From Deltaproteobacteria bacterium (lineage in GTDB: Bacteria > Myxococcota > Myxococcia > Myxococcales > Anaeromyxobacteraceae): DNA of 64,000 nucleotides. The notes under the pieces were generated by a model. It was not told the origin of the DNA, made no database searches, and worked only from the letters and a program-made list of their open reading frames with translations. Positions 1 through 64,000 of the stretch are shown here, one piece after another. Numbering within the stretch: the first letter of the stretch is position 1; every line of letters begins with the position of its first letter. Location: positions 1 to 64,000 of the forward strand of contig JACRMN010000029.1 of NCBI GenBank assembly GCA_016214955.1, given 5' to 3'. A program made the translations under genes and the position numbers.

Positions 1-419
1 CTAAAGGGTCCCTCCAGGCGAAAGGAGAGCTCCGAGACCGACAAGTGAACCAGCCAGCGTCGCTTCGCTCCGATCACCATGCCCGATCGCGGTGATCACG
101 ATGCAGCGATCTCGGCGTTCACGATGGCCGGAATGCGCACTTCTTCGGCATGCGCGCTCCGGGCTGGGACGCACAGTCTACTCCGGCCGTGGCCGCCCCG
201 GACGGCCGGCCATGGGCGCTCACATCGCCGAGTGGCGGACCCCGCACCGGCACGTCACCTCGCCTGCGACGCGGCGTGCCACCCGATCGGGCCTCCCGGC
301 CCCTTCCCCTTGCATCGGGGCCCTCCGCTACCATACGTTAGTCATATAGATTCGTAGGGGTCGGTCATGACGCCTGTCGCTTTCGCTACGCCCTGGCCGC
401 CTGCTCACCGGAGGACGCC
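1..419. other. Gene-free left edge of the integrated element
   Basis: I see no convincing gene here. The short overlapping frames lack a recognisable domain and a clear ribosome-binding site. A locally AT-richer patch at about 330-356 (containing CATATAGAT) lies 65-90 bases before the excisionase-like gene and could be its promoter, but I see no good -35 box. By position this belongs to the mobile element whose integrase follows, and the rest of the element should lie further left, outside the window. Confidence 0.4.
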
Positions 420-701
420 ATGAGCGAGGCTCGGGAGAGCAGGCGTACCCACCCGCCGCCGCTGCCCCTCACCGACGATCGCGCCTGGTCGTTCGCCGAA
501 GTCGCCTACTTCCTCAACGTGAGCGAATCGACGGTCCGGAACCTCGAGCGAGACGGGTCACTTCCCGCGCTCCCGCGGATCGGGCGCCGCGTGATCTTCG
601 ATCCCAGGGTAATCCGGGCCTTCCGCGAAGGGTGGCGGCCTTCCAAGGGCCGCCAGCCGGAGTCGCCGCCGGCCGTGCAAGGTGGGCCCAGACGGTATTA
701 G
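420..701 (+). CDS. Excisionase-like helix-turn-helix DNA-binding protein
   Basis: A 93-residue protein whose middle (about residues 22-70) reads as a MerR/AlpA/excisionase-type winged helix-turn-helix: a WSFAEVAYFLNVSESTVRNL recognition-helix segment, then LPALPRIGRRVIFDP, the usual wing of HTH_17 proteins. The N-terminus and the Pro/Arg-rich C-terminus look disordered. It ends 9 bases before the integrase start, the usual arrangement of a recombination directionality factor with its integrase. It probably bends attachment-site DNA for excision or controls integrase expression. Which of the two cannot be told from sequence. Confidence 0.75.
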   Translation: MSEARESRRTHPPPLPLTDDRAWSFAEVAYFLNVSESTVRNLERDGSLPALPRIGRRVIFDPRVIRAFREGWRPSKGRQPESPPAVQGGPRRY

Positions 702-710
702 GGTACCGCC

Positions 711-2159
711 ATGGCGAGCGCGCGCTGGAAGGTACGGAGCAACGGCCGGCGCCACCTCGTGGCCAAGTGGCGGGACGCTTCTGGCCTCTGGGTGGGCCCG
801 CGCATCGCGAAGGGCTGCCGCACCCTCGAGCAGGCGAAGCGCTGGGCCGATGACATGGAGCGCCAGGCCGAGCGGCAGCGCCTCGGCCTCGAGCTGCCCA
901 CCACGGGCCCGGTCACGTTCGGCGACCTCTGGGACAGCTGGTGGGAGCGCGAGGGCCCGCGGCTCGGCAAGTCCGAGGTGTTCGATCTGAAGGGCTTCCT
1001 CGACCGCCACCTCGTCGATCTCCGGCGCTTCGCGCTTCTGCCCGCGACCGCGGGCGAGTTTGCGGACCGCCTCGACCGCCTCCTCTCCAGGAAGGAAGAG
1101 GCCGGCGAGCTCTCCCCCCGCAGCCTCAATCATCTGCGCGCAGCGGCGTTCCGCATTTTCGAGTTCGCCCGCGATCCCAAGCGCCGCCTCTGGACGGCCG
1201 AGAACCCGATCCGCTGGGTGAAGCGCCGCCGGGTCCCTCGCCGGCACTACGAGGTCCTGAGGCGGGACGAGGTGGCGTCGGTCCTCTCCTTCTTCTCGGC
1301 ACCGAGGTTGGGGGCTCCTTGGCGCTGGGTGGCCGCCGTCTGCCTCTACGTCGGTGCGCGACCCGGCGAGGCCATGGGCCTCTGGAAGGAAGACGTCGAC
1401 ATCGACGAGCGCGTCCTGACGATCCGCCGCTCCTGGGCGAAGCCCTGGCCAAAGGATCACGACCCGCGCGCGGTCATCATCCCGGCCGAGCTGCGCCCGC
1501 TGCTCATCGAAGCGATGCGGTGCTCACCGAACCACCTCGTCTTCCCACGGTCGGATGGCCAGCTGTTCGAGCCCGACACCCGGAAGCTCCTCGTGGATCA
1601 CCTTCGACGCGCATGCGCCAGGGCTGGCGTCGTCTCCGGGTACGAGCACACCTGCCGCCGGTGCAAGGCGAAGGCGACGCGGAAGGCCCCGGGCGCGCCG
1701 GAGGTCCACACCTGGAGCCATCCCGACGGGGAGCAGCGCCGCTGCCCGCACTGCCGGATGAAGCTCTGGGCGAAGGCCATCCCCAGGCCCGTGCGCTTCT
1801 ACGACCTGCGCCACTCGAACGCGACGATCCTGCGCCGGGCGGGCATCGATCTCGGCACCGTCCAGAAGGCGCTCGGCCACTCGAGCCCGGAGATCACGGC
1901 GGCGGTCTACGACCACAGCGACCTCTCGGACTACCGCGATGCCCTCGAGCGGGCTCTCAGGTTCAACGCTCCGCTGGCGTCCTTGCCCCCGTGGGCCGCT
2001 CGTCGTGGGGAACCGGTGGGGAACAGGGCCCTCATCCCCAAAAGGGAAGGGCCCGAATCAGAGGCCGAAGCCAGTGAATTCGGGCCCTTCGATGAGTCGG
2101 GGAGACAGGATTTGAACCTGCGACCCCTTGGTCCCGAACCAAGTGCTCTACCAGGCTGA
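711..2159 (+). CDS. Tyrosine recombinase (integrase) with zinc-ribbon-like insert
   Basis: A 482-residue phage/ICE-type integrase. The N-terminal ~180 residues form the arm-binding and SAM-like core-binding region. The catalytic part has the first Arg in GARPGEA (about residue 215), DLRH (about 364), LGHSSPEIT and the nucleophile Tyr in AAVYDHSD (about 399). The usual first His of HxxR is replaced by Tyr (YDLR). Between the Arg box and DLR is an insert with CRRC and, about 30 residues later, CPHC, which looks like a four-Cys zinc ribbon. The last ~20 residues and the stop codon come from antisense reading of the tRNA-Pro gene, so the native C-terminus depends on the attachment site. The gene follows the excisionase-like gene closely and points at the tRNA, as expected for an element integrated in the tRNA 3' end. 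Confidence 0.93.
   Translation: MASARWKVRSNGRRHLVAKWRDASGLWVGPRIAKGCRTLEQAKRWADDMERQAERQRLGLELPTTGPVTFGDLWDSWWEREGPRLGKSEVFDLKGFLDRHLVDLRRFALLPATAGEFADRLDRLLSRKEEAGELSPRSLNHLRAAAFRIFEFARDPKRRLWTAENPIRWVKRRRVPRRHYEVLRRDEVASVLSFFSAPRLGAPWRWVAAVCLYVGARPGEAMGLWKEDVDIDERVLTIRRSWAKPWPKDHDPRAVIIPAELRPLLIEAMRCSPNHLVFPRSDGQLFEPDTRKLLVDHLRRACARAGVVSGYEHTCRRCKAKATRKAPGAPEVHTWSHPDGEQRRCPHCRMKLWAKAIPRPVRFYDLRHSNATILRRAGIDLGTVQKALGHSSPEITAAVYDHSDLSDYRDALERALRFNAPLASLPPWAARRGEPVGNRALIPKREGPESEAEASEFGPFDESGRQDLNLRPLGPEPSALPG
2046..2090 (-). terminator. Probable intrinsic terminator of tRNA-Pro
   Basis: A perfect 13-bp inverted repeat (GAAGGGCCCGAAT at 2046-2058 and its complement at 2078-2090) with a 19-base loop lies 7 bases beyond the 3' end of the tRNA. 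Read on the minus strand it is followed by CCCTTTT, a short U-tract. It lies inside the integrase 3' coding region, so it must also be read through as protein. It could instead be a recombinase-binding inverted repeat of the attachment site. Confidence 0.55.
2097..2159. other. Probable integration (attachment) site in the tRNA-Pro 3' half
   Basis: The integrase frame runs into the 3' two-thirds of the tRNA gene and takes its stop codon there. Integrases of this kind commonly recombine within the 3' end of a tRNA gene and restore it. The exact core cannot be fixed without the other end of the element. Boundaries given are simply the region shared by the integrase frame and the tRNA. Confidence 0.5.
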
Positions 2160-2170
2160 GCCACTCCCCG
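2097..2170 (-). tRNA. tRNA-Pro (anticodon CGG)
   Basis: Read on the minus strand, a 74-base tRNA cloverleaf begins CGGGGAG and ends CTCCCCG plus discriminator A, giving a perfect 7-bp acceptor stem. The anticodon stem is CTTGG/CCAAG with loop TTCGGGA, giving anticodon CGG (reads proline codon CCG). The T arm contains GGTTCAAATCC. CCA is not encoded. The gene is intact, so the integrated element has kept or restored the tRNA. Confidence 0.95.
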
Positions 2171-2233
2171 TTACGGCGATCCGCCGGTACTTCCCCGCGC
2201 CTCGGGAGGGCGGCGGGCCGGCGTAAGGTGGCG

Positions 2234-2262
2234 TTTCTACTCGTCGGGCCGGGGGGTGTCAA
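2234..2262 (-). promoter_or_regulatory. Sigma-70-type promoter of tRNA-Pro
   Basis: On the minus strand there is a perfect -35 box TTGACA (2262-2257), a 17-base spacer and a -10 box TAGAAA (2239-2234), about 65 bases before the mature tRNA 5' end. The orientation and distance fit a stable-RNA promoter. Confidence 0.75.
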
Positions 2263-2327
2263 GGCGCGCGAGGGCGGGACGCGCTCTCCCGCGCTCCCTG
2301 CTCTGGCCTGCGCGAGCCGCCGCCCGC

Positions 2328-3650
2328 CTACCTCGTGCAGGCGGCCTCGACCTCGCGGACCTCCTTGGGCACGGCCGCGGTCAGCACCTCGTTCCCCTCG
2401 GCGGTGACGAGCAGGTCGTCCTCGATGCGCACCCCCACACCGCGCAGCCCCTCGGGCGCGGTGGCGTCGTCGGCGGCCACGTAGAGCCCGGGCTCCACGG
2501 TGATGACCATGCCGGGCACGAGCGCCCTCGACTTCTTCTCGGGGTAGTAGTCGCCCACGTCGTGGACGTCGAGGCCGAGCCAGTGGCTGGTCCGGTGCAT
2601 GTAGTACTTGCGGAACGAGAGGTCGGCGATGCGGTCGGCAACCCCCCCCGAGAGCAGCCCGAGCGCGATCATCCCCTCGGTGAGCCGCCTCACGGTGATG
2701 TCGTGGAGCCCGTCGATGGTGGCCCCGGGCCGCACCGCCTCGATGCAGCTCTTCTGCGCGTCGAGCACCACCTCGTAGAGCGCCCGCTGCTCCTTCGAGA
2801 AGCTGCCGGACACGGGGAAGGTCCGCGTCACGTCGGCGGTATAGGAGCGGTACTCGCCGCCGGCATCCACCAGGCACACGTCGCCGTCCCTGAGCTCGGC
2901 CTCGCCGGCCCGGTAGTGCAGGATGCAGGAGTTGGCGCCGCTGGCCACGATGGTCCCGTAGCCGGGCCCGTCGCCGCCGCGCCGGCGGAAGGCGTACTCG
3001 ATCTCGGCCTGCACCTGGTACTCGCGCCGCCCGTGCAGCCCGTCGCGCATGGCCGCCAGGTGGGCCTCGGCGGTGATCTCGGCCGCCCGCCGGAGCAGCG
3101 CCAGCTCCTCGGGCGACTTCACCAGCCGCTGCTCGTGCACCAGCGCCGCCGCGTCGACCACCACCGCCGGCGCCCGCGCCCCGGCCCGGGCCCGCGCCCG
3201 CAGGTCGCGCAGCGTCCGTGCCAGGCGCGCGTCCCACTCGGCGTCGTGCGCCAGCCGGAAGTAGAGCGTGCCGCAGCCGTCCACCAGGCCGGGCAGCCGC
3301 TGGTCCATCTCGGCCACCGGGAAGGCCTCGTCGGCCCCGTACACGGCCTTGGCCCCCTCGACGCCGGTGCGGAAGCCGTTCCAGATCTCCTTCTCCTTGT
3401 CCCGCGGCCGGACGAAGAGCACGAACCGCACGGGCTCGCCGGGCCTGGCGACGAGGAGCGCGCAGCCCTGGGGCTCGTCGAGGCCGGTGACGTAGTGGAA
3501 GTCCGAGTCCTGCCGGAAGATGTACTCGGAGTCGTTGCTGCGGATCTTCTCGTCGGCGGCGGGGAGGAGCAGGGTCCCTCCCCCGCGCCGCACCATCTCG
3601 GCGGCCAGGGCCTCGCGGCGGCGGGCGAACAGCGCGTTGTCGTGGCTCAT
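2328..3650 (-). CDS. pepP: Xaa-Pro aminopeptidase (aminopeptidase P, M24B)
   Basis: A 440-residue cytoplasmic metallopeptidase of normal length for bacterial aminopeptidase P, which removes N-terminal residues preceding proline. The N-terminal AMP_N domain (about residues 1-140) shows RSNDSEYIFRQDSDFHYVTG. The C-terminal pita-bread domain carries the dimetal ligands: Asp in VDAGGEYRSYTADVTRTFP, His in RTSHWLGLDVHDVG, Glu in ITVEPGLY and Glu in GVRIEDDLLVT. The ATG start at 3650 is the first in frame before the AMP_N domain. It appears to be an ordinary host gene just outside the integrated element. Confidence 0.95.
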   Translation of the reverse strand: MSHDNALFARRREALAAEMVRRGGGTLLLPAADEKIRSNDSEYIFRQDSDFHYVTGLDEPQGCALLVARPGEPVRFVLFVRPRDKEKEIWNGFRTGVEGAKAVYGADEAFPVAEMDQRLPGLVDGCGTLYFRLAHDAEWDARLARTLRDLRARARAGARAPAVVVDAAALVHEQRLVKSPEELALLRRAAEITAEAHLAAMRDGLHGRREYQVQAEIEYAFRRRGGDGPGYGTIVASGANSCILHYRAGEAELRDGDVCLVDAGGEYRSYTADVTRTFPVSGSFSKEQRALYEVVLDAQKSCIEAVRPGATIDGLHDITVRRLTEGMIALGLLSGGVADRIADLSFRKYYMHRTSHWLGLDVHDVGDYYPEKKSRALVPGMVITVEPGLYVAADDATAPEGLRGVGVRIEDDLLVTAEGNEVLTAAVPKEVREVEAACTR

Positions 3651-3715
3651 GCGGCGCGGAGCTTACACCGGGTTCCGGCCCCTGGGCTCGTGCCTGGGCA
3701 TGGACTCACCGGCTC

Positions 3716-5455
3716 CTAGGCCGGCTCGCCCGGGTGGGGCGCGCCGCACCAGGCCTTGAACGCCGCCCGCTGGGCGGGCGTGGCCTCGGGCAGGGGCTCG
3801 AGCCACACGGTGTCGTCGGGCGGCAGGCCGAGCTGCACGGCGAGCGGCAACAGCTCGTCGCGGCGGAAGACGTGCAGGTGCAGCGTCCCCCCGGACCCGC
3901 GGTCGGCCAGGCGGCGCTGCAGCTTCTTCGTGGTCATGCGCACGCCGCCCTCGGCCACGATCTCGTCGCCGGGGTAGAGGCCTGCCCGCCAGGCCGGGCT
4001 GCCCTCGCGCACGGTGGTGACCTCGAGGTCGTCGTCGAGGTCGGCGCCGAGCCAGCCGGCCCCGGGCTCGTCGGGGTCGCCGGGCTTGCCCCCCTCGTCG
4101 TCGGGCCCATCGGCGGGCCGGGTGCGCATCGCCAGCCCCACCAGCGCGAGGTCGGCGGTCCACGGGGCAGTCCCCCGCACCTGGGCGTCGAAGAAGGCCC
4201 GCGCGGCGTCGGCCCCGATCCACCAGGCCACCGCCTTCTCGACGCCGTCCTCGGGCACGCCGCCGTCGGTGTGCCGGTCGATGAGCAGCCGCAGCAGCTC
4301 GTCGAGGGAGCGGCCGTGGCGGCGCAGCAGCAGGTCGAGCGCCATCGCCACCAGCTCGCCCTTCAGGTAGTAGGAGACGGTGCTGTTGTCGGAGTTCTCG
4401 TCGGGCCGGTAGTGCTTCACCCACGAGGTGAGGCTGGCCTCCTCCAGGCTCACCTTGGCGGCGCCCGGCGTGCGCCACAGCTCGGTGAGCCCCTTGCCCA
4501 GGTGGCGGAGGTAGCCCTGCCCGTCGATCAGCCCGGCCCGCGCCAGCACCAGGTGGTCGTAGTAGCTGGTCGCTCCCTCGAACCACCACAGCAGCCTGGT
4601 GTACTGCTCGCGGGAGTAGTCGTAGGGCTTGAGGGCCGCGGGCCGCAGCTTCTTCACGTTCCAGGCGTGCAGGTGCTCGTGGGCCGCGAGCGAGAGCGTC
4701 TCGAGGTAGGTTTCGCGCGGGCTGAAGCCGCCCCGGTCCACGTGGAGCGTGGTGCTGCGGGCGTGCTCCAGGCCGCCGCGCCGCCGGTCGGAGAGGTGCA
4801 CCAGGAAGAGGTAGCGGCTGTAGGGCAGCCCGCCGAGCATGTTGCCGTGGTGCTCCACCAGCCGCCGCAGGTCGGCGGCGAAGGAGCCGAGATCGAGCTC
4901 TCCCCGGCCCCACACCGCCAGGGTGTGGGGCTTCCCCAGGGCGGCGAACTCCAGCAGCGCGTGGGTGCCCACCTCCACCGGCGAGTCCACCAGCTCGTCG
5001 TAGTCACGGGCCGTGAACTCGGTGGGGCCGCCGTCGAGCGGGCAGGTGACGAGCCAGCCCGGGGGCGGCACCACCTCCAGCACGCAGGGCTCCTGGGTGC
5101 GCCCCTCGGCGTGGACCAGGACGTTGGCGCCGTTCATGTAGCCGTGGCTCCCGTCGAGGTGGGAGGTGCGCACGGTCAGGTCGTTGGCGTAGACGCGGTA
5201 GCGGATGAGGGCCCGGTTCACTCCCCCGCAGCGCACCCGGAACCGGTGCTTGTCGATGCGCTCCCAGGCCAGCGGGGCGCCGCGGGCGTCGGAGGCGGTG
5301 AAGCCCTCCAGGTGCCGGGCGAACTCCCGCACCAGGTAGCTGCCGGGGGTCCAGACCGGCAGGGCCAGCACCACCTCGGCGCCGGGCTCGTCCAGCGCCG
5401 CCTCGACGTGGAAGAGGTGCGAGTGGGGCTCGGGCATCGATAGCCGATAGCGCAT
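3716..5455 (-). CDS. M61 family metallopeptidase with C-terminal PDZ domain
   Basis: A 579-residue protein of the glycyl-aminopeptidase (M61) family. It has an N-terminal beta domain (residues ~1-170; VWTPGSYLVREFARHLEGF is a family signature), the zinc site HEHLH (about residue 257) in SLAAHEHLHAWNVKKLRP, and the downstream FEGATSYYD motif with the third ligand Glu. A PDZ domain in the last ~110 residues contains WRAGLYPGDEIVAEGG. I see no signal peptide, so it is probably cytoplasmic. Substrates of bacterial M61 enzymes are poorly known. It lies 65 bp upstream of pepP on the same strand, so the two peptidase genes may be co-transcribed. Confidence 0.92.
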   Translation of the reverse strand: MRYRLSMPEPHSHLFHVEAALDEPGAEVVLALPVWTPGSYLVREFARHLEGFTASDARGAPLAWERIDKHRFRVRCGGVNRALIRYRVYANDLTVRTSHLDGSHGYMNGANVLVHAEGRTQEPCVLEVVPPPGWLVTCPLDGGPTEFTARDYDELVDSPVEVGTHALLEFAALGKPHTLAVWGRGELDLGSFAADLRRLVEHHGNMLGGLPYSRYLFLVHLSDRRRGGLEHARSTTLHVDRGGFSPRETYLETLSLAAHEHLHAWNVKKLRPAALKPYDYSREQYTRLLWWFEGATSYYDHLVLARAGLIDGQGYLRHLGKGLTELWRTPGAAKVSLEEASLTSWVKHYRPDENSDNSTVSYYLKGELVAMALDLLLRRHGRSLDELLRLLIDRHTDGGVPEDGVEKAVAWWIGADAARAFFDAQVRGTAPWTADLALVGLAMRTRPADGPDDEGGKPGDPDEPGAGWLGADLDDDLEVTTVREGSPAWRAGLYPGDEIVAEGGVRMTTKKLQRRLADRGSGGTLHLHVFRRDELLPLAVQLGLPPDDTVWLEPLPEATPAQRAAFKAWCGAPHPGEPA

Positions 5456-5556
5456 GGGGCGATGCTACCACCGCCCTCCCCGCGCGTTTCTGTCCCCGCT
5501 CGGGCGCTCGATTCCGTAGACTGGGGGCTCGGATCGCGCATCGAGGGAGGGGAACC

Positions 5557-7698
5557 ATGTCTCGCCGCCACGCCCTGCTCGGGAGCCTCGTGCTCTCCGG
5601 CCTCCTTGCCTGCGGGCAGGCCCGCCAGGTGAAGTCCGAGGGAGCCCAGGCGCTCTCCTGCACGCGCTGCCACGGCGGCCAGCTCGTCGCCTCCGACACC
5701 ACCGACCCGCTCATCGCCGCGGCCCCGCCCCGCACCGTCTCCGGCGCCTCCACCGGCCCGGCCGTCGGCGCCCACGAGCTCCACCTCGCCGGGCACGTCG
5801 CCGACGGCCACGCCTTCGCGGCCGTGCCCTGCCGGACCTGCCACCAGCTGCCGACCTCCGTGAGCCACCCGCCGCAGGCCCAGGGGCGCGTCACCTTCTC
5901 CGGCCTCGCGCTCCAGGCCTCGGGCGGCTCGACCCCCTCGCCCACCTGGAACGGCACCTCCTGCTCCGCCACCTACTGCCACGGCGCCTTCCCCAGCGGC
6001 AACGCCGCCAACGCGCCGGTGTGGGGCCAGGCCCGCGCCTCGAGCTGCGGCACCTGCCACGGCGACCCGGCCACCGGCGACCCCCGCCCGGCCGCCAACC
6101 ACCCGGCGCTGGCCGCCGGCGCCTCCTGCGGCGCCTGCCACCCGGAGAGCGTGGGGCAGGACGGCAAGCTCACCGCCGGCGGGAGGCACCTCGACGGCGC
6201 GGTGCAGACCGACGCCGCCGCCGTCCACCCGGCCGGCTGGAACACGCCCGGCAGCGCCGCGTTCCACGGCCCGGTGGCCGCCCAGAACGGCCGCGCCTGC
6301 CAGCGCTGCCACGCCGCCCAGCCGCCGGCCACGGTGGTGCTCACCACCTGCGCCGACTGCCACGCCGCCCAGGGCGCCAGCCTCTGCTCCGGCTGCCATG
6401 GCTCCACCGCCAACGCCGCGCCGCCTCGCGACCTCGGCGGCAACACCGGCATCTCCGCCCTCGGCGTCGGCGCCCACCAGGCCCACCTCACCGCGCCGCA
6501 GGGTCTCTCGGCGCCGCTCGACTGCACCTTCTGTCACGCGCTGCCCGCCGACCTCTTCTCCACCGGCCACCTCGACGGCCAGGTGACCGTCTCGGGCTAC
6601 ACCGGCGCCGACCCGGTGTGGCGCACGGCCCTCGTCGATCCGGGCTGGAGCGCCCCCAGCGCCGCCGCAGCCACCTGCGCCACCGCCTACTGCCACGGCG
6701 CCTTCCCCGGCGGCTCGGCCGCGGCCCCGCTCTGGACCCAGGCCGGCCAGGTGGCCTGCGGAAGCTGTCACGGGCTGCCGCCGCCGGCGCCGCACCCGGC
6801 GGTGCAGGCCACGCGCCTCGCCTGCTACCTCTGCCACCCCGACACCGTGGCCGACACCGGCGACCTGGTGCCGGTGGCCTCGGGCGGCAAGCACCTCGAC
6901 GGCCAGGTGCAGGTCTTCGACAGGCACGCCGCCTCCTGGATGGACACCGCCAGCTCCAACTTCCACGCCCTCAGCGCCAACCGCGGCCTCGCCGACTGCA
7001 CCGCCTGCCACGGCGCCGACCTCTCGGGCGGCTACTCCGGCATCTCCTGCGGGAGCTGCCACGACACCGGCCTGCCGGCCGGCGTGCCGAGCTGGCGCGT
7101 GAACTGCACCATGTGCCACGGCAGCACCGCCAACGGCACCGGCGCGCCGCCGCGGTCGACCTGGGGCACGGGCAACGAGCCGCTGCGGGTGGGGGCGCAC
7201 ACCAAGCACGTCACCGGCGGGGCCATCGCCGCGGCCATCCCCTGCTCCGCCTGCCACGTCCGGCCGGCCGACGCCTTCTCGGCGGGCCACATCGACCCGG
7301 GCCCGGCCGAGATCACCTGGAGCCCGCTGGTGCGCTCGAGCAACGCCTCGCCGGCCTGGGACCGGGCCACCGCCACCTGCTCCAGCACCTACTGCCACGG
7401 CGGCTACTCGGGCGTGTACACCGTCTTCTTCTTCGACGCCGACTACCAGCACCCCTACGCCGGGACCAACGCCAGCCCGAGCTGGACCTCCGGCACCCCC
7501 ATGACCTGCACCTCCTGTCACCTCAACCCGCCGCCCACGGGCGCCTACCACGCCGGACACGGCGGCGGCACCAGCTGCAACCTCTGCCACCCGCACGTCA
7601 ACGCCACGGGCACCGCCATCACCAACACCGCCCTCCACGTGAACGGCATCATCGAGGTCACGGCCGCCTGGGATCCGTCCTGCTTCAACTGCCACTGA
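5557..7698 (+). CDS. 20-haem c-type cytochrome lipoprotein, CxxCH/CxxxxCH type
   Basis: A 713-residue exported protein. The signal peptide has lipobox LLAC (Cys19), so it should be lipid-anchored, probably in the outer membrane. I count 17 CxxCH and 3 CxxxxCH motifs (CSATYCH, CATAYCH, CSSTYCH), the pattern of the Geobacter CxxxxCH/CxxCH family (TIGR01904-like). Between motifs it is Ala/Gly/Pro-rich with repeated GAHxxHL segments that can supply distal His ligands. It ends exactly in CFNCH, with the haem-binding His as last residue, as in three other cytochromes of this window. The ATG follows GAGGGAGGGGAACC, a strong RBS. A 7-bp GC stem-loop (7709-7726) follows the stop. Role inferred: electron conduit at the outer membrane. 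Confidence 0.93.
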   Translation: MSRRHALLGSLVLSGLLACGQARQVKSEGAQALSCTRCHGGQLVASDTTDPLIAAAPPRTVSGASTGPAVGAHELHLAGHVADGHAFAAVPCRTCHQLPTSVSHPPQAQGRVTFSGLALQASGGSTPSPTWNGTSCSATYCHGAFPSGNAANAPVWGQARASSCGTCHGDPATGDPRPAANHPALAAGASCGACHPESVGQDGKLTAGGRHLDGAVQTDAAAVHPAGWNTPGSAAFHGPVAAQNGRACQRCHAAQPPATVVLTTCADCHAAQGASLCSGCHGSTANAAPPRDLGGNTGISALGVGAHQAHLTAPQGLSAPLDCTFCHALPADLFSTGHLDGQVTVSGYTGADPVWRTALVDPGWSAPSAAAATCATAYCHGAFPGGSAAAPLWTQAGQVACGSCHGLPPPAPHPAVQATRLACYLCHPDTVADTGDLVPVASGGKHLDGQVQVFDRHAASWMDTASSNFHALSANRGLADCTACHGADLSGGYSGISCGSCHDTGLPAGVPSWRVNCTMCHGSTANGTGAPPRSTWGTGNEPLRVGAHTKHVTGGAIAAAIPCSACHVRPADAFSAGHIDPGPAEITWSPLVRSSNASPAWDRATATCSSTYCHGGYSGVYTVFFFDADYQHPYAGTNASPSWTSGTPMTCTSCHLNPPPTGAYHAGHGGGTSCNLCHPHVNATGTAITNTALHVNGIIEVTAAWDPSCFNCH

Positions 7699-7752
7699 GG
7701 CGGCCCCGCCGGCGGAGCGCCGCCGGAGGCGCCCTGGGCTAGACTGGGGCGC

Positions 7753-8706
7753 ATGCGAACGACCTCCGCGTATCGGGTGCTGGTCACCGGCGGCGCCGGC
7801 TTCCTCGGCTCCCACCTCTGCGAGCGGCTCCTCGGCGACGGGCGCGAGGTGCTGTGCGCCGACAACTTCTTCACCGGGACGCGGCGCAACGTCTCGCACC
7901 TGATGGCCGACTCGCGCTTCGAGCTCCTGCGCCACGACGTGACCTTCCCGCTCTACGTGGAGGTCGACCGCATCTACAACCTGGCCTGCCCGGCGAGCCC
8001 GGTCCACTACCAGCACGACCCGGTCCAGACCACCAAGACCAGCGTCCACGGCGCCATCAACATGCTGGGGCTCGCCAAGCGGGTGGGTGCCCGCATCCTC
8101 CAGGCCTCCACCTCGGAGGTGTACGGCGACCCCGAGGTCCACCCCCAGGTCGAGAGCTACTGGGGACGGGTGAACCCCATCGGCATCCGCAGCTGCTACG
8201 ACGAGGGGAAGCGCTGCGCCGAGACCCTGTTCTTCGACTACCACCGGCAGCACCGGCTGGAGATCAAGGTGGCCCGCATCTTCAACACCTACGGGCCGCG
8301 GATGCACCCCTCCGACGGGCGCGTGGTCAGCAACTTCGTCGTCCAGGCGCTCCGGGGCGAGGACATCACCATCTACGGCAGCGGCCTGCAGACCCGGAGC
8401 TTCTGCTACGTCGACGATCTCATCGACGGCCTGATGCGCCTCATGGAGTCGCCGCCCGACCTTCCGGGCCCGGTGAACCTGGGGAACCCCGTGGAGTTCA
8501 CCATCCGCGAGCTCGCCGAGAAGGTGATCCGCCTCGTCGGGGGCAGGTCCCGCCTCGTCGAGAAGCCCCTCCCCGCCGACGACCCGCGGCAGCGCCAGCC
8601 CGACATCTCCCTGGCGCGCGGCCGGCTCGGCTGGGAGCCCAGGGTGGCGCTCGAGGACGGCCTCCGGGAGACCATCGCCTACTTCCGCAAGCTGCTGGCG
8701 GAGTGA
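7753..8706 (+). CDS. UDP-glucuronate decarboxylase (UDP-xylose synthase)
   Basis: A 317-residue extended short-chain dehydrogenase. The NAD-binding TGGAGFLGS is at residues 11-19, and [12 protein letters not shown], the catalytic SCYDEGKR (YxxxK, about 149-153) and [11 protein letters not shown] are signatures of UXS enzymes. These oxidise and decarboxylate UDP-glucuronate to UDP-xylose. It is cytoplasmic and of normal length. It lies between two multihaem cytochrome genes in the same orientation. UDP-xylose or a derivative could feed the glycosyltransferases concentrated between 12 and 51 kb, but that link is inference. Confidence 0.93.
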
Positions 8707-8884
8707 GCGGGCGCCCGGCGCGCGACCGCCAGCATCCTCCGCACAGCCTTTCCCGTTGACGGTCCCCTCACCTTCCGGGAAGTTGCCGGCGAGGATCCCG
8801 GGTGCGAGATTCGTCGTCTCGGGCTCCACGGTCGCGACGGGGCGGGCCTCCCCGCCGTCCTGCGCACCTCTGGGAGGGGAAACC

Positions 8885-11038
8885 ATGACGGTCTCGTGCT
8901 CTGGCAGACGTGTGCATTCCACCCTGCGCGCGGCGGCGCTGCTCTGGCTGGCGGCGGCCGCCTGGGCCTGCAGCGAGCGGCCCGCGGCGGCGCCCGCGGG
9001 AGCGCCGCAGACCCGCGTCGCCCGGGCGGCGGTCACCCTCTGCGGCGGTGAGCAGACCTGCGTCGCCACCGACGCCCACGCCCGCCACCAGGCCAACGGC
9101 CTCGACTGCGTCTCCTGCCACCCCTGCGGCGGCCAGTTCGGCTTCCGCACCGGCTACGCCTTCCCCGGCGGCACCACCATCCAGCCGACCGACGCCTACA
9201 CGCCGCCCAGCGGCACCACGCCGGCCTCCTGCACGGTGGCCTGCCACTACCCCATGGGCTCCCCGCCCGCGCCCGTCCGCTGGAGCGCGCCCGCCCCGCT
9301 CGCCTGCGTCGGCTGCCACGACGTGCCGACGCTGCTGGCCCGCTTCCCCAACCACCCCTCGGTGCCGGCCACCGCCACCCGCGGCGACTGCGAGGCCTGC
9401 CACCAGATGACCCAGCACACCTCGGGCACGGTGCTGCTGCAGCGCCACCCGACCACCTGGATGGTCCGCACCGACCCCGGCTTCCACGCGGCCTCGGCGA
9501 TCCGCGGTCTCGGCTCGTGCCAGGCCTGCCACCTCCGCGACCTCTCCGGCGGCCGCACCGGCGTGGCCTGCACCGACTGCCACCGCGCCGGCGGCTCGGC
9601 CAACGACTTCGCCACCTGCACCGCCTGCCACGGCGGCGTCCTCAACCAGACGGGGGCTCCGCCCGCCGCCATCTGGGGGTTCGCCGGCGACCCGAACCGC
9701 GGCGGCGGCACCGCCGACCCCGTCCGCGTCGGCGCCCACGCCGCCCACGTGACGGAGGGCCAGTTCGGCCCTGCCTTCCCCTGCTCCTCCTGCCACCTCA
9801 CGCCGCCCAACGACGCCTACCTGTCGGCGGGCCACATCGACGACCTCGCCCCGGGCGCCATCCCGCAGGCCGAGGTGGTCTTCGGCGGGCTGTCGGTGAA
9901 CGGCAGCGTCTCGCCCCAGTGGAACCGCGGCAGCGCCACCTGCAGCGCCACCTACTGCCACGGCGCCACCCTCGACCTGGGCGGCTCGACCCCGGTGTGG
10001 ACCGGCGGCGCCGGCCAGGTCTTCTGCGGGAGCTGCCACGGCGTCCCGCCGGCCACGCCTCACATCCGCGTCGACACCAGCGGCGGCCTGGGCGCGTGCA
10101 GCCCCTGCCACTCCTTCACCGTCGACGGCGCCGGCCAGCTCATCCCGGCCAGCCAGGGCGGGCGCCACCTGAACGGCCTCCTCGAGGCCTCCGGCCACGA
10201 CGCCGCCTGGATGGACCGCACCAGCCCCGGCTTCCACGCCTTCGCCGCCAACCGCGGCATCCAGAACTGCACCGCCTGCCACGGCACCGACCTGACCGGC
10301 GGCTCGGTGCGGGTGGGCTGCACCGACTGCCACCGCGCCGGCGGCGTGGCCAACGACTTCGCCAGCTGCACCGCCTGCCACGGCGGCGCCGCCAACCAGA
10401 CCGGCGCACCGCCGGCGGCCATCTGGGGCTACGCCGGCGACCCGAACCGCGGCGGCGGCACCGCCGACCCCATCCGCGTCGGCGCCCACACCCGCCACGT
10501 CCAGGCGCAGCTCACCGCCCCCATCGACTGCGCCGCCTGCCACGTGAAGCCGACCTCGGTGCTCTCGGCGGGCCACATCGACGACCCCACGCCGGTGGCC
10601 AGCGTCTCCTTCCACGGCCTGGCGGCGCAGGTGCCGCCCGGCCCCGGCCCGAGCTGGAGCCGCGCCACGGCGGGATGCTCCGCCACGTACTGCCACGGCA
10701 ACTACGCCGGCTCGTACACCTACTTCACCTACGACTGGGGCAACGACGTCTACGTGCAGCAGACGGTCGCCTACGCCGGCGCGCGGGCCACACCGACCTG
10801 GACCGACGGGCCCATGACCTGCGCTTCCTGCCACGGCAACCCGCCGCGCGGGACCGGCAACTGGCACAGCGGCTTCCACGGCTACCAGACCGGCGGCTAC
10901 AACGACTGCCAGCTCTGCCACCCCGACGCCTCGGGAGCCAACGGTGTGGGCACGTCCATCACCAACCCGGCCCTGCACCTGAATGGCGTCATCGACGTGC
11001 AGCCTCAGTGGGGCAACCGCTGCTTCGGGTGCCACTGA
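8885..11038 (+). CDS. 19-haem c-type cytochrome lipoprotein with one CxxxCH motif
   Basis: I place the start at the ATG at 8885 because GGGAGGGGAAACC precedes it and it yields a proper lipoprotein signal (lipobox AWAC). The frame can be extended to 8756 but that part has no signal sequence. The product is 717 residues with 16 CxxCH, two CxxxxCH (both CSATYCH) and one CxxxCH (CTVACHYPMG). The region before the CxxxCH, with CHPCGG, is shared with the 12-haem protein at 55.9-57.2 kb. Two internal copies of a CTDCHRAGG...CTACHGG block show duplication. It ends in CFGCH with His as last residue. Probably an outer-membrane electron carrier. Confidence 0.9.
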   Translation: MTVSCSGRRVHSTLRAAALLWLAAAAWACSERPAAAPAGAPQTRVARAAVTLCGGEQTCVATDAHARHQANGLDCVSCHPCGGQFGFRTGYAFPGGTTIQPTDAYTPPSGTTPASCTVACHYPMGSPPAPVRWSAPAPLACVGCHDVPTLLARFPNHPSVPATATRGDCEACHQMTQHTSGTVLLQRHPTTWMVRTDPGFHAASAIRGLGSCQACHLRDLSGGRTGVACTDCHRAGGSANDFATCTACHGGVLNQTGAPPAAIWGFAGDPNRGGGTADPVRVGAHAAHVTEGQFGPAFPCSSCHLTPPNDAYLSAGHIDDLAPGAIPQAEVVFGGLSVNGSVSPQWNRGSATCSATYCHGATLDLGGSTPVWTGGAGQVFCGSCHGVPPATPHIRVDTSGGLGACSPCHSFTVDGAGQLIPASQGGRHLNGLLEASGHDAAWMDRTSPGFHAFAANRGIQNCTACHGTDLTGGSVRVGCTDCHRAGGVANDFASCTACHGGAANQTGAPPAAIWGYAGDPNRGGGTADPIRVGAHTRHVQAQLTAPIDCAACHVKPTSVLSAGHIDDPTPVASVSFHGLAAQVPPGPGPSWSRATAGCSATYCHGNYAGSYTYFTYDWGNDVYVQQTVAYAGARATPTWTDGPMTCASCHGNPPRGTGNWHSGFHGYQTGGYNDCQLCHPDASGANGVGTSITNPALHLNGVIDVQPQWGNRCFGCH

Positions 11039-11080
11039 CCCGGCGAGGTTCGCCGGTGCACTGACAGGCCCCTGACGACC

Positions 11081-11120
11081 GCGCCCCGCTGCTCTCGAGC
11101 GGCGGGGCGCTCTGCTTTCT
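11081..11120 (+). terminator. Strong hairpin terminator after the 19-haem gene
   Basis: GCGCCCCGCTGCT, loop CTCG, and AGCGGCGGGGCGC form a 13-bp stem with one imperfect pair, followed by TCTGCTTTCT. It sits between two convergent cytochrome genes, 42 bases past the 19-haem stop, and could stop transcription from both sides. Confidence 0.6.
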
Positions 11121-11152
11121 GCCCGCCGCTCGGTGGAAGTCCGGGCTCGCCG

Positions 11153-11851
11153 TCAGTGGCAGCCGAAGCAGGAGGTCTGGAAGTTGGCCTGGACGTTGAC
11201 CGCGCCGTTGCCATGGAGGCTGGGGTTGGTGATGGCGGTGCCGGCGCCGCCGCTGCCGGTCGCATCCGGGTGGCAGAACTGGCACTGGTTGGTGGCGCTG
11301 GCGGCGGTGCCGGCGTGCTGGCCGCTGTGCCACACGTTGGAGCCGGAGGAGCCGTTGCGCGGCGGGTTGCCGTGGCAGGCGCCGCAGCCGGCGCCGGTGG
11401 CGTACCAGGACGGCGTGGTCTGGGCCGGGCCGCCGCCGTAGCTCACCACGTTGTAGGCCGGCTCGCCGCTGCCGTCCGGGAACCAGTAGGCGAAGGTTCC
11501 GGCGGCGATGCTGTGGCAGCCGACGTTGGAGCAGGTCTGGGTGGCGGCGTCCCAGGCCGGCGCGGGCTGCCCGGCGCGGTAGGCCGGGCCGTCCTTCTGG
11601 AAGGCGATGCGGCCGCCGGCGAAGTGGCAGTACCGGCAGCTGTAGGCGGCGTGCTCGTCGTGCGCGCCGGTGCCGGGGCAACTGTCGGCGTCGGGACAGA
11701 AGGCGCTCTGGACCATGGCGGCCTGGGTGGTGCGAGTCGCCGTGGGCTGCGCGACCTGCTCGATCTCTACGCCGCAGCCCGAGAGGGCGAGCGCGGCAGC
11801 ACCGGCGGCCAGCGCTCCGACGAAGGTGAAGCTGCTCCAGGTAGTACGCAT
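11153..11851 (-). CDS. Pentahaem c-type cytochrome lipoprotein
   Basis: A 232-residue exported protein with lipobox LSGC. It has four CxxCH motifs (CRYCH, CGACH, CQFCH, CFGCH) and one CxxxxCH (CSNVGCH). Its C-terminal ~120 residues match the C-terminal module of the 20-, 19- and 12-haem proteins: a GNPP segment, WHSG, a CHPD segment, TNPSLHGNG, and a final CFGCH ending the chain. It looks like a minimal version of those larger proteins. The RBS GGAGGGGCAACCAC precedes the ATG. It converges on the 19-haem gene. Confidence 0.9.
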   Translation of the reverse strand: MRTTWSSFTFVGALAAGAAALALSGCGVEIEQVAQPTATRTTQAAMVQSAFCPDADSCPGTGAHDEHAAYSCRYCHFAGGRIAFQKDGPAYRAGQPAPAWDAATQTCSNVGCHSIAAGTFAYWFPDGSGEPAYNVVSYGGGPAQTTPSWYATGAGCGACHGNPPRNGSSGSNVWHSGQHAGTAASATNQCQFCHPDATGSGGAGTAITNPSLHGNGAVNVQANFQTSCFGCH

Positions 11852-12391
11852 GTGGTTGCCCCTCCGCTCGCCGGCCGAATCTGCCCTCGCAGGGCCGGCT
11901 GAAATGTGGGCTCCAGGCTACCAGCCCCGATCGCGCCGGCCCATGGGGCCCGCGCGGCTCGTGTCCCACGATCGTGTCGACTTGATCGGCGCCAAGGCAC
12001 GCCGGATCGATCCGAAGCTCGCGCCTCACGCAGCGTGAACGAAGCGCGCGGTGTGCACAGGTTCCCGACACGCGGGCGTGGCACCTCCTGGCCCCGACCT
12101 CACCCACCATGGCCGGGCAGCCCGGGGTGCCGCCGCGCTCGACCGGTGGTGAAGGCGGCGCTGGCGCCGGCGCGACTCAGGGGGTGAGCACCCGGCGGCG
12201 CGTGCCAGACCGGAACCCGAGTGGTCCTGGTGTCTTGGCAATTGTGGCGGCGAAGGAGGGGGACCGCCCGACCCTGTGGACGCTGCGCCCACTTCGCCAA
12301 CCGCCCGCAGTCCGGGCGATCGTGGCGGCGCCTGGGTGGCGCACCGGTTGCGATTCCCGCCGGCAGGTCGAACACGCGGCGGGAGGCGGAG
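11852..12391. other. Divergent intergenic region between two cytochrome genes
   Basis: 540 bases with no convincing gene. It must hold promoters for the leftward pentahaem gene and the rightward trihaem gene. The trihaem side has a good sigma-54 match (listed separately). On the pentahaem side only a weak GG-N10-GC match is seen near 11880-11896. The frame extending the trihaem gene leftward to 12221 lacks a signal sequence and is rejected as coding. Confidence 0.5.
12337..12352 (+). promoter_or_regulatory. Sigma-54 (-24/-12) promoter of the trihaem gene
   Basis: TGGCGCACCGGTTGCG matches the RpoN consensus TGGCAC-N5-TTGC well. GG (12338-12339) and GC (12350-12351) are exactly 10 bases apart and the TTGC half is intact. 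The expected transcript start is about 28 bases before the ATG at 12392. Confidence 0.6.
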
Positions 12392-12982
12392 ATGGGGCGC
12401 ACGCACACATTCACCTCGGCGGCACTCGGGCTCGCGGCCCTCCTCTCCGGCACGCCGGCGCTCTCCGCGGAGCCGGCCACCCGCGCAGCGCTCGGCCGCA
12501 CCGCGCTCGCCGGCATCGGCGCACGCGGTGCCGAGATCGACGCCGCCCAGCCCTGCGGCCTCGTGCGGCCCGGCTCGGAGACGGCCACCACCGCCGACTG
12601 CCTGGCCTGCCACGGTGGCTCTGGCCCCGGCGTCCAGCTCCACACCAGCCACCCCGTCGACATCGACTACGAGCGGGCCCGCTACCGCCCCAACTCCTCG
12701 CTGCGGCCGATGGCCGAGGCGGTGAAGCGCGGCGTCTTCCTGCCCGAGGGCCAGCTCCGCTGCCTCACCTGCCACGACGCCCGCTCCCCGTGGCGCTACC
12801 GGCTGGCCCTGCCCCCCGGCGCGCCGGTGAAGTCGGCGGTGCGGCCCGGCGATCCGCGGACCTACGATCCGGCCCGCGCCTCCGAGCGGCCGGTGCCCCA
12901 CCCCGACGCCTCGCTGCCCGCCGCCGACCGCGACGCCAGCCCGACGCCGCTCTGCAAGCTCTGCCACACCTACGGCGAGTAG
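12392..12982 (+). CDS. Secreted trihaem c-type cytochrome
   Basis: 196 residues from the ATG at 12392, preceded by GGGAGGCGGAG. The signal peptide runs to about LLSGTPALSA. Three CxxCH motifs are present: CLACH, CLTCH and CKLCH, the last five residues from the C-terminus. Spacings between motifs are long and the protein has scattered His residues for axial ligation. It fits a small periplasmic electron carrier; I do not recognise a named family. A sigma-54 promoter match lies upstream. Its stop is only 3 bases from the stop of the convergent glycosyltransferase gene. Confidence 0.85.
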   Translation: MGRTHTFTSAALGLAALLSGTPALSAEPATRAALGRTALAGIGARGAEIDAAQPCGLVRPGSETATTADCLACHGGSGPGVQLHTSHPVDIDYERARYRPNSSLRPMAEAVKRGVFLPEGQLRCLTCHDARSPWRYRLALPPGAPVKSAVRPGDPRTYDPARASERPVPHPDASLPAADRDASPTPLCKLCHTYGE

Positions 12983-12985
12983 CGG

Positions 12986-14683
12986 TCAGCGCCCGACCAG
13001 CAGCCGCTCCAGCCGGGCCCCGCCTGCCGGGTCGAGCGACCGCACTTCCCGGAGCGTCGCCTCGGCGCGGGGCCGGTCCCCGAGGAAGAACCAGGTGACG
13101 CCCAGGCTCTCCAGGGCCACGGGGTCGCCCGGCCGCAGCCGGACTGCCTCCTGGAGCGCCGCCGCCGCCTCGGGGAGCCTGCCGGCCGCCCCGTAGGCCG
13201 TGCCCAGGTTGACCCAGGCGTCCCCGGACGCCGGCTGGAGCCGCGTGGCCCGCTGGAAGCTCGCCAGCGCCTCCTGCGGCCGCCCGAGCCGGGCCTGGGC
13301 CACGCCCATGTCGTTCCAGGCCTGGGCCAGCCCGGGGTAGAGCCGGATGGCCTCCAGGTCGCAGGCGACGGCCTCCTCGAGGCGACCCTGGCCCTGGTAG
13401 GCGTCGCCGAGGCCGACCCAGGCGTTCCAGTTCCGCTCGGTCACCGCCAGGGCCCGCTGGTGCAAGGTGACGCTGTCGCGCCAGGTGCCCACCTGCTGCC
13501 AGGAGGCGACTGCGAGGGCCAGCACCACCGCGACCGCACCAGCCGCCGCCAGGGCCCGCGGCAGGCGCAGCCGCTCGGCTGCCGCCGCCGCGCCCCAGAC
13601 CAGGGCCGGGACGAGCCCGAGGTGCGGCACGTAGGTGTAGCGGTCGGCCCGGGCCTGTACGCCCACCTGCAGCAGGCCGATCACCGGCAGCAGCGTCACC
13701 AGGAACCAGACCCAGCCCCAGAGCAGCCAGGGCTGGCGGGCCCGCAGCCGCCAGGCGGCGGCGGTGAGCGCCAGGAGCAGCGCGGCCGAGAGCACCGCCT
13801 GCCAGGCAGGCGTGCCGCCGTGGGCCAGCACCGGGTGCGGGTAGAAGTAGGCGAGGCCCGAGGGCCAGAGCGTGTCGCCCAGGTAGCGGACGGTGGAGGC
13901 GAGGGCGTTGGCGACCCGCTGGCCGAGCGACACCTCGGCGAGCGCGTTCACCGCCTGGCCCCGCGCCTGGGCGTACAGGGTCACCGCCGCGGAGGCGGCG
14001 GCCAGCGCCGCGAAGGGGATCTTCTCCAGGGCGAGGCGGACCAGGGGCCGCCGGCCCCCGGCCTCGGGGGGCGCCGTGCGGCCGAGCGGCCAGGCGTCGA
14101 GGAGCAGCAGCAGCGCGGGCGCCGTGACCAGCATGGGCTTGGCCATGAGCCCCAGCGCCAGCAGGCCGAGCGCCGCCAGGTACCAGCCCCGGCGCCGCCC
14201 CTCCGCGTAGCGCACCCAGGCGACGAGGAGCAGCAGGAGCAGCAGGGTGCTGAGCACGTCCTTCCGCTCCGAGACCCAGGCCACCGACTCGGCCCGCAGC
14301 GGGTGCAGGCCGAAGAGGGCGGCCGCGAGCGCGCTCCGCCCGGCGGCGCCGGTGGTGCGGTGCAGGAGGTGGAAGAGGAGGAGCGTGCTCGCGAGGTGCA
14401 GGGCCGCGCTCACCAGGTGGTGGCCGCCGGCCCAGGCACCGAAGAGCGAGACGTCGAGGAGGTGCGAGAGCCAGGTGAGCGGGTGCCAGTTGGCGGCGTG
14501 GAGGGAGCCGAGGGCCCAGGCCACGCCGTCCCAGCCGAGGCCGCGCAGCACGTGGCGGTTCTGGGTGACGTACTGCTGGTCGTCGACGTTGACGAAGGCG
14601 AAGCCGCCCACCTGGGCGTAGACGGCCGCCAGCAGCGCCGCCAGCCCGGCGGCGATCACCAGCGGCCGGCGCCCCCAGGGCAT
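12986..14683 (-). CDS. TMTC-like GT-C membrane glycosyltransferase with TPR repeats
   Basis: A 565-residue multi-spanning membrane protein. The first loop carries the acidic pair in [26 protein letters not shown] and HPLRAESVAWVSERKDVLS are the hallmark segments of bacterial TMTC-like proteins (relatives of eukaryotic O-mannosyltransferases TMTC1-4). About ten membrane segments are followed by 4-5 TPRs in the last ~190 residues. Bacterial members probably move a lipid-linked sugar onto an exported acceptor, but their reaction is mostly untested. It is the last gene of a leftward operon (24-base gap) behind the NHL protein and the 16- and 26-haem cytochromes, which suggests those proteins as possible acceptors. 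Confidence 0.85.
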   Translation of the reverse strand: MPWGRRPLVIAAGLAALLAAVYAQVGGFAFVNVDDQQYVTQNRHVLRGLGWDGVAWALGSLHAANWHPLTWLSHLLDVSLFGAWAGGHHLVSAALHLASTLLLFHLLHRTTGAAGRSALAAALFGLHPLRAESVAWVSERKDVLSTLLLLLLLVAWVRYAEGRRRGWYLAALGLLALGLMAKPMLVTAPALLLLLDAWPLGRTAPPEAGGRRPLVRLALEKIPFAALAAASAAVTLYAQARGQAVNALAEVSLGQRVANALASTVRYLGDTLWPSGLAYFYPHPVLAHGGTPAWQAVLSAALLLALTAAAWRLRARQPWLLWGWVWFLVTLLPVIGLLQVGVQARADRYTYVPHLGLVPALVWGAAAAAERLRLPRALAAAGAVAVVLALAVASWQQVGTWRDSVTLHQRALAVTERNWNAWVGLGDAYQGQGRLEEAVACDLEAIRLYPGLAQAWNDMGVAQARLGRPQEALASFQRATRLQPASGDAWVNLGTAYGAAGRLPEAAAALQEAVRLRPGDPVALESLGVTWFFLGDRPRAEATLREVRSLDPAGGARLERLLVGR

Positions 14684-14707
14684 GACCCCGCCCGTACCTG
14701 GTGGCAG

Positions 14708-15595
14708 CTACTTCGTGGTGAAGAGCTGGACGCGGTTGTTCCCGCGGTCGGCCAGGAAGGCGTCGCCGCCCTCGTTGAAGCAGAGCTGCGAGGGGTAGTA
14801 GACGAAGCCGTCGTTCCAGCCCAGCGCCAGCTGCCGCCCCAGGTAGGAGCCGTCGAGCCCCAGGGTGACGATGCCCATGCCGTTCTGGTCCACGAGCAGC
14901 AGCTTGCCCTGGAACGAGGTGATGTAGGCCGGGAAGCTCATCCGGTCCTTCAGGCTGGCGCCGACCTGGGCGAAGGCCTTGCCCTCCCGCTCCACCGACC
15001 AGACCGTGGCACCCACGCCGTCCACCGCGAAGACCGTCCCGCCCACCACCGTGAGGTCGGTGAAGAGCGGCCCCTTGGGCAGCTCCACCTGGCGGCTCAC
15101 CGCTCCGGCCGCGTCGGCCACCAGCAGCTTCCCGCTGGCGGCGTCGAGGGCGTAGAGGCCGTCGCCGGCGTCGAGCTTGAAGGCCACCACCGCCGGCGCG
15201 GCCGGACCACCCTTGAGGTCCACGAACCCGGCGAAGGCACCGGCCGGGTTGATGCGGACGATCTTGTGCGACTTGCCGTCGAGGGCGAGCAGGTTGCCCT
15301 TGGAGTCGGCCTGGAGCCGGACCGGGACCGGCACCTGGGACAGCTTCACCTCACCGGTCTGGGCTGCGACGCCTCCGGGCTTCATGGCGAAGAGCAAGAT
15401 GCGCTGCTTTCCGGTGTCGGCCACGGCGAAGGAGGAGGCGGTGCAGGCCACGCCCTCGGGCGCCGCCAGCGGCACCTCCTGGGCGTCCTGGTAGACCGAC
15501 GACGACCAGGAGAGGACCAGCGCCTCCCCGCGGGCCGTCCCGGCCGCGAGCGGCAGGAGCAGCACCAGCAGCCGCAGTGCTCGGTTCGCGCTCAT
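14708..15595 (-). CDS. Secreted NHL-repeat beta-propeller protein
   Basis: 295 residues with a signal peptide (LLVLLLPLAAGTARG) followed by a six-bladed-propeller-like sequence of repeated ~45-residue blades: GVACTASSFAVADTGKQRI, NLLALDGKSHKIVRI, GLYALDAASGKLLVAD and a last blade with AFLADRGNNRVQLF. NHL propellers bind proteins or act as scaffolds; no catalytic residues stand out. It starts 4 bases after the 16-haem cytochrome stop, so it is translated from the same mRNA. A second NHL gene accompanies the OmcS homologue at 27.7 kb. It is a likely partner of the cytochromes in the periplasm or on the surface. Confidence 0.85.
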   Translation of the reverse strand: MSANRALRLLVLLLPLAAGTARGEALVLSWSSSVYQDAQEVPLAAPEGVACTASSFAVADTGKQRILLFAMKPGGVAAQTGEVKLSQVPVPVRLQADSKGNLLALDGKSHKIVRINPAGAFAGFVDLKGGPAAPAVVAFKLDAGDGLYALDAASGKLLVADAAGAVSRQVELPKGPLFTDLTVVGGTVFAVDGVGATVWSVEREGKAFAQVGASLKDRMSFPAYITSFQGKLLLVDQNGMGIVTLGLDGSYLGRQLALGWNDGFVYYPSQLCFNEGGDAFLADRGNNRVQLFTTK

Positions 15596-15599
15596 CGCC

Positions 15600-16868
15600 T
15601 CACCTCCGGAACTGCTCGTGGCACTTGGTGCAGAGCTCCGAGGTCGACGGGAACGGCATCAGCTTCTTGAACTCCGTCCCGTGGGCCCGGTGGCAGCTCA
15701 GGCACTGGATGTGCAGGTTCTTGTTGCGCGGGTCCTTGAGCTTCTCGCCCATGGGGTGGGACGAGTGCTTGAGCCAGTCGTGGCACTGGCCGCAGGACTC
15801 GACGACGTCGGGGTTCTTGAGGTTGATGGGCGCGGCCGCCGAGTGCGGGTCGTGGCAGGCGGTGCACTGGCCATCCTTCACCGGCGCGTGCTTGGTGGGC
15901 GAGATGGCCTGGCGCCGGATGGTGTCGGCGTGGCAGGAGCCGCAGACCTGGATCATGTCGCCCTTGAGGAGCCCCTTCTCCTTGGAGGCGTGGGGGCCGT
16001 GGCAGGAGAGGCAGGCGGCGCCGTCGAGCAGGGGCCGGTGGGTCCGGGCCTTCTCGCCGAACTCGTTGAGCTTCTGCGCGTGGCAGCCGCGGCACAGGGC
16101 GACGCCGGCCTGCCGGGTCCGCAGCGGCTGGGCCGAGGTGGGGGCCTCGTGGCACTGGCTGCACATCGCCTTGGCCACCGGCGGGTGCACGTTCTCGTAG
16201 AGCATGCCGCGCTTGCCCGAGCCGTGGGGGTCGTGGCAGCTGGTGCAGCGGGCCTTGGCCACCGGGTAGCCCTGGTGCTGCTTCGCGAAGATGGGCTTGT
16301 CGGTCTTGTGGCAGGCCACGCAGAGCTCGGGGACGTCGCTCTTGAGGAGCGAGGGGGCCTTGGCCGAGCCGTGCGGGTCGTGGCAGGCCACGCAGCCGCC
16401 CTGCTCGATGGGCTTGTGCTTGAACTTGGCCTTCTGGGCCTGCTCGGCGATGGGCTTGTGGCAGCCGGCGCAGAGGTCGTTGCCGCCCTTCAGCAGGTTC
16501 TTCTTGAAGGCCGAGGCGTGCGGGTCGTGGCAGCCGACGCAGCCCTTCTCGGCCACCACCTTGTGCGTGCTCCTGGCCTTGGCCGGCACCACGTCGTGGC
16601 AGGCCAGGCAGGCCTGGCTGGGCTCGGCGGAGAGCAGCTTGCCGTGGTCGGAGGCGTGCGGGTTGTGGCAGCCGGTGCAGTCCCGCGACTTCACGGGCGT
16701 GTGCACGAAGGCCTTCTTGAGGATGTCGTCGAACTGGCTGCCGTGGCAGTCGAGGCAGACCTTGCCCTCGGCGCCCGGCTTGAGCTTCAGCTTCTTGGCG
16801 TCGGCGGCGCGGGCGGGTCCGGCGGCGAGGGCCAGGGCGGTGAAGATCAGTGCGATGCGCGCGTTCAT
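15600..16868 (-). CDS. 16-haem c-type cytochrome (doubled-CxxCH type)
   Basis: 422 residues from the ATG at 16868, with a signal peptide ending near GPARA. I count 16 CxxCH motifs and no CxxxxCH. Most occur in pairs, with CHDPHG/CHNPHAS after the second motif and a KHKP/THKV segment before it. That is the doubled-CxxCH, cytochrome c3-like pattern in which the extra His residues give bis-His ligation. It is Lys-rich and soluble-looking, with no lipobox. It follows the 26-haem gene by 8 bases and is the same family in shorter form, so the pair probably arose by duplication. Likely a periplasmic electron wire. Confidence 0.9.
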   Translation of the reverse strand: MNARIALIFTALALAAGPARAADAKKLKLKPGAEGKVCLDCHGSQFDDILKKAFVHTPVKSRDCTGCHNPHASDHGKLLSAEPSQACLACHDVVPAKARSTHKVVAEKGCVGCHDPHASAFKKNLLKGGNDLCAGCHKPIAEQAQKAKFKHKPIEQGGCVACHDPHGSAKAPSLLKSDVPELCVACHKTDKPIFAKQHQGYPVAKARCTSCHDPHGSGKRGMLYENVHPPVAKAMCSQCHEAPTSAQPLRTRQAGVALCRGCHAQKLNEFGEKARTHRPLLDGAACLSCHGPHASKEKGLLKGDMIQVCGSCHADTIRRQAISPTKHAPVKDGQCTACHDPHSAAAPINLKNPDVVESCGQCHDWLKHSSHPMGEKLKDPRNKNLHIQCLSCHRAHGTEFKKLMPFPSTSELCTKCHEQFRR

Positions 16869-16876
16869 GGGTGCCC

Positions 16877-18856
16877 TCACTTCCCGCCCGTGACGTGGCA
16901 GGCGTCGCACTGCCGCCCGGCGAACGGGGCGTGCTGCGTGGCCTTGAAGAACTTGGGGTCCTTCGAGGCGTGCGGGTCGTGGCAGGCCACGCAGGAGGTG
17001 GCGGCCGGGTCGATGCCCAGGTGGGCCGCCGACCACTCCTTGCCCGACACGTCGTGGCACTGGCTGCAGAGCTCGGCCAGCGGCTGCGTGGCCAGGCGCG
17101 GCTGCGGCGCCGCGTGCGGCTTGTGGCAGGTGAGGCAATCGTCGACCGGCCGGTGCACCTTCTGGGTGGCGATCCGCTGGCCCAGCGCCTTGTGGCAGGT
17201 GAGGCAGAGGTCGGGGCTGCTGGCGAGCAGCAGGTTCTTCAGCTTGGCCTGGTGCGGGCTGTGGCACTTCACGCAGTCGCCCTTGTCGAAGGCGGCGTGC
17301 ACGCTCTTGGCGCCGGCCAGCTCCTTGGCGGTGGCCTGGTGGCACTTCAGGCAGGTGGTCTTCTGGTCGGCGACCAGGAGCCCGGCCACGTTGGAGCCGT
17401 GGGGATCGTGGCAGCCCAGACAATCGGCCTGCTGGAAGGGCTTGTGGATGGAGCCCGAGGCCGGGTCCTTGCCACCCACGTCCTTCATCATCGCGGCGTG
17501 GCAGCCCTGGCAGAGCTTGGCGCCCTGGGCCTTGAGCAGCCCCTTGCCGTCGCTGGCGTGGCCGCTGTGGCAGGCCTCGCACTGGCCGTCGAGGACCGGC
17601 TTGTGGGTGCGGGTCTTGATGAAGCGGGTCTCGGCGTCGCGGTGGCAGGCGAAGCACACCCGGTCGGAGCGGGCCTTGAGCCCGGCGGCATGGTTGGAGC
17701 CGTGGGGCGTGTGACAGGTGCTGCACTGGCCGCCGGCGAAGGGCTTGTGCTGCACCTTCTTCTTCTGCGCCGCCTCCTTGGTCTTCTGGTGGCAGCCGGC
17801 GCAGAGCTGCTCGCCGCTGGCGTCGAGGAGCCCCTTGAACTTGGCGGCGTGGGGCTTGTGGCAGGAGAGGCAGCCGGCCGCCGAATCGACCGGCTTGTGC
17901 GGCCGGCCCACCTTCTCGGCCATGGTCTTGTGGCAGCGGAAGCAGAGCTGGTTGCCGGCCGCCAGTGCCAGCTTGGCCCCGTCGGAGGCGTGCGGGTCGT
18001 GGCAGGCGGTGCAGTCGCCCTTCTGGAAGGGGAGGTGGCTCACCTTGCCGCTCACCAGGGTGTCGGGATCGTGGCAGCTGGCGCAGAGCTTCGCAGCGGT
18101 GTCGGTGAGGGCGAAGGGCTTCGCCGACTTGGCCGGCACGTGGCAGGAGTCGCAGGAGCCGGAGGCGGTGGGGCCGTGGACCGAGGCGCGCAGCAGCTTG
18201 GGCTGCTCCGAGGAGTGCGGATCGTGGCAGACGCCGCACGACCTGGTGGCCACCGGGTAGCCGCCGTGGGCCTTCTGCATCGCCGGCTTCGAGGCGTCGT
18301 GGCACTTGGCGCAGAGCTTGTCGTGCGAGGCGACCAGGAGCCCCTTCTCGGCGGCGCCGTGGGCGGAGTGGCAGGCCCCGCAGCCCTCGGTGGCCAGGAC
18401 CTTGTGGACCACCTTCTTCTCGTAGCTCTCCTTCTTGTGGCAGCCGTAGCAGGCGGCGGTGCCGGCGGCCTTGAGGAACTTGGGGTGGGCCGAGCCGTGG
18501 GCGTCGTGGCAGGCGAGGCAGCTGCCCTTCACCGCGGTGTGCACGAACTTCTTCTTCAGCCCGAGCGACTCCTCCTTGTGGCAGTCGAAGCAGAGGGCGC
18601 TGCCCATCTTCTTGAGGACCAGCTTGCCGAGGATGCCGTGGCGCAGGTGGCAGTCCTCGCACTTCTTGTCCTTCACCGCCTTGTGCTGGAACTTGGCGTC
18701 GGCGTACTTCTCGCCGAACTTCTGGTGGCAGTCGAGGCAGTCCTTGCCGCGGAAGCCGCGCTGCTGCGCCTCGGCGGCGGCCGGGAGGAGCAGCACCGCT
18801 GCCGCCAGGGCCACCGCCCACCACAGCTCGCGCCACCTTCTCGTCGTATGGGTCAC
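16877..18856 (-). CDS. 26-haem c-type cytochrome (doubled-CxxCH type)
   Basis: About 659 residues. I prefer the GTG at 18856 because GCGAGG lies 7 bases before it; the frame also allows GTG at 18862. The signal peptide ends near AAAEA. I count 26 CxxCH motifs, nearly all in ~50-residue double units with CHDPHG- or CHSPH-like second motifs and preceding HKP/HAP residues. The chain ends with CDACHVTGGK. It sits between the SurA-like PPIase and the 16-haem protein in one operon. From memory, the omcS region of Geobacter sulfurreducens also contains a very large cytochrome of this kind; a synteny search would confirm it. Probably a long periplasmic or outer-membrane electron conductor. Confidence 0.9.
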   Translation of the reverse strand: MTHTTRRWRELWWAVALAAAVLLLPAAAEAQQRGFRGKDCLDCHQKFGEKYADAKFQHKAVKDKKCEDCHLRHGILGKLVLKKMGSALCFDCHKEESLGLKKKFVHTAVKGSCLACHDAHGSAHPKFLKAAGTAACYGCHKKESYEKKVVHKVLATEGCGACHSAHGAAEKGLLVASHDKLCAKCHDASKPAMQKAHGGYPVATRSCGVCHDPHSSEQPKLLRASVHGPTASGSCDSCHVPAKSAKPFALTDTAAKLCASCHDPDTLVSGKVSHLPFQKGDCTACHDPHASDGAKLALAAGNQLCFRCHKTMAEKVGRPHKPVDSAAGCLSCHKPHAAKFKGLLDASGEQLCAGCHQKTKEAAQKKKVQHKPFAGGQCSTCHTPHGSNHAAGLKARSDRVCFACHRDAETRFIKTRTHKPVLDGQCEACHSGHASDGKGLLKAQGAKLCQGCHAAMMKDVGGKDPASGSIHKPFQQADCLGCHDPHGSNVAGLLVADQKTTCLKCHQATAKELAGAKSVHAAFDKGDCVKCHSPHQAKLKNLLLASSPDLCLTCHKALGQRIATQKVHRPVDDCLTCHKPHAAPQPRLATQPLAELCSQCHDVSGKEWSAAHLGIDPAATSCVACHDPHASKDPKFFKATQHAPFAGRQCDACHVTGGK

Positions 18857-18887
18857 GGGCACACCTCGCCGGAGCGGTCCGGCGCCG

Positions 18888-20705
18888 TCAGCTGCCGATG
18901 TGGGTGAGGTAGATCTTCACTTCGTGGGCGGCGCGGAGCTTCTGCGCCGCCTCCTGGATCGCCTGCGCGATGCGGTCGGCGGCGACCTGCTTGACGATGG
19001 ACTCGCGCACCTCGTCGAAGGGCTGCTCCGAGGCCGGGATCTCGTCGATCACGTGGATGACGTAGTGGCCCACCCCCTCGGAGTGGAGGCGGTAGTCGCC
19101 CTTCTTGGCGCCGGCGAGGGACTTGGCCACCTCCGGCGGCATCGACTTGGCGCTCACCGTGTTCCCCTCCAGCGCGAAGGCCAGGTCGCTGGACTTGAGC
19201 TGCCCCTCGGCGTTGGTCCGCATCCACTTGTAGTCGGTGCCGGCCCGGAGCTTGTCCACCGCCGCCTGGGCCGCCTTGAGGTCGTAGAAGGCCAGGGTTT
19301 CCAGCTTGTAGAAGGCGGGGAGGGAGTACTGGGCCCGGTGCTTCTCGTAGTAGGCCTTGAGCTCCGGGTCCTGCACCTTGAGGCCGGGGGCGATGGCCTT
19401 GTCCACGTAGGTGCCGAAGAGCACCGAGTTGTCGTTGTCGGCCACCTTCTGCTTGTACTCGGCGGTCTGGTCGAGCCCGAGGCGGCGGGCCTCCTTGGGC
19501 ACCACGATCTTGGAGACCTGGGCGTCGATGAAGATGCCCTTCACCTTGTTGATCTTCTTCGCCTTGGCCGCCTCGGCGTAGCCGTGGAAGAACTGCTTCT
19601 CGAGCTCGACGGCGAGCTGGCCCACGGTCACCGGCTTGTCGCCGGTGACGCGAATCAGCGTCCGCTTGTCCTTCTTGAGCGCCTCGATGCCGGGCTTGGG
19701 CGCCTCGAAGTCGATCGACTTGAGCAGCGCCTCGTCGATCTTCACCCAGCGCTTCACCATCCCGTCGTAGTAGGTCTTGAGCAGCTCGGTCTTCTTCGCG
19801 GTCAACGCCTGGGCCTCGGCGTCGGCGCGCGCCCTGGCGTTCTCGGGGTAGTTGACCCCGTCGATGCGCAGCACGGTCCAGCCGCCCTGGACCTGGAAGG
19901 GCGCGCTCACCTTGCCAACCTCCATCGCCTTCAGCATGTCGGCGACGTGGGGGAGGACCTTCGACGTGGGCAGGACCTGGGACTCCTCGCCCCCGTAGGC
20001 CTTCTTGGCGGCCACCGCGGCCCGGGTGACCTCCTCGTAGCTCTTGCCGCCGGCGATCTGCGCCGAGGCCTCCCGGGCGTCCTTCTCCTCGGGGAAGAGC
20101 ACCGAGCGCACCTTCCACTCCCGCACGATGTCGCGGAAGAGCCGCTCCACCTCGGCCGGGTCGGCCTTGGCGCCGCGGGTGGTCCGGTCCTTGAGGGCGG
20201 TGAGCAGCGCTGTCTCGCGGTAGGCCTTCAGCTGGGCGGCCACCTCGGGGAGCTCGTCCATGCCGCTGTCGCGGGCCTCGATGACGATGAGCCGCGAGTC
20301 GATGAGCCGGTCGAGGGCGGCGACGTGATCGGTGCGGCCCGCCTTGTCGCTCATGGCCCGCGACTCGTGGGCGCCGGCCAGCGTCTCGGTCAGCTCGCGC
20401 AGCTCGATGACCTCGTCCTCGATCCGCGCCACCGGGAAACTGGCGAAGCGCTCGTCGAAAAGGGGCGCCTTGAGCTGGGCGTAGATGCCGGCGTCGGTCC
20501 CCTTCTCCGCGACCGGAAACGCCGCCGCGGGCGCCGCGGGCTTGGCGCCTGGAACCGGAGCGCCGGGCTTGGCAGCGTGGGGCGAGGCGGCGGGCTTGGC
20601 GGCGGAGGCCGGTGCAGCGGGCTTGGCAGCTGGGCCGTAGGCCAGGCCGGGACCGGCGGGCAGGACCGCCGCGGCGAGCGCGGCGAGCAGGAGTCGAAGG
20701 TTCAC
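18888..20705 (-). CDS. Periplasmic SurA/PpiC-type peptidyl-prolyl isomerase chaperone
   Basis: 605 residues from a GTG at 20705; CTGGAGGAATGGC precedes it and a signal peptide (LLLAALAAAVLPAGPGLA) follows. An Ala/Pro/Lys-rich linker (residues ~25-65) leads to a SurA-like N-terminal region (EKGTDAGIYAQLKAPLFDER, then ARIEDEVIELREL). Two PpiC parvulin-like domains follow, around residues 215-300 (contains QVQGGWTVLRIDGVNYPEN) and 440-560 (contains GVGHYVIHVIDEIP). It should fold exported proteins, most obviously the cytochromes and the barrel of this locus. It is the first gene of the PPIase/26-haem/16-haem/NHL/TMTC operon and has its own sigma-54 promoter match. Confidence 0.88.
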   Translation of the reverse strand: MNLRLLLAALAAAVLPAGPGLAYGPAAKPAAPASAAKPAASPHAAKPGAPVPGAKPAAPAAAFPVAEKGTDAGIYAQLKAPLFDERFASFPVARIEDEVIELRELTETLAGAHESRAMSDKAGRTDHVAALDRLIDSRLIVIEARDSGMDELPEVAAQLKAYRETALLTALKDRTTRGAKADPAEVERLFRDIVREWKVRSVLFPEEKDAREASAQIAGGKSYEEVTRAAVAAKKAYGGEESQVLPTSKVLPHVADMLKAMEVGKVSAPFQVQGGWTVLRIDGVNYPENARARADAEAQALTAKKTELLKTYYDGMVKRWVKIDEALLKSIDFEAPKPGIEALKKDKRTLIRVTGDKPVTVGQLAVELEKQFFHGYAEAAKAKKINKVKGIFIDAQVSKIVVPKEARRLGLDQTAEYKQKVADNDNSVLFGTYVDKAIAPGLKVQDPELKAYYEKHRAQYSLPAFYKLETLAFYDLKAAQAAVDKLRAGTDYKWMRTNAEGQLKSSDLAFALEGNTVSAKSMPPEVAKSLAGAKKGDYRLHSEGVGHYVIHVIDEIPASEQPFDEVRESIVKQVAADRIAQAIQEAAQKLRAAHEVKIYLTHIGS

Positions 20706-20735
20706 GCCATTCCTCCAGAGGTAGCCCGGCCTGCG

Positions 20736-20751
20736 TGCAACGGGTGTGCCC
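20736..20751 (-). promoter_or_regulatory. Sigma-54 promoter of the PPIase/26-haem operon
   Basis: On the minus strand GGGCACACCCGTTGCA matches TGGCAC-N5-TTGCA at all core positions except the first T. GG and GC are exactly 10 bases apart. The transcript should start about 20 bases before the GTG at 20705. Confidence 0.68.
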
Positions 20752-20760
20752 CGACGGATG

Positions 20761-20788
20761 ACGTACACGGTACGTAACTTCCTGAAGT
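20761..20788. promoter_or_regulatory. Two small palindromes next to the sigma-54 promoter
   Basis: ACGTAC-ACG-GTACGT (20761-20775) and ACTTC-CT-GAAGT (20777-20788) lie immediately upstream of the -24 element. They could bind a regulator, though activator sites for sigma-54 are usually further away, so chance is not excluded. Confidence 0.35.
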
Positions 20789-20885
20789 CATGAACGTTTC
20801 TCCGAGGTGTGGCCTGCCGTCGCGCACGGGTTGCGCTCCATACCATGGCCGGGGAGAGCTTTGCGCGGAAATCGAGACCGCCGGA

Positions 20886-22034
20886 TCAGCGCCGTGCCTT
20901 GAAGGCGCTCTCGGTGGCCGGCGTGTCCCCGGACATCCCGTCCACCACGTTGCCCACCATCGAGCAGCCCAGCGCCAGCGCGGTGCTGACCCGCCCCACG
21001 TCGAAGAAGAAGACCCAGTCGTCCCCGCGGTTGTGGGACAGCGACTGCCAGACCACCTCGCCGCTGCCGCGGTCGAGCACCGTGGCGGTGAGGTTGACGC
21101 GCGGCGGCCCCGAGTCCTCGTACTCCAGCACCTCGCCACCGAGGACCAGGTCGGCGTCGAGGACCCCGAGGAGCAGGCGCGCCGCCTCCAGCGAGACGCC
21201 GCCCTCGAGGACGATGCGCTGCTGGAGGAGCACCCGGCGCACCTGACCCGGCTCGACAGGCGTGAAGGTCCGCGAGGCGCGGAGCTGTCGCACGAAGGCC
21301 AGCGCGGCCAGCTCGCCGGCGCCGCGCCGGCGCGTCCGGTTGAGGAAGGGGACCACGGCCACCGAGTACCGCTTCTGCGGGCTCAGGGTGGTGGAGCGGT
21401 ACTGGAACACCGGCTCGAAGCGCAGGCCACGGGAGCAGGCCGGCGACGCGGGACCTTTCCGCTCGAGGTGGCGGGCCATCGAATCGGCCATGCGGGCGAA
21501 GGCCTCCGCCTCCAGCACCTTGACGTCGCTCACCAGGCCCAGGGCCAGGAGGCCGGGGGCGTCGTCGCCGGTGCGCCCGTAGCCGTCGATCCAGAGGAGC
21601 TCCGCGTCCTCGGCGGCGCGAACGAGGCGCATGGTCAGCGCGAACTGCGCCGCCGGCGAGTCGCGCCAGGTCTCGACGGAGGTCACCACCACGCCGTCCG
21701 CACCCAGCTCGTCCCGTGCGCCCGCCGCCCCCGCGCCATCCACCGAGCCGGTGGAGCGGATGCGGTGCCTGGCCAGGTACTGCTGCACGGGCTCGCCGCT
21801 CACCACCTCCAGCCCGCGCGCCGCCAGGGCCCGCTCGGCCGGCGCCAGCAGGTCGCGCACCGGCACCGGGGTCCCGCTCAGGTTCTCGAAGGGCAGGAGC
21901 ACCACGCGCCGGATGGGGCCGCGGTCCGGCAGGGGGGGCGCGGGCGGAGCGGTGGCGCAGCCGGCGGCGATCGCCAGCAGGGCGGCCAGGGCCGGGAGGC
22001 CGGGCCTACTTGAAGAGCTTGGAGATGAGGTCAT
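20886..22034 (-). CDS. Lipoprotein with two CsgG/LpoB-like domains
   Basis: 382 residues with lipobox AAGC, so a probable outer-membrane lipoprotein. Two similar alpha/beta halves are visible. The first contains RRVVLLPFENLSG and GADGVVVTSVETW; the second contains YSVAVVPFLNRTRRR and DADLVLGGEVLEYE. Both match the CsgG/LpoB/GNA1162 fold, in which VAVLPF-like strands begin the domain. CsgG forms the curli export pore, but the pore-forming hairpins of CsgG are not recognisable here. It overlaps the GNA1162-like gene by 29 bases, implying translational coupling. Position in the OmcS arm suggests a role in export or assembly of the cytochrome filament (inference). Confidence 0.72.
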   Translation of the reverse strand: MTSSPSSSSRPGLPALAALLAIAAGCATAPPAPPLPDRGPIRRVVLLPFENLSGTPVPVRDLLAPAERALAARGLEVVSGEPVQQYLARHRIRSTGSVDGAGAAGARDELGADGVVVTSVETWRDSPAAQFALTMRLVRAAEDAELLWIDGYGRTGDDAPGLLALGLVSDVKVLEAEAFARMADSMARHLERKGPASPACSRGLRFEPVFQYRSTTLSPQKRYSVAVVPFLNRTRRRGAGELAALAFVRQLRASRTFTPVEPGQVRRVLLQQRIVLEGGVSLEAARLLLGVLDADLVLGGEVLEYEDSGPPRVNLTATVLDRGSGEVVWQSLSHNRGDDWVFFFDVGRVSTALALGCSMVGNVVDGMSGDTPATESAFKARR

Positions 22035-22572
22035 CGACGGCCGTTTCCGTCACCTCGTTGAGCGGCGCGCCCCCGCCGCCCAGGAGTCGGTCCCTCCAGG
22101 TGACCCCGCCGCGGGTGGTGGTGCCGGTCCAGACGATCTTGCCGGTGGCGCACTCCTGCATGGTGAGCGAGAGCGCGATGACGTTGCCCGAGGCGTTGGC
22201 CGCCCGGACCTCGCCGTACTCCTTCACCGTGCCGGTGATGACCGCGTCCACCTTGAGGATGGTGCCGAACTTCACCACGTCCTCCACCGTGGGCGTGGCC
22301 GGGTTGAGGACGCCGGCCTTGGCCACCACCCGGATGACCTCACCCTGGGGGACGACGTAGAAGGCGCCGGAAGCCAGCATCATGCTGGTGATCACGTCGC
22401 GGACCCGCTCGCCCGCCAGGTTGTCGCGGGAGAGGTTGACGATGGGCATGACCGCCACGGTGCGGACCGAGCCGAAGTCCATGTTCTTGTCGTGGTAGTT
22501 CTGCCCGCCCGAGGCGCAGGCGGCGAGCGCGAGCAGGGCGGCCGGCAGGGTGAGGCGGATGGTTCTGGTCAT
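22006..22572 (-). CDS. GNA1162/CsgG-like outer-membrane lipoprotein
   Basis: 188 residues with lipobox LAAC (Cys19). It contains VRTVAVMPIVNLSRDNLAG, IVWTGTTTRGGVTWRDR and a C-terminal DDLISKLFK, characteristic of GNA1162/DUF799-type lipoproteins structurally related to CsgG and LpoB. It lies between the outer-membrane barrel gene (29-base gap) and the two-domain CsgG-like gene, which it overlaps. All three may form one envelope complex. The ATG at 22572 is supported by the lipoprotein signal; the longer frame to 23757 is a shadow of the barrel gene. Confidence 0.78.
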   Translation of the reverse strand: MTRTIRLTLPAALLALAACASGGQNYHDKNMDFGSVRTVAVMPIVNLSRDNLAGERVRDVITSMMLASGAFYVVPQGEVIRVVAKAGVLNPATPTVEDVVKFGTILKVDAVITGTVKEYGEVRAANASGNVIALSLTMQECATGKIVWTGTTTRGGVTWRDRLLGGGGAPLNEVTETAVDDLISKLFK

Positions 22573-22601
22573 CGGGGCGTCCTCGCTTCGGGGTTCCTCG
22601 G

Positions 22602-24842
22602 TCAGAGCAGGGAGACGTTCAGGTTGACGAACAGGATCTTGGAGACCAGCTCCTGGGCCGGTGTCCGGGACTCGTTGACGGTGTAGCCGGCGTCGAGCGT
22701 CAGGCCCTGGCGCACGTTCCAGCGGGCGCCGGGTCCCCAGACCCGGGTCCGCTGGTCGGAGGCGGTGTCGATGGTCTCGGAGTAGAGGAAGCGCAGCACC
22801 AGCTGCCCGCCGGGAAACGGGGACAGGCCCAGGTTGAAGCTGGCGACCGTGCTCGGGGTCTGCCCGCTGATGTAGCGGGTGACCGCGCCGCTGACGTTGA
22901 GGGCCGGGAAGGGGCTGAAGGAGCCCGAGCCCTCCACCGTGCTCCGGTCCTCGCGGTTGGTCCCGCCGGCGGCCAGGGTGGTCGTGCTGCGGAACCGGCT
23001 GTAGGTGCCGTTGAGCGTCAGGGTGCGGTGAGGCGAGAGGCTGGCGCCGGCCGACAGGTTGAGCCCCTCCGAGTCGTCCCCCGCCTCGTTCGTGCCCCGG
23101 GAGCCGCCCGCGGTGCTGAAGATCGAGATCCCCTGGTAGAGGTCGGCGCGCCCGAAGGCGGTGAGCGAGTGGCTGCGGGCCTCTCCGGTGGTCCGCTGGC
23201 TCCACTGGCCGCTGTAGCCGAGGCCCGCACCCAGCGTGGGGAGGGGATCGACGCTCGCCGAGGCGGCCCAGCGAACGGCCGACTCGCGGCCGCGCCCGGC
23301 GTCGGAGTCGCTCCGCTCCACCCGCGCGCCGGCGTTCACCAGGTTGCCGAGCTTGCGGGAGGCCGAGAGGCCGTTGGAGACGTTCCAGGTGGATGCCCAG
23401 GGGTGGTCGGAGTGGGTCCAGGTGAGCGCGGTGTCGTAGGCCAGGTTGAGGCTGGGCAGGAGGATGGCGCGCCCGTTGGCCGAGAGCTGCCCACCGGTGA
23501 CCGTGGGCGAGCCGCGGGCGGCCACCGCGCTCGCCGACTCGGAGAGGAAGAACTGGACCTCGGTGACCAGGATGCTGGCGTAGCGGGCGTCGGTGGTGGC
23601 CGACACCGCCAGCGGCCGCGCCGTCACCTTGAGGTAGCGCGCCGCCACCGGGGCCGGGGCGCCGATGGGGATCTCGAAGCGGGGCTGGAAGAGGCCGAAG
23701 GGGGCGGCGACGGCGCCGCCGAGCTGGGTCCAGGTCTGGTTGTCGTCGCTCTGCCACACCGTCCAGAGGATGGCCGCAGCCACGTCGGCGGGGAGCGGCT
23801 TGTTGACCCAGACGTGGACGGTGTTCACCGGGTGGAGGAGGTCCGCGAACTGGGCGCCCATGTCGCGCAGCGCGGTGTCGCCCCCCGCGCTCGGGCCGGT
23901 CCCCAGGTCGAGGCCCGCGCTCGAGGCGGTGCCCCCGTCGCCGGCGCCGATGTCACCGTCGACGAGCCGCGGGTTGGAGACCAGGCGGACGCGGCCGGGG
24001 AGGTCGATGGCGGCCTCCACGGCCGAGAGGCCGGCCACCGGCAGCACCTGCGTCAGCACCGCGCCGCCGGCTCCGGTGACGATGGTGCGGCTGGTCCGGC
24101 TGCCCAGGCTGTAGGCGGCGTAGGCGCTGATCCTGCCCTCGAGGAAGCTGTCGCTCCAGGAGGCGGAGGCGCCCTGGTTGACGTCGGTGCTCTGGATGCC
24201 GCGCAGCCGGTCGTCGGACTCGCCCCAGCGGACGCTGTAGCGCAGGTCGAGCTGGCGGGCCGGCCGGTAGGTGGTGGACACCTGGAGCTCGTCCCCCACG
24301 GTGTCGGAGAGCACGCGCGCCGCGTCGTGCTGCAGCGAGCGGTTGACGCGGACCTCCACCGTGGGGAGCTCCGCCGGCTTCCAGGCGACGTAGGCCCCGT
24401 ACCCCTCGCGCACGAGCGTGGGCGACCGGAGCGTCGTCCCCTGGAGGTGCTGCTCGCTCCCCTCCTCCCGGTGGGAGTACGAGACCCCACCCCCCAGGAC
24501 CTGGTCGCCCAGGGTGAGGCGGGTGCCGAAGCCCCAGCGCCGGGCATCGGTGTCGCTGGTGGGCGGGCCGCCTGCGCGGTTCCAGCCCAGGTTCCACTCG
24601 TACATTCCGTCGGCGTCGAGCACCAGGCGCGGGAAGAAGGCCCGGGCGAAGCCCGCGCGGGCCCGCTGCAGGAGCTGCATGCTCTCGGTGCGAGTCACCG
24701 CGCCCGACTGGTCGGTGGACCGGGAGTCCACGGTGGTGAAGGTCTCCTCGAGCCGCAAGTCGAGCCCCTCCGCGCGGGCCAGGCCACAGGCCGCGAGGGC
24801 CAGCGCCCCCGCGACCGCCCGGACTCGCAGCCCCCACGCCAC
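22602..24842 (-). CDS. Large outer-membrane beta-barrel protein candidate
   Basis: 746 residues with a GTG start 8 bases after the preceding stop and a signal peptide ending near GLARA (an LAAC lipobox is also possible). From about residue 30 the sequence alternates hydrophobic and polar residues with Tyr/Trp/Phe-rich strands and short turns: VLDADGMYEWNLGWN, RQLDLRYSVRWGESDD, LTLDAGYTVNESRTP. It ends in ILFVNLNVSLL, a barrel-like last strand. A ~100-residue region near 340-440 (ILWTVWQSDDNQTW, RYLKVTARPL) resembles a discoidin-like beta-sandwich insert. I infer a porin or export channel through which, or around which, the OmcS-arm proteins work. Confidence 0.72.
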   Translation of the reverse strand: MAWGLRVRAVAGALALAACGLARAEGLDLRLEETFTTVDSRSTDQSGAVTRTESMQLLQRARAGFARAFFPRLVLDADGMYEWNLGWNRAGGPPTSDTDARRWGFGTRLTLGDQVLGGGVSYSHREEGSEQHLQGTTLRSPTLVREGYGAYVAWKPAELPTVEVRVNRSLQHDAARVLSDTVGDELQVSTTYRPARQLDLRYSVRWGESDDRLRGIQSTDVNQGASASWSDSFLEGRISAYAAYSLGSRTSRTIVTGAGGAVLTQVLPVAGLSAVEAAIDLPGRVRLVSNPRLVDGDIGAGDGGTASSAGLDLGTGPSAGGDTALRDMGAQFADLLHPVNTVHVWVNKPLPADVAAAILWTVWQSDDNQTWTQLGGAVAAPFGLFQPRFEIPIGAPAPVAARYLKVTARPLAVSATTDARYASILVTEVQFFLSESASAVAARGSPTVTGGQLSANGRAILLPSLNLAYDTALTWTHSDHPWASTWNVSNGLSASRKLGNLVNAGARVERSDSDAGRGRESAVRWAASASVDPLPTLGAGLGYSGQWSQRTTGEARSHSLTAFGRADLYQGISIFSTAGGSRGTNEAGDDSEGLNLSAGASLSPHRTLTLNGTYSRFRSTTTLAAGGTNREDRSTVEGSGSFSPFPALNVSGAVTRYISGQTPSTVASFNLGLSPFPGGQLVLRFLYSETIDTASDQRTRVWGPGARWNVRQGLTLDAGYTVNESRTPAQELVSKILFVNLNVSLL

Positions 24843-24849
24843 CCGAGCC

Positions 24850-26247
24850 TCAGTTCCTCTCGCCGGCGAAGGCCACGGCGTGCGGGTCCGGCAGCACGTC
24901 GACCGCGGCGACCACGCGGCGCGCCGTCAGGTCCACGGCCACCAGCGAGCCCTCCTCGGGCAGCAGGGCCAGCAGCAGGTTCTCGGCGTCGTCGATGGCG
25001 AGCCAGCCGGGCACCCCCGGCAGCGCGATGGCGTCCACGGGGGTGAAGGCCAGCGGGTCGTAGATCTCCAGCCTCCGGTCGCGCCGGCCGACGTAGACCA
25101 GGTCGGTGCGAGGATCGACCTTGAGGGCGGTGGCCCCCAGCCCCACGTGCTGCCGGGCCACGGGCCTGAGATCCGGCAGCGACCAGACCCCGAGCTGGGC
25201 CGAGCCGGCGTGGATGGCGTAGAGCCGCGTCCCGGCCCGGTTGAGCGCCATGCGCGTCGGCTCGGGGTCGGTGGCGAGGGCCCCCACCACGGCGCGATTG
25301 GCGACGTCGATCACGGTGATGCGCGCCGAGCGGCGGTTGGCCACGTAGGCGCGCCGGCCGGAGCGGTCGAGGAGCAGGGCCTGCGGCTCCTCGCCCACCG
25401 GCACGCGGCCGCGCTCCATGCCCGAGGCCGGGTCCAGGAAGGCCAGGGTCCGGCTGCCGGCGTTGACCGCGAGCAGCGTGCGCCCGTCCTGCGTGAGCGC
25501 CAGGTCGCCCGGCCGGTCGCCCGGCTGCAGCCGCATGGGGGGCAGGTCCTCCCGCGAGGCGAGGTCGATGACCTGGATGGTGTCCTCGCCCGACAGGGCC
25601 ACGTAGGCCCGCCCCTGGAGGGCGTCGACGGCGATCCCCTGCGGCGCGCGGCCGGTGGGCAGCACCGCCACCACCTGGCGCCGCCGCCGGTCGAGCACCG
25701 CCACCGCCGAGGCCGCGTCGCTGGTGCAGTAGGCCGAGAGGGCGGGCTGGGGCGCGTGAGGGACCTGCGCCGCGAAGGCCGGCGCGAAGCCGTAGCTCGC
25801 CGAGACCGACGAGGAGAACCGCAGCGCCAGGGTGAGCACGGTGGCGTGGCCGCGCGACACCGGGAGCGCGACCGGCACGCGGTCCGGCTCCCGGGAGACC
25901 AGGAGGTCGGTCCGCCCGTCCTCGGTGACCAGGGTAGCGCGCCGCACCTTCACTGCCAGGGAAGTGTAGCTGCCCGGCGGCAGCCGGCCCGAGGCCAGGA
26001 GCCGCTGCCGCGAGGCCTTCGCGCCGTCCACCTCGGCGAACCCCAGGGTGAGCGGGACCTCCAGCCCGTCGGCCCGCACCGCGGCGACCCACTCCAGGGC
26101 GAAGCTGAGCCGCTCGGCCGCTGCCGGCAGCGGATCCAGGTACAGGAAGACTTCCCCTTCTCCGGCCAGCGGCGGGAGCGACCGCGCGGCCAAACCCGGG
26201 GCCTGGCAGGCGGCGAGTGCGAGCGCAGCGGCGGCGAGTGCTCTCAT
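24850..26247 (-). CDS. YVTN-type beta-propeller lipoprotein
   Basis: 465 residues with lipobox LAAC. An N-terminal DUF4382-like beta domain (residues ~20-160) is followed by about seven blades of YVTN/YncE type: APQGIAVDALQGRAYVALSG, PGDLALTQDGRTLLAVNAG, RSGRRAYVANRRSARITVID and a last blade with LVAVDLTARRVVAAVDVLPD. Such propellers bind proteins or act as surface scaffolds. It lies directly after the terminator hairpin that follows the OmcS gene, and 8 bases before the barrel gene. It probably belongs to the same envelope complex. Confidence 0.82.
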   Translation of the reverse strand: MRALAAAALALAACQAPGLAARSLPPLAGEGEVFLYLDPLPAAAERLSFALEWVAAVRADGLEVPLTLGFAEVDGAKASRQRLLASGRLPPGSYTSLAVKVRRATLVTEDGRTDLLVSREPDRVPVALPVSRGHATVLTLALRFSSSVSASYGFAPAFAAQVPHAPQPALSAYCTSDAASAVAVLDRRRRQVVAVLPTGRAPQGIAVDALQGRAYVALSGEDTIQVIDLASREDLPPMRLQPGDRPGDLALTQDGRTLLAVNAGSRTLAFLDPASGMERGRVPVGEEPQALLLDRSGRRAYVANRRSARITVIDVANRAVVGALATDPEPTRMALNRAGTRLYAIHAGSAQLGVWSLPDLRPVARQHVGLGATALKVDPRTDLVYVGRRDRRLEIYDPLAFTPVDAIALPGVPGWLAIDDAENLLLALLPEEGSLVAVDLTARRVVAAVDVLPDPHAVAFAGERN

Positions 26248-26269
26248 GCGCGTCCACCCCGGGGAGCGG

Positions 26270-26308
26270 GTGAAGGAAAAAGAAGAGGGGGCCTTGGGGG
26301 CCCCCTCT
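26270..26308 (-). terminator. Intrinsic terminator/attenuator behind the OmcS-like gene
   Basis: On the minus strand, GAGGGGGCC-CCCAA-GGCCCCCTC forms a 9-bp stem followed by TTCTTTTTCC. It lies 31 bases past the OmcS-like stop codon and before the YVTN propeller gene. It should make the NHL-OmcS message far more abundant than the downstream export genes. Confidence 0.8.
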
Positions 26309-26338
26309 CCCTACCACAACTTCTCTACAAGTGGCGCA

Positions 26339-27655
26339 CTAGTCCTTGGCGTGGCACTTGTTGCAGTAGCTGCGCGCCCACGGGCCGAACACGGTGGCCG
26401 GCCGGTAGTTGTAGGCGGCCTGCTGCTGGGCCGGGCTGTAGCCGTAGTTGATCTTGTTCTCCGTGGTGCTGGAGTCGTAGATCGCGACGTTGCCGTTGGC
26501 GGTGTCGGCCACGGTCATGAACTCGTTCAGGTAGAAGAACCGGAGCGAGCTCTCGAAGCCCGAGGCGTGGGCGCGGTGGCAGGAGATGCAGGCCACCTGG
26601 CCGTTGGTGCTGGCGGCGGGCATGGCGGTGGCGCTGGCGGCGGCGGCCTTCAGGACGGCGTAGTCGCGGTGGCCCTGCTCGAAGGGAGCGAGGGTCGAGA
26701 AGGCGGCCGAGGCGGTGACGTTGGTCATGACGCCGGTGCGGACCCAGGCGTTGTAGTTGTTGGCGATCTCGGCGGTGAGGTTGGCGCCGTTGCCCGCCGG
26801 GTGGCGGAGGCCGGCCATGCCGGAGGTGTAGCTCTGCTGCAGCATGCCGGTGTGGCAGTTGGCGCACCACTCGGACATGTCGGCGCCGTAGGCGATCGGG
26901 GTCTGGGTGGAGGCCTCGGAGCGGTTGTAGGTGCTGTTGACGACGGCGGCCGGGACGGTGCGGGTGAAGGCGTAGGAGCCGGTCAGCGACTTCGGCTGGT
27001 AGCCGATGCCGCCGAGGATGCGGTAGGCGCCCACGGCCGAGGTGCCCGCGATGGGGTCGGCGCTGCTGTTGTAGGAGCCGGAGTTCCAGATCGGCAGGCC
27101 GGCGGTGCTGATGTTGCCGGAGGCGTCACGGCGGTACTTGCCGTGCGGGTCGTGGCAGGAGGAGCAGGCCAGGGCGCTCGCCGGGTAGACGCCGCCAGGG
27201 GCGTAGGCCAGGGTGCTGTCAGCCACGTAGCCGAAGTCGGCGGCGATGACGTTGTGGCCGTGGCGCTCGCCGGGGTTGCCGTCGAGGGCGGTGTTCTTGC
27301 GGATGACGACGTTCATCGTCTTCTTCAGCCAGGCGAAGTCGCCGCCCGGGGTGGCCTCGACCGGGGAGGTCGAGTCGTAGGGGGTGATGCCGGCGGTCGA
27401 GATGTGGTAGCTCGACGGCGCCGTGTCGGCGGCCTGGTGGCAGTTGAGGCAGGCGCCCGACTGGTCGTTGGCCTTCAGGAGGTACGGGCCCGTGCCATTG
27501 GCGAAGGTCCGGCCGGTCACGTTCGGCTGGCCGTCGAACGAGTTGTGCATCGAGTGGCAGCCCTCGCACTCGGCGACGCCGCCGGAGTGGAAGGCGTAAG
27601 CGTTGCCGAAGGCGAACGCGAACAGCGCGGCGACTGCGATTCTCAGGAACTTCAT
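26339..27655 (-). CDS. omcS: OmcS-like hexahaem nanowire cytochrome
   Basis: 438 residues, matching OmcS of Geobacter sulfurreducens in length and along its whole sequence. The signal peptide ends at AYA; the mature protein begins FHSGGVAECEGCHSMHNS. There are six CxxCH motifs: CEGCH, CLNCH, CSSCH, CANCH, CISCH and CNKCH. The conserved OmcS segments YHISTA, GGDFAWLKKT, CHDPHGKYRR, GAYRILGGIGYQPKSL, MSEWCANCH, LRHPAGNG, CHRAHASGF and C-terminal CNKCHAKD are all present. Mature His16 (in SMHN), which in OmcS filaments ligates a haem of the next subunit, is conserved. The product should therefore polymerise into an extracellular electron-conducting filament. RBS GAGGGAGAAG; preceded by an NHL gene and a sigma-54 promoter, followed by a terminator. 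Confidence 0.95.
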   Translation of the reverse strand: MKFLRIAVAALFAFAFGNAYAFHSGGVAECEGCHSMHNSFDGQPNVTGRTFANGTGPYLLKANDQSGACLNCHQAADTAPSSYHISTAGITPYDSTSPVEATPGGDFAWLKKTMNVVIRKNTALDGNPGERHGHNVIAADFGYVADSTLAYAPGGVYPASALACSSCHDPHGKYRRDASGNISTAGLPIWNSGSYNSSADPIAGTSAVGAYRILGGIGYQPKSLTGSYAFTRTVPAAVVNSTYNRSEASTQTPIAYGADMSEWCANCHTGMLQQSYTSGMAGLRHPAGNGANLTAEIANNYNAWVRTGVMTNVTASAAFSTLAPFEQGHRDYAVLKAAAASATAMPAASTNGQVACISCHRAHASGFESSLRFFYLNEFMTVADTANGNVAIYDSSTTENKINYGYSPAQQQAAYNYRPATVFGPWARSYCNKCHAKD

Positions 27656-27678
27656 CTCTTCTCCCTCGCTTCGGTTGA

Positions 27679-27694
27679 CCGGCCCCTCGGCCGG
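27679..27694 (-). other. Small hairpin in the omcS-like leader
   Basis: CCGGCC-GAGG-GGCCGG forms a 6-bp stem 24 bases before the OmcS-like ATG, in the 90-base gap after the NHL gene. It could protect the abundant omcS message as a processing or stability element, or be chance in GC-rich DNA. Confidence 0.35.
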
Positions 27695-27745
27695 CTTGTT
27701 GGTGCTGCTTCCTCCAGCTCTGCGACTCCTCCGAAAACCGTGCTG

Positions 27746-28711
27746 CTAGCGGCTGCGCACTCCCGGCCCGCTCTGCGACTCCAGGGAGATCCGGTAGACG
27801 TTCACGCCGCGGCGGGCGTTCTGGGACACCCAGACCCGGCCATCGGCGGCCACCACGTCGACCGGCGCGGACAGGTTGCCGGGTCTGACGCCGCGGTAGC
27901 CGAACTCCTTCTTGAACTTGAGCGCCGGGTCGAACACCAGCACCGCCGACTTCAGGATGTCGGTGACGTAGGTGTAGCCGGCCTCGTCGCGGGCGATGCC
28001 GGCGACGATGTTGAACTTGCCGGGGGCGCTGCCCCGCTCGCCGAACTCCGTGACCTCGCCCTCGGGGGAGAGGACGAAGCCGCGGAAGAGCGGCTGGATG
28101 GTGAAGAGGATGTTGCCGTTCCTGTCGACCGAGAAGCCGCGCAGGCCCAGGTCCTCGCGCTTCTTGGCGACGTCGAGCTTCTCGGCCAGGTCGAAGCTCT
28201 TCTCGACGGCGCCGTCGAGGCCGGCGACGACCACCCGCATGCCGGGCCGGTCGGCCACGTACAGCTTGGCGCCGGCGCGGGCGATGGCGTCGGGGTGGAA
28301 GGTCTCGGCGAAGCCGGCGGGCAGGCCGGTGAGGGCCACCTTGGCGGCGGGCTCCCCGCGGAAGTTGCAGCGGACGAGCTGCACCGGGCTGCCGGCCGAG
28401 TAGGACAGGACCATCAGGTCGCCGCCCTCGAGGGCCACGGCGTCGATGGGGTGGCCGAGCTCGGCGTCGTCGCCGAAGGCGTACTCCTGCATCCCGGCCT
28501 GGTTGAAGATGCGCACCTGGCCGGCCGAGATGACCAGGACCTCCTGGTGCTCGGGATCGAACTTGAGCCGCGCCTCGGCGAGCAGCAGGACGCCGGTGAA
28601 GTCGGAGAGGCTGTGCTGGTAGGAGACGTCGAGCGCCGCGGCGTAGACGGCCAGGCCGGCGGCCACGAGGGCCACCACAACCTTTGCCAGCCTGGCGATC
28701 GCGAGACGCAT
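27746..28711 (-). CDS. NHL-repeat propeller protein preceding OmcS
   Basis: 321 residues from the ATG at 28711; a longer frame to 29116 has no signal sequence. The N-terminal hydrophobic stretch (LAKVVVALVAAGLAVYAAAL) is a signal or membrane anchor. Then come about six blades: VLVISAGQVRIFNQAGMQEY, DAIARAGAKLYVADRPGMRV, GKFNIVAGIARDEAGYTYVT and APVDVVAADGRVWVSQNARR. From memory, an NHL-repeat gene also neighbours omcS in Geobacter, so it is probably a conserved accessory of the filament, perhaps a scaffold or cap. No enzymatic residues are evident. Confidence 0.87.
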   Translation of the reverse strand: MRLAIARLAKVVVALVAAGLAVYAAALDVSYQHSLSDFTGVLLLAEARLKFDPEHQEVLVISAGQVRIFNQAGMQEYAFGDDAELGHPIDAVALEGGDLMVLSYSAGSPVQLVRCNFRGEPAAKVALTGLPAGFAETFHPDAIARAGAKLYVADRPGMRVVVAGLDGAVEKSFDLAEKLDVAKKREDLGLRGFSVDRNGNILFTIQPLFRGFVLSPEGEVTEFGERGSAPGKFNIVAGIARDEAGYTYVTDILKSAVLVFDPALKFKKEFGYRGVRPGNLSAPVDVVAADGRVWVSQNARRGVNVYRISLESQSGPGVRSR

Positions 28712-28779
28712 CCATCCACCCCAGCCCGAAGGCCCGGAAGTTTCCGCCGACGACGTGAGCGCTACGGAGGTGGGCCCTG

Positions 28780-28795
28780 TGCATGACAGGTGCCA
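28780..28795 (-). promoter_or_regulatory. Sigma-54 promoter of the NHL-OmcS operon
   Basis: On the minus strand TGGCACCTGTCATGCA has the full TGGCAC -24 box and TGCA at -12, with GG and GC exactly 10 bases apart. The transcript should start near 28769, about 58 bases before the NHL ATG. RpoN control requires an enhancer-binding activator. Confidence 0.75.
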
Positions 28796-28825
28796 GGGTT
28801 CTGGAGGGGGTTCGGCGGAGTCGGA

Positions 28826-28888
28826 TCGAGTGATCTCGAAGGATTGCGGCGTCAACTCCCCCTGATCACCTGGGGGATTACCCCCAGG
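28826..28888. promoter_or_regulatory. Palindromes placed like sigma-54 enhancer sites
   Basis: TCGAG-TGAT-CTCGA (28826-28839) and CCTGGGGG-ATTA-CCCCCAGG (28869-28888), both perfect inverted repeats, lie about 30-110 bases upstream of the -24 element. That is where an enhancer-binding protein would sit for the OmcS promoter. They are also upstream of the opposite promoter, so one regulator could serve both arms. Confidence 0.5.
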
Positions 28889-29129
28889 GGTGCGGGGCCA
28901 CTCGCGCCCGCTGTCCACCCGAAAATGGCGGTTTTGTGCGCAGAGCCTGCGCTCATGAAGGTGTGCGCGCACGGGTTGCTGGACCGCCACCACAGGCAAT
29001 TTCGGGCGCCGTTCACTCCTCGTCCGAACGCGATCTGCTGCTCCTCCCTGAAGTCGCGGGGATGGGAGATCGGGTTCCAGCACCCACCCCTGCACACCCC
29101 GTCCGGACTGCGGCAAGACTCACGTTCGC

Positions 29130-29145
29130 TGGGGCATAGCGCGCA
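29130..29145 (+). promoter_or_regulatory. Weak sigma-54 candidate for the second OmcS-like gene
   Basis: TGGGGCATAGCGCGCA keeps GG (29131-29132) and GC (29143-29144) 10 bases apart and a flanking T and A, but departs from TGGCAC and TTGC. It is 111 bases before the preferred ATG. Confidence 0.35.
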
Positions 29146-29256
29146 GTGTGGGAGTACGGCGGAGGTCCGCTGGGCCTGTCGCACCGGTCCCGTTTGATCG
29201 CGACATGGGGGCATATGGGTTGCAGCCCGCCCCGCTTCGTGCGAGTGGTGCTCGCC

Positions 29257-30570
29257 ATGCGCAGAGCAGCCGGGAGGTGCCTGCCGCCGCTCGCGGCGGT
29301 GGCGCTGTGCCTCGCCGCCTCTCCGGCCCTCGCCTTCCACGGCGGCGGCGCCGGTGAGTGCGACGGCTGCCACTCGATGCACGACTCGAACGACGGAGTG
29401 TCGGGCCCCGGGCCGCGCGGCGGGTACCTGCTGAAGGCCAGCGACCCGAGCTCGGTCTGCCTCAACTGCCACCAGGCCCAGGGCGACATCGGCCCGGTCG
29501 GCTACCACATCTCCACCGCCGAGGCCGACATGCCGCCGGGCCTCCCTCCGCGGCAGATGGCGCCCGGCGGCGACTTCGGCTGGCTGAAGAAGACCTTCCA
29601 GTGGACCACGCGCCCGGGCACCCCGCTGCAGACCAGCCCTGGCGAGCGGCATGGCCACAGCATCGTCGCCCTCGACTACGGCTACTCCTCCGACTCCCGC
29701 AGCTTCACCGCACCGGGGGGCACGTACCCCTCGGCCAACCTTTCCTGCGTGAGCTGCCACGACCCCCACGGCAAGTACCGGCGCTTCGCCGACGGCTCCG
29801 TCGGGACGAGCGGGCTCACCGTGCTGGGGAGCGGCTCGCAGGCGAGCGGCACCGATCCGGTGGCCGGGGTCGGGGCGGCCGGCGTCTACCGGATGCTGGG
29901 CGGCGTGGGCTACCAGCCCAGGTCGCTGTCCGGCGCGCTCGCCTTCCAGAACCCGCCGCCGGCGGCCGTCGCCCCCAACACCTACAACCGGCGGGAGACC
30001 ACCACCCAGACGCGGGTTGCCTACGGCCGCGACATGTCCGAGTGGTGCGCCAACTGCCACCCGCGCCTCCTGGTCTCGGGCGTGACGGAGCAGATGTCCG
30101 GCCTGCGCCACCCGGCCGGCAACGGCGCCATCCTGGGCGCCACCATGTCGCGCAACTACGCCTCCTACCTGCGCACCGGCAAGCTGACGGGGTTCGCCAG
30201 CCAGTCCTACCTGTCGCTCGTGCCCTTCGAGGAGGGGCACGCCGACTACACGCGCCTCAAGGCCCACGCCCGCAGCGACGACCTCTACCTGCAGGGGCCC
30301 GACGACGTCTCCACCGTGATGTGCCTGACCTGCCACCGGGCCCACGCCTCCGGCTTCGACGGCGCCCTCCGCTTCCGGGCCCGCGGCGCCGAGTTCATCA
30401 CCGTGGGTGACACCGTCAGCGGCGCGCGCTACCCCGACCCGCTGGCCGAGCCGGCCGTCGCCGAGGGCCGCACCCAGGCCGAGACGCGGGCCTCCTACTA
30501 CGACCGCCCGGCGACGGTCTTCTCGCCCTTCCAGCGCTCCCTCTGCAACAAGTGCCACGTGAAGGACTGA
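29257..30570 (+). CDS. Second OmcS-like hexahaem cytochrome (OmcT-like paralogue)
   Basis: 437 residues from the ATG at 29257, almost the same length as the first OmcS homologue. The signal peptide ends at SPALA; the mature start is FHGGGAGECDGCHSMHDS. Six CxxCH motifs: CDGCH, CLNCH, CVSCH, CANCH, CLTCH, CNKCH. YHISTAEADMPPG, GGDFGWLKKTF, CHDPHGKYRRF, MSEWCANCH, LRHPAGNGA, VPFEEGHADYT and CNKCHVKD match OmcS; some stretches look closer to Geobacter OmcS than those of the neighbour do. His16 for the inter-subunit haem is kept. No clear RBS precedes this ATG; a start at 29215 is possible. Transcribed away from the first copy, and its 3' end overlaps a GT-C gene by 19 bases. Confidence 0.93.
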   Translation: MRRAAGRCLPPLAAVALCLAASPALAFHGGGAGECDGCHSMHDSNDGVSGPGPRGGYLLKASDPSSVCLNCHQAQGDIGPVGYHISTAEADMPPGLPPRQMAPGGDFGWLKKTFQWTTRPGTPLQTSPGERHGHSIVALDYGYSSDSRSFTAPGGTYPSANLSCVSCHDPHGKYRRFADGSVGTSGLTVLGSGSQASGTDPVAGVGAAGVYRMLGGVGYQPRSLSGALAFQNPPPAAVAPNTYNRRETTTQTRVAYGRDMSEWCANCHPRLLVSGVTEQMSGLRHPAGNGAILGATMSRNYASYLRTGKLTGFASQSYLSLVPFEEGHADYTRLKAHARSDDLYLQGPDDVSTVMCLTCHRAHASGFDGALRFRARGAEFITVGDTVSGARYPDPLAEPAVAEGRTQAETRASYYDRPATVFSPFQRSLCNKCHVKD

Positions 30571-32273
30571 GCGAGGCGCCCGGCCTCGGCGAGGGGGAGG
30601 TGTCGCCCCGGGCGGTGCTGCGCGCAGCGGCGCCGGCGCTGCTCCTCGCCTGCCTGGTGCTGCTGCCCTTCCACGACAAGGCCTTCACCGTCGACGACAC
30701 GGTCTTCGTGTCCCAGGCGCGCCACGCCCTCGCCGATCCGCTCCACCCCACCGCCTTCGAGATGGCCTGGAACGACGAGCCGGAGCGGGTCTCGCGGTTC
30801 CTCCCCACCGGGCCGGTCATCGCCTGGCTCCTCCTTCCCGCGGCCGCCGCCGGCGGCTCCGAGGCGCTGGCCCACGCCGTCCAGCTCCTGCTGCTGGCGC
30901 TGGCCATCTTCGCAACCGTCTCCCTGGCGATGCGGCTCGGCCTGCCCCGCGCCTGGGCGGGAGGGGCGGGCCTGCTGCTGGCTGCGACGCCCACGGCGCT
31001 CGCCATGGCCGGGACCGCCATGCCCGACGTGCCAGCCATGGCGCTCGGCGTGGCCGGCGTGGAGCGGCTCCTCGCCTGGCGCCAGGGCGGGCGGCCCGGG
31101 GCCGGCGCTGCGGCGGCCATCTTCCTGGCGCTCGCCGCCCTGGCGCGGACGCACCTCGTGCTGCTGCTGCCGGTGGGCGCGCTCCTGCTCGTCGAGGACC
31201 CGCTCTCTCTCCGAGCCTGGCGCGGCGTCCCGCTGCGCCGCTGGCTGCCGCTCGCGGCCGCCGGCCTGCTGGTGCCGGCGGTGCTGGCCCTCACCCGCGA
31301 CCCGCAGGCCGGCGCCGGGAGCATCGCCGGCGCCGCGGTGGCCCTCTCGAGCCTCGACAAGGTCGGCCCCAACGCCGTCGCCTTCTGCGTCCACTGGGTC
31401 CTGGCCCTCCCCTTCGCCCTCCCCTGGGCGGCGCTGCGCTGGCGGTGGCTGCTCCGGCGACCCTGGGCCTTCCTGCTGGCCAGCGCGGGCGCCGCCCTCC
31501 TGCCGCAGCCGCCCCTGGGGCCGCAGTTCCCCGTGGCGCTGGCGCCGGTCGCCGGCCTGGGCGCGGCGGTGCTGGTCGACCTGGTGGGCGACGCCCTGCG
31601 CCGCCGCGACGCCATCCAGCTCTCGCTCGGCGCCTGGATGCTGCTGCCGCTCGCGGCCCTGCCCTACACCCACTTCCCGGCCAAGTACCTGCTGGCCTGC
31701 GCGCCGGCGGCGACCATCCTGGTGGCCCGGACCATGGCCGCAAGCCCGGGTCCCTCGCGCCGGCTGCTCGCGGCCACCGCCGTCGCCGGGGTGGCGCTGG
31801 GCGTCGCCATCCTCCGGGCCGACGCAGCGGTGGCCGGCCTGGCCCGCGACGCCGCCCGGGCGCTGGTGGCGCCCCAGGTGGCCGCGGGGAGGCGGGTCTG
31901 GTACGTCGGCCACTGGGGCTTCCAGTGGTACGCCGAGCAGGCCGGGGCTCGCTTCTTCCCCATGCGCCCGCCCTTCCCCGCCCCGGGCGACCTCGTCCTC
32001 TCCAGCCTGCACTGCGAGCCCCAGATCGACGTCTGGAAGATGACCGAGGACCTGGCCCACCTGGTGCGGATCGAGCACAGCGCCCCGGGCGGCCGGGTGA
32101 TGGACCGGGCCAGCGGCGCCGGCTTCTACAGCAACTTCTGGGGCTACCTGCCCTGGTCCTGGGGCTCGGGCGTGGTCGAGGCCATCGAGCTCTGGCGCGT
32201 GGCCCCCGGAGCCGGATCGGGCGCGGCCAGGGCGCCGGCCGCGGCCAGGAGCAGGCCGGCGGCCAGCCAGTAG
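30552..32273 (+). CDS. GT-C (PMT-like) membrane glycosyltransferase
   Basis: Up to 573 residues with 10-12 hydrophobic segments. The first loop has FTVDDTVFVSQARHA, the acidic pair typical of GT-C enzymes of the ArnT/PMT type, which transfer sugars from polyprenyl-phosphate donors on the outer face of the inner membrane. A mid-chain GTAMPDVPAMALGV segment also fits that fold. The frame begins with a GTG at 30552, overlapping the OmcS paralogue stop; later GTGs at 30600 or 30615 are possible. Coupling to a cytochrome gene is notable. The C-terminal ~40 residues are Ala/Arg-rich and overlap antiparallel with the next gene. Confidence 0.75.
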   Translation: MPREGLSEAPGLGEGEVSPRAVLRAAAPALLLACLVLLPFHDKAFTVDDTVFVSQARHALADPLHPTAFEMAWNDEPERVSRFLPTGPVIAWLLLPAAAAGGSEALAHAVQLLLLALAIFATVSLAMRLGLPRAWAGGAGLLLAATPTALAMAGTAMPDVPAMALGVAGVERLLAWRQGGRPGAGAAAAIFLALAALARTHLVLLLPVGALLLVEDPLSLRAWRGVPLRRWLPLAAAGLLVPAVLALTRDPQAGAGSIAGAAVALSSLDKVGPNAVAFCVHWVLALPFALPWAALRWRWLLRRPWAFLLASAGAALLPQPPLGPQFPVALAPVAGLGAAVLVDLVGDALRRRDAIQLSLGAWMLLPLAALPYTHFPAKYLLACAPAATILVARTMAASPGPSRRLLAATAVAGVALGVAILRADAAVAGLARDAARALVAPQVAAGRRVWYVGHWGFQWYAEQAGARFFPMRPPFPAPGDLVLSSLHCEPQIDVWKMTEDLAHLVRIEHSAPGGRVMDRASGAGFYSNFWGYLPWSWGSGVVEAIELWRVAPGAGSGAARAPAAARSRPAASQ

Positions 32274-33583
32274 TAGTTGCAGAAGGCCTGCTTGTTGAAG
32301 AGCACGAGCAGGAGCCAGGCGAGCGCCCCGCCGGCCAGCGCCTCGCCGACGCTGCGCGCCCGGCGCACGGCCCAGGCGAGCGCCAGGGCGGCGACGACGA
32401 AGGAGGGCCAGATGGGCAGGCGCGGACCGCCCCAGGCCACCACCGCCGCGGGCCAGGAGACGGCGTCGGGCCGGAAGGGCTGCGCCACCTGGAAGGCCAC
32501 CACGCCGCGCCACAGGCCGCGCGGGTGGATCGCCAGGAAGGGCAAGAGCGTTGCGGCGCCCGCCGCCGCGCCCAGCGCGGCGGTGCGCCAGCGCGTGCGG
32601 GGCGAGAGCAGCCGCCACACCGGCAGGAGGAGCAGCAGCACGTACTGCTTGGTGGCCGCCGCCAGGCCGAGCGCCAGGCCTGCGGCGACCCAGCCGCCCG
32701 GGGGCGCCTCCGCGGCCAGCCCGCTCCTCGCCTGGCGCGCGAGGAGGAGCGCCGCGCCGGCGACGGCCGCCAGCGCCACCGGCTCGGTCCAGGAGAGCTC
32801 CATCACCATCAGCGTGCGGGGCTGCAGGAGGAGCACCGTGGCCGCGAGCTCCGCGGCGCGGCTGCGCCGGCCCAGCTCCCGCACCAGCAGGGCCGCGGCC
32901 GCGGTGGCGGCGACGAAGGTCCAGCGAACGTCGCCGGCGAGGAAGCCGGGGAGGTCGAGGAGCAGCGTGAGCGGGGGGTACGGGAAGGCCAGGATGTACC
33001 GGCCGTCCGGGCTCAGCATCTCCCGGGCCAGCACGTAGGTGTCGGGGCCGTAGGGGTTGCGGTAGCCGAGCGCGTAGGGGTTGAGGCCGCGGAGCAGGGA
33101 CTGGGCGCCGGCCTGCTGCAGCTCCCAGACGTCGATGCCCGGCCAGGGCGAGGCCCGGATCACCAGCGCCGCCATCACCAGCCAGCCGGCCACCAGCAGC
33201 GGGAAGCGCCAGCGGGAGAGCCAGGGCGGCGGCCGGGGCCAGAGGTGCGTGGCCGCGAGCAGCGCCACCGCCAGGAGTGCCGGCCGGAAGGGGCCCAGCA
33301 GCTCGGGCTTCACGGTGATGCCCGGCAGGAAGAGGGCGTCGAAGAGCAGGCTGCCGGCCACGCCGAGGCCGAGCACCGCGGTGGTCCAGCGGGCGGACTC
33401 CGGCGGAACCTCCTCGGGGCGGCCGGCGGCGAGCAGCCCGAGACCGGCGATGGCGGTGGCCGCTGTCACCAGCGCCAGCGCCCAGGGGTCGTAGAGCCCC
33501 TCGGAGACGCCCAGCGCCCCGGCGATCACCAGCCCGGCGAGCGCCAGGAGCGGCGGGGCGGCAGCGGAGCGGGCGGCGCTCAC
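32144..33583 (-). CDS. GT87-like polyprenol-dependent glycosyltransferase
   Basis: 479 residues from a GTG at 33583 that overlaps the upstream stop as GTGA. It has about 12 membrane segments. PGIDVWELQQAGAQSLLRG followed by LNPY matches the GT87/DUF2029 signature (Asp followed by a xGxNPY box). FPYPPLTLLLDLPG and ATKQYVLLLLLPVW also fit. The last ~20 residues (with TTPEPQDQ) are read from the antisense of the neighbouring gene: the two convergent genes overlap by 130 bases. The fourth gene in a tight GT2/methyltransferase/TMTC/GT87 operon, probably making a surface glycan or protein glycan. Confidence 0.78.
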   Translation of the reverse strand: MSAARSAAAPPLLALAGLVIAGALGVSEGLYDPWALALVTAATAIAGLGLLAAGRPEEVPPESARWTTAVLGLGVAGSLLFDALFLPGITVKPELLGPFRPALLAVALLAATHLWPRPPPWLSRWRFPLLVAGWLVMAALVIRASPWPGIDVWELQQAGAQSLLRGLNPYALGYRNPYGPDTYVLAREMLSPDGRYILAFPYPPLTLLLDLPGFLAGDVRWTFVAATAAAALLVRELGRRSRAAELAATVLLLQPRTLMVMELSWTEPVALAAVAGAALLLARQARSGLAAEAPPGGWVAAGLALGLAAATKQYVLLLLLPVWRLLSPRTRWRTAALGAAAGAATLLPFLAIHPRGLWRGVVAFQVAQPFRPDAVSWPAAVVAWGGPRLPIWPSFVVAALALAWAVRRARSVGEALAGGALAWLLLVLFNKQAFCNYYWLAAGLLLAAAGALAAPDPAPGATRQSSMASTTPEPQDQGR

Positions 33584-35376
33584 GGCGCCCCCCGCGGCGC
33601 CGCGGCCTGGAGCGCCTCGTCCACCGCCGGGTCGGCGGGCGCGAGGCCCAGCGCCGCGGCCACCGCGCCACGCGCCTCGGCGCCGCGACCGCTCTGCTGC
33701 AGCACCAGGGCGAGGGCTCCGCAGGCGCCGGAGCGGGCCGAGAGCCGGCAGCCGACCCGAAGCTCCTCCACCGCCTCGGGCGCCCTGCCGCTCCGCACCA
33801 GCGCCGCCGCCAGCTGGTAGCGGTTCTCGGCGCTCCGCGGCTGCCGGGCCACCACCTCGCGGAGGAGCGGAACCCCCAGCTCGGCCCGCCCCCGGCGCGT
33901 CAGGATCACGCCCAGCTCGAACTCGAACCCGAGGTCGTCGCGGAGGGGCGCCGCGGCACGCTCGGCGGCCACCGCCTCGTCGCCCCGGTCGAGCAGGGCG
34001 AGCCGGAGCGCGCGGATCCGGAGGCGCGCCGCCGGGTCCTGGAACCGCTCCTCGGCGGCGCTGAGGGCCTGGAGCGCCTCCCGGGGCCGGCCGGCGTCGG
34101 AGAGCGCCCCGCCGAGCATCCGCGCGGCGGTCAGGCTCCCGGGCGCCTCCCGCACGGCCAGCGACCAGAGGGCGACGTCGTCGCGGTAGCCAGCGGCCCG
34201 GCCCGCGGTGTGCCAGCAGAGCGCTCCGGCCGCGGCGACGGCGAGCGCCGTCCCGAGAGAGGGGCGCGCGGCCACCAGGCGGCCCAGCGCCGCGCCGGCC
34301 AGGGCGCAGGGGCCGAGGAGCGCCAGGTACTGGAGGTGGTTCCCGGCGGGCGAGAAGACCAGGAACGCCATGTCCAGGAGCCCGAGGACCGGGAGCACGG
34401 CCACCGCGTGGTAGGCGAGCGCCAGGAGTGGACCGCCGCCCAGGCGTCGGCGCAGCCCGGCTGCCGCGGCCACCGCCGCCAGGCCGGCGGCCAGGGGCAG
34501 CCAGGCCCACGGCGAGGAGGCGGGCGGGGGGTCCGGGTAGACCACCGCCGCGGCGAAGGGCTGGAACGCGGTCCACAGGTAGGTGGGCCAGGACCAGGCG
34601 GCGGCGGCGAGGCGCTCGAGGGCGCTGCGGTCGAGGTCGAGCCCGCCCAGGGCGCGGGACCGCTGGAACCAGAGCGTCACCGCCCCCAGGGCGGCCGCCA
34701 GGCCGAAGAGGGCCGCCAGCCACGGGCGCTCGCGCCGGGTCCACGGCCGTTGCTGCCAGGCGCCGGCGAGGAGGAGCGCCGGCGGCAGGATCACCGCCGA
34801 GGTCTTGGCGAGCAGCGCCGCGAGGAAGAGGGCCGCCGAGCCCGCCGCCGAGCGGGGTTGCTGGTCGTCGCGGAAGCGGAGCCAGCAGAGGGTGCTGGCG
34901 AGGAGGAGCGGGGCGGAGAGCGCGTTCTTCCGCTCCGAGATCCAGGCCACCGACTCCACGCCCACCGGGTGGACGGCGAAGAGCAGGGCGCCGAGCCAGG
35001 CGCCGGGGACCCGGAGCCGCGCCAGCACGCGCCAGAGCAGGACGGCGGCGGCGGCGTGGAGCGCCAGGCCCACCAGGCGGTAGCCGAGGGGCTGGAGCCC
35101 GAAGGCGCGCCACTCGAGCCAGAGCGAGGAGTAGGTGAGCGGCCAGTAGTCGTGGGCGTCGGCGGTCAGCCAGATGCGCCAGAGCGGACCGCGCAGGAGC
35201 GCCGAGCGCTCCACCAGCAGGTGGTCGTCGAAGACGAAGCCGCCGCCGAGCGAGCCCGCGTAGCAGGCGAACACGGCGGCCACCAGGGCTGCCGCGGCGA
35301 TCCAGCGGGTCGGCCCGCCCCGCGCCCCCCGCCGTGCCAGCGGTGCCGGGGCCTCCGGCGCACCCGTCCCGCTCAC
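33580..35376 (-). CDS. TMTC-like GT-C membrane glycosyltransferase with TPR tail
   Basis: 598 residues starting at a GTG that overlaps the methyltransferase stop by 4 bases (GTGA) and ending in another GTGA overlap. FVFDDHLLVERSALLRG gives the acidic first-loop motif; WPLTYSSLWLEW and HPVGVESVAWISERKNALS are the TMTC-like hallmarks. About ten membrane segments are followed by TPR-like helices over the last ~230 residues (EALQALSAAEERFQD, RAELGVPLLREVVARQPRS). It probably glycosylates an exported product made or modified by the neighbouring genes; acceptor unknown. Confidence 0.85.
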   Translation of the reverse strand: MSGTGAPEAPAPLARRGARGGPTRWIAAAALVAAVFACYAGSLGGGFVFDDHLLVERSALLRGPLWRIWLTADAHDYWPLTYSSLWLEWRAFGLQPLGYRLVGLALHAAAAVLLWRVLARLRVPGAWLGALLFAVHPVGVESVAWISERKNALSAPLLLASTLCWLRFRDDQQPRSAAGSAALFLAALLAKTSAVILPPALLLAGAWQQRPWTRRERPWLAALFGLAAALGAVTLWFQRSRALGGLDLDRSALERLAAAAWSWPTYLWTAFQPFAAAVVYPDPPPASSPWAWLPLAAGLAAVAAAAGLRRRLGGGPLLALAYHAVAVLPVLGLLDMAFLVFSPAGNHLQYLALLGPCALAGAALGRLVAARPSLGTALAVAAAGALCWHTAGRAAGYRDDVALWSLAVREAPGSLTAARMLGGALSDAGRPREALQALSAAEERFQDPAARLRIRALRLALLDRGDEAVAAERAAAPLRDDLGFEFELGVILTRRGRAELGVPLLREVVARQPRSAENRYQLAAALVRSGRAPEAVEELRVGCRLSARSGACGALALVLQQSGRGAEARGAVAAALGLAPADPAVDEALQAAAPRGAP

Positions 35377-36353
35377 GCCCCGCCCCCTGCTCCCGGAGCC
35401 TCCCGGGTGGCGTACAGGCTCAGGGAGGAGCCCCTTCCGCCGAGGGAGATCGCCAGGGAGAGCGGCACGGCCAGCGCGGCGAGGGGGATCGCCAGGAGGA
35501 GGGTGAGCGCCGCCCCCGCCGACCCCGCCGCGCCCGCCCCAAGCTTGGCACCCCGCCCGCGCAGCAGGTCGTAGAGCAGGTTGTGGCGCAGGCCGAGCCG
35601 GTTCAGCGCCGACTGCAGCAGGCTGAAGGCGTCGTACTCCGGGGCGAAGGTCGAGGTCCGGCGCACCGCCAGGCCTTCTCGCGAGAGCAGCTGCCCCAGC
35701 GAGGCCGGGGTGAGGTGCACGAGGTGCCGGGGCACGTCGAGGTGGAACCAGCCGGCGCGCGCCAGGCGCGCCTCCGGGCTTCCGAAGTCGGGGACGCCCA
35801 CCAGCAGCACGCCGCCGGGACGGAGCAGGCGCGCCAGCCGCTCGATGGGGAGGCGGGGGTCGGGCCAGTGCTCCAGCACGTGCCACAGGGTCACCGCGTC
35901 GAAGTGGCCCTCGGGCCAGGGCCAGGACTCCAGCGGGCCGACGTGGACCGGGAGGCCGAGGGCGCGGGCGCGTGCGGCCGAGGCCTCGCTCAGCTCCGTG
36001 CCCACCGGCTCCCAGCCGCGGCGCCGGAAGGCGTCGAGGAGCCAGCCCGGGCCGCAGCCGACGTCGAGGACCCGCCCCGGCCGGCCGCCGGCCAGCGCCT
36101 CGACGGCGCGCGCCCTCGAGCCGTAGAGCCGCCGCTGCAGCCACTCCACCGGGCCGGGAAAGCGCCGGGCGCCGGCGCTGCCGTAGTAGGCCGGCGGGTA
36201 GTAGCGGCCCATCTCCGGCGGGGCCGGCTGCGGCAGGGTCACGGCCAGGCCGCAGGCCGCGCAGGCGCAGACCTCGAAGGCGTCGCCGCTCACGTAGTCG
36301 CGGGCCGGGAAGAGCAGCCGGGCGGTGGCGCGGGGGTGGGGGCAGGCGTCCAT
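35373..36353 (-). CDS. Class I SAM-dependent methyltransferase
   Basis: 326 residues. An N-terminal Cys-rich portion (CPHP near residue 4, CACAAC around residue 30) precedes a Methyltransf_23-like domain. VLDVGCGPGWLLDAF is the SAM-binding motif I, LESWPWPEGHFDAVTLWHVL is motif II and LLRPGGVLLVGVPD is motif III. A C-terminal hydrophobic stretch (~residues 275-310) suggests membrane association. Such enzymes methylate sugars or lipid-linked intermediates in surface polysaccharide pathways. It lies between the GT2 gene (18-base gap) and the TMTC-like gene (GTGA overlap). Confidence 0.88.
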   Translation of the reverse strand: MDACPHPRATARLLFPARDYVSGDAFEVCACAACGLAVTLPQPAPPEMGRYYPPAYYGSAGARRFPGPVEWLQRRLYGSRARAVEALAGGRPGRVLDVGCGPGWLLDAFRRRGWEPVGTELSEASAARARALGLPVHVGPLESWPWPEGHFDAVTLWHVLEHWPDPRLPIERLARLLRPGGVLLVGVPDFGSPEARLARAGWFHLDVPRHLVHLTPASLGQLLSREGLAVRRTSTFAPEYDAFSLLQSALNRLGLRHNLLYDLLRGRGAKLGAGAAGSAGAALTLLLAIPLAALAVPLSLAISLGGRGSSLSLYATREAPGAGGGA

Positions 36354-36371
36354 GGCGTCCGGGCAGCCGGC

Positions 36372-37160
36372 TCAGCCCAGCGGGACGGCGCCGGGGGCGG
36401 AGGGCGCGAGCCGCCGCCCCTCCCGGGAGAGGCGCGCCGGGCGCAGGAGCCCCCAGCGCGCCAGCCGGTACTCGAGCGCGGTGCCGAGCACGCCGAAGCC
36501 GTACTTCACGCTGCGGCGGAAGCTGATGGAGGAGGCCTCGGCGAAGTAGCGGGTGGGGCAGGAGACCTCGCCGATGTCGAACCCGAACCAGATGGCCTGG
36601 GCCAGCATCTGGTTGTCGAAGACGAAGTCGTCGGAGTTCTCCTCGAGCGGCAGGGTCTCGAGGAGCTTGCGGGAGAAGGCACGGTAGCCGGTGTGGTACT
36701 CGGTCAGCTTGTAGCCGAGCAGCAGGTTCTCGGCGAGGGTGAGGAGCCGGTTGGCCACGTACTTGTAGAGCGGCATGCCCCCGCGCAGCGCGCCGCGCCC
36801 GAGGATGCGCGAGCCCATGGCGCAGTCGTAGTGGCCGCTGGCCACCACCGAGGCCAGCGCCGGCAGGAGCCGGGGCGAGTACTGGTAGTCGGGGTGGAGC
36901 ATCACCACGATGTCGGCGCCGCGGGAGAGGGCCTCGCGGTAGCAGGTCTTCTGGTTGCCGCCGTAGCCGCGGTTCCTGGGGTGGACGATGTGGTGGATCC
37001 CCAGCTCCTGGGCCTTGGGCACGGTGGCGTCGCGGCTGGCGTCGTCGACGAGGATGATGTCGTCCACCAGCGCGCGGTCGATCTCGGCCGCGGTGACGCC
37101 CAGCGTCTTCTCGGCGTTGTAGGCCGGCATCACCACGCACACGCGCTTCCCACCGATCAT
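36372..37160 (-). CDS. Family 2 glycosyltransferase (dolichyl-phosphate-mannose-synthase-like)
   Basis: 262 residues from the ATG at 37160, from which [20 protein letters not shown] starts the GT2 fold at once. [14 protein letters not shown] and [16 protein letters not shown] supply the nucleotide-sugar and metal-binding Asp residues. [17 protein letters not shown] is typical of DPM-like synthases that load a sugar on polyprenyl phosphate. No membrane segments at the C-terminus. As the first gene of the GT2/methyltransferase/TMTC/GT87 operon it probably makes the lipid-linked donor used by the downstream GT-C enzymes. Confidence 0.9.
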
Positions 37161-37261
37161 GCGCACTCCCGGAGCCCGCGCCGTTGCCTCGGCGGGCCGC
37201 CGTGGGGTACCACCGCGCGACGGCCATTTCAACCCGGACGGGGCCCGCGGTAGGGTGCAGC

Positions 37262-39298
37262 GTGATCGCTCGATTCCGCGCCGTGCTGGGCCGGGTCTCG
37301 CCGGGCGCCCTGGCCGCCCTCCTGGGCCTGGTCGCCCTGCTGCTCTACGCGCGGACCGCCTGGTTCCCGTTCCTCTCCTTCGACGACAACCGCTACCTCA
37401 CCGAGAACCCGGTGACCCAGGCCGGCCTCAGCTGGCGCGGGGCCGCCTGGGCCTTCTCGTCGCTCCACGCCAGCAACTGGCACCCGCTCACCTGGCTCTC
37501 GCACATGCTGGACGTGCAGCTCTTCGGCATGCGGCCGGGGGCCCACCACGCCGTCAACGCGGCGCTGCACGCCGCCGACACCGCCCTCCTCTTCCTGGCG
37601 CTCCTGCGCATGACCGGGGCCCGGGGGCGCAGCGCCTTCGTGGCAGCGCTGTTCGCGCTCCACCCGCTGCACGTCGAATCGGTGGCCTGGGTGGCCGAGC
37701 GCAAGGACGTGCTCAGCACCTTCTTCGGCTTCGGGATGCTGCTCGCCTACGCGCGCCACGCCGAGCGCCCCTCGGCCGGGCGGATGGCGGGCGTGGCCGG
37801 GCTCCTCGCCCTCTCGCTGCTCTCGAAGCCGATGTGGGTCACCGCGCCCTTCCTGCTGCTCCTCCTCGACCTCTGGCCGCTGCAGCGCTGGGCGGGAAGC
37901 CCGCTGCCCGCCGACCCGGAGTGCCCGCCCTTCCAGCGGCTGCCGCTGCGGGCGCTCTTCCTCGAGAAGGCGCCGCTCTTCCTGCTCGCGGCCGCCTCCT
38001 CGGCCGTGACGGTGGTCGCCCAGGACCGCGGCGGCGCGCTCACCGGCCTGGAGCTGGGGCTGGGCCCTCGCCTCGCCAACGCCGCCGTGGCCTACCTCCG
38101 CTACCTGGGCAAGACCGCCTGGCCGGTGGACCTGGCCGTCTACTACCCGTACTCGGCGAACGAGGTGCCGGGCTGGCTGGCGGGCCTGGCGGCCCTGGCC
38201 GTGCTGGCGGTGACGGGCCTGGCCCTGGCCCGCGCCCGCCAGGCGCCCTGGCTGGCCCTGGGCTGGCTCTGGTTCCTGGGCACGCTGGTGCCGGTCATCG
38301 GCATCGTTCAGGTGGGCTCGCAGGCCATGGCCGACCGCTACACCTACCTGCCGCTGGTGGGGATCTTCGTGGCGATGGCCTGGGGCGCGCACCGGCTGGC
38401 GGCCACCTGGCGCGGAGGGCTGCCGCTCGCGGCCGGCGGCGCGGCGGTGCTGGTCCTGCTCACCGCCCTCTCCTGGCGCCAGATCGGCCACTGGTCGAGC
38501 CACGTGGCCCTCTTCGAGCACGCACTCTCGGTCACCACCGGCAACGCTTTGGCGCACGGCACCCTCTCCGAGGGGCTCCGCGCCGAGGGGCGCCACGCCG
38601 AGGCCCTGCTCCACGCGCAGGAGGCGGTGCGCATCAACCCCGCCAGCCCTCGCCACTGGAACAACCTCGCCGTCACCTTCATGGACCAGCGCCGCTGGCC
38701 CGAGGCCCGGGAGGCGCTGCGGGGCTCGCTGGCCGCGGACCCGGCCCACGCCAGCGCCTGGTCGAACCTGGGAGAGGTCCTGCAGCAGATGGGGAACGCC
38801 GGCGAGGCCCTGGCGGCGCTGGACCAGGCCGCGCGCCTGGCGCCGTCCGACGCGCGGATCCGGTTCCGGCGGGCCGAGGCCCGCATCCGCGCCGGCGACG
38901 TCGGCGGAGCCATCGAGGACTACGGCGAGGCGGTGCGGCAGAGCCCCGAGTACACCGCCGCCTGGAACGGCCTCGCCATCGCCTACCAGGCGGCGGGCCG
39001 CCCCGGGGAGGCCACCGGGGCTTTCCAGGCCGCCGTCCGCGCCCAGCCCGACAACCCGGTCCTGTGGCGCAACCTGGGCATCTCGCTGGCGCGCACCGGC
39101 GGCCACGCCGAGGCGGCCGAGGCCTTCCGCCGGGCTCTGGGAGGGAAGCCGGGCGACCCGGACATCATGTTCCGCCTCGCGCTCTCGGAGCTCGCCCAGG
39201 GCCACGGCCCGCGGGCCCGGGAGATCGCCGACCGGCTCCAGGCGCTCGATCCGGCCCGGGCCGCGGAGCTGCGGAGGCGGCTGGACGGCGCGCCGTGA
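37262..39298 (+). CDS. TMTC-like GT-C glycosyltransferase with TPR repeats (tandem copy 1)
   Basis: 678 residues from the GTG at 37262; a longer frame from 37184 adds no plausible sequence. [19 protein letters not shown] (acidic loop motif), [19 protein letters not shown] and [19 protein letters not shown] are all present. About ten membrane segments are followed by seven or so TPRs (residues ~440-670). Its neighbour shares long near-identical stretches ([14 protein letters not shown] in both), so the two arose by tandem duplication. Its stop overlaps the next start as GTGA. Confidence 0.87.
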
Positions 39299-40890
39299 TC
39301 GCCCCGCGCCCGCCGCGGCTCGCCCTGGCCGCCGCGCTCGCCACCGCCAGCTTCGCCCTCTACCTCCCGGTGGCCGGCCACCGCTTCCTCTCCTTCGACG
39401 ACCCGCAGTACCTGCTCGAGAACGCCATGGTGCGCCGGGGCCTCACCTGGGCCGGGGCCGCCTGGGCCTTCGGGACGCTCCACTTCAGCAACTGGCACCC
39501 GCTCACCTGGCTCTCGCACATGCTCGACGTCGAGCTCTTCGGGCTCGACGCCGGCGCCCACCACCTCGTGAGCGCCGGGCTGCACGCCGCCAACGCCGCC
39601 CTGCTCTTCCTGGTCCTGCGCGGCCTGACCGGCGCCACCTGGCGCAGCCTGGCGGTGGCCGCGCTCTTCGCTGCCCATCCGCTCCGCGTGGAGTCGGTGG
39701 CCTGGGTGGCGGAGCGGAAGGACCTGCTCTCCGCGCTCTTCGGGCTGGCCACCCTCGGCGCCTGGCGGCGTCACGCCGAGCGGCCGGGGCTGGCTCGCTA
39801 CCTCCTCGCCGTCGCCGCCTTCGCCGCCAGCCTGATGGCGAAGCCGATGTGGGTCACCCTGCCCTTCGTCCTGCTGCTCCTCGACCTGTGGCCGCTGCAG
39901 CGCTGGGCCGGGAGCCCGCTCCCAGCGGACCCGGAGTGCCCGTCGCTCCCCAGGTTGCCGCTCGGCGCCCTCCTCCTCGAGAAGGTGCCCCTCCTCCTCC
40001 TCTCGGCCGCCTCGTCGGCCATCACCGTGATCGCCCAGTCGCGCGGCGGCGCGGTGGCCGGGCTCGAGGTGGGGCCGGGCACGCGCGTGGCCAACGCGCT
40101 CCTCTCCTGCGCCCGCTACCTCTCGAAGAGCTTCTGGCCCGCAGACCTGGCCGCCTTCTACCCGTTTCCCCGCGCGCTCCCGGCCTGGCAGGTGGGGCTC
40201 GCGGCCCTCCTCCTCGCGGCCCTGACCGGCCTCGCGGTGTGGCGCGCGCGCACCTCGCCGTGGCTGCTGGTGGGCTGGCTCTGGTTCCTGGGCACGCTCG
40301 TCCCGGTGCTGGGCCTGGTGCAGGTGGGCGGCCAGGCCATGGCCGACCGCTACACCTACCTGCCCGCCATCGGGCTGCTCGTCGCCCTGGCCTGGGAGCT
40401 TCCGCGCCTGGCCGGCGCGCGCCCCGCCGCGGTCGTCGCCGCCGCCGCGCTGCTGGCGCTCGGCCTGGCCACCGCGCGGCAGCTCGCCTTCTGGCGCGAC
40501 GACGTGGCGCTCTTCTCCCACGCGCTCGCCGCCACCGGGCCCGAGAACGCGCGCGCCCGCGGGCTCCTGGCGGTGGGCCTGCTGCGCGCGGGGCGCCGGG
40601 CCGAGGCCCGGGCCGAGGCGCTGGTGGCTCTCCACACCGAGCCGGGGAGCGCGCGCCTCTGGCTGACGCTGGGCATGGCCTGCGCCGAGCTCGGCCAGGT
40701 CCGCGAGGCGCGCGAGGCGCTGCGCGCCGCCCTGGAGCGCGATCCGCGCCTCGCAGGCGCCTGGCTCTTGCTGGGGCGCGTGGAGCGGGCGGGGGGCGAC
40801 GTCGCCGAGGTGCGCCGCATCGCCGGCCGGCTGGAGCCGCTCGATCCCGCCGGCGCGGCAGAGCTGCGGCGCGGCCTGCCCGCTCCCTGA
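39295..40890 (+). CDS. TMTC-like GT-C glycosyltransferase (tandem copy 2)
   Basis: 531 residues from a GTG in a 4-base GTGA overlap. [38 protein letters not shown] and [19 protein letters not shown] mirror copy 1. It keeps the membrane core but has only about three TPRs, so the copies differ mainly in the length of the TPR tail, which in TMTC-type enzymes probably contacts the acceptor. Both copies are translated together. Confidence 0.87.
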   Translation: MIAPRPPRLALAAALATASFALYLPVAGHRFLSFDDPQYLLENAMVRRGLTWAGAAWAFGTLHFSNWHPLTWLSHMLDVELFGLDAGAHHLVSAGLHAANAALLFLVLRGLTGATWRSLAVAALFAAHPLRVESVAWVAERKDLLSALFGLATLGAWRRHAERPGLARYLLAVAAFAASLMAKPMWVTLPFVLLLLDLWPLQRWAGSPLPADPECPSLPRLPLGALLLEKVPLLLLSAASSAITVIAQSRGGAVAGLEVGPGTRVANALLSCARYLSKSFWPADLAAFYPFPRALPAWQVGLAALLLAALTGLAVWRARTSPWLLVGWLWFLGTLVPVLGLVQVGGQAMADRYTYLPAIGLLVALAWELPRLAGARPAAVVAAAALLALGLATARQLAFWRDDVALFSHALAATGPENARARGLLAVGLLRAGRRAEARAEALVALHTEPGSARLWLTLGMACAELGQVREAREALRAALERDPRLAGAWLLLGRVERAGGDVAEVRRIAGRLEPLDPAGAAELRRGLPAP

Positions 40891-40963
40891 CCGCCACCGC
40901 TCTCGGGCGCGGCAGAGCTGGGCACCATGCGAGCTCCTTCGCGCGGCCCGGCGACGACCGAAC

Positions 40964-41938
40964 CTACCGGACTCCACCTTTCGTGAACCCGAAGGTCAGC
41001 GTGGCGGAGAGGGCGGTGCCGCCCACCGGCTGGCCGAGCAGCTCCTTGCGGCGAACCAGGTCGGAGAGGCCGGTGAGCGAGAGGCCGATCTCGTCGACGA
41101 AGGAGGCGCGGGTCGCCCAGGAGACGTCCACCTGGAGGCCGGCTGCGGGCAGCACGTTGACAGGCTGGCCGCTGACGGCGTCGAAGCCGCCCACGGCCAG
41201 CGCCTCGAAGGTCCAGCGGCGGGCGAGCGGGAAGCTCCAGCCCACGCCCAGGAGGCCGAGCGTCCGCCCGGACTGGCCGCCGCACCACTCCAGGCTCTGG
41301 CGGATCCGGAGGCGGTCGTCGCGCAGCGTCACCCGGCCCACCAGCCCGAGGACCTGAGGGCGGTGCGAGGAGAGCACGGTCGAGCCTCCCACCTCGAGCA
41401 GGATGGCTCGCGGGGCATCGTCCATGGGCTCCGGGAGCGGGCCGGGCAGGCCACCGGTCCCACCCCCCGGCGCCATGGGTGCGAGACCGCCGGGCGAAGC
41501 GGGCGTCCCGTGCGCCGGGCCGGCCCGGGCCAGCACTGCCCCACCGGCCTGCGGCGCGGCGCCAGCGGCAGGCGGGCCGGCTCCTGCGGTGGGCGCCGGG
41601 GCACCGGCCTGCGGGGGACCGGCACCCGCGGTGGCCGCCATCACCGCCGCCGAGGGGGCCGCCGGGTCGGCGACCACGTGGCACTGGCGGCAGGCGGTGG
41701 GACCGCGCGCCTCGGCCTTGTGGCAGCCGATGCAGCGGTCGTGCGCCTCCTTGGGCTCGAAGCGGCCGAGCTTGGTGACCGGACCGGGCCCGTGGCAGGT
41801 GAAGCACCTCGCACGCCGACGCAGGTGGGCGGCGTGATCCACCGTCACCGTGCCGAAGCTCCGGGTCTGGAGGACGACCTTCTCCGGCGCCGGCGGCAGT
41901 GCCGACAGGGCGAGCGCGAGGAGCGGGCCGAGCGCCAT
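40964..41938 (-). CDS. Trihaem cytochrome fused to an outer-membrane barrel-like domain
   Basis: 324 residues. A short signal peptide (LLALALSALPPAP) is followed by a c7-like trihaem domain: RSFGTVTVDHAAHLRRR, CFTCH, CIGCH, CRQCH (residues ~25-90). Then a ~75-residue Ala/Gly/Pro linker, then ~150 residues of alternating-pattern strands: AILLEVGGSTVLSSH, TLGLLGVGWSFPLARRW, LQVDVSWATRASFVDEIGLSL and ALSATLTFGFTKGG. The last part looks like a small 8-stranded outer-membrane barrel. It follows the tetrahaem gene by 48 bases. If correct, one polypeptide links haems to the outer membrane. Confidence 0.72.
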   Translation of the reverse strand: MALGPLLALALSALPPAPEKVVLQTRSFGTVTVDHAAHLRRRARCFTCHGPGPVTKLGRFEPKEAHDRCIGCHKAEARGPTACRQCHVVADPAAPSAAVMAATAGAGPPQAGAPAPTAGAGPPAAGAAPQAGGAVLARAGPAHGTPASPGGLAPMAPGGGTGGLPGPLPEPMDDAPRAILLEVGGSTVLSSHRPQVLGLVGRVTLRDDRLRIRQSLEWCGGQSGRTLGLLGVGWSFPLARRWTFEALAVGGFDAVSGQPVNVLPAAGLQVDVSWATRASFVDEIGLSLTGLSDLVRRKELLGQPVGGTALSATLTFGFTKGGVR

Positions 41939-41986
41939 GGCCGGCGACGAGCCAGGCGCCGGGAGGCCCGGCGCCCGGCGTCGCTC

Positions 41987-42583
41987 CTACTTCTTCCCGG
42001 ACGGCTTGGCGGCCGGCTTGGCCGGGGCGGCCGCGGGCGCGGCCGGAGCCACCACGCGGCTGCCGGTCTCGTCCATGCTGGAGAAGAACGAGGCCTTCTC
42101 GGCGAGCGCCTGGTCGGCCTTCATGGCGTGGCAGGCGGCGCAGAACTTGTCCACGTTCTTGCCGTTCTGGGTGTCGACGCGCAGGTACTTGTAGAAGGGG
42201 TTGGAGGGGTGCGGGTCGTGGCAGCTGATGCACTCGAACCGGCCGTCGCGCAGCAGCTCCGGCGGGACCTTGGCCACCTTGGGGTTCACGGTGGCGATTC
42301 CGAAGGGGTGGCTCATGTGCTGCGAGACGGGGGCGAAGCCCTGGCCGCCCTTGTCGGTGTCCTGGTGGCAGGCGAGGCAGAGGCCGGTGGTGCCACCGTA
42401 GGGCTGCTTGGTCTTGGGGTTGAGGTAGGTCTTGTTGGGCGCGACCGCGAAGATGATCTCGCCCTTCGAGGCGTGCAGCGAGTGGCAGCCGGAGCAGCCG
42501 ACGGCGTCGTGGCCGCCGGCGGCGAGCGCGGCGAGTGGGGTGAGAGCGAGTGCGGCGACGGCCGCGGCGAACAGCTTCCTCAT
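41987..42583 (-). CDS. Secreted tetrahaem c-type cytochrome
   Basis: 198 residues from the ATG at 42583 with a signal peptide ending near LAALA. Four CxxCH motifs: CSGCH, CLACH, CISCH and CAACH. SLHASKGE after the first motif, HMSHPFG and CHDPHPSNPF offer the distal His ligands. Size and haem number are like OmcE, the tetrahaem filament cytochrome of Geobacter, but I cannot show homology by eye. The C-terminal ~25 residues are an Ala/Pro/Lys tail. Probably co-transcribed with the trihaem-barrel fusion gene. Confidence 0.85.
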   Translation of the reverse strand: MRKLFAAAVAALALTPLAALAAGGHDAVGCSGCHSLHASKGEIIFAVAPNKTYLNPKTKQPYGGTTGLCLACHQDTDKGGQGFAPVSQHMSHPFGIATVNPKVAKVPPELLRDGRFECISCHDPHPSNPFYKYLRVDTQNGKNVDKFCAACHAMKADQALAEKASFFSSMDETGSRVVAPAAPAAAPAKPAAKPSGKK

Positions 42584-42857
42584 GGAGGCTCCTCCAGGGC
42601 GCGCTCGTCTGGCGCGCGGTTGGGCGGGCCGGCCGGCGCGCGCCCTCAGCGCCGCCTGCACCGGTTGATGCGGAGATGTGCGCACGGTACCCCGCCGGGG
42701 GTCCCGGCGCCTTGATGCGCGACAAGCACAGGGAGCGCGGGAGCGCGCGTCGGGCGGCCTCCCCTGGCGACGGCCCCGGATCCCGGGCATTTCCCGGGCG
42801 GGGCTCCGCACATATGATGGCCGGCCCATCCCCTAGCCCCCCACCGGGAGGAAGCAC

Positions 42858-45800
42858 GTGAGTCGCAAGGTCGTGATCCGGATCGCAGCGGCCTGCTTCT
42901 TCCTCTCGGGGGTCGCGGCGCTCCTCTACGAGGTGGTGTGGACGCGCCTCCTCGGGCTCATGTTCGGCCACACCGTTTACGCCATCACCACCGTGCTGGC
43001 GACGTACATGGGCGGGCTGGCCCTGGGCAGCGTGCTGCTGGGCCGGCGGGCCGACCGCCTGGCCCGGCCGCTGCGCGCCTACGGGTTCCTCGAGGCCGCC
43101 ATCGGGCTCTACTGCCTGGCGACGCCACTCCTCTTCCGCGCGGCCGACGGCGTCTACCTCTGGGCCTACCGGGTCCTCCAGCCGTCCGCGGCGGGCGCCA
43201 CGGTGCTGCACCTGCTGCTCGCGGCTGCCCTGCTGCTCCCGCCCACCGCGCTCATGGGCGCCACGCTCCCCATCCTCAGCCGGGCGGTGGTGGGCGCCGA
43301 CGGCCAGGCCGGAGCGCAGGTGGGGCGGCTGTACGCGCTCAACACCTGGGGCGCGGTGGTGGGCACCTCCATCACCGGCTTCATCCTCCTCCCGCGCCTG
43401 GGGCTCGGCACCACCGTCTGGATCGGCGTGGCAATCAACCTGGCCGTCGCCGCGGTCGCCCTGCTCGCCGACCGCAGGGTCGAGGCGGCTGCGCCCGCGC
43501 CGGCGGCTGCGCCCGCGGCACCCGCCCCCGCGCCGCGCTCGCGGCTCACCGTCCTGGCCCTGGTGGCCATCGGGGTCGCCGGAGCGGCCAGCATGGCCTA
43601 CGAGATCGCCTGGACGCGCGCGCTCTCGCTGGTGCTGGGCAGCTCGACCTACGCCTTCACCACCATGCTGGCCACCTTCCTGGTGGGCCTGGCGCTGGGC
43701 GCCCACCTGGCGTCGGTGCTCCTGCGGCGGTGGCCCGTGGGCCTGGCGGTCTTCGGCTTCCTGGAGCTGGCGGTGGCGGTGCTGGTGATGGCGCTCCTGC
43801 CGCTCTTCGGCCAGCTTCCGGAGATGGTGCTGGCGGTGCTGCGCCACCTCGGGGTCAGCTACGTCAGCGTCCTGGGGACGCAGGCGCTGCTGGGCTTCGC
43901 GGTGATGATCCTGCCCACCCTGCTCATCGGCGCCACCTTCCCGGTGGTGGTGGCGGCCCTGGCCCGCGAGCTCAGCCGCCTCGGGCGCGACGTCGGGACC
44001 GTCTACGGGGCCAACACCCTGGGCACCATCGCCGGCTCGGTGATCGCCGGCTTCGTCCTCGTCCGCGCCCTGGGCATGGAGCGCACCGTGCTGGTGGCCG
44101 CCGCCGCCAACCTGGCCGCCGGCCTGGCGGTGGTGCTGGCGACCCCCGGGCTGACGCACCGCGCGCGCGGCGCAGCCCTCGGCCTGGCGGCGGCCTTCGT
44201 CGCCGTGGTCGCGGTCGCTCCCCACTGGAACCCGAAGATCATGACCACCGGCGTGGGCGTCTACGCGGAGACGCTGCTGGGCGCCGGCGCCGACGCCGTG
44301 CGCCGCCTGGCCGAGGGGCGCGAGCTCCTCTTCTACGACGAGGGGATCAGCACCACCGTGGCCGTGGTCCGCGAGCCCGGAGGCACCACCCTGAGCGTCA
44401 ACGGGAAGGTGGACGCCAGCAACGACACCGACATGGTCTCCCAGCTCCTGGCCGGCCACCTGGGGCCGCTCCTCCACCCGGGTGCGCGCCGGGCGCTCAT
44501 CGTCGGCCTGGCCAGCGGCGTGACCGCCGGCGCGGTGGCCCAGCACCCGCTGGAGGTGATCGACGTCGCCGAGCTGGAGCCGGCCATGGTGCCCGCCTCC
44601 CGCTTCTTCCTGCGGGAGAACCGGAACGCCCTGGCCGACCCGCGGGTGCGGGTCATCGAGGGCGACGGGCGCTCCATCCTGGCCACCGCCGGCCAGCCCT
44701 ACGACCTGGTGGTCTCCGAGCCCTCCAACCCCTGGATCGCCGGCGTCGCCAGCCTCTTCACCCTCGACTTCTACCGCACCGTCCGGCAGCGGCTCGCGCC
44801 CGACGGCGTGGTGGTGCAGTGGCTGCAGAACTACTCCATCTCCACCCGCGACATGCGGATGGTGGTTCGCACCATGCAGGAGGTCTTCCCGCACCTCTCG
44901 ATCTGGGCGGCGAGCCCCAACGACCTGATGCTGGTGGCCACGCCCCAGCCCCTGCGCATCGACTTCGGCGCCATCGAGCGGCGCCTGGCCGCTTCGCCGG
45001 GGCTGCGCGAGGACTTCGAGCGCTACCGCTGGGGCGGCGAGAACCTGGTGTTCCGCTTCTTCCTCGGCGAGGAGGACGCGCGCCGCTACGCGTCCGGCGC
45101 GCCCTTCAACACCGACGACCACCCGCTGCTCGAGTTCTCGGCCCCGCTGGCGCTCTACGGCCACTCCCCGGTGGAGAACGAGCAGGCGATGCGGGAGTTC
45201 CGCACCCTCCAGCGCCCCGAGGTGGTGGGGCTCGATTCCTCGCGCTACCAGGGCCCGGCCGGGCACCTGCGGGCCGCGCGCGCCTGCTGGATCGCCGGCC
45301 ACGGCGGCGAGGCCGCGCACCAGCTCGAGCTCGCTGGCGCTCCCGAGTCCCTGGAGCGCCCGCTGGCGGTGGAGCGGGCCCGCCTGCTCCTCGCCATGGG
45401 CCAGTTCCCGCGGGCCCTCGCGGAGCTGGAGCGGCTGGAGGCGGCCGCTCCCGGCGAGGCCCCGGTGAGGACGGCACTGGCAGCGGCGCGCGCCCTGCTG
45501 GAGCCCCCGGTGGCGGCGCGGCTCCTGCAGGCCCGGGCGCAGGCGAGCCCCACCTCGGCGCTGGCCGAGGTGCTCTTCGAGCTGGCGGAGCGGCGCGGGC
45601 AGCCCGGCTTCCTCGCCCTGGCGCTGGAGCAGCTCGACGCCGAGACCGGCCTCCACCCCGGCTCCTACGTGGCCACGAACAACAGGGCCGGCCTGCTCCG
45701 CGCGATGGGCGACATTCCCGGGGCCATCGCGGCCATGCGGCGGTCGGTGGAGCTCAACCCGGACCTCGCCGAGTCGCGCTTCAACCTGGGACTGCTGCTG

Positions 45801-45944
45801 GAGGAGGGCGGCCGCAGGCCGGAAGCGCTCGCCGAGCTGGAGGCCGCGGTGAGGATCGCCCCCGGCTGGCAGAAGGCCCGCCAGCGGCTCGAGGCGCTGC
45901 GCGGCGCGGCCCGGGCCGCGCCGGCGCCCGCCTCACGGCCCTGA
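42858..45944 (+). CDS. Membrane spermidine-synthase-like protein with C-terminal TPRs
   Basis: 1028 residues from a GTG with GGGAGGAAG before it. The first ~450 residues hold 13-14 membrane segments in two similar halves (both with YE[VI][VA]WTR motifs), an MFS-like SpeE-associated domain. Residues ~470-740 resemble the aminopropyltransferase/Rossmann domain: GLASGVTAGAVAQHP, VIDVAELEPAMVPAS, RVIEGDGRSILA, YDLVVSEPSNPWIAG. TPRs follow to the end. Such fused proteins are common in environmental bacteria and their substrate is not established; true polyamine synthesis is doubtful. It overlaps the convergent TMTC-like gene by 12 bases. Confidence 0.82.
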   Translation: MSRKVVIRIAAACFFLSGVAALLYEVVWTRLLGLMFGHTVYAITTVLATYMGGLALGSVLLGRRADRLARPLRAYGFLEAAIGLYCLATPLLFRAADGVYLWAYRVLQPSAAGATVLHLLLAAALLLPPTALMGATLPILSRAVVGADGQAGAQVGRLYALNTWGAVVGTSITGFILLPRLGLGTTVWIGVAINLAVAAVALLADRRVEAAAPAPAAAPAAPAPAPRSRLTVLALVAIGVAGAASMAYEIAWTRALSLVLGSSTYAFTTMLATFLVGLALGAHLASVLLRRWPVGLAVFGFLELAVAVLVMALLPLFGQLPEMVLAVLRHLGVSYVSVLGTQALLGFAVMILPTLLIGATFPVVVAALARELSRLGRDVGTVYGANTLGTIAGSVIAGFVLVRALGMERTVLVAAAANLAAGLAVVLATPGLTHRARGAALGLAAAFVAVVAVAPHWNPKIMTTGVGVYAETLLGAGADAVRRLAEGRELLFYDEGISTTVAVVREPGGTTLSVNGKVDASNDTDMVSQLLAGHLGPLLHPGARRALIVGLASGVTAGAVAQHPLEVIDVAELEPAMVPASRFFLRENRNALADPRVRVIEGDGRSILATAGQPYDLVVSEPSNPWIAGVASLFTLDFYRTVRQRLAPDGVVVQWLQNYSISTRDMRMVVRTMQEVFPHLSIWAASPNDLMLVATPQPLRIDFGAIERRLAASPGLREDFERYRWGGENLVFRFFLGEEDARRYASGAPFNTDDHPLLEFSAPLALYGHSPVENEQAMREFRTLQRPEVVGLDSSRYQGPAGHLRAARACWIAGHGGEAAHQLELAGAPESLERPLAVERARLLLAMGQFPRALAELERLEAAAPGEAPVRTALAAARALLEPPVAARLLQARAQASPTSALAEVLFELAERRGQPGFLALALEQLDAETGLHPGSYVATNNRAGLLRAMGDIPGAIAAMRRSVELNPDLAESRFNLGLLLEEGGRRPEALAELEAAVRIAPGWQKARQRLEALRGAARAAPAPASRP

Positions 45945-47789
45945 GCCCAGCGCCCTGAGCCGCTCCTCGGCCACCGCCCGCTCGCGCGGCTGCTTGCCGT
46001 GCTCCCGGGCCAGGAACTCGCGCCAGGCGGCCCGGGCCCGGTCCCGCTCCCCGGCCCGCTCGTAGAGCCCGGCCAGCCGGTACCAGGCGCTCGCCAGCCG
46101 CGGATCGGCGGCGGCGGCCCGCTCCCAGTGGCGGCGCGCGCCCGCCTCGTCGCCGGCGGCCATGGCGGCGATGCCGAGATCGGAGAGGGCCCGGGCGTGG
46201 CTCGGGTCGGCGGCCACGGTCCGCTGCCACTCCTCCACCGCCTCGGCCTTCCGCGCCTGGCTCCAGCGCACCACGCCCAGCCGCCAGCGCGCATCGCCGT
46301 ACCCCGGGTCGCTCGCCAGGATCTCCTGGTAGGTGGCGGCGGCCTCGTCCCGGCGGCCCAGCGCCTCCAGGGCCACGCCCACCTCCAGGAGGTGCCGCGA
46401 GAGCGGCGCCGGGGTGCCGCGCAGGATCTCCACCGCCGCCTGGAAGTGGGGCAGCGCCTCGGCGGGCCGCCCGCGCTCCATCAGCACCGCGCCGAGGCAC
46501 TGGCGCATCTTGCTGGAGCGGGGCTGGGCCTCGACACCAGCTGTGAACAGGGTGAGCTCGTCGGCCCAGATGCGGGAGGCGGCCCAGGCGCGGCCGCCCA
46601 GGGCCAGGAGGAGGAGCGCCGCGCCCCAGCGCAGCGCCGGGCGCGGGAAGCGGGCCCAGAGCACCGCGGCGCCGGCCCCGAGCACCAGGCAGAGCGCCAG
46701 GCTGGGGAGGTACAGGAGCCGCTCGCCCAGGATGGTGCCGATGGGGACGAGCAGGTTGGAGGCGGGAAAGATGGCGCCCGCGTACCAGAGCAGGCAGAGG
46801 GCGCCGAGCGGCCAGCGGCGCAGGCCGGCGACCGCGCCGGCCACCAGGGCCGCGGCCAGGGCCAGCCCGGCCAGGAACCAGCCGTCGAGCCAGCCCGGCG
46901 ACGGGGGAATGGCGGCGTAGGAGTAGTCGGGCGACAGGTGGAGTGGCGCCACCTGCAGCGAGAGGCCGCGGGCCAGCACGGCCACCGCGGTGCGGACCCG
47001 GGTGGCGACGTCGGCGTGGGCGATGGGGTTCTCGGCCCAGGGGATGTGGTCGAGGGGCACGCCGACGGTCCCGACCGCCGCCTTGCGGGCCAGCAGGTAG
47101 AGCGCGGTGGCCGCGGCGTAGAGGGCGAAGAGGCCCGCCGAGCGGCGCGGGGCGCGCCTCCAGTCCTCGCGCCCGAGGACGAGGTCGCGAGCGGCGAGGA
47201 GGCCGATGCCGACGACGCCGCTCTCCTTCGAGAACATGGCCGCGCCGAGGAGGAGCACGACGCCGGCCGCGGCGGCGAGCGACCCCCGCAGCGCGCGGGG
47301 GTGCAAGAGCAGCGCGCCGAGCAGGAATGCCGCGGCCAGCAGGTCCTTGCGCCCGGCCACGTTGGCCACCGCCTCGGCGTGCACCGGCAGCACCGCGAAA
47401 AGGAGCCCGGCCATGCCCGCCCCGGCGAGCGGCAGCCCGAGCCGCGAGGCCAGGAGGACCACCAGGGCCGCGACCAGCGCGTGGAGCAGCACGTTGCCGA
47501 GGTGGAAGCCCGCGGGCGCGAGCCCGCCGATCGCGTGGTTGAGCGCGTAGGTGGCGGTGGTGAGCGGCCGGTAGATGGGGTTGTCCTCACCGGAACCGGC
47601 CCAGGCGGCCTGGGCGAACATCCGCGGCACAGCCGCCAGGGAGCGGACGGAGTCGTTGTCCACCACCTCGGGGAGATCGTCGAAGGCGAACCCGTGCTCG
47701 ACCGTCGGGGCGTAGACCGCCAGCGCCACGGCGGCCGCGAGGAGCGCGGCGCCGAGGGGGGGGCGGAGGGCGAGGCGGCCGGCGAGCAC
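45933..47789 (-). CDS. TMTC-like (DUF1736-type) GT-C glycosyltransferase with TPR repeats
   Basis: About 618 residues from a GTG at 47789, 5 bases after the preceding stop; no clear RBS. HGFAFDDLPEVVDNDSV is the acidic loop motif and LPVHAEAVANVAGRKDLLA is closer to the eukaryotic TMTC form than the other copies in this window. A GTVGVPLDHIPWAENPIA segment also matches TMTC proteins (DUF1736 region). TPRs fill the last ~200 residues. Operon partner of the GT2-methyltransferase fusion gene. Confidence 0.85.
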   Translation of the reverse strand: MLAGRLALRPPLGAALLAAAVALAVYAPTVEHGFAFDDLPEVVDNDSVRSLAAVPRMFAQAAWAGSGEDNPIYRPLTTATYALNHAIGGLAPAGFHLGNVLLHALVAALVVLLASRLGLPLAGAGMAGLLFAVLPVHAEAVANVAGRKDLLAAAFLLGALLLHPRALRGSLAAAAGVVLLLGAAMFSKESGVVGIGLLAARDLVLGREDWRRAPRRSAGLFALYAAATALYLLARKAAVGTVGVPLDHIPWAENPIAHADVATRVRTAVAVLARGLSLQVAPLHLSPDYSYAAIPPSPGWLDGWFLAGLALAAALVAGAVAGLRRWPLGALCLLWYAGAIFPASNLLVPIGTILGERLLYLPSLALCLVLGAGAAVLWARFPRPALRWGAALLLLALGGRAWAASRIWADELTLFTAGVEAQPRSSKMRQCLGAVLMERGRPAEALPHFQAAVEILRGTPAPLSRHLLEVGVALEALGRRDEAAATYQEILASDPGYGDARWRLGVVRWSQARKAEAVEEWQRTVAADPSHARALSDLGIAAMAAGDEAGARRHWERAAAADPRLASAWYRLAGLYERAGERDRARAAWREFLAREHGKQPRERAVAEERLRALGSGP

Positions 47790-47794
47790 GGGGG

Positions 47795-49276
47795 TCAGGT
47801 GGCGGGGCGCTCGGGGGCGTCCGCCGGCACCGGCTCGAGCACCGCCAGCAGCGACAGCGGCGGCAGGAACGGGATCCGGTCGACCAGGCGAAACAGGGGC
47901 GTGAGGAGGTTGAGGAGGTGGATCTGCAGCAGGCCGAAGGTGCGCCTCCGCAGCACCTTGCCGTTGAGCCACCAGGCCAGCGTGCCGATCCGGTTGAGGG
48001 GGCGCATGAGCACGACGCGGAACCCGGCGTCCCGCGCCGCCGCGGTCAGGGAGTCGCGGGTGTAGCGGCGCTTGTGGCCGAGCACCTCGTCCAGGGTACC
48101 CATGAGGCGCGGCCCGCGGGGCACCAGGATCACCGCCCGGCCGCCGGACGTGAGCATGGCCCTGAGGTTGCGCAGGGCGCCGCGGTCGTCCTCCACGTGC
48201 TCGATGACGTTGATGCAGACCACGGTGTCGAACCCACCCTCGGCCGGGGGGAAGGTCTCCGGGCGGGTGACGTCGGTGAGGCACGTCTCCAGGTAGGGGC
48301 GGTCGGGGCGCAGCGTCCGGAGCCGCTCCAGGTACTGGGGGTTGATGTCGGTCGCCAGGTAGCGGTGGCGCGGGATGAGGCGGGTGGTGAGGCTGCCGGT
48401 GCCGCTGCCGATCTCCAGCACCGTGCGACCGCAGAGGGGCCGCACCTCGTCGGCGATCCAGTCGTTGAAGCGCGGCGCCCGGGCCAGGCGCGCCAGGGTG
48501 TGGCTCCCGAACTCGTCCTCCCGGTAGACGTGATCCGAGGCCCCGAAGCGGAGGATGGCGCCCAGCGCCTTCACTCCGTCGCGCCAGTTGATCTTCTTGC
48601 CCTCCTGGTAGGTGCGCCCCGAGTAGGAGATGGGCACCTCGAAGATGCGCGCGCCCCGCTTGGCGAGCTTGATGGTGAGCTCGGGCTCCATGCGGAAGTC
48701 GCGGGAGACCAGCGGGATCGACTTGAGGAGCGAGGTGCGGACGGCCTTGTAGCAGGTCTCCATGTCGGTGAGGTTGACGTTGGTGACCAGGTTGGTGAGG
48801 AAGGTGAGCAGCCGGTTCCCGAGCTCGTGACGGAACATGAGCGCCCGGCGGACCTCGCCGGCGAAGCGGGAGCCGAAGACCGCCTCGGCCCCCTCCTCCT
48901 CGAACACCCGAACGATGCGCAGGAGATCCCTGGGGTGGTACTCGAGATCGGCGTCGTGGATGACCGTGATCTCGCAGCGGGCATGGGCCAGGGCGGTCTG
49001 GACCGCCTGCCCCTTCCCTCCGTTCCTCTCGTGGCGCAGGAAGAGCCACTCGATCTTCCCGCCGGCGCTGACGAGCCGCTCCCCGTCCCGGGTGAGCCGC
49101 TCCTCGCGGTACCTCTGGAGCACAACCGGCGTCTCGTCGCTCGAGCAGTCGTCGACGACGACGACCTGGATGGCGGAGAGCAGCGGGGAGGTGGCGAGCA
49201 CCTCGAGCCGGGCCAGCGACTCGGACACCAGGAACTGCTCGTTGTAGACCGGGACAAGGACCGAAAGTGAAGTCAT
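47795..49276 (-). CDS. Fusion of GT2 glycosyltransferase and SAM methyltransferase
   Basis: 493 residues from the ATG at 49276, preceded by GGGAGAGCACGAG. Residues 1-240 are a DPM-like GT2: LSVLVPVYNEQFLVSESLAR, VVVVDDCSSDETP, ITVIHDADLEYHPRDLL, then LTDMETCYKAVRTSLL. Residues ~265-420 are a methyltransferase: TVLEIGSGTGSLTTRLIP (motif I), FDTVVCINVIEHVEDDRG and LTSGGRAVILVPRGP. The C-terminus has a hydrophobic stretch. It could make and methylate a lipid-linked sugar for the TMTC-like enzyme encoded next. It parallels the separate GT2 and methyltransferase genes at 35.4-37.2 kb. Confidence 0.9.
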   Translation of the reverse strand: MTSLSVLVPVYNEQFLVSESLARLEVLATSPLLSAIQVVVVDDCSSDETPVVLQRYREERLTRDGERLVSAGGKIEWLFLRHERNGGKGQAVQTALAHARCEITVIHDADLEYHPRDLLRIVRVFEEEGAEAVFGSRFAGEVRRALMFRHELGNRLLTFLTNLVTNVNLTDMETCYKAVRTSLLKSIPLVSRDFRMEPELTIKLAKRGARIFEVPISYSGRTYQEGKKINWRDGVKALGAILRFGASDHVYREDEFGSHTLARLARAPRFNDWIADEVRPLCGRTVLEIGSGTGSLTTRLIPRHRYLATDINPQYLERLRTLRPDRPYLETCLTDVTRPETFPPAEGGFDTVVCINVIEHVEDDRGALRNLRAMLTSGGRAVILVPRGPRLMGTLDEVLGHKRRYTRDSLTAAARDAGFRVVLMRPLNRIGTLAWWLNGKVLRRRTFGLLQIHLLNLLTPLFRLVDRIPFLPPLSLLAVLEPVPADAPERPAT

Positions 49277-49442
49277 CTCGTGCTCTCCCGGCATCCCGGT
49301 GCAATGCCGGTGCCCGTGGTTGGAGCGTCCCACGCTGGAGGTGGCGTCCCCCGCGAGCCGCACTTCTTGCGGCAGCCGCAGGCCTCCCGCAGGCCTTGCC
49401 GGCAGGACCACCCCCGCCCCGGTGCGCTGGCCGCGCGTCGCC

Positions 49443-50969
49443 TCATCCGCGCGGCGGCCCCAGGTCGTACACGTTCCAGTAGTCGTCCAGGTGGATGGTC
49501 TGGACGCCGTCCTCGAAGGCGATGCGGTCGAAGAACCGCCGGAGCCGCTGGTCCCAGAAGCAGGCGACGAACCTCGCTCCGAAGCGGCGCCGGATGACCT
49601 CCGCGACGCCTGGGGGCGCCTCGCGAGGCAGCCGGTACCAGAGGTCGCTGAGCACGGGGTCCTTCAGGTAGAAGAGCGTCGGGTCGAGCGCGACGAGGAA
49701 GCGGCGCTCCGGCAGCGCCAGCATCAGCTTGCCCGTGGCGCCCCAGTCGCAGGTGAAGACCTGGGCGCCCTCGGGGATCCGCGCCTGGAGCTTCTGCGCG
49801 AGGCCACGGGGCACCTGGTCCTCGCGGCTCCCGAGCCCGCGGATGGTCTCGAGCTGATCGCGCCCCGTGTATCCCAGGCACGCCAGCAGGACCACCGCCG
49901 GCGCGGCGCGCGCCCACCTGGCGGGCGGGTCGAGACGGGCCAGGGCCACAGCGAAGGTCGCCACCGCGAACGGCACCAGGTACTCGGCGAAGCGCGCGGT
50001 GCGCAGGGTCAGGGCCAGGAAGCCGAGCCCGGCCAGCGCCAGGGCCAGCGGTACCGGGTCCCGCTTCCGGACGCGCCAGGCGATGACGGCACCGCCGGCC
50101 AGCAGCGCTGCCACCGCCAGGAGCCACTCCAGCCATTGACGGACCGTGAACGGCTCGAACTCCAGACCCAGCTCCAGCCCCGGCCTCGCCCCCCAGGCCG
50201 CCTTCCAGAGCACGTCCACCAGGACCACCCAGCTGAACTTCACCAGGTTGACCGTGTTCGGGTGCAGGAGGAGGCCGGCGGCGAGCCCGGCAACCACCGC
50301 GGCGGCCGGCTGCCAGCGGGGGCGCTGGCCGGCGAGGAATCGCGCCGCCTCCGCCGCCGCCACCAGCGCCAGCGGGAGCCCCCAGGCCACGTAGCAGAAC
50401 GGGTAAGCGACGGAGAGTGCGGCGAGGATCCCGAGGCGACCGCGTGCCGCCGCCCAGAGGACCGCCAGGGCGAGCGGGATGGAGAGCAGGTGCGGGCGAA
50501 CCAGCGCGAACCGGTAGAGGAAGACGTCGGTGGCGGCCAGCGGCAGCAGCGCCCAGAGCGCTGCCAGCGCAACCCGCTCGGCGCGCAGCACCAGGTAGAG
50601 GCCGGTGAGCAGCAGGCCGCCCAGGAGCGTTCCCACGATCTTCGACGACAGCGACCAGTCCACGTCGCCGAGGGCCGCGAACATCAGGTGGAGCAGCAGC
50701 TCCTTGTCCCCGTAGTGGTCGGCCAGCCACGAGAACGGGGTCCAGGGGAACTCCTGGAGGATCCCGTGGGCGCGGATGAGCCGCCCCACCGCCACGTGGT
50801 AGGCGGTGTCACCGTCGACCGGCGCGGCGACGACGCCGAACTGCACGACGGCGGCGACGCCCAGCGCCAGCACCGCGAAGGCGATTGTCCGCCAGGGCGC
50901 CCCTGGCCGGCGTGCGACTTCACCTCCAGGGGCAGTCACGGGCGACTCCGCGGCCAGTTGCGCGTCCAT
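49443..50969 (-). CDS. Polytopic membrane protein, GT-C-like, function unknown
   Basis: 508 residues from the ATG at 50969, with about 11-12 membrane segments. A first-loop DGDTAYHVAVGRLIRAHG and WTPFSWLADHYGDKELLLHL are consistent with a GT-C fold (acidic residue after the first helix). The C-terminal ~120 residues are soluble: VFTCDWGATGKLMLALPERR and a last DYWNVYDLGPP. I do not recognise a named family. Position upstream of the GT2-methyltransferase fusion and TMTC-like genes, on the same strand but 166 bases away, suggests a role in the same glycan pathway. Confidence 0.65.
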   Translation of the reverse strand: MDAQLAAESPVTAPGGEVARRPGAPWRTIAFAVLALGVAAVVQFGVVAAPVDGDTAYHVAVGRLIRAHGILQEFPWTPFSWLADHYGDKELLLHLMFAALGDVDWSLSSKIVGTLLGGLLLTGLYLVLRAERVALAALWALLPLAATDVFLYRFALVRPHLLSIPLALAVLWAAARGRLGILAALSVAYPFCYVAWGLPLALVAAAEAARFLAGQRPRWQPAAAVVAGLAAGLLLHPNTVNLVKFSWVVLVDVLWKAAWGARPGLELGLEFEPFTVRQWLEWLLAVAALLAGGAVIAWRVRKRDPVPLALALAGLGFLALTLRTARFAEYLVPFAVATFAVALARLDPPARWARAAPAVVLLACLGYTGRDQLETIRGLGSREDQVPRGLAQKLQARIPEGAQVFTCDWGATGKLMLALPERRFLVALDPTLFYLKDPVLSDLWYRLPREAPPGVAEVIRRRFGARFVACFWDQRLRRFFDRIAFEDGVQTIHLDDYWNVYDLGPPRG

Positions 50970-51001
50970 GGGGCGGCAGAGGATAGCACTCCCGCGCCCC
51001 C

Positions 51002-51310
51002 TCACCTCCCCGCCGGCGCCCCCACCGCCTCGGGCACCCGGCCCATCTTCTCGAGCAGCGTCCCGGCGTTGAGGTGGGTGTGGGCGTCGCCGGGGTCGAG
51101 CTCCAGGGCGCGCTGCAGCGCCGCCGGCCCGGCCGCGTCGTCTGCGGGGAGCGCGGCGGCGCCGGCCCAGGTCACCTCCAGAGGGCCGAGCCGAAGCCGG
51201 AGGCGCGCCCGTTCCCCGAGCCGCGGCTGCGCCGCCGGCGGCCCGGAGCGGTCGAGCTCCAGCGCAGCGTCCTCGAGCCGCCCCTCGGCGTGGTGCGAGC
51301 GGGCCGCCTG
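51002..51310 (-). pseudogene. 3' remnant of a TPR-protein gene
   Basis: On the minus strand about 100 residues look coding: AEGRLEDAALELDRSG, then GPAALQRALELDPGDAHTHL and AGTLLEKMGRVPEAVGAPAGR at the stop. The TPR signature is clear, but no start or N-terminal part exists: upstream of ~51310 the frame becomes unrelated low-complexity sequence. It therefore looks like the 3' end of a truncated gene. Its last 29 bases recur at 53656-53684. Confidence 0.55.
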
Positions 51311-51717
51311 CGCCCGCCCGGCGCAATGGCACCCCCCGGGGCTCCCGGCCACTTCGCGGGGCCTCGTCCGGGTGCGCGCGCTCGTACCCACGCAGTCCCC
51401 AGCAGCCCCGGACCCACAGGAGGCGGCGCGGGGCGGGCCGGCCCGGCAGCAGTTCACCGTGGAAATCTTCGGTGGGGCATCTGCCGCGCGCTGGGCCCCA
51501 CCTGCGAGTTTTCACTGAGCGACCTATGGGGGAGCCGCCCCTGCAACTCCGCGGACCCTCGATGACGCGCGTACGCACCTGCCCTGGAATGGCTCTTGCT
51601 CGGGAGAGCCGCTTCGACTCGCGGCATCGGTGGATGACTGACGGTCAAGCACCCGTCGTTGGGCCGATGCACTGCGTTTCGTCGGCGCGTCCTGCGCCGG
51701 TCGGGGGAGGACCGGAC
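51311..51717. other. Gene-free stretch before the inserted lipoprotein gene
   Basis: About 400 bases between the TPR remnant and the lipoprotein start, with no supported gene. Base composition is visibly less GC-rich than on either side. A frame running from 51472 into the lipoprotein gene has no signal sequence or domain before residue 83 and is rejected as the start. No clear promoter box was found. Confidence 0.4.
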
Positions 51718-53550
51718 ATGCGGATCGAAAGGTGCGTCTTCGCGCTGGCGATCGGGGTGGCTGCCACTCTCGGGGGCTGCAGGGGCGGAAGGGGTGGTGA
51801 GAACACCCTCCGTCCTCCCTCCGACGAGCAGATCCTGGCGGCCAAGCCAGTCGGGACCAACGCTCTCGTCCTCCATGTGGTGGGGTACGGCACCGGCGCC
51901 CTGACCGCCACTCCGGACCTGGGCCTGCAGTGCGTGAACTGGGCCTGGGAGGACGTGCACTACTCCAAGGTTTGCTGGATGTACGTACCGACCGGAACCG
52001 ACAGCGTGACGATCGACGCGCGGGTGGACGCCGGCTACGCGTTCGGCGGCTGGGGCTCGGGGCCCTGCACCGGGGCGAGCGAGCCCAGGTGCGTGGCGCC
52101 CATGGACATCGATCGCATCATCGACCTGTCCTTCGTGCCGGCGGGAACGCCGGCTCCCGTCACCCATGTCCTGAGCGTCAACGTCCTCGGGTTCGTCGAC
52201 GGGGCCGTCAGCGCCTCGCCGGACGTCGGGCTCGTATGCCAGGCATCCGAACGCGTGGGGATGACCCGGACCTGCAGGGCCACGATTCCCGTCACGGTGC
52301 CGCCGGCGCAGGTGGTCCTCACCGCCACGGCCACCACTGCGGGCTCCACGTTCGCCGGGTGGGGCGGGAACTGCTCCGGGACCGGAACGTGCACCGTGAC
52401 CGTGGACAGGGACGTGGGCGTGACGGCCGGGTTCGCCAGTATCCCCGGTGGCGGGGCGGGGGGGTCTCCTACCTGCGGCGACCTCGCCGAGAGCGAGGTA
52501 CTGGCTCGCTGGAGCTACACGGCGGTCCTCGGTGGCTACAGCTTCGCGACCACGCTCCGTCAGCTGGACGCTCCCGACGTCCTCCGCGGCCAGCACGCCA
52601 TCCGTGCCGAGACCAATGCGGCCTTCGACTTCGCACTCGTCTACACACCGGCCAGCCCCGTGGACGTCTCGGGCTTCGAGCAGCTCCGCTTCGCCCTTCG
52701 CGCGCTCAACACCAACATCCTGGTCGGGGGCTCGCCCTGGCAGGGCAACTTCCCCGTGGTCCGGCTCGGAGACGCAACAGGAGGGCTCCGGACCTACTCC
52801 CCGACGGCCCCCCTCGCGCCCTGGGACGGCGTGACCTGGGTGCCCATCGCCGTCCCGCTGCTCGGCGGGGCGGGATGGGCAGTGAGCGGCGCGGCGATCG
52901 ATCTGACCGCGATCGCGCGGATCGAGATCCACCTCGACACCTGGGAATGGAACCCCCTGGTCATCGACATCGATGGCGTGAGCTTCGAGCACCCCCAGAC
53001 GGTGTGCGACGCGCCGCCCACTCCTCCGACCACCACCATCACGGCAGTCGCTTACCCTGGCGGCACCGTCAACCAGGCGACCCAGACCTTCTGGTTCGCG
53101 GCCGACGTCGCCGGGGCGACGTTCTCCTGCAGCCTGGATGGCGCCCCGTACTCCCCGTGCACGTCGCCCACCACCTACTCCGCGCTCGCCGATGGTCCCC
53201 ACAGCTACGCCGTGTACGCCACGGCGGGCCTGACGGAGGCGACGCCGAAGACCCACGCCTGGACCGTCGACACGGTGCGGCCGCGCGTCATCTCCTTGTC
53301 CACCACGGCCACGTCAACGACGGTTGAAATCCGGTGGACCACCAACGAGCTCGCGACGACCTCGCTCGTGTGGGGGCCAGGGAACAACCGCAACAACACC
53401 ATCGCCGATGACGGGATCCTCAAGACCCAGCACTCGGTCCAGCTTGTGAACCTCATTCCGGACTCCATCTACTCCATGGTCATCGGCGGGAACGACGAGG
53501 CCGGAAACGCCATACTTCCCGTCGTTCGGGCATTCCTGACCGCGCCCTGA
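51718..53550 (+). CDS. Surface lipoprotein with InlB-B-type repeats and beta-sandwich domains
   Basis: 610 residues from the ATG at 51718, preceded by CGGGGGAGGACCGGAC. Lipobox LGGC. Two divergent InlB B-repeats follow (residues ~40-135 and ~140-240; AGYAFGGWGSGPCTG and GSTFAGWGGNCSGTG). Then a carbohydrate-binding-like beta-sandwich (~250-420; LRFALRALNTN, DIDGVSFEH), an Ig-like or chitobiase-like unit (CSLDGAPYSPC) and a FN3/purple-phosphatase-like last unit (TTSLVWGPGNNRNN). It has no haem motifs. Composition and flanking repeats suggest acquisition by transfer. Probably a surface adhesin or glycan-binding protein. Confidence 0.78.
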   Translation: MRIERCVFALAIGVAATLGGCRGGRGGENTLRPPSDEQILAAKPVGTNALVLHVVGYGTGALTATPDLGLQCVNWAWEDVHYSKVCWMYVPTGTDSVTIDARVDAGYAFGGWGSGPCTGASEPRCVAPMDIDRIIDLSFVPAGTPAPVTHVLSVNVLGFVDGAVSASPDVGLVCQASERVGMTRTCRATIPVTVPPAQVVLTATATTAGSTFAGWGGNCSGTGTCTVTVDRDVGVTAGFASIPGGGAGGSPTCGDLAESEVLARWSYTAVLGGYSFATTLRQLDAPDVLRGQHAIRAETNAAFDFALVYTPASPVDVSGFEQLRFALRALNTNILVGGSPWQGNFPVVRLGDATGGLRTYSPTAPLAPWDGVTWVPIAVPLLGGAGWAVSGAAIDLTAIARIEIHLDTWEWNPLVIDIDGVSFEHPQTVCDAPPTPPTTTITAVAYPGGTVNQATQTFWFAADVAGATFSCSLDGAPYSPCTSPTTYSALADGPHSYAVYATAGLTEATPKTHAWTVDTVRPRVISLSTTATSTTVEIRWTTNELATTSLVWGPGNNRNNTIADDGILKTQHSVQLVNLIPDSIYSMVIGGNDEAGNAILPVVRAFLTAP

Positions 53551-53816
53551 CGCGTGCAATCAAGGCCAACCGATGCGGCAGCATCACCGCCGCCGGTGGG
53601 GTCAGGAGACGGAGGCCAGCACACGAGCACGGCGCGGGTGAGGGCCCCCGATCCATCACCTCCCCGCCGGCGCCCCCACCGCCTGCAGGCGCAGTGCCGC
53701 CGGTCCTGGACCGCCGGCGGGCCTCGCGATCCCGGTTCCGCGGCGGCGAACCCCGGCTATAGTCTCGGGCTACCACCGATCTCGCTCCCGCGCTTCGGGC
53801 TCTTCCTGGAGGCCTG

Positions 53817-55775
53817 GTGCTCGACAACGTTCCCGGCCGGCTGCGCCGGACCCTGCTTCTCTCCGCCCTCCTCGCCTCCGCCTGCCAGCGCGCAGCGGAT
53901 CGCCCTCCCGCGCCCCCTCCGCCACCGCCACCCTCGCCGGCGCAGCAGGCTCCCGCTGCACCGGCCGGGCCGCCGGGAGGCGCGGTGCCCGAGACCGGAG
54001 CGCCGCCGCCCGCCGCGGAGGCGCCTGCCGTACCTCCCGCCGTCACGCCGCCCCCGGAACCTCCCCCCGAGCCACCGCCGCCTGCTCCCGCCGCCGAGCC
54101 GCCCGCCCCGGCCCCGAAGCGCACCGGCCCCCCGCGGCCACCCCCTCCCCCGCCTCCGCCCCCGGGCCCGGTCCGCCTCTCGGCGGTCGCCGCCTCTCCC
54201 GCCAGCGTCGGACTGGCCTGGGAACCCCCGGCCGCGGGCCCGCAGGGCGTCGCCACCTACGAGATCCTGCTCGGCGAGGAGGTCGTCGCCCGCGTGGTGG
54301 AGACCCGCGCGGAGGTGCGCGACCTGGAGCCGGCGCGGAAGTACTGCTTCGCGGTGCGCGCCGTCGACGCCGCCGGTGCCGCCACGCGCCCCTCTGCCCA
54401 GGCCTGCGCCACCACGCTCGCGGAGCCGCCCCGGCCGCCGGCGGACGTCCAGGTCTCGCTCCTGCCCGGGAACCGCGCCCAGATCCGCTGGACGCCGCCG
54501 CGCCGCAAGGTGGCGGGCTACGACCTCCTGCGCGGGGAGGATCGGGTCGACATGGTGTCCGGAACCCAGTTCACCGACGAGGGGCTCGCGCCGGCGCGCC
54601 AGCACTGCTACACGCTGCGCTCCTTCGACGAGGCCGGCAACCGCTCCGAGGCGTCGAGCCCGGCCTGCGTGACCAACCCCGACACCACCGCGCCCACCTC
54701 CCCGGAGGAGCTCACCGCCACCGCCCAGGGCGAGGGAGAGGTGCGGCTCGCCTGGCGCCGCTCCACCGACGACGTCGGCGTCGCCCGCTACGAGGTCCTG
54801 CGGCCGGGCCGGGATCACCTGCCGCCCACCACCGAGACCCGCGCCGCGGAGAAGGGGCTCCCCGCCGGCACGCGCCACTGCTACGCCGTGCGGGCCTGCG
54901 ACGCCGCCGGCAACTGCTCCTCGCCCTCGGCCCTGGCCTGCGCCGTCACCGCCGACCTCACGCCCCCGTCGACGCCCGGCGGCCTCTCCGCCCAGGCCGC
55001 CGAGGGGCGCATCACCCTCCGCTGGGAGCCGTCCTCCGACAACGTCGGCGTCGCCGGCTACGAGGTGCTCCGCGGGGGCAAGGTGGAGGCCAGGATGGCG
55101 GCTCCGGGCCACCTGCTCGGCGACCTCCGCCCCGGAGTCCGATACTGCTACGCGGTTCGGGCGCTGGACGCGGCCGGGAACCGCTCCCCGTCGAGCCCCG
55201 AGGCCTGCGCCACGCTGCCGGACGTTTCGCCCCCCACCGCCCCCGGCAACCCCACCGCCCTTCCGGTGTCGGCGACCAGGCTCTACGTCGCCTGGGACCC
55301 CTCCACCGACGACGTCGGCGTCACCGCCTACGAGGTGCTGCGCGGCGAATCGACCGCGGCACGCACCGCCGAGACGCGGTCGATACTGACCGTGCTCTCG
55401 CCTGGCGCCGAGCAGTGCTTCCGCATCCGGGCGGTGGATGCGGCGGGGAATCGCTCCGAGCCCAGCGCGACGGCCTGCGCGGTTCCGGCAGCGGCGCGCT
55501 CCGACCTCGCGCCGCCCACCGACCTGCGCGTGCGGCGCCTCTCCGCGACGAGCGTGGTCCTGCAGTGGGAGCCCACCGACAGGCCGGGCGTCCTCTACCG
55601 CGTCTACGCGGGGGGCAAGGAGGTGGGCCTCACCGGGCTCGCCACCTTCACGGCGTCCGGCCGCCTGGGCGCCGGAGTGAGCTGCTTCCGGGTCGCCGTC
55701 ACCGACCGGGACGGCCGCGAGACCCCGCCCTCGCGGGAGGTCTGCGCCGAGGCGCAGGCCTCCGGCAACCGCTAG
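53817..55775 (+). CDS. Outer-surface lipoprotein with Pro-rich stalk and fibronectin type III repeats
   Basis: 652 residues from a GTG preceded by CTGGAGG. Lipobox SAC in LLASAC. Residues ~28-120 are a Pro/Ala stalk with runs of prolines. Then about six FN3 domains of ~88 residues, each with a YEVLRG-type strand and a CY/FAVRAxDAAGN strand ending in a Cys that may pair within the domain. The repeats are very similar, indicating internal duplication. The TATAGT at ~53758 could be a -10 box. It contains no enzyme motif; probably a surface-exposed binding or spacer protein. Confidence 0.82.
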   Translation: MLDNVPGRLRRTLLLSALLASACQRAADRPPAPPPPPPPSPAQQAPAAPAGPPGGAVPETGAPPPAAEAPAVPPAVTPPPEPPPEPPPPAPAAEPPAPAPKRTGPPRPPPPPPPPPGPVRLSAVAASPASVGLAWEPPAAGPQGVATYEILLGEEVVARVVETRAEVRDLEPARKYCFAVRAVDAAGAATRPSAQACATTLAEPPRPPADVQVSLLPGNRAQIRWTPPRRKVAGYDLLRGEDRVDMVSGTQFTDEGLAPARQHCYTLRSFDEAGNRSEASSPACVTNPDTTAPTSPEELTATAQGEGEVRLAWRRSTDDVGVARYEVLRPGRDHLPPTTETRAAEKGLPAGTRHCYAVRACDAAGNCSSPSALACAVTADLTPPSTPGGLSAQAAEGRITLRWEPSSDNVGVAGYEVLRGGKVEARMAAPGHLLGDLRPGVRYCYAVRALDAAGNRSPSSPEACATLPDVSPPTAPGNPTALPVSATRLYVAWDPSTDDVGVTAYEVLRGESTAARTAETRSILTVLSPGAEQCFRIRAVDAAGNRSEPSATACAVPAAARSDLAPPTDLRVRRLSATSVVLQWEPTDRPGVLYRVYAGGKEVGLTGLATFTASGRLGAGVSCFRVAVTDRDGRETPPSREVCAEAQASGNR

Positions 55776-55851
55776 CAAGGTCGGCGGAGGAGGGGCTCGC
55801 ACGGGCGCGGGGCGTCGGCCGCTGGCCGTCGCTCACGCGCACCAGAACGGC

Positions 55852-55877
55852 GCGAGGCGCCCCGGAGGGCGCCTCGC
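55852..55877. terminator. Bidirectional hairpin between convergent genes
   Basis: GCGAGGCGCCC-CGGA-GGGCGCCTCGC is a perfect 11-bp stem with a 4-base loop, placed between the FN3 lipoprotein and the 12-haem cytochrome gene, which converge here. No strong U-tract follows on either strand, but position and stability argue for a terminator. Confidence 0.65.
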
Positions 55878-55906
55878 CCGCGACGACGCTCGCTCCCCGT
55901 GCTCGC

Positions 55907-57187
55907 CTAGTGGCAGCTGAAGCAGGAGCCCTGCCAGGCGGCGGACACCTCGATGGTGCCGTTCACGTGGAGCGCCGGGTTGGTGAACCCGTCGCCGCCG
56001 GCGTTGACGTGCGGATGGCAGAGATTGCAGCCGTTCCCGCCGCCGTGCAGGCCGCTGTGGTAGTTGCCGGTGTCGGGCGGGTTGGCGTGGCACGAGGTGC
56101 AGGTCATCGGCCCGGCTGCCGTCCAGCTCGGGCTGGCGTTGGCGCCGGCGTACGGGTGGTCGTAGTAGGTGTCGAAGAACCAGCTCTGGTACACGCCCGA
56201 GTAGCCGCCGTGGCAGTAGGTGCTGGAGCAGGTGGCCGTGGTCCGGTTCCAGGCCGGCGTCGCGTTGCTCGAGGAGACGAGCGCGCCCCAGGTGATCTCG
56301 GCGGTCCCGCCGTCGATGTGGCCGGCGGAGAGCGCGTCGGCCGGGTTCACGTGGCAGGCCGAGCAGGCGATGGCGGCGGAGATGGCCCCGGCGGTGACGT
56401 GCCGGGTGTGGGCGCCGGTGCGGACGGCGTCGGCCGACTGGCCCCAGGTGGCCTTGGGAGGCGCGCCGGTCAGGTCGGCGGTGCCGCCGTGGCACATGGT
56501 GCAGCTCGTCCGCCAGCTGGCGCCGTGGCACGAGGCGCAGGAGGTGGTCGCCGAGCCGCCCACCCCGTCGAGGTTGGCGCCATGGCAGCCGCGGCAGGAG
56601 GCGATGCCGCGGTTGGCGGCCAGGGCGTGGAAGTTGGTGCTGGCGGTGTCGAGCCAGCCGGCGCCGTGGCCGGTGCTGGGCAGCACCCCGGTCATGTGCG
56701 TCGAGGGGCTGTGGCACACGCCGCAGTCGGCGCGGGTGGGCGACGGCGGGACCGTCGGGTGGGCGGCGGCCAGCGAGGTCAGCGCGTGGCACTCGGTGCA
56801 CTCGAGCGGCCCGGGGGTGTTCCAGGTGACGGACTTCGCGGCCTGGCCCATGGGGAAGTGGCAGGCCACCGAGCAGCTCGCCGGCGTGGTCGGGGTGCTC
56901 CGGGTGAGGGTCCCGCCCGCGGTGCTGGTGCCCCGCGGGAAGGTGGTCACCTCGTCGAAGCTCACGTTGCCGCCGCAGGGGTGGCAGGTGTCGCAGCTGA
57001 ACTGCCCGATGTGCTTCTCGTGGGCGGTCGCGCCTGGCGTGCAGGTCGGCCCGGCCACCAGGGCGGCCTGCGGCATGGTCCCGCCCTGAGGGCTGGCCTT
57101 CCGCTGGCAGCCGGCGCCCAGCAGGGCGGCGGCAGCCAGGAGGGCCACGGCGAGGCTGCGGCCAGGGATTCTCGAGATCGAGTGCAT
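55907..57187 (-). CDS. 12-haem c-type cytochrome lipoprotein with one CxxxCH motif
   Basis: 426 residues from the ATG at 57187. Lipobox GAGC in LLGAGC. I count 10 CxxCH, one CxxxxCH (CSSTYCH) and one CxxxCH (CSVACHFPMG). The N-terminal part (CHPCGG, then PASCSVACH) matches the 19-haem protein, while the C-terminal part (GGYSGVYQSWFFD, HPYAGANASPSWT, CNLCHPHVNA, ALHVNGTIEV) matches the 20-haem protein. It ends in CFSCH with His last. It lies 38 bases behind the 39-haem gene, so both are probably on one mRNA. Likely outer-membrane electron transfer. Confidence 0.9.
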   Translation of the reverse strand: MHSISRIPGRSLAVALLAAAALLGAGCQRKASPQGGTMPQAALVAGPTCTPGATAHEKHIGQFSCDTCHPCGGNVSFDEVTTFPRGTSTAGGTLTRSTPTTPASCSVACHFPMGQAAKSVTWNTPGPLECTECHALTSLAAAHPTVPPSPTRADCGVCHSPSTHMTGVLPSTGHGAGWLDTASTNFHALAANRGIASCRGCHGANLDGVGGSATTSCASCHGASWRTSCTMCHGGTADLTGAPPKATWGQSADAVRTGAHTRHVTAGAISAAIACSACHVNPADALSAGHIDGGTAEITWGALVSSSNATPAWNRTTATCSSTYCHGGYSGVYQSWFFDTYYDHPYAGANASPSWTAAGPMTCTSCHANPPDTGNYHSGLHGGGNGCNLCHPHVNAGGDGFTNPALHVNGTIEVSAAWQGSCFSCH

Positions 57188-57225
57188 GGAGGTTCTCCCG
57201 ATGGTCGGAGCGCGGTTCAGGGCGG

Positions 57226-60200
57226 TCACCACGTCTTGGAGCTGTGGCAGGAGGGCAGGCAGGAGCGCGTGGTCGGGTTCCAGGAGCGGATGCCGGTGCC
57301 CGAGGCCACGGTGACGATGGTCTTCACGCCGTCCACGTGGGTGGCCTTGTTGACCCCGTTGCCGGTCAGCGAGGAGCCGGTTCCGGTGGCCGTGTAGCCG
57401 GTGCCGTGGCAGGTGCTGCAGGCCACCTGGTGCTGCGACCGGGTGTGGCCGTTGGGCAGCGAGCTGATGCGCACCGCGTGGCAGACGGTGCAGGCGGTGA
57501 TGGAGCCGGTCCAGGTGGGGACGGTGGCGGTGCCGCCGGAGGTGCCGCCCGTGCGGTTGATGACCGCGCCGTGGCACCAGGTGGCGCTGCACGAGCCGGC
57601 GGCGGTGCCGGTGCCGGCCGTCCAGGTGCCCTTGCGCAGGTTGGCGTTGGCGGCCCCGGTGAAGCCCACCTCGCGCACGCCGTTGGCGTGGCCGGTGGTG
57701 TAGGTGCCGACGCTGGCGTGGCAGGAGGCGCAGGAGATGCCGTTGGCGTAGTTGCCGCCCAGGAGGTGCTTCTGGTGCGCGCCCACCCGGATGCCGGTGG
57801 AGGCGCCGGCGGCGTCGACCGGCGGGGCGGAGTAGAGCGGCGCCGCGGCGGTGGCGGTCTGGGCCGAGTTGCCGTGGCAGCTGGTGCAGGTCAGGTTGGC
57901 GACGTTCAGCACGCCGTTGATGTGGGTGGCGGCGTTGACCGTGGTGGCGGTGTAGCCGGTGTGGCAGCTGCCGCAGGCGGTGCTGGTGCTGTGCGGCGCC
58001 GGAGGCGGCACGCCGTGGCAGGTGCCGCAGGCGTCCTGGGTGCCGTTCACCGTGGTCCAGCTCGGGTTCTGGTTGGTGCCGCCGGCCGCCAGGGTGGCGC
58101 CGTGGCAGTAGGTGCTGGCGCAGGTGGTGCCGTTCCACACCGGAGCGGCGCCGCCGGTGCGGGCCAAGGTGCCCCAGCTCATCTCCACCGTGCCGCTGGA
58201 GTGAGTCATCGAGGTGGGCACCGCGTGGCACTCGGCGCAGGCCACCGGGGTGGCGGACAGCGAGGTGCCGGTGAGGTGCGCCTGGTGCGCGCCGACCTGG
58301 CGCGCGGTGGTGGCGGTCTCGCCGCCGGTGCCGGTGGGCGGAGCGGCGTTGGTGGCCGAGCCGTGGCAGCTGTTGCAGGCCAGGTTGATCACGTCGAGCG
58401 CGCCGTTGATGTGGGTGGCGGCGTTGACGGTGGTGGCGGTGTAGCCGGTGTGGCAGCTGCCGCAGGCGGTGCTGGTGCTGTGCGGGGCCGGGGGCGGAAC
58501 ACCGTGGCAGGTGCCGCAGGCGTCCTGCGTGCCGTTCACGGTCGTCCAGGTCGGCGCCGTGTTGGTGCCGCCGGCGCCCAGGGTGGCGCCGTGGCAGTAG
58601 GTGCTGGCGCAGGTGGTGCCATTCCAGGCCGGGACGGCCCCGCCGGTGCGGGCCAGCGTGCCCCAGCTCATCTCCACCGTGCCGCTGGAGTGGGTCATCG
58701 AGGTGGGCACCGCGTGGCACTCGGCGCAGGCCACCGGGGCCGCGAGCGCGGTGCCGGTGAGGTGCGCCTGGTGCGCGCCGACGGCGCGGTCGGTGGTGGC
58801 CGTCTGGCCGCCGGTGCCGGCGGGCGGCGCGGCGTTGGTGGCCGAGCCGTGGCAGCTGTTGCAGGCCAGGGTCACCACCTCGAGCGCGCCGTTGATGTGC
58901 GTGGCGGCGTTGACCGTGGTGGCGGTGTAGCCGGTGTGGCAGCTGCCGCAGGCGGTGCTGGTGCTGTGCGGGGCCGGGGGCGGCACGCCGTGGCAGGTGC
59001 CGCAGGCGTCCTGCGTCCCGTTCACGGTGGTCCAGGTCGGCGCGGTGTTGGTGCCGCCGGCGCCGAGCGTGGCGCCGTGGCAGTAGGTGCTGGCGCAGGT
59101 GGTGCCGTTCCAGGCCGGGGCGGCGCCGCCGGTGCGGGCCAAGGTGCCCCAGGCCATCTCCACCGTGCCGTTGGCGTGGGTCTGGCTGGTGGGCACCGCG
59201 TGGCACTCGGTGCAGGCCACCGGGGCCGCGAGCGCGGTGCCGGTGAGGTGCGCCTGGTGCGCGCCGACCGCGCGGTCGGTGGTGGCAGCCTGGCCGCCGG
59301 TGCCGGCGGGCGGCGCCGCGTTGGTGGCCGAGCCGTGGCAGGTGTTGCAGGCCAGGGTCACCACCTCGAGGACGCCGTTGACGTGGGTGGCGGCGTTGAC
59401 CGTGGTGGCGGTGTAGCCGGCGTGGCAGCTCCCGCAGGCGCCGTTGGCGACGTGCGGGGCGGGCGGCGGCACGCCGTGGCAGGTGCCGCAGGCGTCCTGC
59501 GTGCCGTTCACCGTGGTCCAGCTCGGGTTCTGGTTGGTGCCGCCGGCCGCCAGGGTGGCGCCGTGGCAGTAGGTGCTGGCGCAGGTGGTGCCGTTCCAGG
59601 CCGGGACGGCCCCGCCGGTGCGGGCCAGCGTGCCCCAGCTCATCTCCACCGTGCCGCTGGAGTGGGTCATCGAGGTGGGCACCGCGTGGCACTCGCTGCA
59701 GGCCACCGGGGCGGCGAGCGCCGTGCCGGTGAGGTGCGCCTGGTGCGCGCCGACCTGGCGCGCGGTGGTGGCGGTCTCGCCGCCGGTGCCGGTGGGCGGC
59801 GCGGCGTTGGTGGCCGAGCCGTGGCAGCTGTTGCAGGCCAGGTTGACGACGTCGGCAACGCCGTTGAGGTGCAGGGCGGTGTTGACGGTGGTGGCGGTGT
59901 AGCCGGTGTGGCAGGAGCCGCAGGCGGTGCTGCTGCTGTGCGGCGCCGCCGGCGGGACGGCGTGGCAGGTGCCGCAGGTCGCCTGGGTGCCGTTCACGGT
60001 GGTCCACGTCGGCGCGGTGTTGGTGCCGCCCTTGTTGAGCGTGGCGCCGTGGCAGTAGGTGCTGGCGCAGGTGGTGCCGTTCCACACCGGCGCGCCGCCG
60101 CGGGTGCGGGCCAGCGTGCCCCAGCTCATCTCCACCGTGCCGCTGGAGTGGGTCTGGCTGGTGGGCACCGCGTGGCACTCGGCGCAGGCCACCGGCGCGG

Positions 60201-61245
60201 AGGCGAGCCGCGTGCCGGTGAGGTGGATCTGGTGCGCGCCGACGGCGCGGTCGGTGGTGGCCGTCTGGCCGTTCGTGCCGGTGGGCGGCGCCGCGTTGGT
60301 GGCCGAGCCGTGGCAGGTGTTGCAGGAGAGGTTGGCGACGTCGACGGCGCCGTTGATGTGGGTGGCGGCGGCGACGGTGGTGGCGGTGTAGCCGGTGTGG
60401 CAGGTGCCGCAGGCGCTGCTGCTGCTGTGCGGCGCCGCCGGGGGCACGCCGTGGCAGGTGCCGCAGGCCGCCTGGCCGTTGGTGCTGGTCCAGACCGGGT
60501 TGTGGTTGGTGCCGCCCTTGGCGAGCGTCCCGCCGTGGCAGTAGGTGCTGGCACAGGTGCCGGTGGCGCGATCCCAGACCGGCGCGCCGCCGCGGGCCAC
60601 GGCCAGGCCGGTGAAGGTCACGCCGGCCGTGGCGCCCCCCACGTGTCCGACGGAGAAGGCGTCGGCGGGGACGGTGTGGCAGGCGGCGCAGGCCACCGGC
60701 GTGCTCAGGGCGGTGGTCAGGTGGCGCGTGTGGGCGCCGACCCGCATCGCGTCGGCGCTCTGGCCCCAGGTCGTGCGCGGCGGGGCGCCGGAGGCGTTGT
60801 CGGTGCCTCCGTGGCACATGGTGCAGCCGCTCTGCCAGCTGGCTCCGTGACAGGTCGCACAGGCGGTGCGGGCGCTGCCGCCGACGCCGTCGAGGTTGAC
60901 GCCGTGGCAGCCCTGGCACGAACCCAGACCCTGGTTGGCCGAGTAGGCGTGGAAGCCTGTGCTGGCGGGGTTCGCCCAGTCGGCGGTGTGGGGCGTGCTC
61001 GCGGGGGCACCGCAGGGGTGACAGGAGGCGCAGTTGGTGCCGTAGGCGGCGTGGCCCCCCGTGGGCGTGCAGGCCACCGCCGCCTGATCGCGGGTCGCCA
61101 CGGCCTCGTTGAAGTCGGCCGTCCCGTTGCCTGTTTGCTGCGAGCAGGCGGCCGCCAGGGCCAGCGCCGCGAGCAGCGGCAAACTATGGCGGTACGCGAC
61201 CGCGGTGCGGCCGGAGTGGCAGGCGGCTGGCTGGGTGTCGCTCAC
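57226..61245 (-). CDS. 39-haem c-type cytochrome lipoprotein built from tandem repeats
   Basis: 1339 residues from a GTG (GGAGGCCACGCC before it) with a lipoprotein signal (lipobox AAAC after a LLAALAL core). I count 31 CxxCH, 7 CxxxxCH (six CASTYCH, one CSATWCH) and one CxxxCH (CLPSCH near the end): 39 motifs. The centre consists of about five near-identical 162-residue units, each with five haem motifs (CGTCH, CGSCH, CNSCH or CNTCH, CAECH-type, CASTYCH) plus GAHQAHLTGT for distal His. N-terminal parts match the 12- and 20-haem proteins (CTMCHGGT, GAHTRHL). It could span a long distance as a molecular wire at the cell surface. Confidence 0.92.
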   Translation of the reverse strand: MSDTQPAACHSGRTAVAYRHSLPLLAALALAAACSQQTGNGTADFNEAVATRDQAAVACTPTGGHAAYGTNCASCHPCGAPASTPHTADWANPASTGFHAYSANQGLGSCQGCHGVNLDGVGGSARTACATCHGASWQSGCTMCHGGTDNASGAPPRTTWGQSADAMRVGAHTRHLTTALSTPVACAACHTVPADAFSVGHVGGATAGVTFTGLAVARGGAPVWDRATGTCASTYCHGGTLAKGGTNHNPVWTSTNGQAACGTCHGVPPAAPHSSSSACGTCHTGYTATTVAAATHINGAVDVANLSCNTCHGSATNAAPPTGTNGQTATTDRAVGAHQIHLTGTRLASAPVACAECHAVPTSQTHSSGTVEMSWGTLARTRGGAPVWNGTTCASTYCHGATLNKGGTNTAPTWTTVNGTQATCGTCHAVPPAAPHSSSTACGSCHTGYTATTVNTALHLNGVADVVNLACNSCHGSATNAAPPTGTGGETATTARQVGAHQAHLTGTALAAPVACSECHAVPTSMTHSSGTVEMSWGTLARTGGAVPAWNGTTCASTYCHGATLAAGGTNQNPSWTTVNGTQDACGTCHGVPPPAPHVANGACGSCHAGYTATTVNAATHVNGVLEVVTLACNTCHGSATNAAPPAGTGGQAATTDRAVGAHQAHLTGTALAAPVACTECHAVPTSQTHANGTVEMAWGTLARTGGAAPAWNGTTCASTYCHGATLGAGGTNTAPTWTTVNGTQDACGTCHGVPPPAPHSTSTACGSCHTGYTATTVNAATHINGALEVVTLACNSCHGSATNAAPPAGTGGQTATTDRAVGAHQAHLTGTALAAPVACAECHAVPTSMTHSSGTVEMSWGTLARTGGAVPAWNGTTCASTYCHGATLGAGGTNTAPTWTTVNGTQDACGTCHGVPPPAPHSTSTACGSCHTGYTATTVNAATHINGALDVINLACNSCHGSATNAAPPTGTGGETATTARQVGAHQAHLTGTSLSATPVACAECHAVPTSMTHSSGTVEMSWGTLARTGGAAPVWNGTTCASTYCHGATLAAGGTNQNPSWTTVNGTQDACGTCHGVPPPAPHSTSTACGSCHTGYTATTVNAATHINGVLNVANLTCTSCHGNSAQTATAAAPLYSAPPVDAAGASTGIRVGAHQKHLLGGNYANGISCASCHASVGTYTTGHANGVREVGFTGAANANLRKGTWTAGTGTAAGSCSATWCHGAVINRTGGTSGGTATVPTWTGSITACTVCHAVRISSLPNGHTRSQHQVACSTCHGTGYTATGTGSSLTGNGVNKATHVDGVKTIVTVASGTGIRSWNPTTRSCLPSCHSSKTW
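57950..60560 (-). repeat. Tandem 486-bp repeats inside the 39-haem gene
   Basis: Identical landmarks recur every 486 bases: the same frame pattern begins at 58601, 59087, 59573 and 60059, and the stretches around CASTYCH and WTTVNGTQ are nearly unchanged between units. Each unit encodes 162 residues with five haem motifs. Edges are approximate because the outer units are diverged or partial. Such high identity implies recent duplication or gene conversion. Confidence 0.85.
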
Positions 61246-61594
61246 GGCGTGGCCTCCAGGAGGCGGCGCCCTTCGGGCGGGGCCTCGGGTGGTTCCGGGT
61301 ACTGCATTCCCTGAGAGGGCGGCACCCTACCGGGCCGGAACGACCCTTTTCATTGATCCAGGTCAGAGTCCGGCCGCGAAACTGGGGTGATTCCGTGCGT
61401 TGTCACGGACGGGTAGTGAAGTGCGTCCGTGTAGTCGAGGGCTTATCCGTACCGCTCGATACCGCCCCTTCGAGGCAACTTCACCCGAAGTGCGTCACTT
61501 CGCCTCACGCCTTGACTAGGGGCGTAGGTGGTTTTGCGGCAAGGGCAGGAGCCCCCCGGAGAAGGGAGGCCCCCTTCGGCCCGGCCAGGCCGGT
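61246..61594. promoter_or_regulatory. Control region of the 39-haem operon with FNR-like site and palindromes
   Basis: 349 bases with no gene, less GC-rich than its flanks. TTGATCCAGGTCAG (61353-61366) resembles an FNR/NnrR-type box (TTGAT-N4-ATCAA) with a weaker second half, 108-121 bases before the start codon. Further left-to-right lie CACGGAC...GTCCGTG (61404-61431, 14-base loop) and CGAAGTG-CGT-CACTTCG (61486-61502). GAAGTGCGTC occurs twice (61418 and 61487). Together these suggest regulator binding, perhaps redox or nitrogen-oxide responsive; the specific regulator is not known. Confidence 0.45.
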
Positions 61595-64000
61595 TCAGGG
61601 CGCGAAGGTCGCCGTGAGCGCGCCGGCCCAGGCCCCGAGCGCCGACTGGCGGAGCGGGGCGGCCGCGAAGCCGTCGCCGGCCACCGCCTGGGCGGTGACG
61701 CGGGCGTAGTAGGTCGCCCCCGCCGCGAGCAGCCCGGGCGGGAGCGCCAGGCCTGCTTCACCGGTGGTGAACGAGGCCACGGCCAGGCGGCCAGTCCCGG
61801 TGGCCCCCGCGGGCACGAGCTGGAAGAGCTCCACGCGGTAGCGGGTGGGCGCGCCGGTGGCGGGCGCCTGCCAGGTGAGCACCGGCGCCAGGCCCACGCC
61901 GGTCTGCGGCGTGGCGGCGCTGGCGCCGCCGACGGCGATGGCCTGCACGGGCGACAGCGTGGGCGCGATGGCGCCCGTCGGCAGGGCCGACATGGCGTCG
62001 CGCGATCCGGCCGACACCTGCTCGGCGAGGGGCGTGGTGGCGCCGGCCGCCAGGTAGTCGACCCGGGCCGCGAAGGTCGCGCTTCGCCACTCGAGCCAGG
62101 GCGTGCCGAGGAACTGGCCGTAGGCCAGCGCCGAGGCCGGGGTCACGCGGGCGGCGCCCGCGGAGAGGTCGATGCGCAGCAGGTCGGGGTATCCCAGGCG
62201 CGAGAGCGGCGCCGGCGCCGCCAGGGCGTGAGCGCCGGCGGCCACGCGGAGCGTGTGGCCGGTGGCGGCCGCCGACGGGCCCATGGCGGCGAGCAGCGCC
62301 TCGAAGGCCGGGGTGTCCCAGTCCACGGACAGGGAGCCGGTCTGGGCCACCGCGGCCGCGGTGAGGTCGAAGGCCACCGTCGCGGCCTGCCCGTCGGTGA
62401 GGGCCACGTCGGAGCGGGACAGCGCCTGGGTGGCCACGCGGTAGGCCACCGGCGTGGCGCCGCCGGTGCTCCGGCCGCCGAGGCGGTGGACCCACACCAG
62501 ATCGCCGGTGGCCAGGAGCGGGAGCCCGCCGGGCACCGCCGTGCTCCAGTCGAGCGACGCGGTCCCGGCGGTGGCGCCGGCGGCGAGCGCGGCGCCCTGC
62601 AGCGCGGTCAGCTGCAGGTCGGCGCTGGCCGAGGTCAGCTGCACCTCGTCGCCGGCCTGGTCCCAGGCGTCGAGCCCGGTGAGCGGGAGGTCCACCGGCG
62701 TGGCCGTCGCCGCGGGCAAGGCGCTCTGCCGGCCCAGCACGTCCCAGCCCAGGTCCACCGCCGAGGACGAGGTCTGCACCGCGCGGACGGCGCCCGCGCC
62801 GTCCACCACCACCAGCAGGTAGCTCCCCACCGGGACCAGCGGGATGGCGTAGCTTCCGTCGGCCGCCAGCGTGCCGGTGATGCGGCGCAGGCCGCCCAGG
62901 CCGTCGGACACCCAGGCCTCGACGGCGGCGAGCGGCGGGACCACGGTGTCGGCCGGGATGGCAGGGGCGGCCGCGCCGGCATCGCTCCAGAAGGTGACGA
63001 GCCGCGTCCCGGTGACGGTGCGGGCGGTGCAGGCCCCGCCGGCGCAGGTGAGGCCGCCGCCGCAGTCGGTGCCGTCGGGCGCCGCCGGGCTGGAGCAGGT
63101 GCCGGTCCCCGGGTCGCAGGTGCCGGCCAGGTGGCAGGCGTCGATCGGGGTGCAGGCCACCGGCGTGCCCGGGGCGCAGCTTCCCGCCTGGCAGGTGTCG
63201 GCCAGGGTGCAGAGGTTGGCGTCGTCACAGGCGGTGCCGTCGGCCCTGGCCGGCGTGGAGCAGGTGCCGGTACCCGGGTCGCAGGTGCCGACGTCGTGGC
63301 ACTGGTCGAGGGCGGTGCAGACCACGCCGCTCGAGGCGGTGCAGACGCCGCCCTGGCAGCTCTGCGCCGGGGTGCAGGCGTTGCCGTCGTCGCAGGCGGT
63401 GCCGTCGGGCGCCGCCGGGTTGGAGCAACCGGTGAGTGGGTCGCAGGTCCCGGCCACGTGGCACTGGTCGAGCGCTGCGCAGGTCACCGGGCTCGACCCG
63501 GTGCAGGTGCCGGCCTGGCAGGTGTCCACCTGCGTGCAGACGTCGCCGTCGCTGCAGGCGGTGCCGTCGGCCCGGGCCGGGTTGGAGCAGATGCCGGTGG
63601 CGGGGTCGCAGGCGCCGGCGTCGTGACACTGGTCGAGGGCGGTGCACGCCACCGGGCTCTGGCCGGTGCAAGCTCCGGCCTGGCAGGTGTCCGACAGGGT
63701 GCAGGCGTTGCCGTCGTTGCAGGAGGTGCCGTCGGGGCGCGGCGCGCCGTCGACGCAGGCGGCGGCGCCGCTGGAGCAGTCGACGACGCCCAGGTGGCAC
63801 ACCGGGTCGGGGTTGGCGGTGCAGGTCCCGCCGCAGGCGGTGGCGACGAAGTCCCAGGTGGCGGAGAGGCGGCCGCGGGCGCCGCAGTCGATGGCGTAGG
63901 AGCCCTGGATGCGGTCTTGCCCCAGCAGCGGCGTGCCCACGTAGCCGCGGGCGCACCCGACGTTGCTCACCCCGGCGGTGTCGAAGGCCGCCAGGATGGC
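61595..64000 (-). CDS. Secreted Cys-rich repeat protein (5' end outside window)
   Basis: The frame stays open to the window edge, so the N-terminus is missing. About 790 residues are visible. The first ~330 hold 4-5 Cys-rich units of ~45 residues with the pattern CHxxGTCDPxTGxC...DGTxCDDGNxCT...DTCQxGxC, common in myxobacterial secreted proteins. These Cys are not haem motifs (no CxxCH). The rest is Ala/Gly-rich beta structure: a carboxypeptidase-regulatory-like unit (GSYAIPLVPVGSYLLVV) and a last FN3-like domain (LTWQAPATGAPTRYRVELF). Probably cell-surface; function unknown. It is 350 bases upstream of the 39-haem gene on the same strand. Confidence 0.8.
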   Translation of the reverse strand, partial: AILAAFDTAGVSNVGCARGYVGTPLLGQDRIQGSYAIDCGARGRLSATWDFVATACGGTCTANPDPVCHLGVVDCSSGAAACVDGAPRPDGTSCNDGNACTLSDTCQAGACTGQSPVACTALDQCHDAGACDPATGICSNPARADGTACSDGDVCTQVDTCQAGTCTGSSPVTCAALDQCHVAGTCDPLTGCSNPAAPDGTACDDGNACTPAQSCQGGVCTASSGVVCTALDQCHDVGTCDPGTGTCSTPARADGTACDDANLCTLADTCQAGSCAPGTPVACTPIDACHLAGTCDPGTGTCSSPAAPDGTDCGGGLTCAGGACTARTVTGTRLVTFWSDAGAAAPAIPADTVVPPLAAVEAWVSDGLGGLRRITGTLAADGSYAIPLVPVGSYLLVVVDGAGAVRAVQTSSSAVDLGWDVLGRQSALPAATATPVDLPLTGLDAWDQAGDEVQLTSASADLQLTALQGAALAAGATAGTASLDWSTAVPGGLPLLATGDLVWVHRLGGRSTGGATPVAYRVATQALSRSDVALTDGQAATVAFDLTAAAVAQTGSLSVDWDTPAFEALLAAMGPSAAATGHTLRVAAGAHALAAPAPLSRLGYPDLLRIDLSAGAARVTPASALAYGQFLGTPWLEWRSATFAARVDYLAAGATTPLAEQVSAGSRDAMSALPTGAIAPTLSPVQAIAVGGASAATPQTGVGLAPVLTWQAPATGAPTRYRVELFQLVPAGATGTGRLAVASFTTGEAGLALPPGLLAAGATYYARVTAQAVAGDGFAAAPLRQSALGAWAGALTATFAP

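Follow-up and report, generated by a model that had tools for sequence, protein, structure and literature searches.

Few biological conductors are as well known as the OmcS wires. In Geobacter sulfurreducens the wire gene belongs to the osc (omcS-companion) cluster, GSU2504-GSU2494, in which experiments led to proposed roles for OscH in folding, OscEFG in secretion and OscD in morphology (Shen et al. 2025, Cell Chem Biol 32:239, as cited in PMC13194489). OmcS is not always needed in Geobacter for current or for growth on Fe(III) oxide (PMC13194489), so its physiological role may be minor. Homologues of OmcS in Anaeromyxobacter have been reported previously (PMC10954620), and the PCC3 system of Gallionellaceae contains a periplasmic cytochrome of 21-27 haems (PMC10734462).

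The locus described here, found within a window of 64,000 nucleotides (the whole stretch of DNA that was analysed), is very probably a complete osc cluster in a member of the Anaeromyxobacteraceae, combining an OmcS-type wire gene with a dedicated assembly and export machine. The cluster's gene set and order (OmcS, D, E, F, G, H, I, J) are present, in an operon that reads A-S-D-E-F-G-H-I-J-K on the minus strand at window positions 14708-28711 (Table 1). Osc names were assigned from gene order and the published cluster as presented in PMC13194489, with homology shown against loci of Geomonas, Citrifermentans and Pelobacter. The sequence-only reading of this DNA had described two OmcS-type hexahaem proteins amid accessory genes in a very GC-rich, apparently non-Geobacter genome, and its gene content was confirmed by phmmer, Pfam/NCBIfam and AlphaFold2; the genome belongs to the Anaeromyxobacteraceae. 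The NHL and YVTN propellers, the PPIase and the GNA1162/CsgG-like lipoproteins that it named were recovered by Pfam/NCBIfam, and its 26- and 16-haem cytochromes are both real, each having a signal peptide and Paired_CXXCH matches. The 16-haem gene was at first suspected of being an out-of-frame shadow, because a long frame (15600-18836) runs into the 26-haem gene; the coding sequence itself, 15600-16868, is genuine. Two boundaries of the earlier annotation were corrected (the upstream limit of the operon, now the start of the NHL gene at about 28711, and the end of OscF), and the start of OmcS2 is most likely the ATG at 29257 rather than a GTG at 29146.

Table 1. Features of the osc locus, in window coordinates.
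Feature	Position	Strand	Basis
OscA-like NHL-type beta-propeller, signal peptide, most upstream operon gene	27746..28711	-	NHL-type match 4.7e-11
OmcS1, hexahaem filament-type cytochrome, OmcS clade	26339..27655	-	homology, histidines, tree
Terminator-like hairpin between OmcS1 and OscD	26280..26312	-	14 bp stem, loop 5, T-rich tail
OscD-like YVTN/YNCE beta-propeller lipoprotein, lipobox LAAC	24850..26247	-	Pfam/NCBIfam
OscE-like large outer-membrane beta-barrel (predicted), beta-rich insert at about residues 260-420	22602..24842	-	AlphaFold2, Foldseek
OscF-like lipoprotein, single PelC/GNA1162/LpoB-type domain (predicted)	22006..22572	-	PF05643 1e-8; PelC 9h80 E 5e-5
OscG-like lipoprotein, two tandem PelC/CsgG-type domains (predicted)	20886..22034	-	AlphaFold2, Foldseek
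OscH-like periplasmic PPIC/SurA-type prolyl isomerase, 605 aa	18888..20705	-	PF13145 1.6e-25; profile A4
OscI-like 26-haem periplasmic cytochrome	16877..18862	-	Paired_CXXCH 2e-141, signal peptide
OscJ-like 16-haem periplasmic cytochrome	15600..16868	-	Paired_CXXCH 1e-87, signal peptide
OscK-position NHL beta-propeller, last operon gene	14708..15595	-	PF01436 3.4e-8
OmcS2, divergent hexahaem OmcS homologue	29257..30570	+	homology, histidines, tree

The operon order is conserved across Anaeromyxobacteraceae, Geobacteraceae, Nitrospirota, Acidobacteriota, Desulfobulbales and others, with OscA preceding the S gene in most loci and OscK following J wherever the flank is long enough. Long flanks were available for 51 omcS loci, and 38 of these have at least three of the D-H genes nearby; among the 17 sampled genomes having no D-H companions in the flank examined, a strong OscE match was located elsewhere in 11 (12 if one incomplete frame from a complete chromosome is counted), and the rest are draft MAGs. 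Across 195 Myxococcota genomes, omcS and OscE occur together in 16, either one alone in 2 and 2, and neither in 175 (Fisher p 2e-19, kinship ignored). The genus has two further genomes (81-87% complete), and both lack omcS and OscE, so the trait is not shared by all its members. The synteny with Geobacter that the sequence-only reading had supposed is real for Geobacteraceae, and the co-conservation of neighbours with omcS on which it had made its claim depend appears as a fixed order across phyla. Its expectation of novelty, namely that the locus would define which genes travel with the filament, does not hold, since the osc cluster had settled this for G. sulfurreducens (PMC13194489, citing Shen et al. 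2025).

OmcS1 and OmcS2 are proteins of 437-438 aa with six CxxCH motifs apiece, and a genome-wide search returned them as the only full-length OmcS homologues. A phmmer search against the PDB matched both to a single family, OmcS (6EF8/6NEF), over the entire mature chain (E 1.5e-136 for OmcS1 and 5.7e-145 for OmcS2), so that the refuting outcome named beforehand, a failure of both to align end to end with OmcS, did not occur. Identity to 6EF8 is 58-59% (59% for OmcS2), and both proteins retain 13 of 13 shared histidines (2, 13, 16, 51, 63, 110, 144, 147, 243, 257, 332, 335 and 404), including His16 at the position of the inter-subunit haem ligand. From their sequences both belong to the OmcS family, and OmcS1 is predicted to form filaments.

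The wire protein and the machine have different family histories, the history of OmcS1 being incongruent with that of the surrounding operon in both directions (AU p about 1e-5). OscA groups with Anaeromyxobacteraceae, a Geobacteraceae grouping being rejected (p 0.006), and the machine belongs to the Anaeromyxobacteraceae lineage. In the free tree OmcS1 is nested among Geobacteraceae OmcS (96/95, 91/84), to which it is 66% identical vs 44-48% for most Anaeromyxobacter copies. A simple transfer of the wire gene from Geobacter was not retained: the free tree shows the nesting, but the AU test does not reject a clade that joins OmcS1 to the copies of its own family and of Archangiaceae (p 0.25), nor Geobacteraceae OmcS grouped without the window copy (p 0.22), and the claim is therefore limited to incongruence with the machine. 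Whether the incongruence instead reflects old paralogues sorted differently, several S genes having been present per operon and different ones kept, is evenly balanced; operons with two or three S genes do exist (L029, L032, L025) and both AU results accommodate such sorting, while the free-tree nesting and the identity values speak against it.

The role of OmcS2 is similarly contested. It groups with Nitrospirota copies (one D-adjacent, others unlinked), apart from OmcS (97/93), lies outside the operon and has no terminator-like hairpin downstream, all of which would suit a protein that caps the wire, forms its base or stays in the periplasm (possibly the case for Geobacter OscC), or else an alternative wire under regulation. 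This possibility falls a little short of an even chance against a second wire subunit, since OmcS2 keeps full length, all axial histidines and 59% identity to OmcS, and is not grouped with the Geobacteraceae copy adjoining OscD.

The hairpin between OmcS1 and OscD (folding z -2.7) belongs to a pattern that recurs behind many wire genes and is almost absent from other gene ends: a terminator-like hairpin follows 34 of 119 S genes, compared with 1 of 209 other osc gene ends and 3 of 524 random stretches. By attenuation, it may end most transcripts 3' of omcS1, in which case the wire would be more abundant than the machine. A riboswitch was considered and dropped, Rfam searches of the window (E up to 1) and of seven loci from the family having returned none. 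One near-consensus sigma-54 type site upstream of OscA was discounted, the window-wide count being at chance level, and no sigma-70 promoters were found. Elsewhere, one Desulfuromonadaceae locus (L021) has a c-di-GMP-I-GGC riboswitch where omcS begins.

OscE, which the sequence-only reading had listed as a candidate barrel, is modelled confidently by AlphaFold2 as an all-beta barrel (pLDDT 88, approximately 28-29 long strands). It has no sequence-family match in Pfam, and its best Foldseek match is MtrB of the Mtr complex, followed by TonB receptors and usher pores, none of them close; a second structural comparison also listed no close solved barrel. OscF and OscG are predicted to be PelC-type lipoproteins: the OscG model matches PelC (2e-8), GNA1162 (4e-6) and CsgG (2e-4) in Foldseek, its two halves match one another (E 0.001), and OscF matches PelC. 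Of the large cytochromes, OscI carries 26 haems in 25 of 25 and OscJ 16 in 12 of 12 complete copies, and in other phyla the two occur fused as one 42-haem protein whose haem motifs align one to one. Combined, these features suggest a pathway in which OmcS1 would be exported by Sec, receive haem c in the periplasm, be kept and folded by OscH, the PPIase, and then pass a ring or stack of PelC-like OscF and OscG, comparable to that of PelBC, into the OscE barrel. Outside the cell the subunits would polymerise, the conserved His16 ligating a haem of the next subunit; OscI and OscJ would form one 42-haem chain spanning the periplasm and bringing electrons to the outer-membrane site and the filament base, and propellers A, D and K would be accessory.

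It is rather unlikely that the locus is mainly a porin-cytochrome conduit of the MtrCAB/OetABI type, with OscE holding OscI/OscJ as the 26-strand MtrB barrel holds MtrA, OmcS as terminal reductase or short extension and no dedicated assembly machine: the MtrB match, the matches of OscI and OscJ to the DmsE/MtrA-type decahaem family (6e-81 and 2e-52), the conserved 26/16/42-haem counts and the proposal of OetABI for omcS-bearing loci of sulfate reducers (PMC10553843) are consistent with it, but the resemblance to MtrB goes no further than the barrel class (6% identity, rmsd 17, with similar scores for TonB receptors), and MtrCAB has neither a PPIase nor PelC-type lipoproteins, the components on which folding and secretion of OmcS reportedly depend in Geobacter (PMC13194489, citing Shen et al. 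2025). The conduit and assembly-machine readings are not exclusive of one another.

For the assembly machine, a modular organisation is put forward tentatively, in which the osc operon was inherited vertically except for an exchange of its wire gene, the machine accepts wires of distant relatives, and a fixed 42-haem feeder (OscI and OscJ, split or fused) is docked at a PelBC-type OscE-OscF-OscG portal. If true, the feeder and portal would connect the filament straight to the periplasm. The locus provides a Myxococcota example of simpler layout, with one S gene in the operon and one divergent, and the cross-phylum comparison yields testable points: which S genes the machine accepts, OscI and OscJ as a fixed-length chain, a PelC-like OscF/OscG ring, and a hairpin setting the wire-to-machine ratio. 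While the osc gene set itself is already known from Geobacter, the incongruent OmcS1 history, the wire-gene hairpin, the fixed 26/16 haems with their 42-haem fusion and the PelC-like OscF/OscG were not found in the published literature covered, in which Shen et al. 2025 was represented by its citation in PMC13194489.

Compared with the G. sulfurreducens osc cluster, the locus has OmcS, propeller, channel-like trio, PPIase and the pair of large periplasmic cytochromes arranged identically, with five genes between the D-adjacent S gene and the 26-haem gene in both; it differs in that a single S gene takes the place of omcS-omcT-oscC in the operon, the second OmcS is divergent, the machine is of the Anaeromyxobacteraceae lineage and no Rfam riboswitch was found. 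With the OmcS filament (PDB 6EF8/6NEF) it shares full-chain homology, six CxxCH motifs and all shared histidines including His16, the proteins here bearing short insertions, with polymerisation a prediction. The PelBC exporter, in which twelve PelC lipoproteins form a ring on the PelB barrel (PMC12141448), has the same combination of barrel and PelC-type lipoproteins, whereas OscE has no match to PelB, OscG is two-domain, the cargo would be a cytochrome and the ring is presumed. A barrel and long periplasmic cytochromes of doubled CxxCH motifs are common to MtrCAB, OetABI and the PCC3 of Gallionellaceae; here they come with 26 and 16 haems, a PPIase, candidate ring lipoproteins and a predicted polymer outside. 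The Uet complex (PPIase UetB, NHL proteins UetHI, cytochromes; PMC10734462) also places a PPIase and NHL proteins beside extracellular cytochromes, which unlike those here are tetrahaem and undecahaem, without OmcS.

The sequence-only reading had proposed a complete OmcS nanowire locus with two OmcS paralogues, and its gene list is borne out by all of the minus-strand genes and the divergent OmcS2 in the table; the locus is real and was read correctly, and as a kind it is ordinary. Gaps of 4-180 bases and one 29-base overlap give the minus-strand genes operon-like spacing. The source genome (5.3 Mb) is a member of Anaeromyxobacteraceae, in a genus distinct from that of the Anaeromyxobacter genomes compared; Anaeromyxobacter oryzae Red232 (L043), of the same family, also carries OmcS.

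Genes of the osc-type locus in the window
Feature	Coordinates	Strand	Remark
NHL propeller (OscA)	28711-27746	-	first in transcription order
OmcS1	27655-26339	-	second in transcription order
YVTN propeller lipoprotein (OscD)	26247-24850	-	
Barrel (OscE)	24842-22602	-	
GNA1162/PelC-like lipoprotein (OscF)	22572-22006	-	
Double-domain lipoprotein (OscG)	22034-20886	-	
PPIase (OscH)	20705-18888	-	
26-haem cytochrome (OscI)	18862-16877	-	
16-haem cytochrome (OscJ)	16868-15600	-	
NHL propeller (OscK position)	15595-14708	-	
OmcS2	29257-30570	+	divergent

In a PDB search, OmcS1 and OmcS2 both matched OmcS alone, end to end across the full mature chain, with identities to OmcS of 58% and 59% and to each other of 52% in a three-way alignment. 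Thirteen histidines are common to all three proteins (OmcS positions 2, 13, 16, 51, 63, 110, 144, 147, 243, 257, 332, 335 and 404), including His16, the inter-subunit ligand in the published structure. Within the OmcS filament, a haem is ligated by a distal histidine of the neighbouring subunit (PMC12307469).

We searched 75 omcS loci from named genomes, plus nine more family loci, with profiles of the ten window gene families. The order A-S-D-E-F-G-H-I-J-K (S being the omcS-type gene, present in one to three copies per locus) was found again in Desulfuromonadaceae, Nitrospirota, Acidobacteriota, Desulfobulbales, Desulfobacterales, Anaeromyxobacteraceae and Geobacteraceae, the last as the earlier reading had supposed. 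The supposed co-conservation of the neighbours with omcS also held, at least three of D-H adjoining omcS in 38 of the 51 long-flanked loci. Seventeen genomes were sampled at an omcS locus lacking D-H companions in the stretch covered, which in some stops at a contig end; in 11 of these a strong OscE match, full or nearly full in length, lies elsewhere, one more, on a complete chromosome, has no more than the C-terminal part of OscE, and the remaining ones are draft MAGs. Of the 195 Myxococcota genomes, 16 carry both omcS and OscE, 2 and 2 carry one of them alone, and 175 carry neither; the count takes no account of kinship, but G085, G135 and G214 belong to other families. The complete 2.3-Mb deltaproteobacterial chromosome CP070783.1 has two omcS genes (L058, L074) and elsewhere only a C-terminal OscE fragment; no strong OscH match was found on it, and it possibly represents a decaying osc system.

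The wire gene and its surrounding machine differ in history. In the OscD-OscI tree, the window pairs with genome G005 inside an Anaeromyxobacteraceae clade (100), with Acidobacteriota adjacent, whereas in the OmcS tree OmcS1 is positioned among Geobacteraceae OmcS. Grouping the window with Geobacteraceae loci was rejected for OscD-OscI (AU p 9e-6) and for OscA, the other flank of OmcS1, which tracks the machine (p 0.006), as was holding together the operon S copies of Anaeromyxobacteraceae, which spread across several OmcS clades (p 1.5e-5); these p values are somewhat optimistic because the groups were named once identities had been seen. Since OscD-OscI and OscA agree and OmcS1 departs, the wire gene alone is unlike both its neighbours. 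Transfer and sorting of old paralogues were not separated by the tests (p 0.22-0.25). OmcS2 clusters with Nitrospirota copies (97/93).

In the OscE model (pLDDT 88, pTM 0.61), about 28-29 long strands form an all-beta barrel that carries a beta-rich insert; structural matches to the model are barrels as a class, with MtrB at the top and none close. The insert (approximately residues 260-420; SDDNQTW...ARYLKVTARPL...VTEVQFF) reads by eye like a discoidin-type jelly roll. OscF has one PelC/GNA1162/LpoB/CsgG-type domain, with PelC as the best PDB match, and OscG has two copies of weak mutual sequence likeness. In PelBC, twelve PelC form a ring atop the PelB barrel (PMC12141448); OscE, OscF and OscG may form a portal of similar build.

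Haem counts were constant, with 26 CxxCH motifs in 25/25 complete unfused OscI copies and 16 in 12/12 complete OscJ copies (one 10-haem copy, cut at the locus end, was left out). A single protein with 42 (once 41) motifs, pairing one to one with OscI then OscJ, occurs in Gemmatimonadota, a Fibrobacter MAG and one further bacterial MAG; a Latescibacterota copy is cut by the contig end. The fusion and the constant counts favour one chain of fixed length. MtrA has ten haems over about 8 nm, and by estimate a 42-haem chain would span about 30 nm, close to the periplasm width. The variant cluster in these taxa (L082, L085, L087, L088, L089) comprises OscE, OscF, a divergent OscG-like gene (hhalign probability 80% in L085), OscH and the fusion, together with A and S; neither D nor K was found in it.

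The stretch separating omcS1 from oscD contains a strong terminator-like hairpin (z -2.7), which is absent after the OmcS2 gene. Such hairpins, with stems unlike in sequence between loci, follow 34/119 S genes, as against 1/209 D-I gene ends of the same operons and 3/524 random stretches; the likeliest use is to yield more wire subunits than machine components. A c-di-GMP-I-GGC riboswitch stands at the omcS start in a Pelobacter MAG (L021, 3210-3294, +), but none was found in the window or in seven family loci. A near-consensus -24/-12 site, TGGCACCTGTCATGCA (28780-28795, -), precedes OscA by about 70 bases, sites of this kind being at chance level window-wide.

Two more large cytochromes, of the Geobacter CxxxxCH..CxxCH type, lie close to the cluster (5302-7698, +, 17 CxxCH; 8528-11038, +, 16 CxxCH). 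A 1366-aa multihaem frame (57226-61326, -) has 31 CxxCH, or up to 41 with wider spacings, and contains a 486-bp tandem repeat (57871-60559; 5.5 copies, 88% match); the cytochrome appears to have lengthened through copies of a 162-aa unit.

Several comparative points from this locus make the question of wire assembly more testable. As summarised in PMC13194489, the Geobacter osc operon of Shen et al. 2025 includes omcS (GSU2504), omcT (GSU2503), oscC (GSU2501), oscI (GSU2495) and oscJ (GSU2494), with roles in morphology for OscD, secretion for OscE-F-G and folding for OscH; gene number and order in the window are consistent with this. Because this operon, Anaeromyxobacter OmcS homologues (PMC10954620) and conduits with omcS in sulfate reducers (PMC10553843) are already published, the window locus is a further example of a known system.
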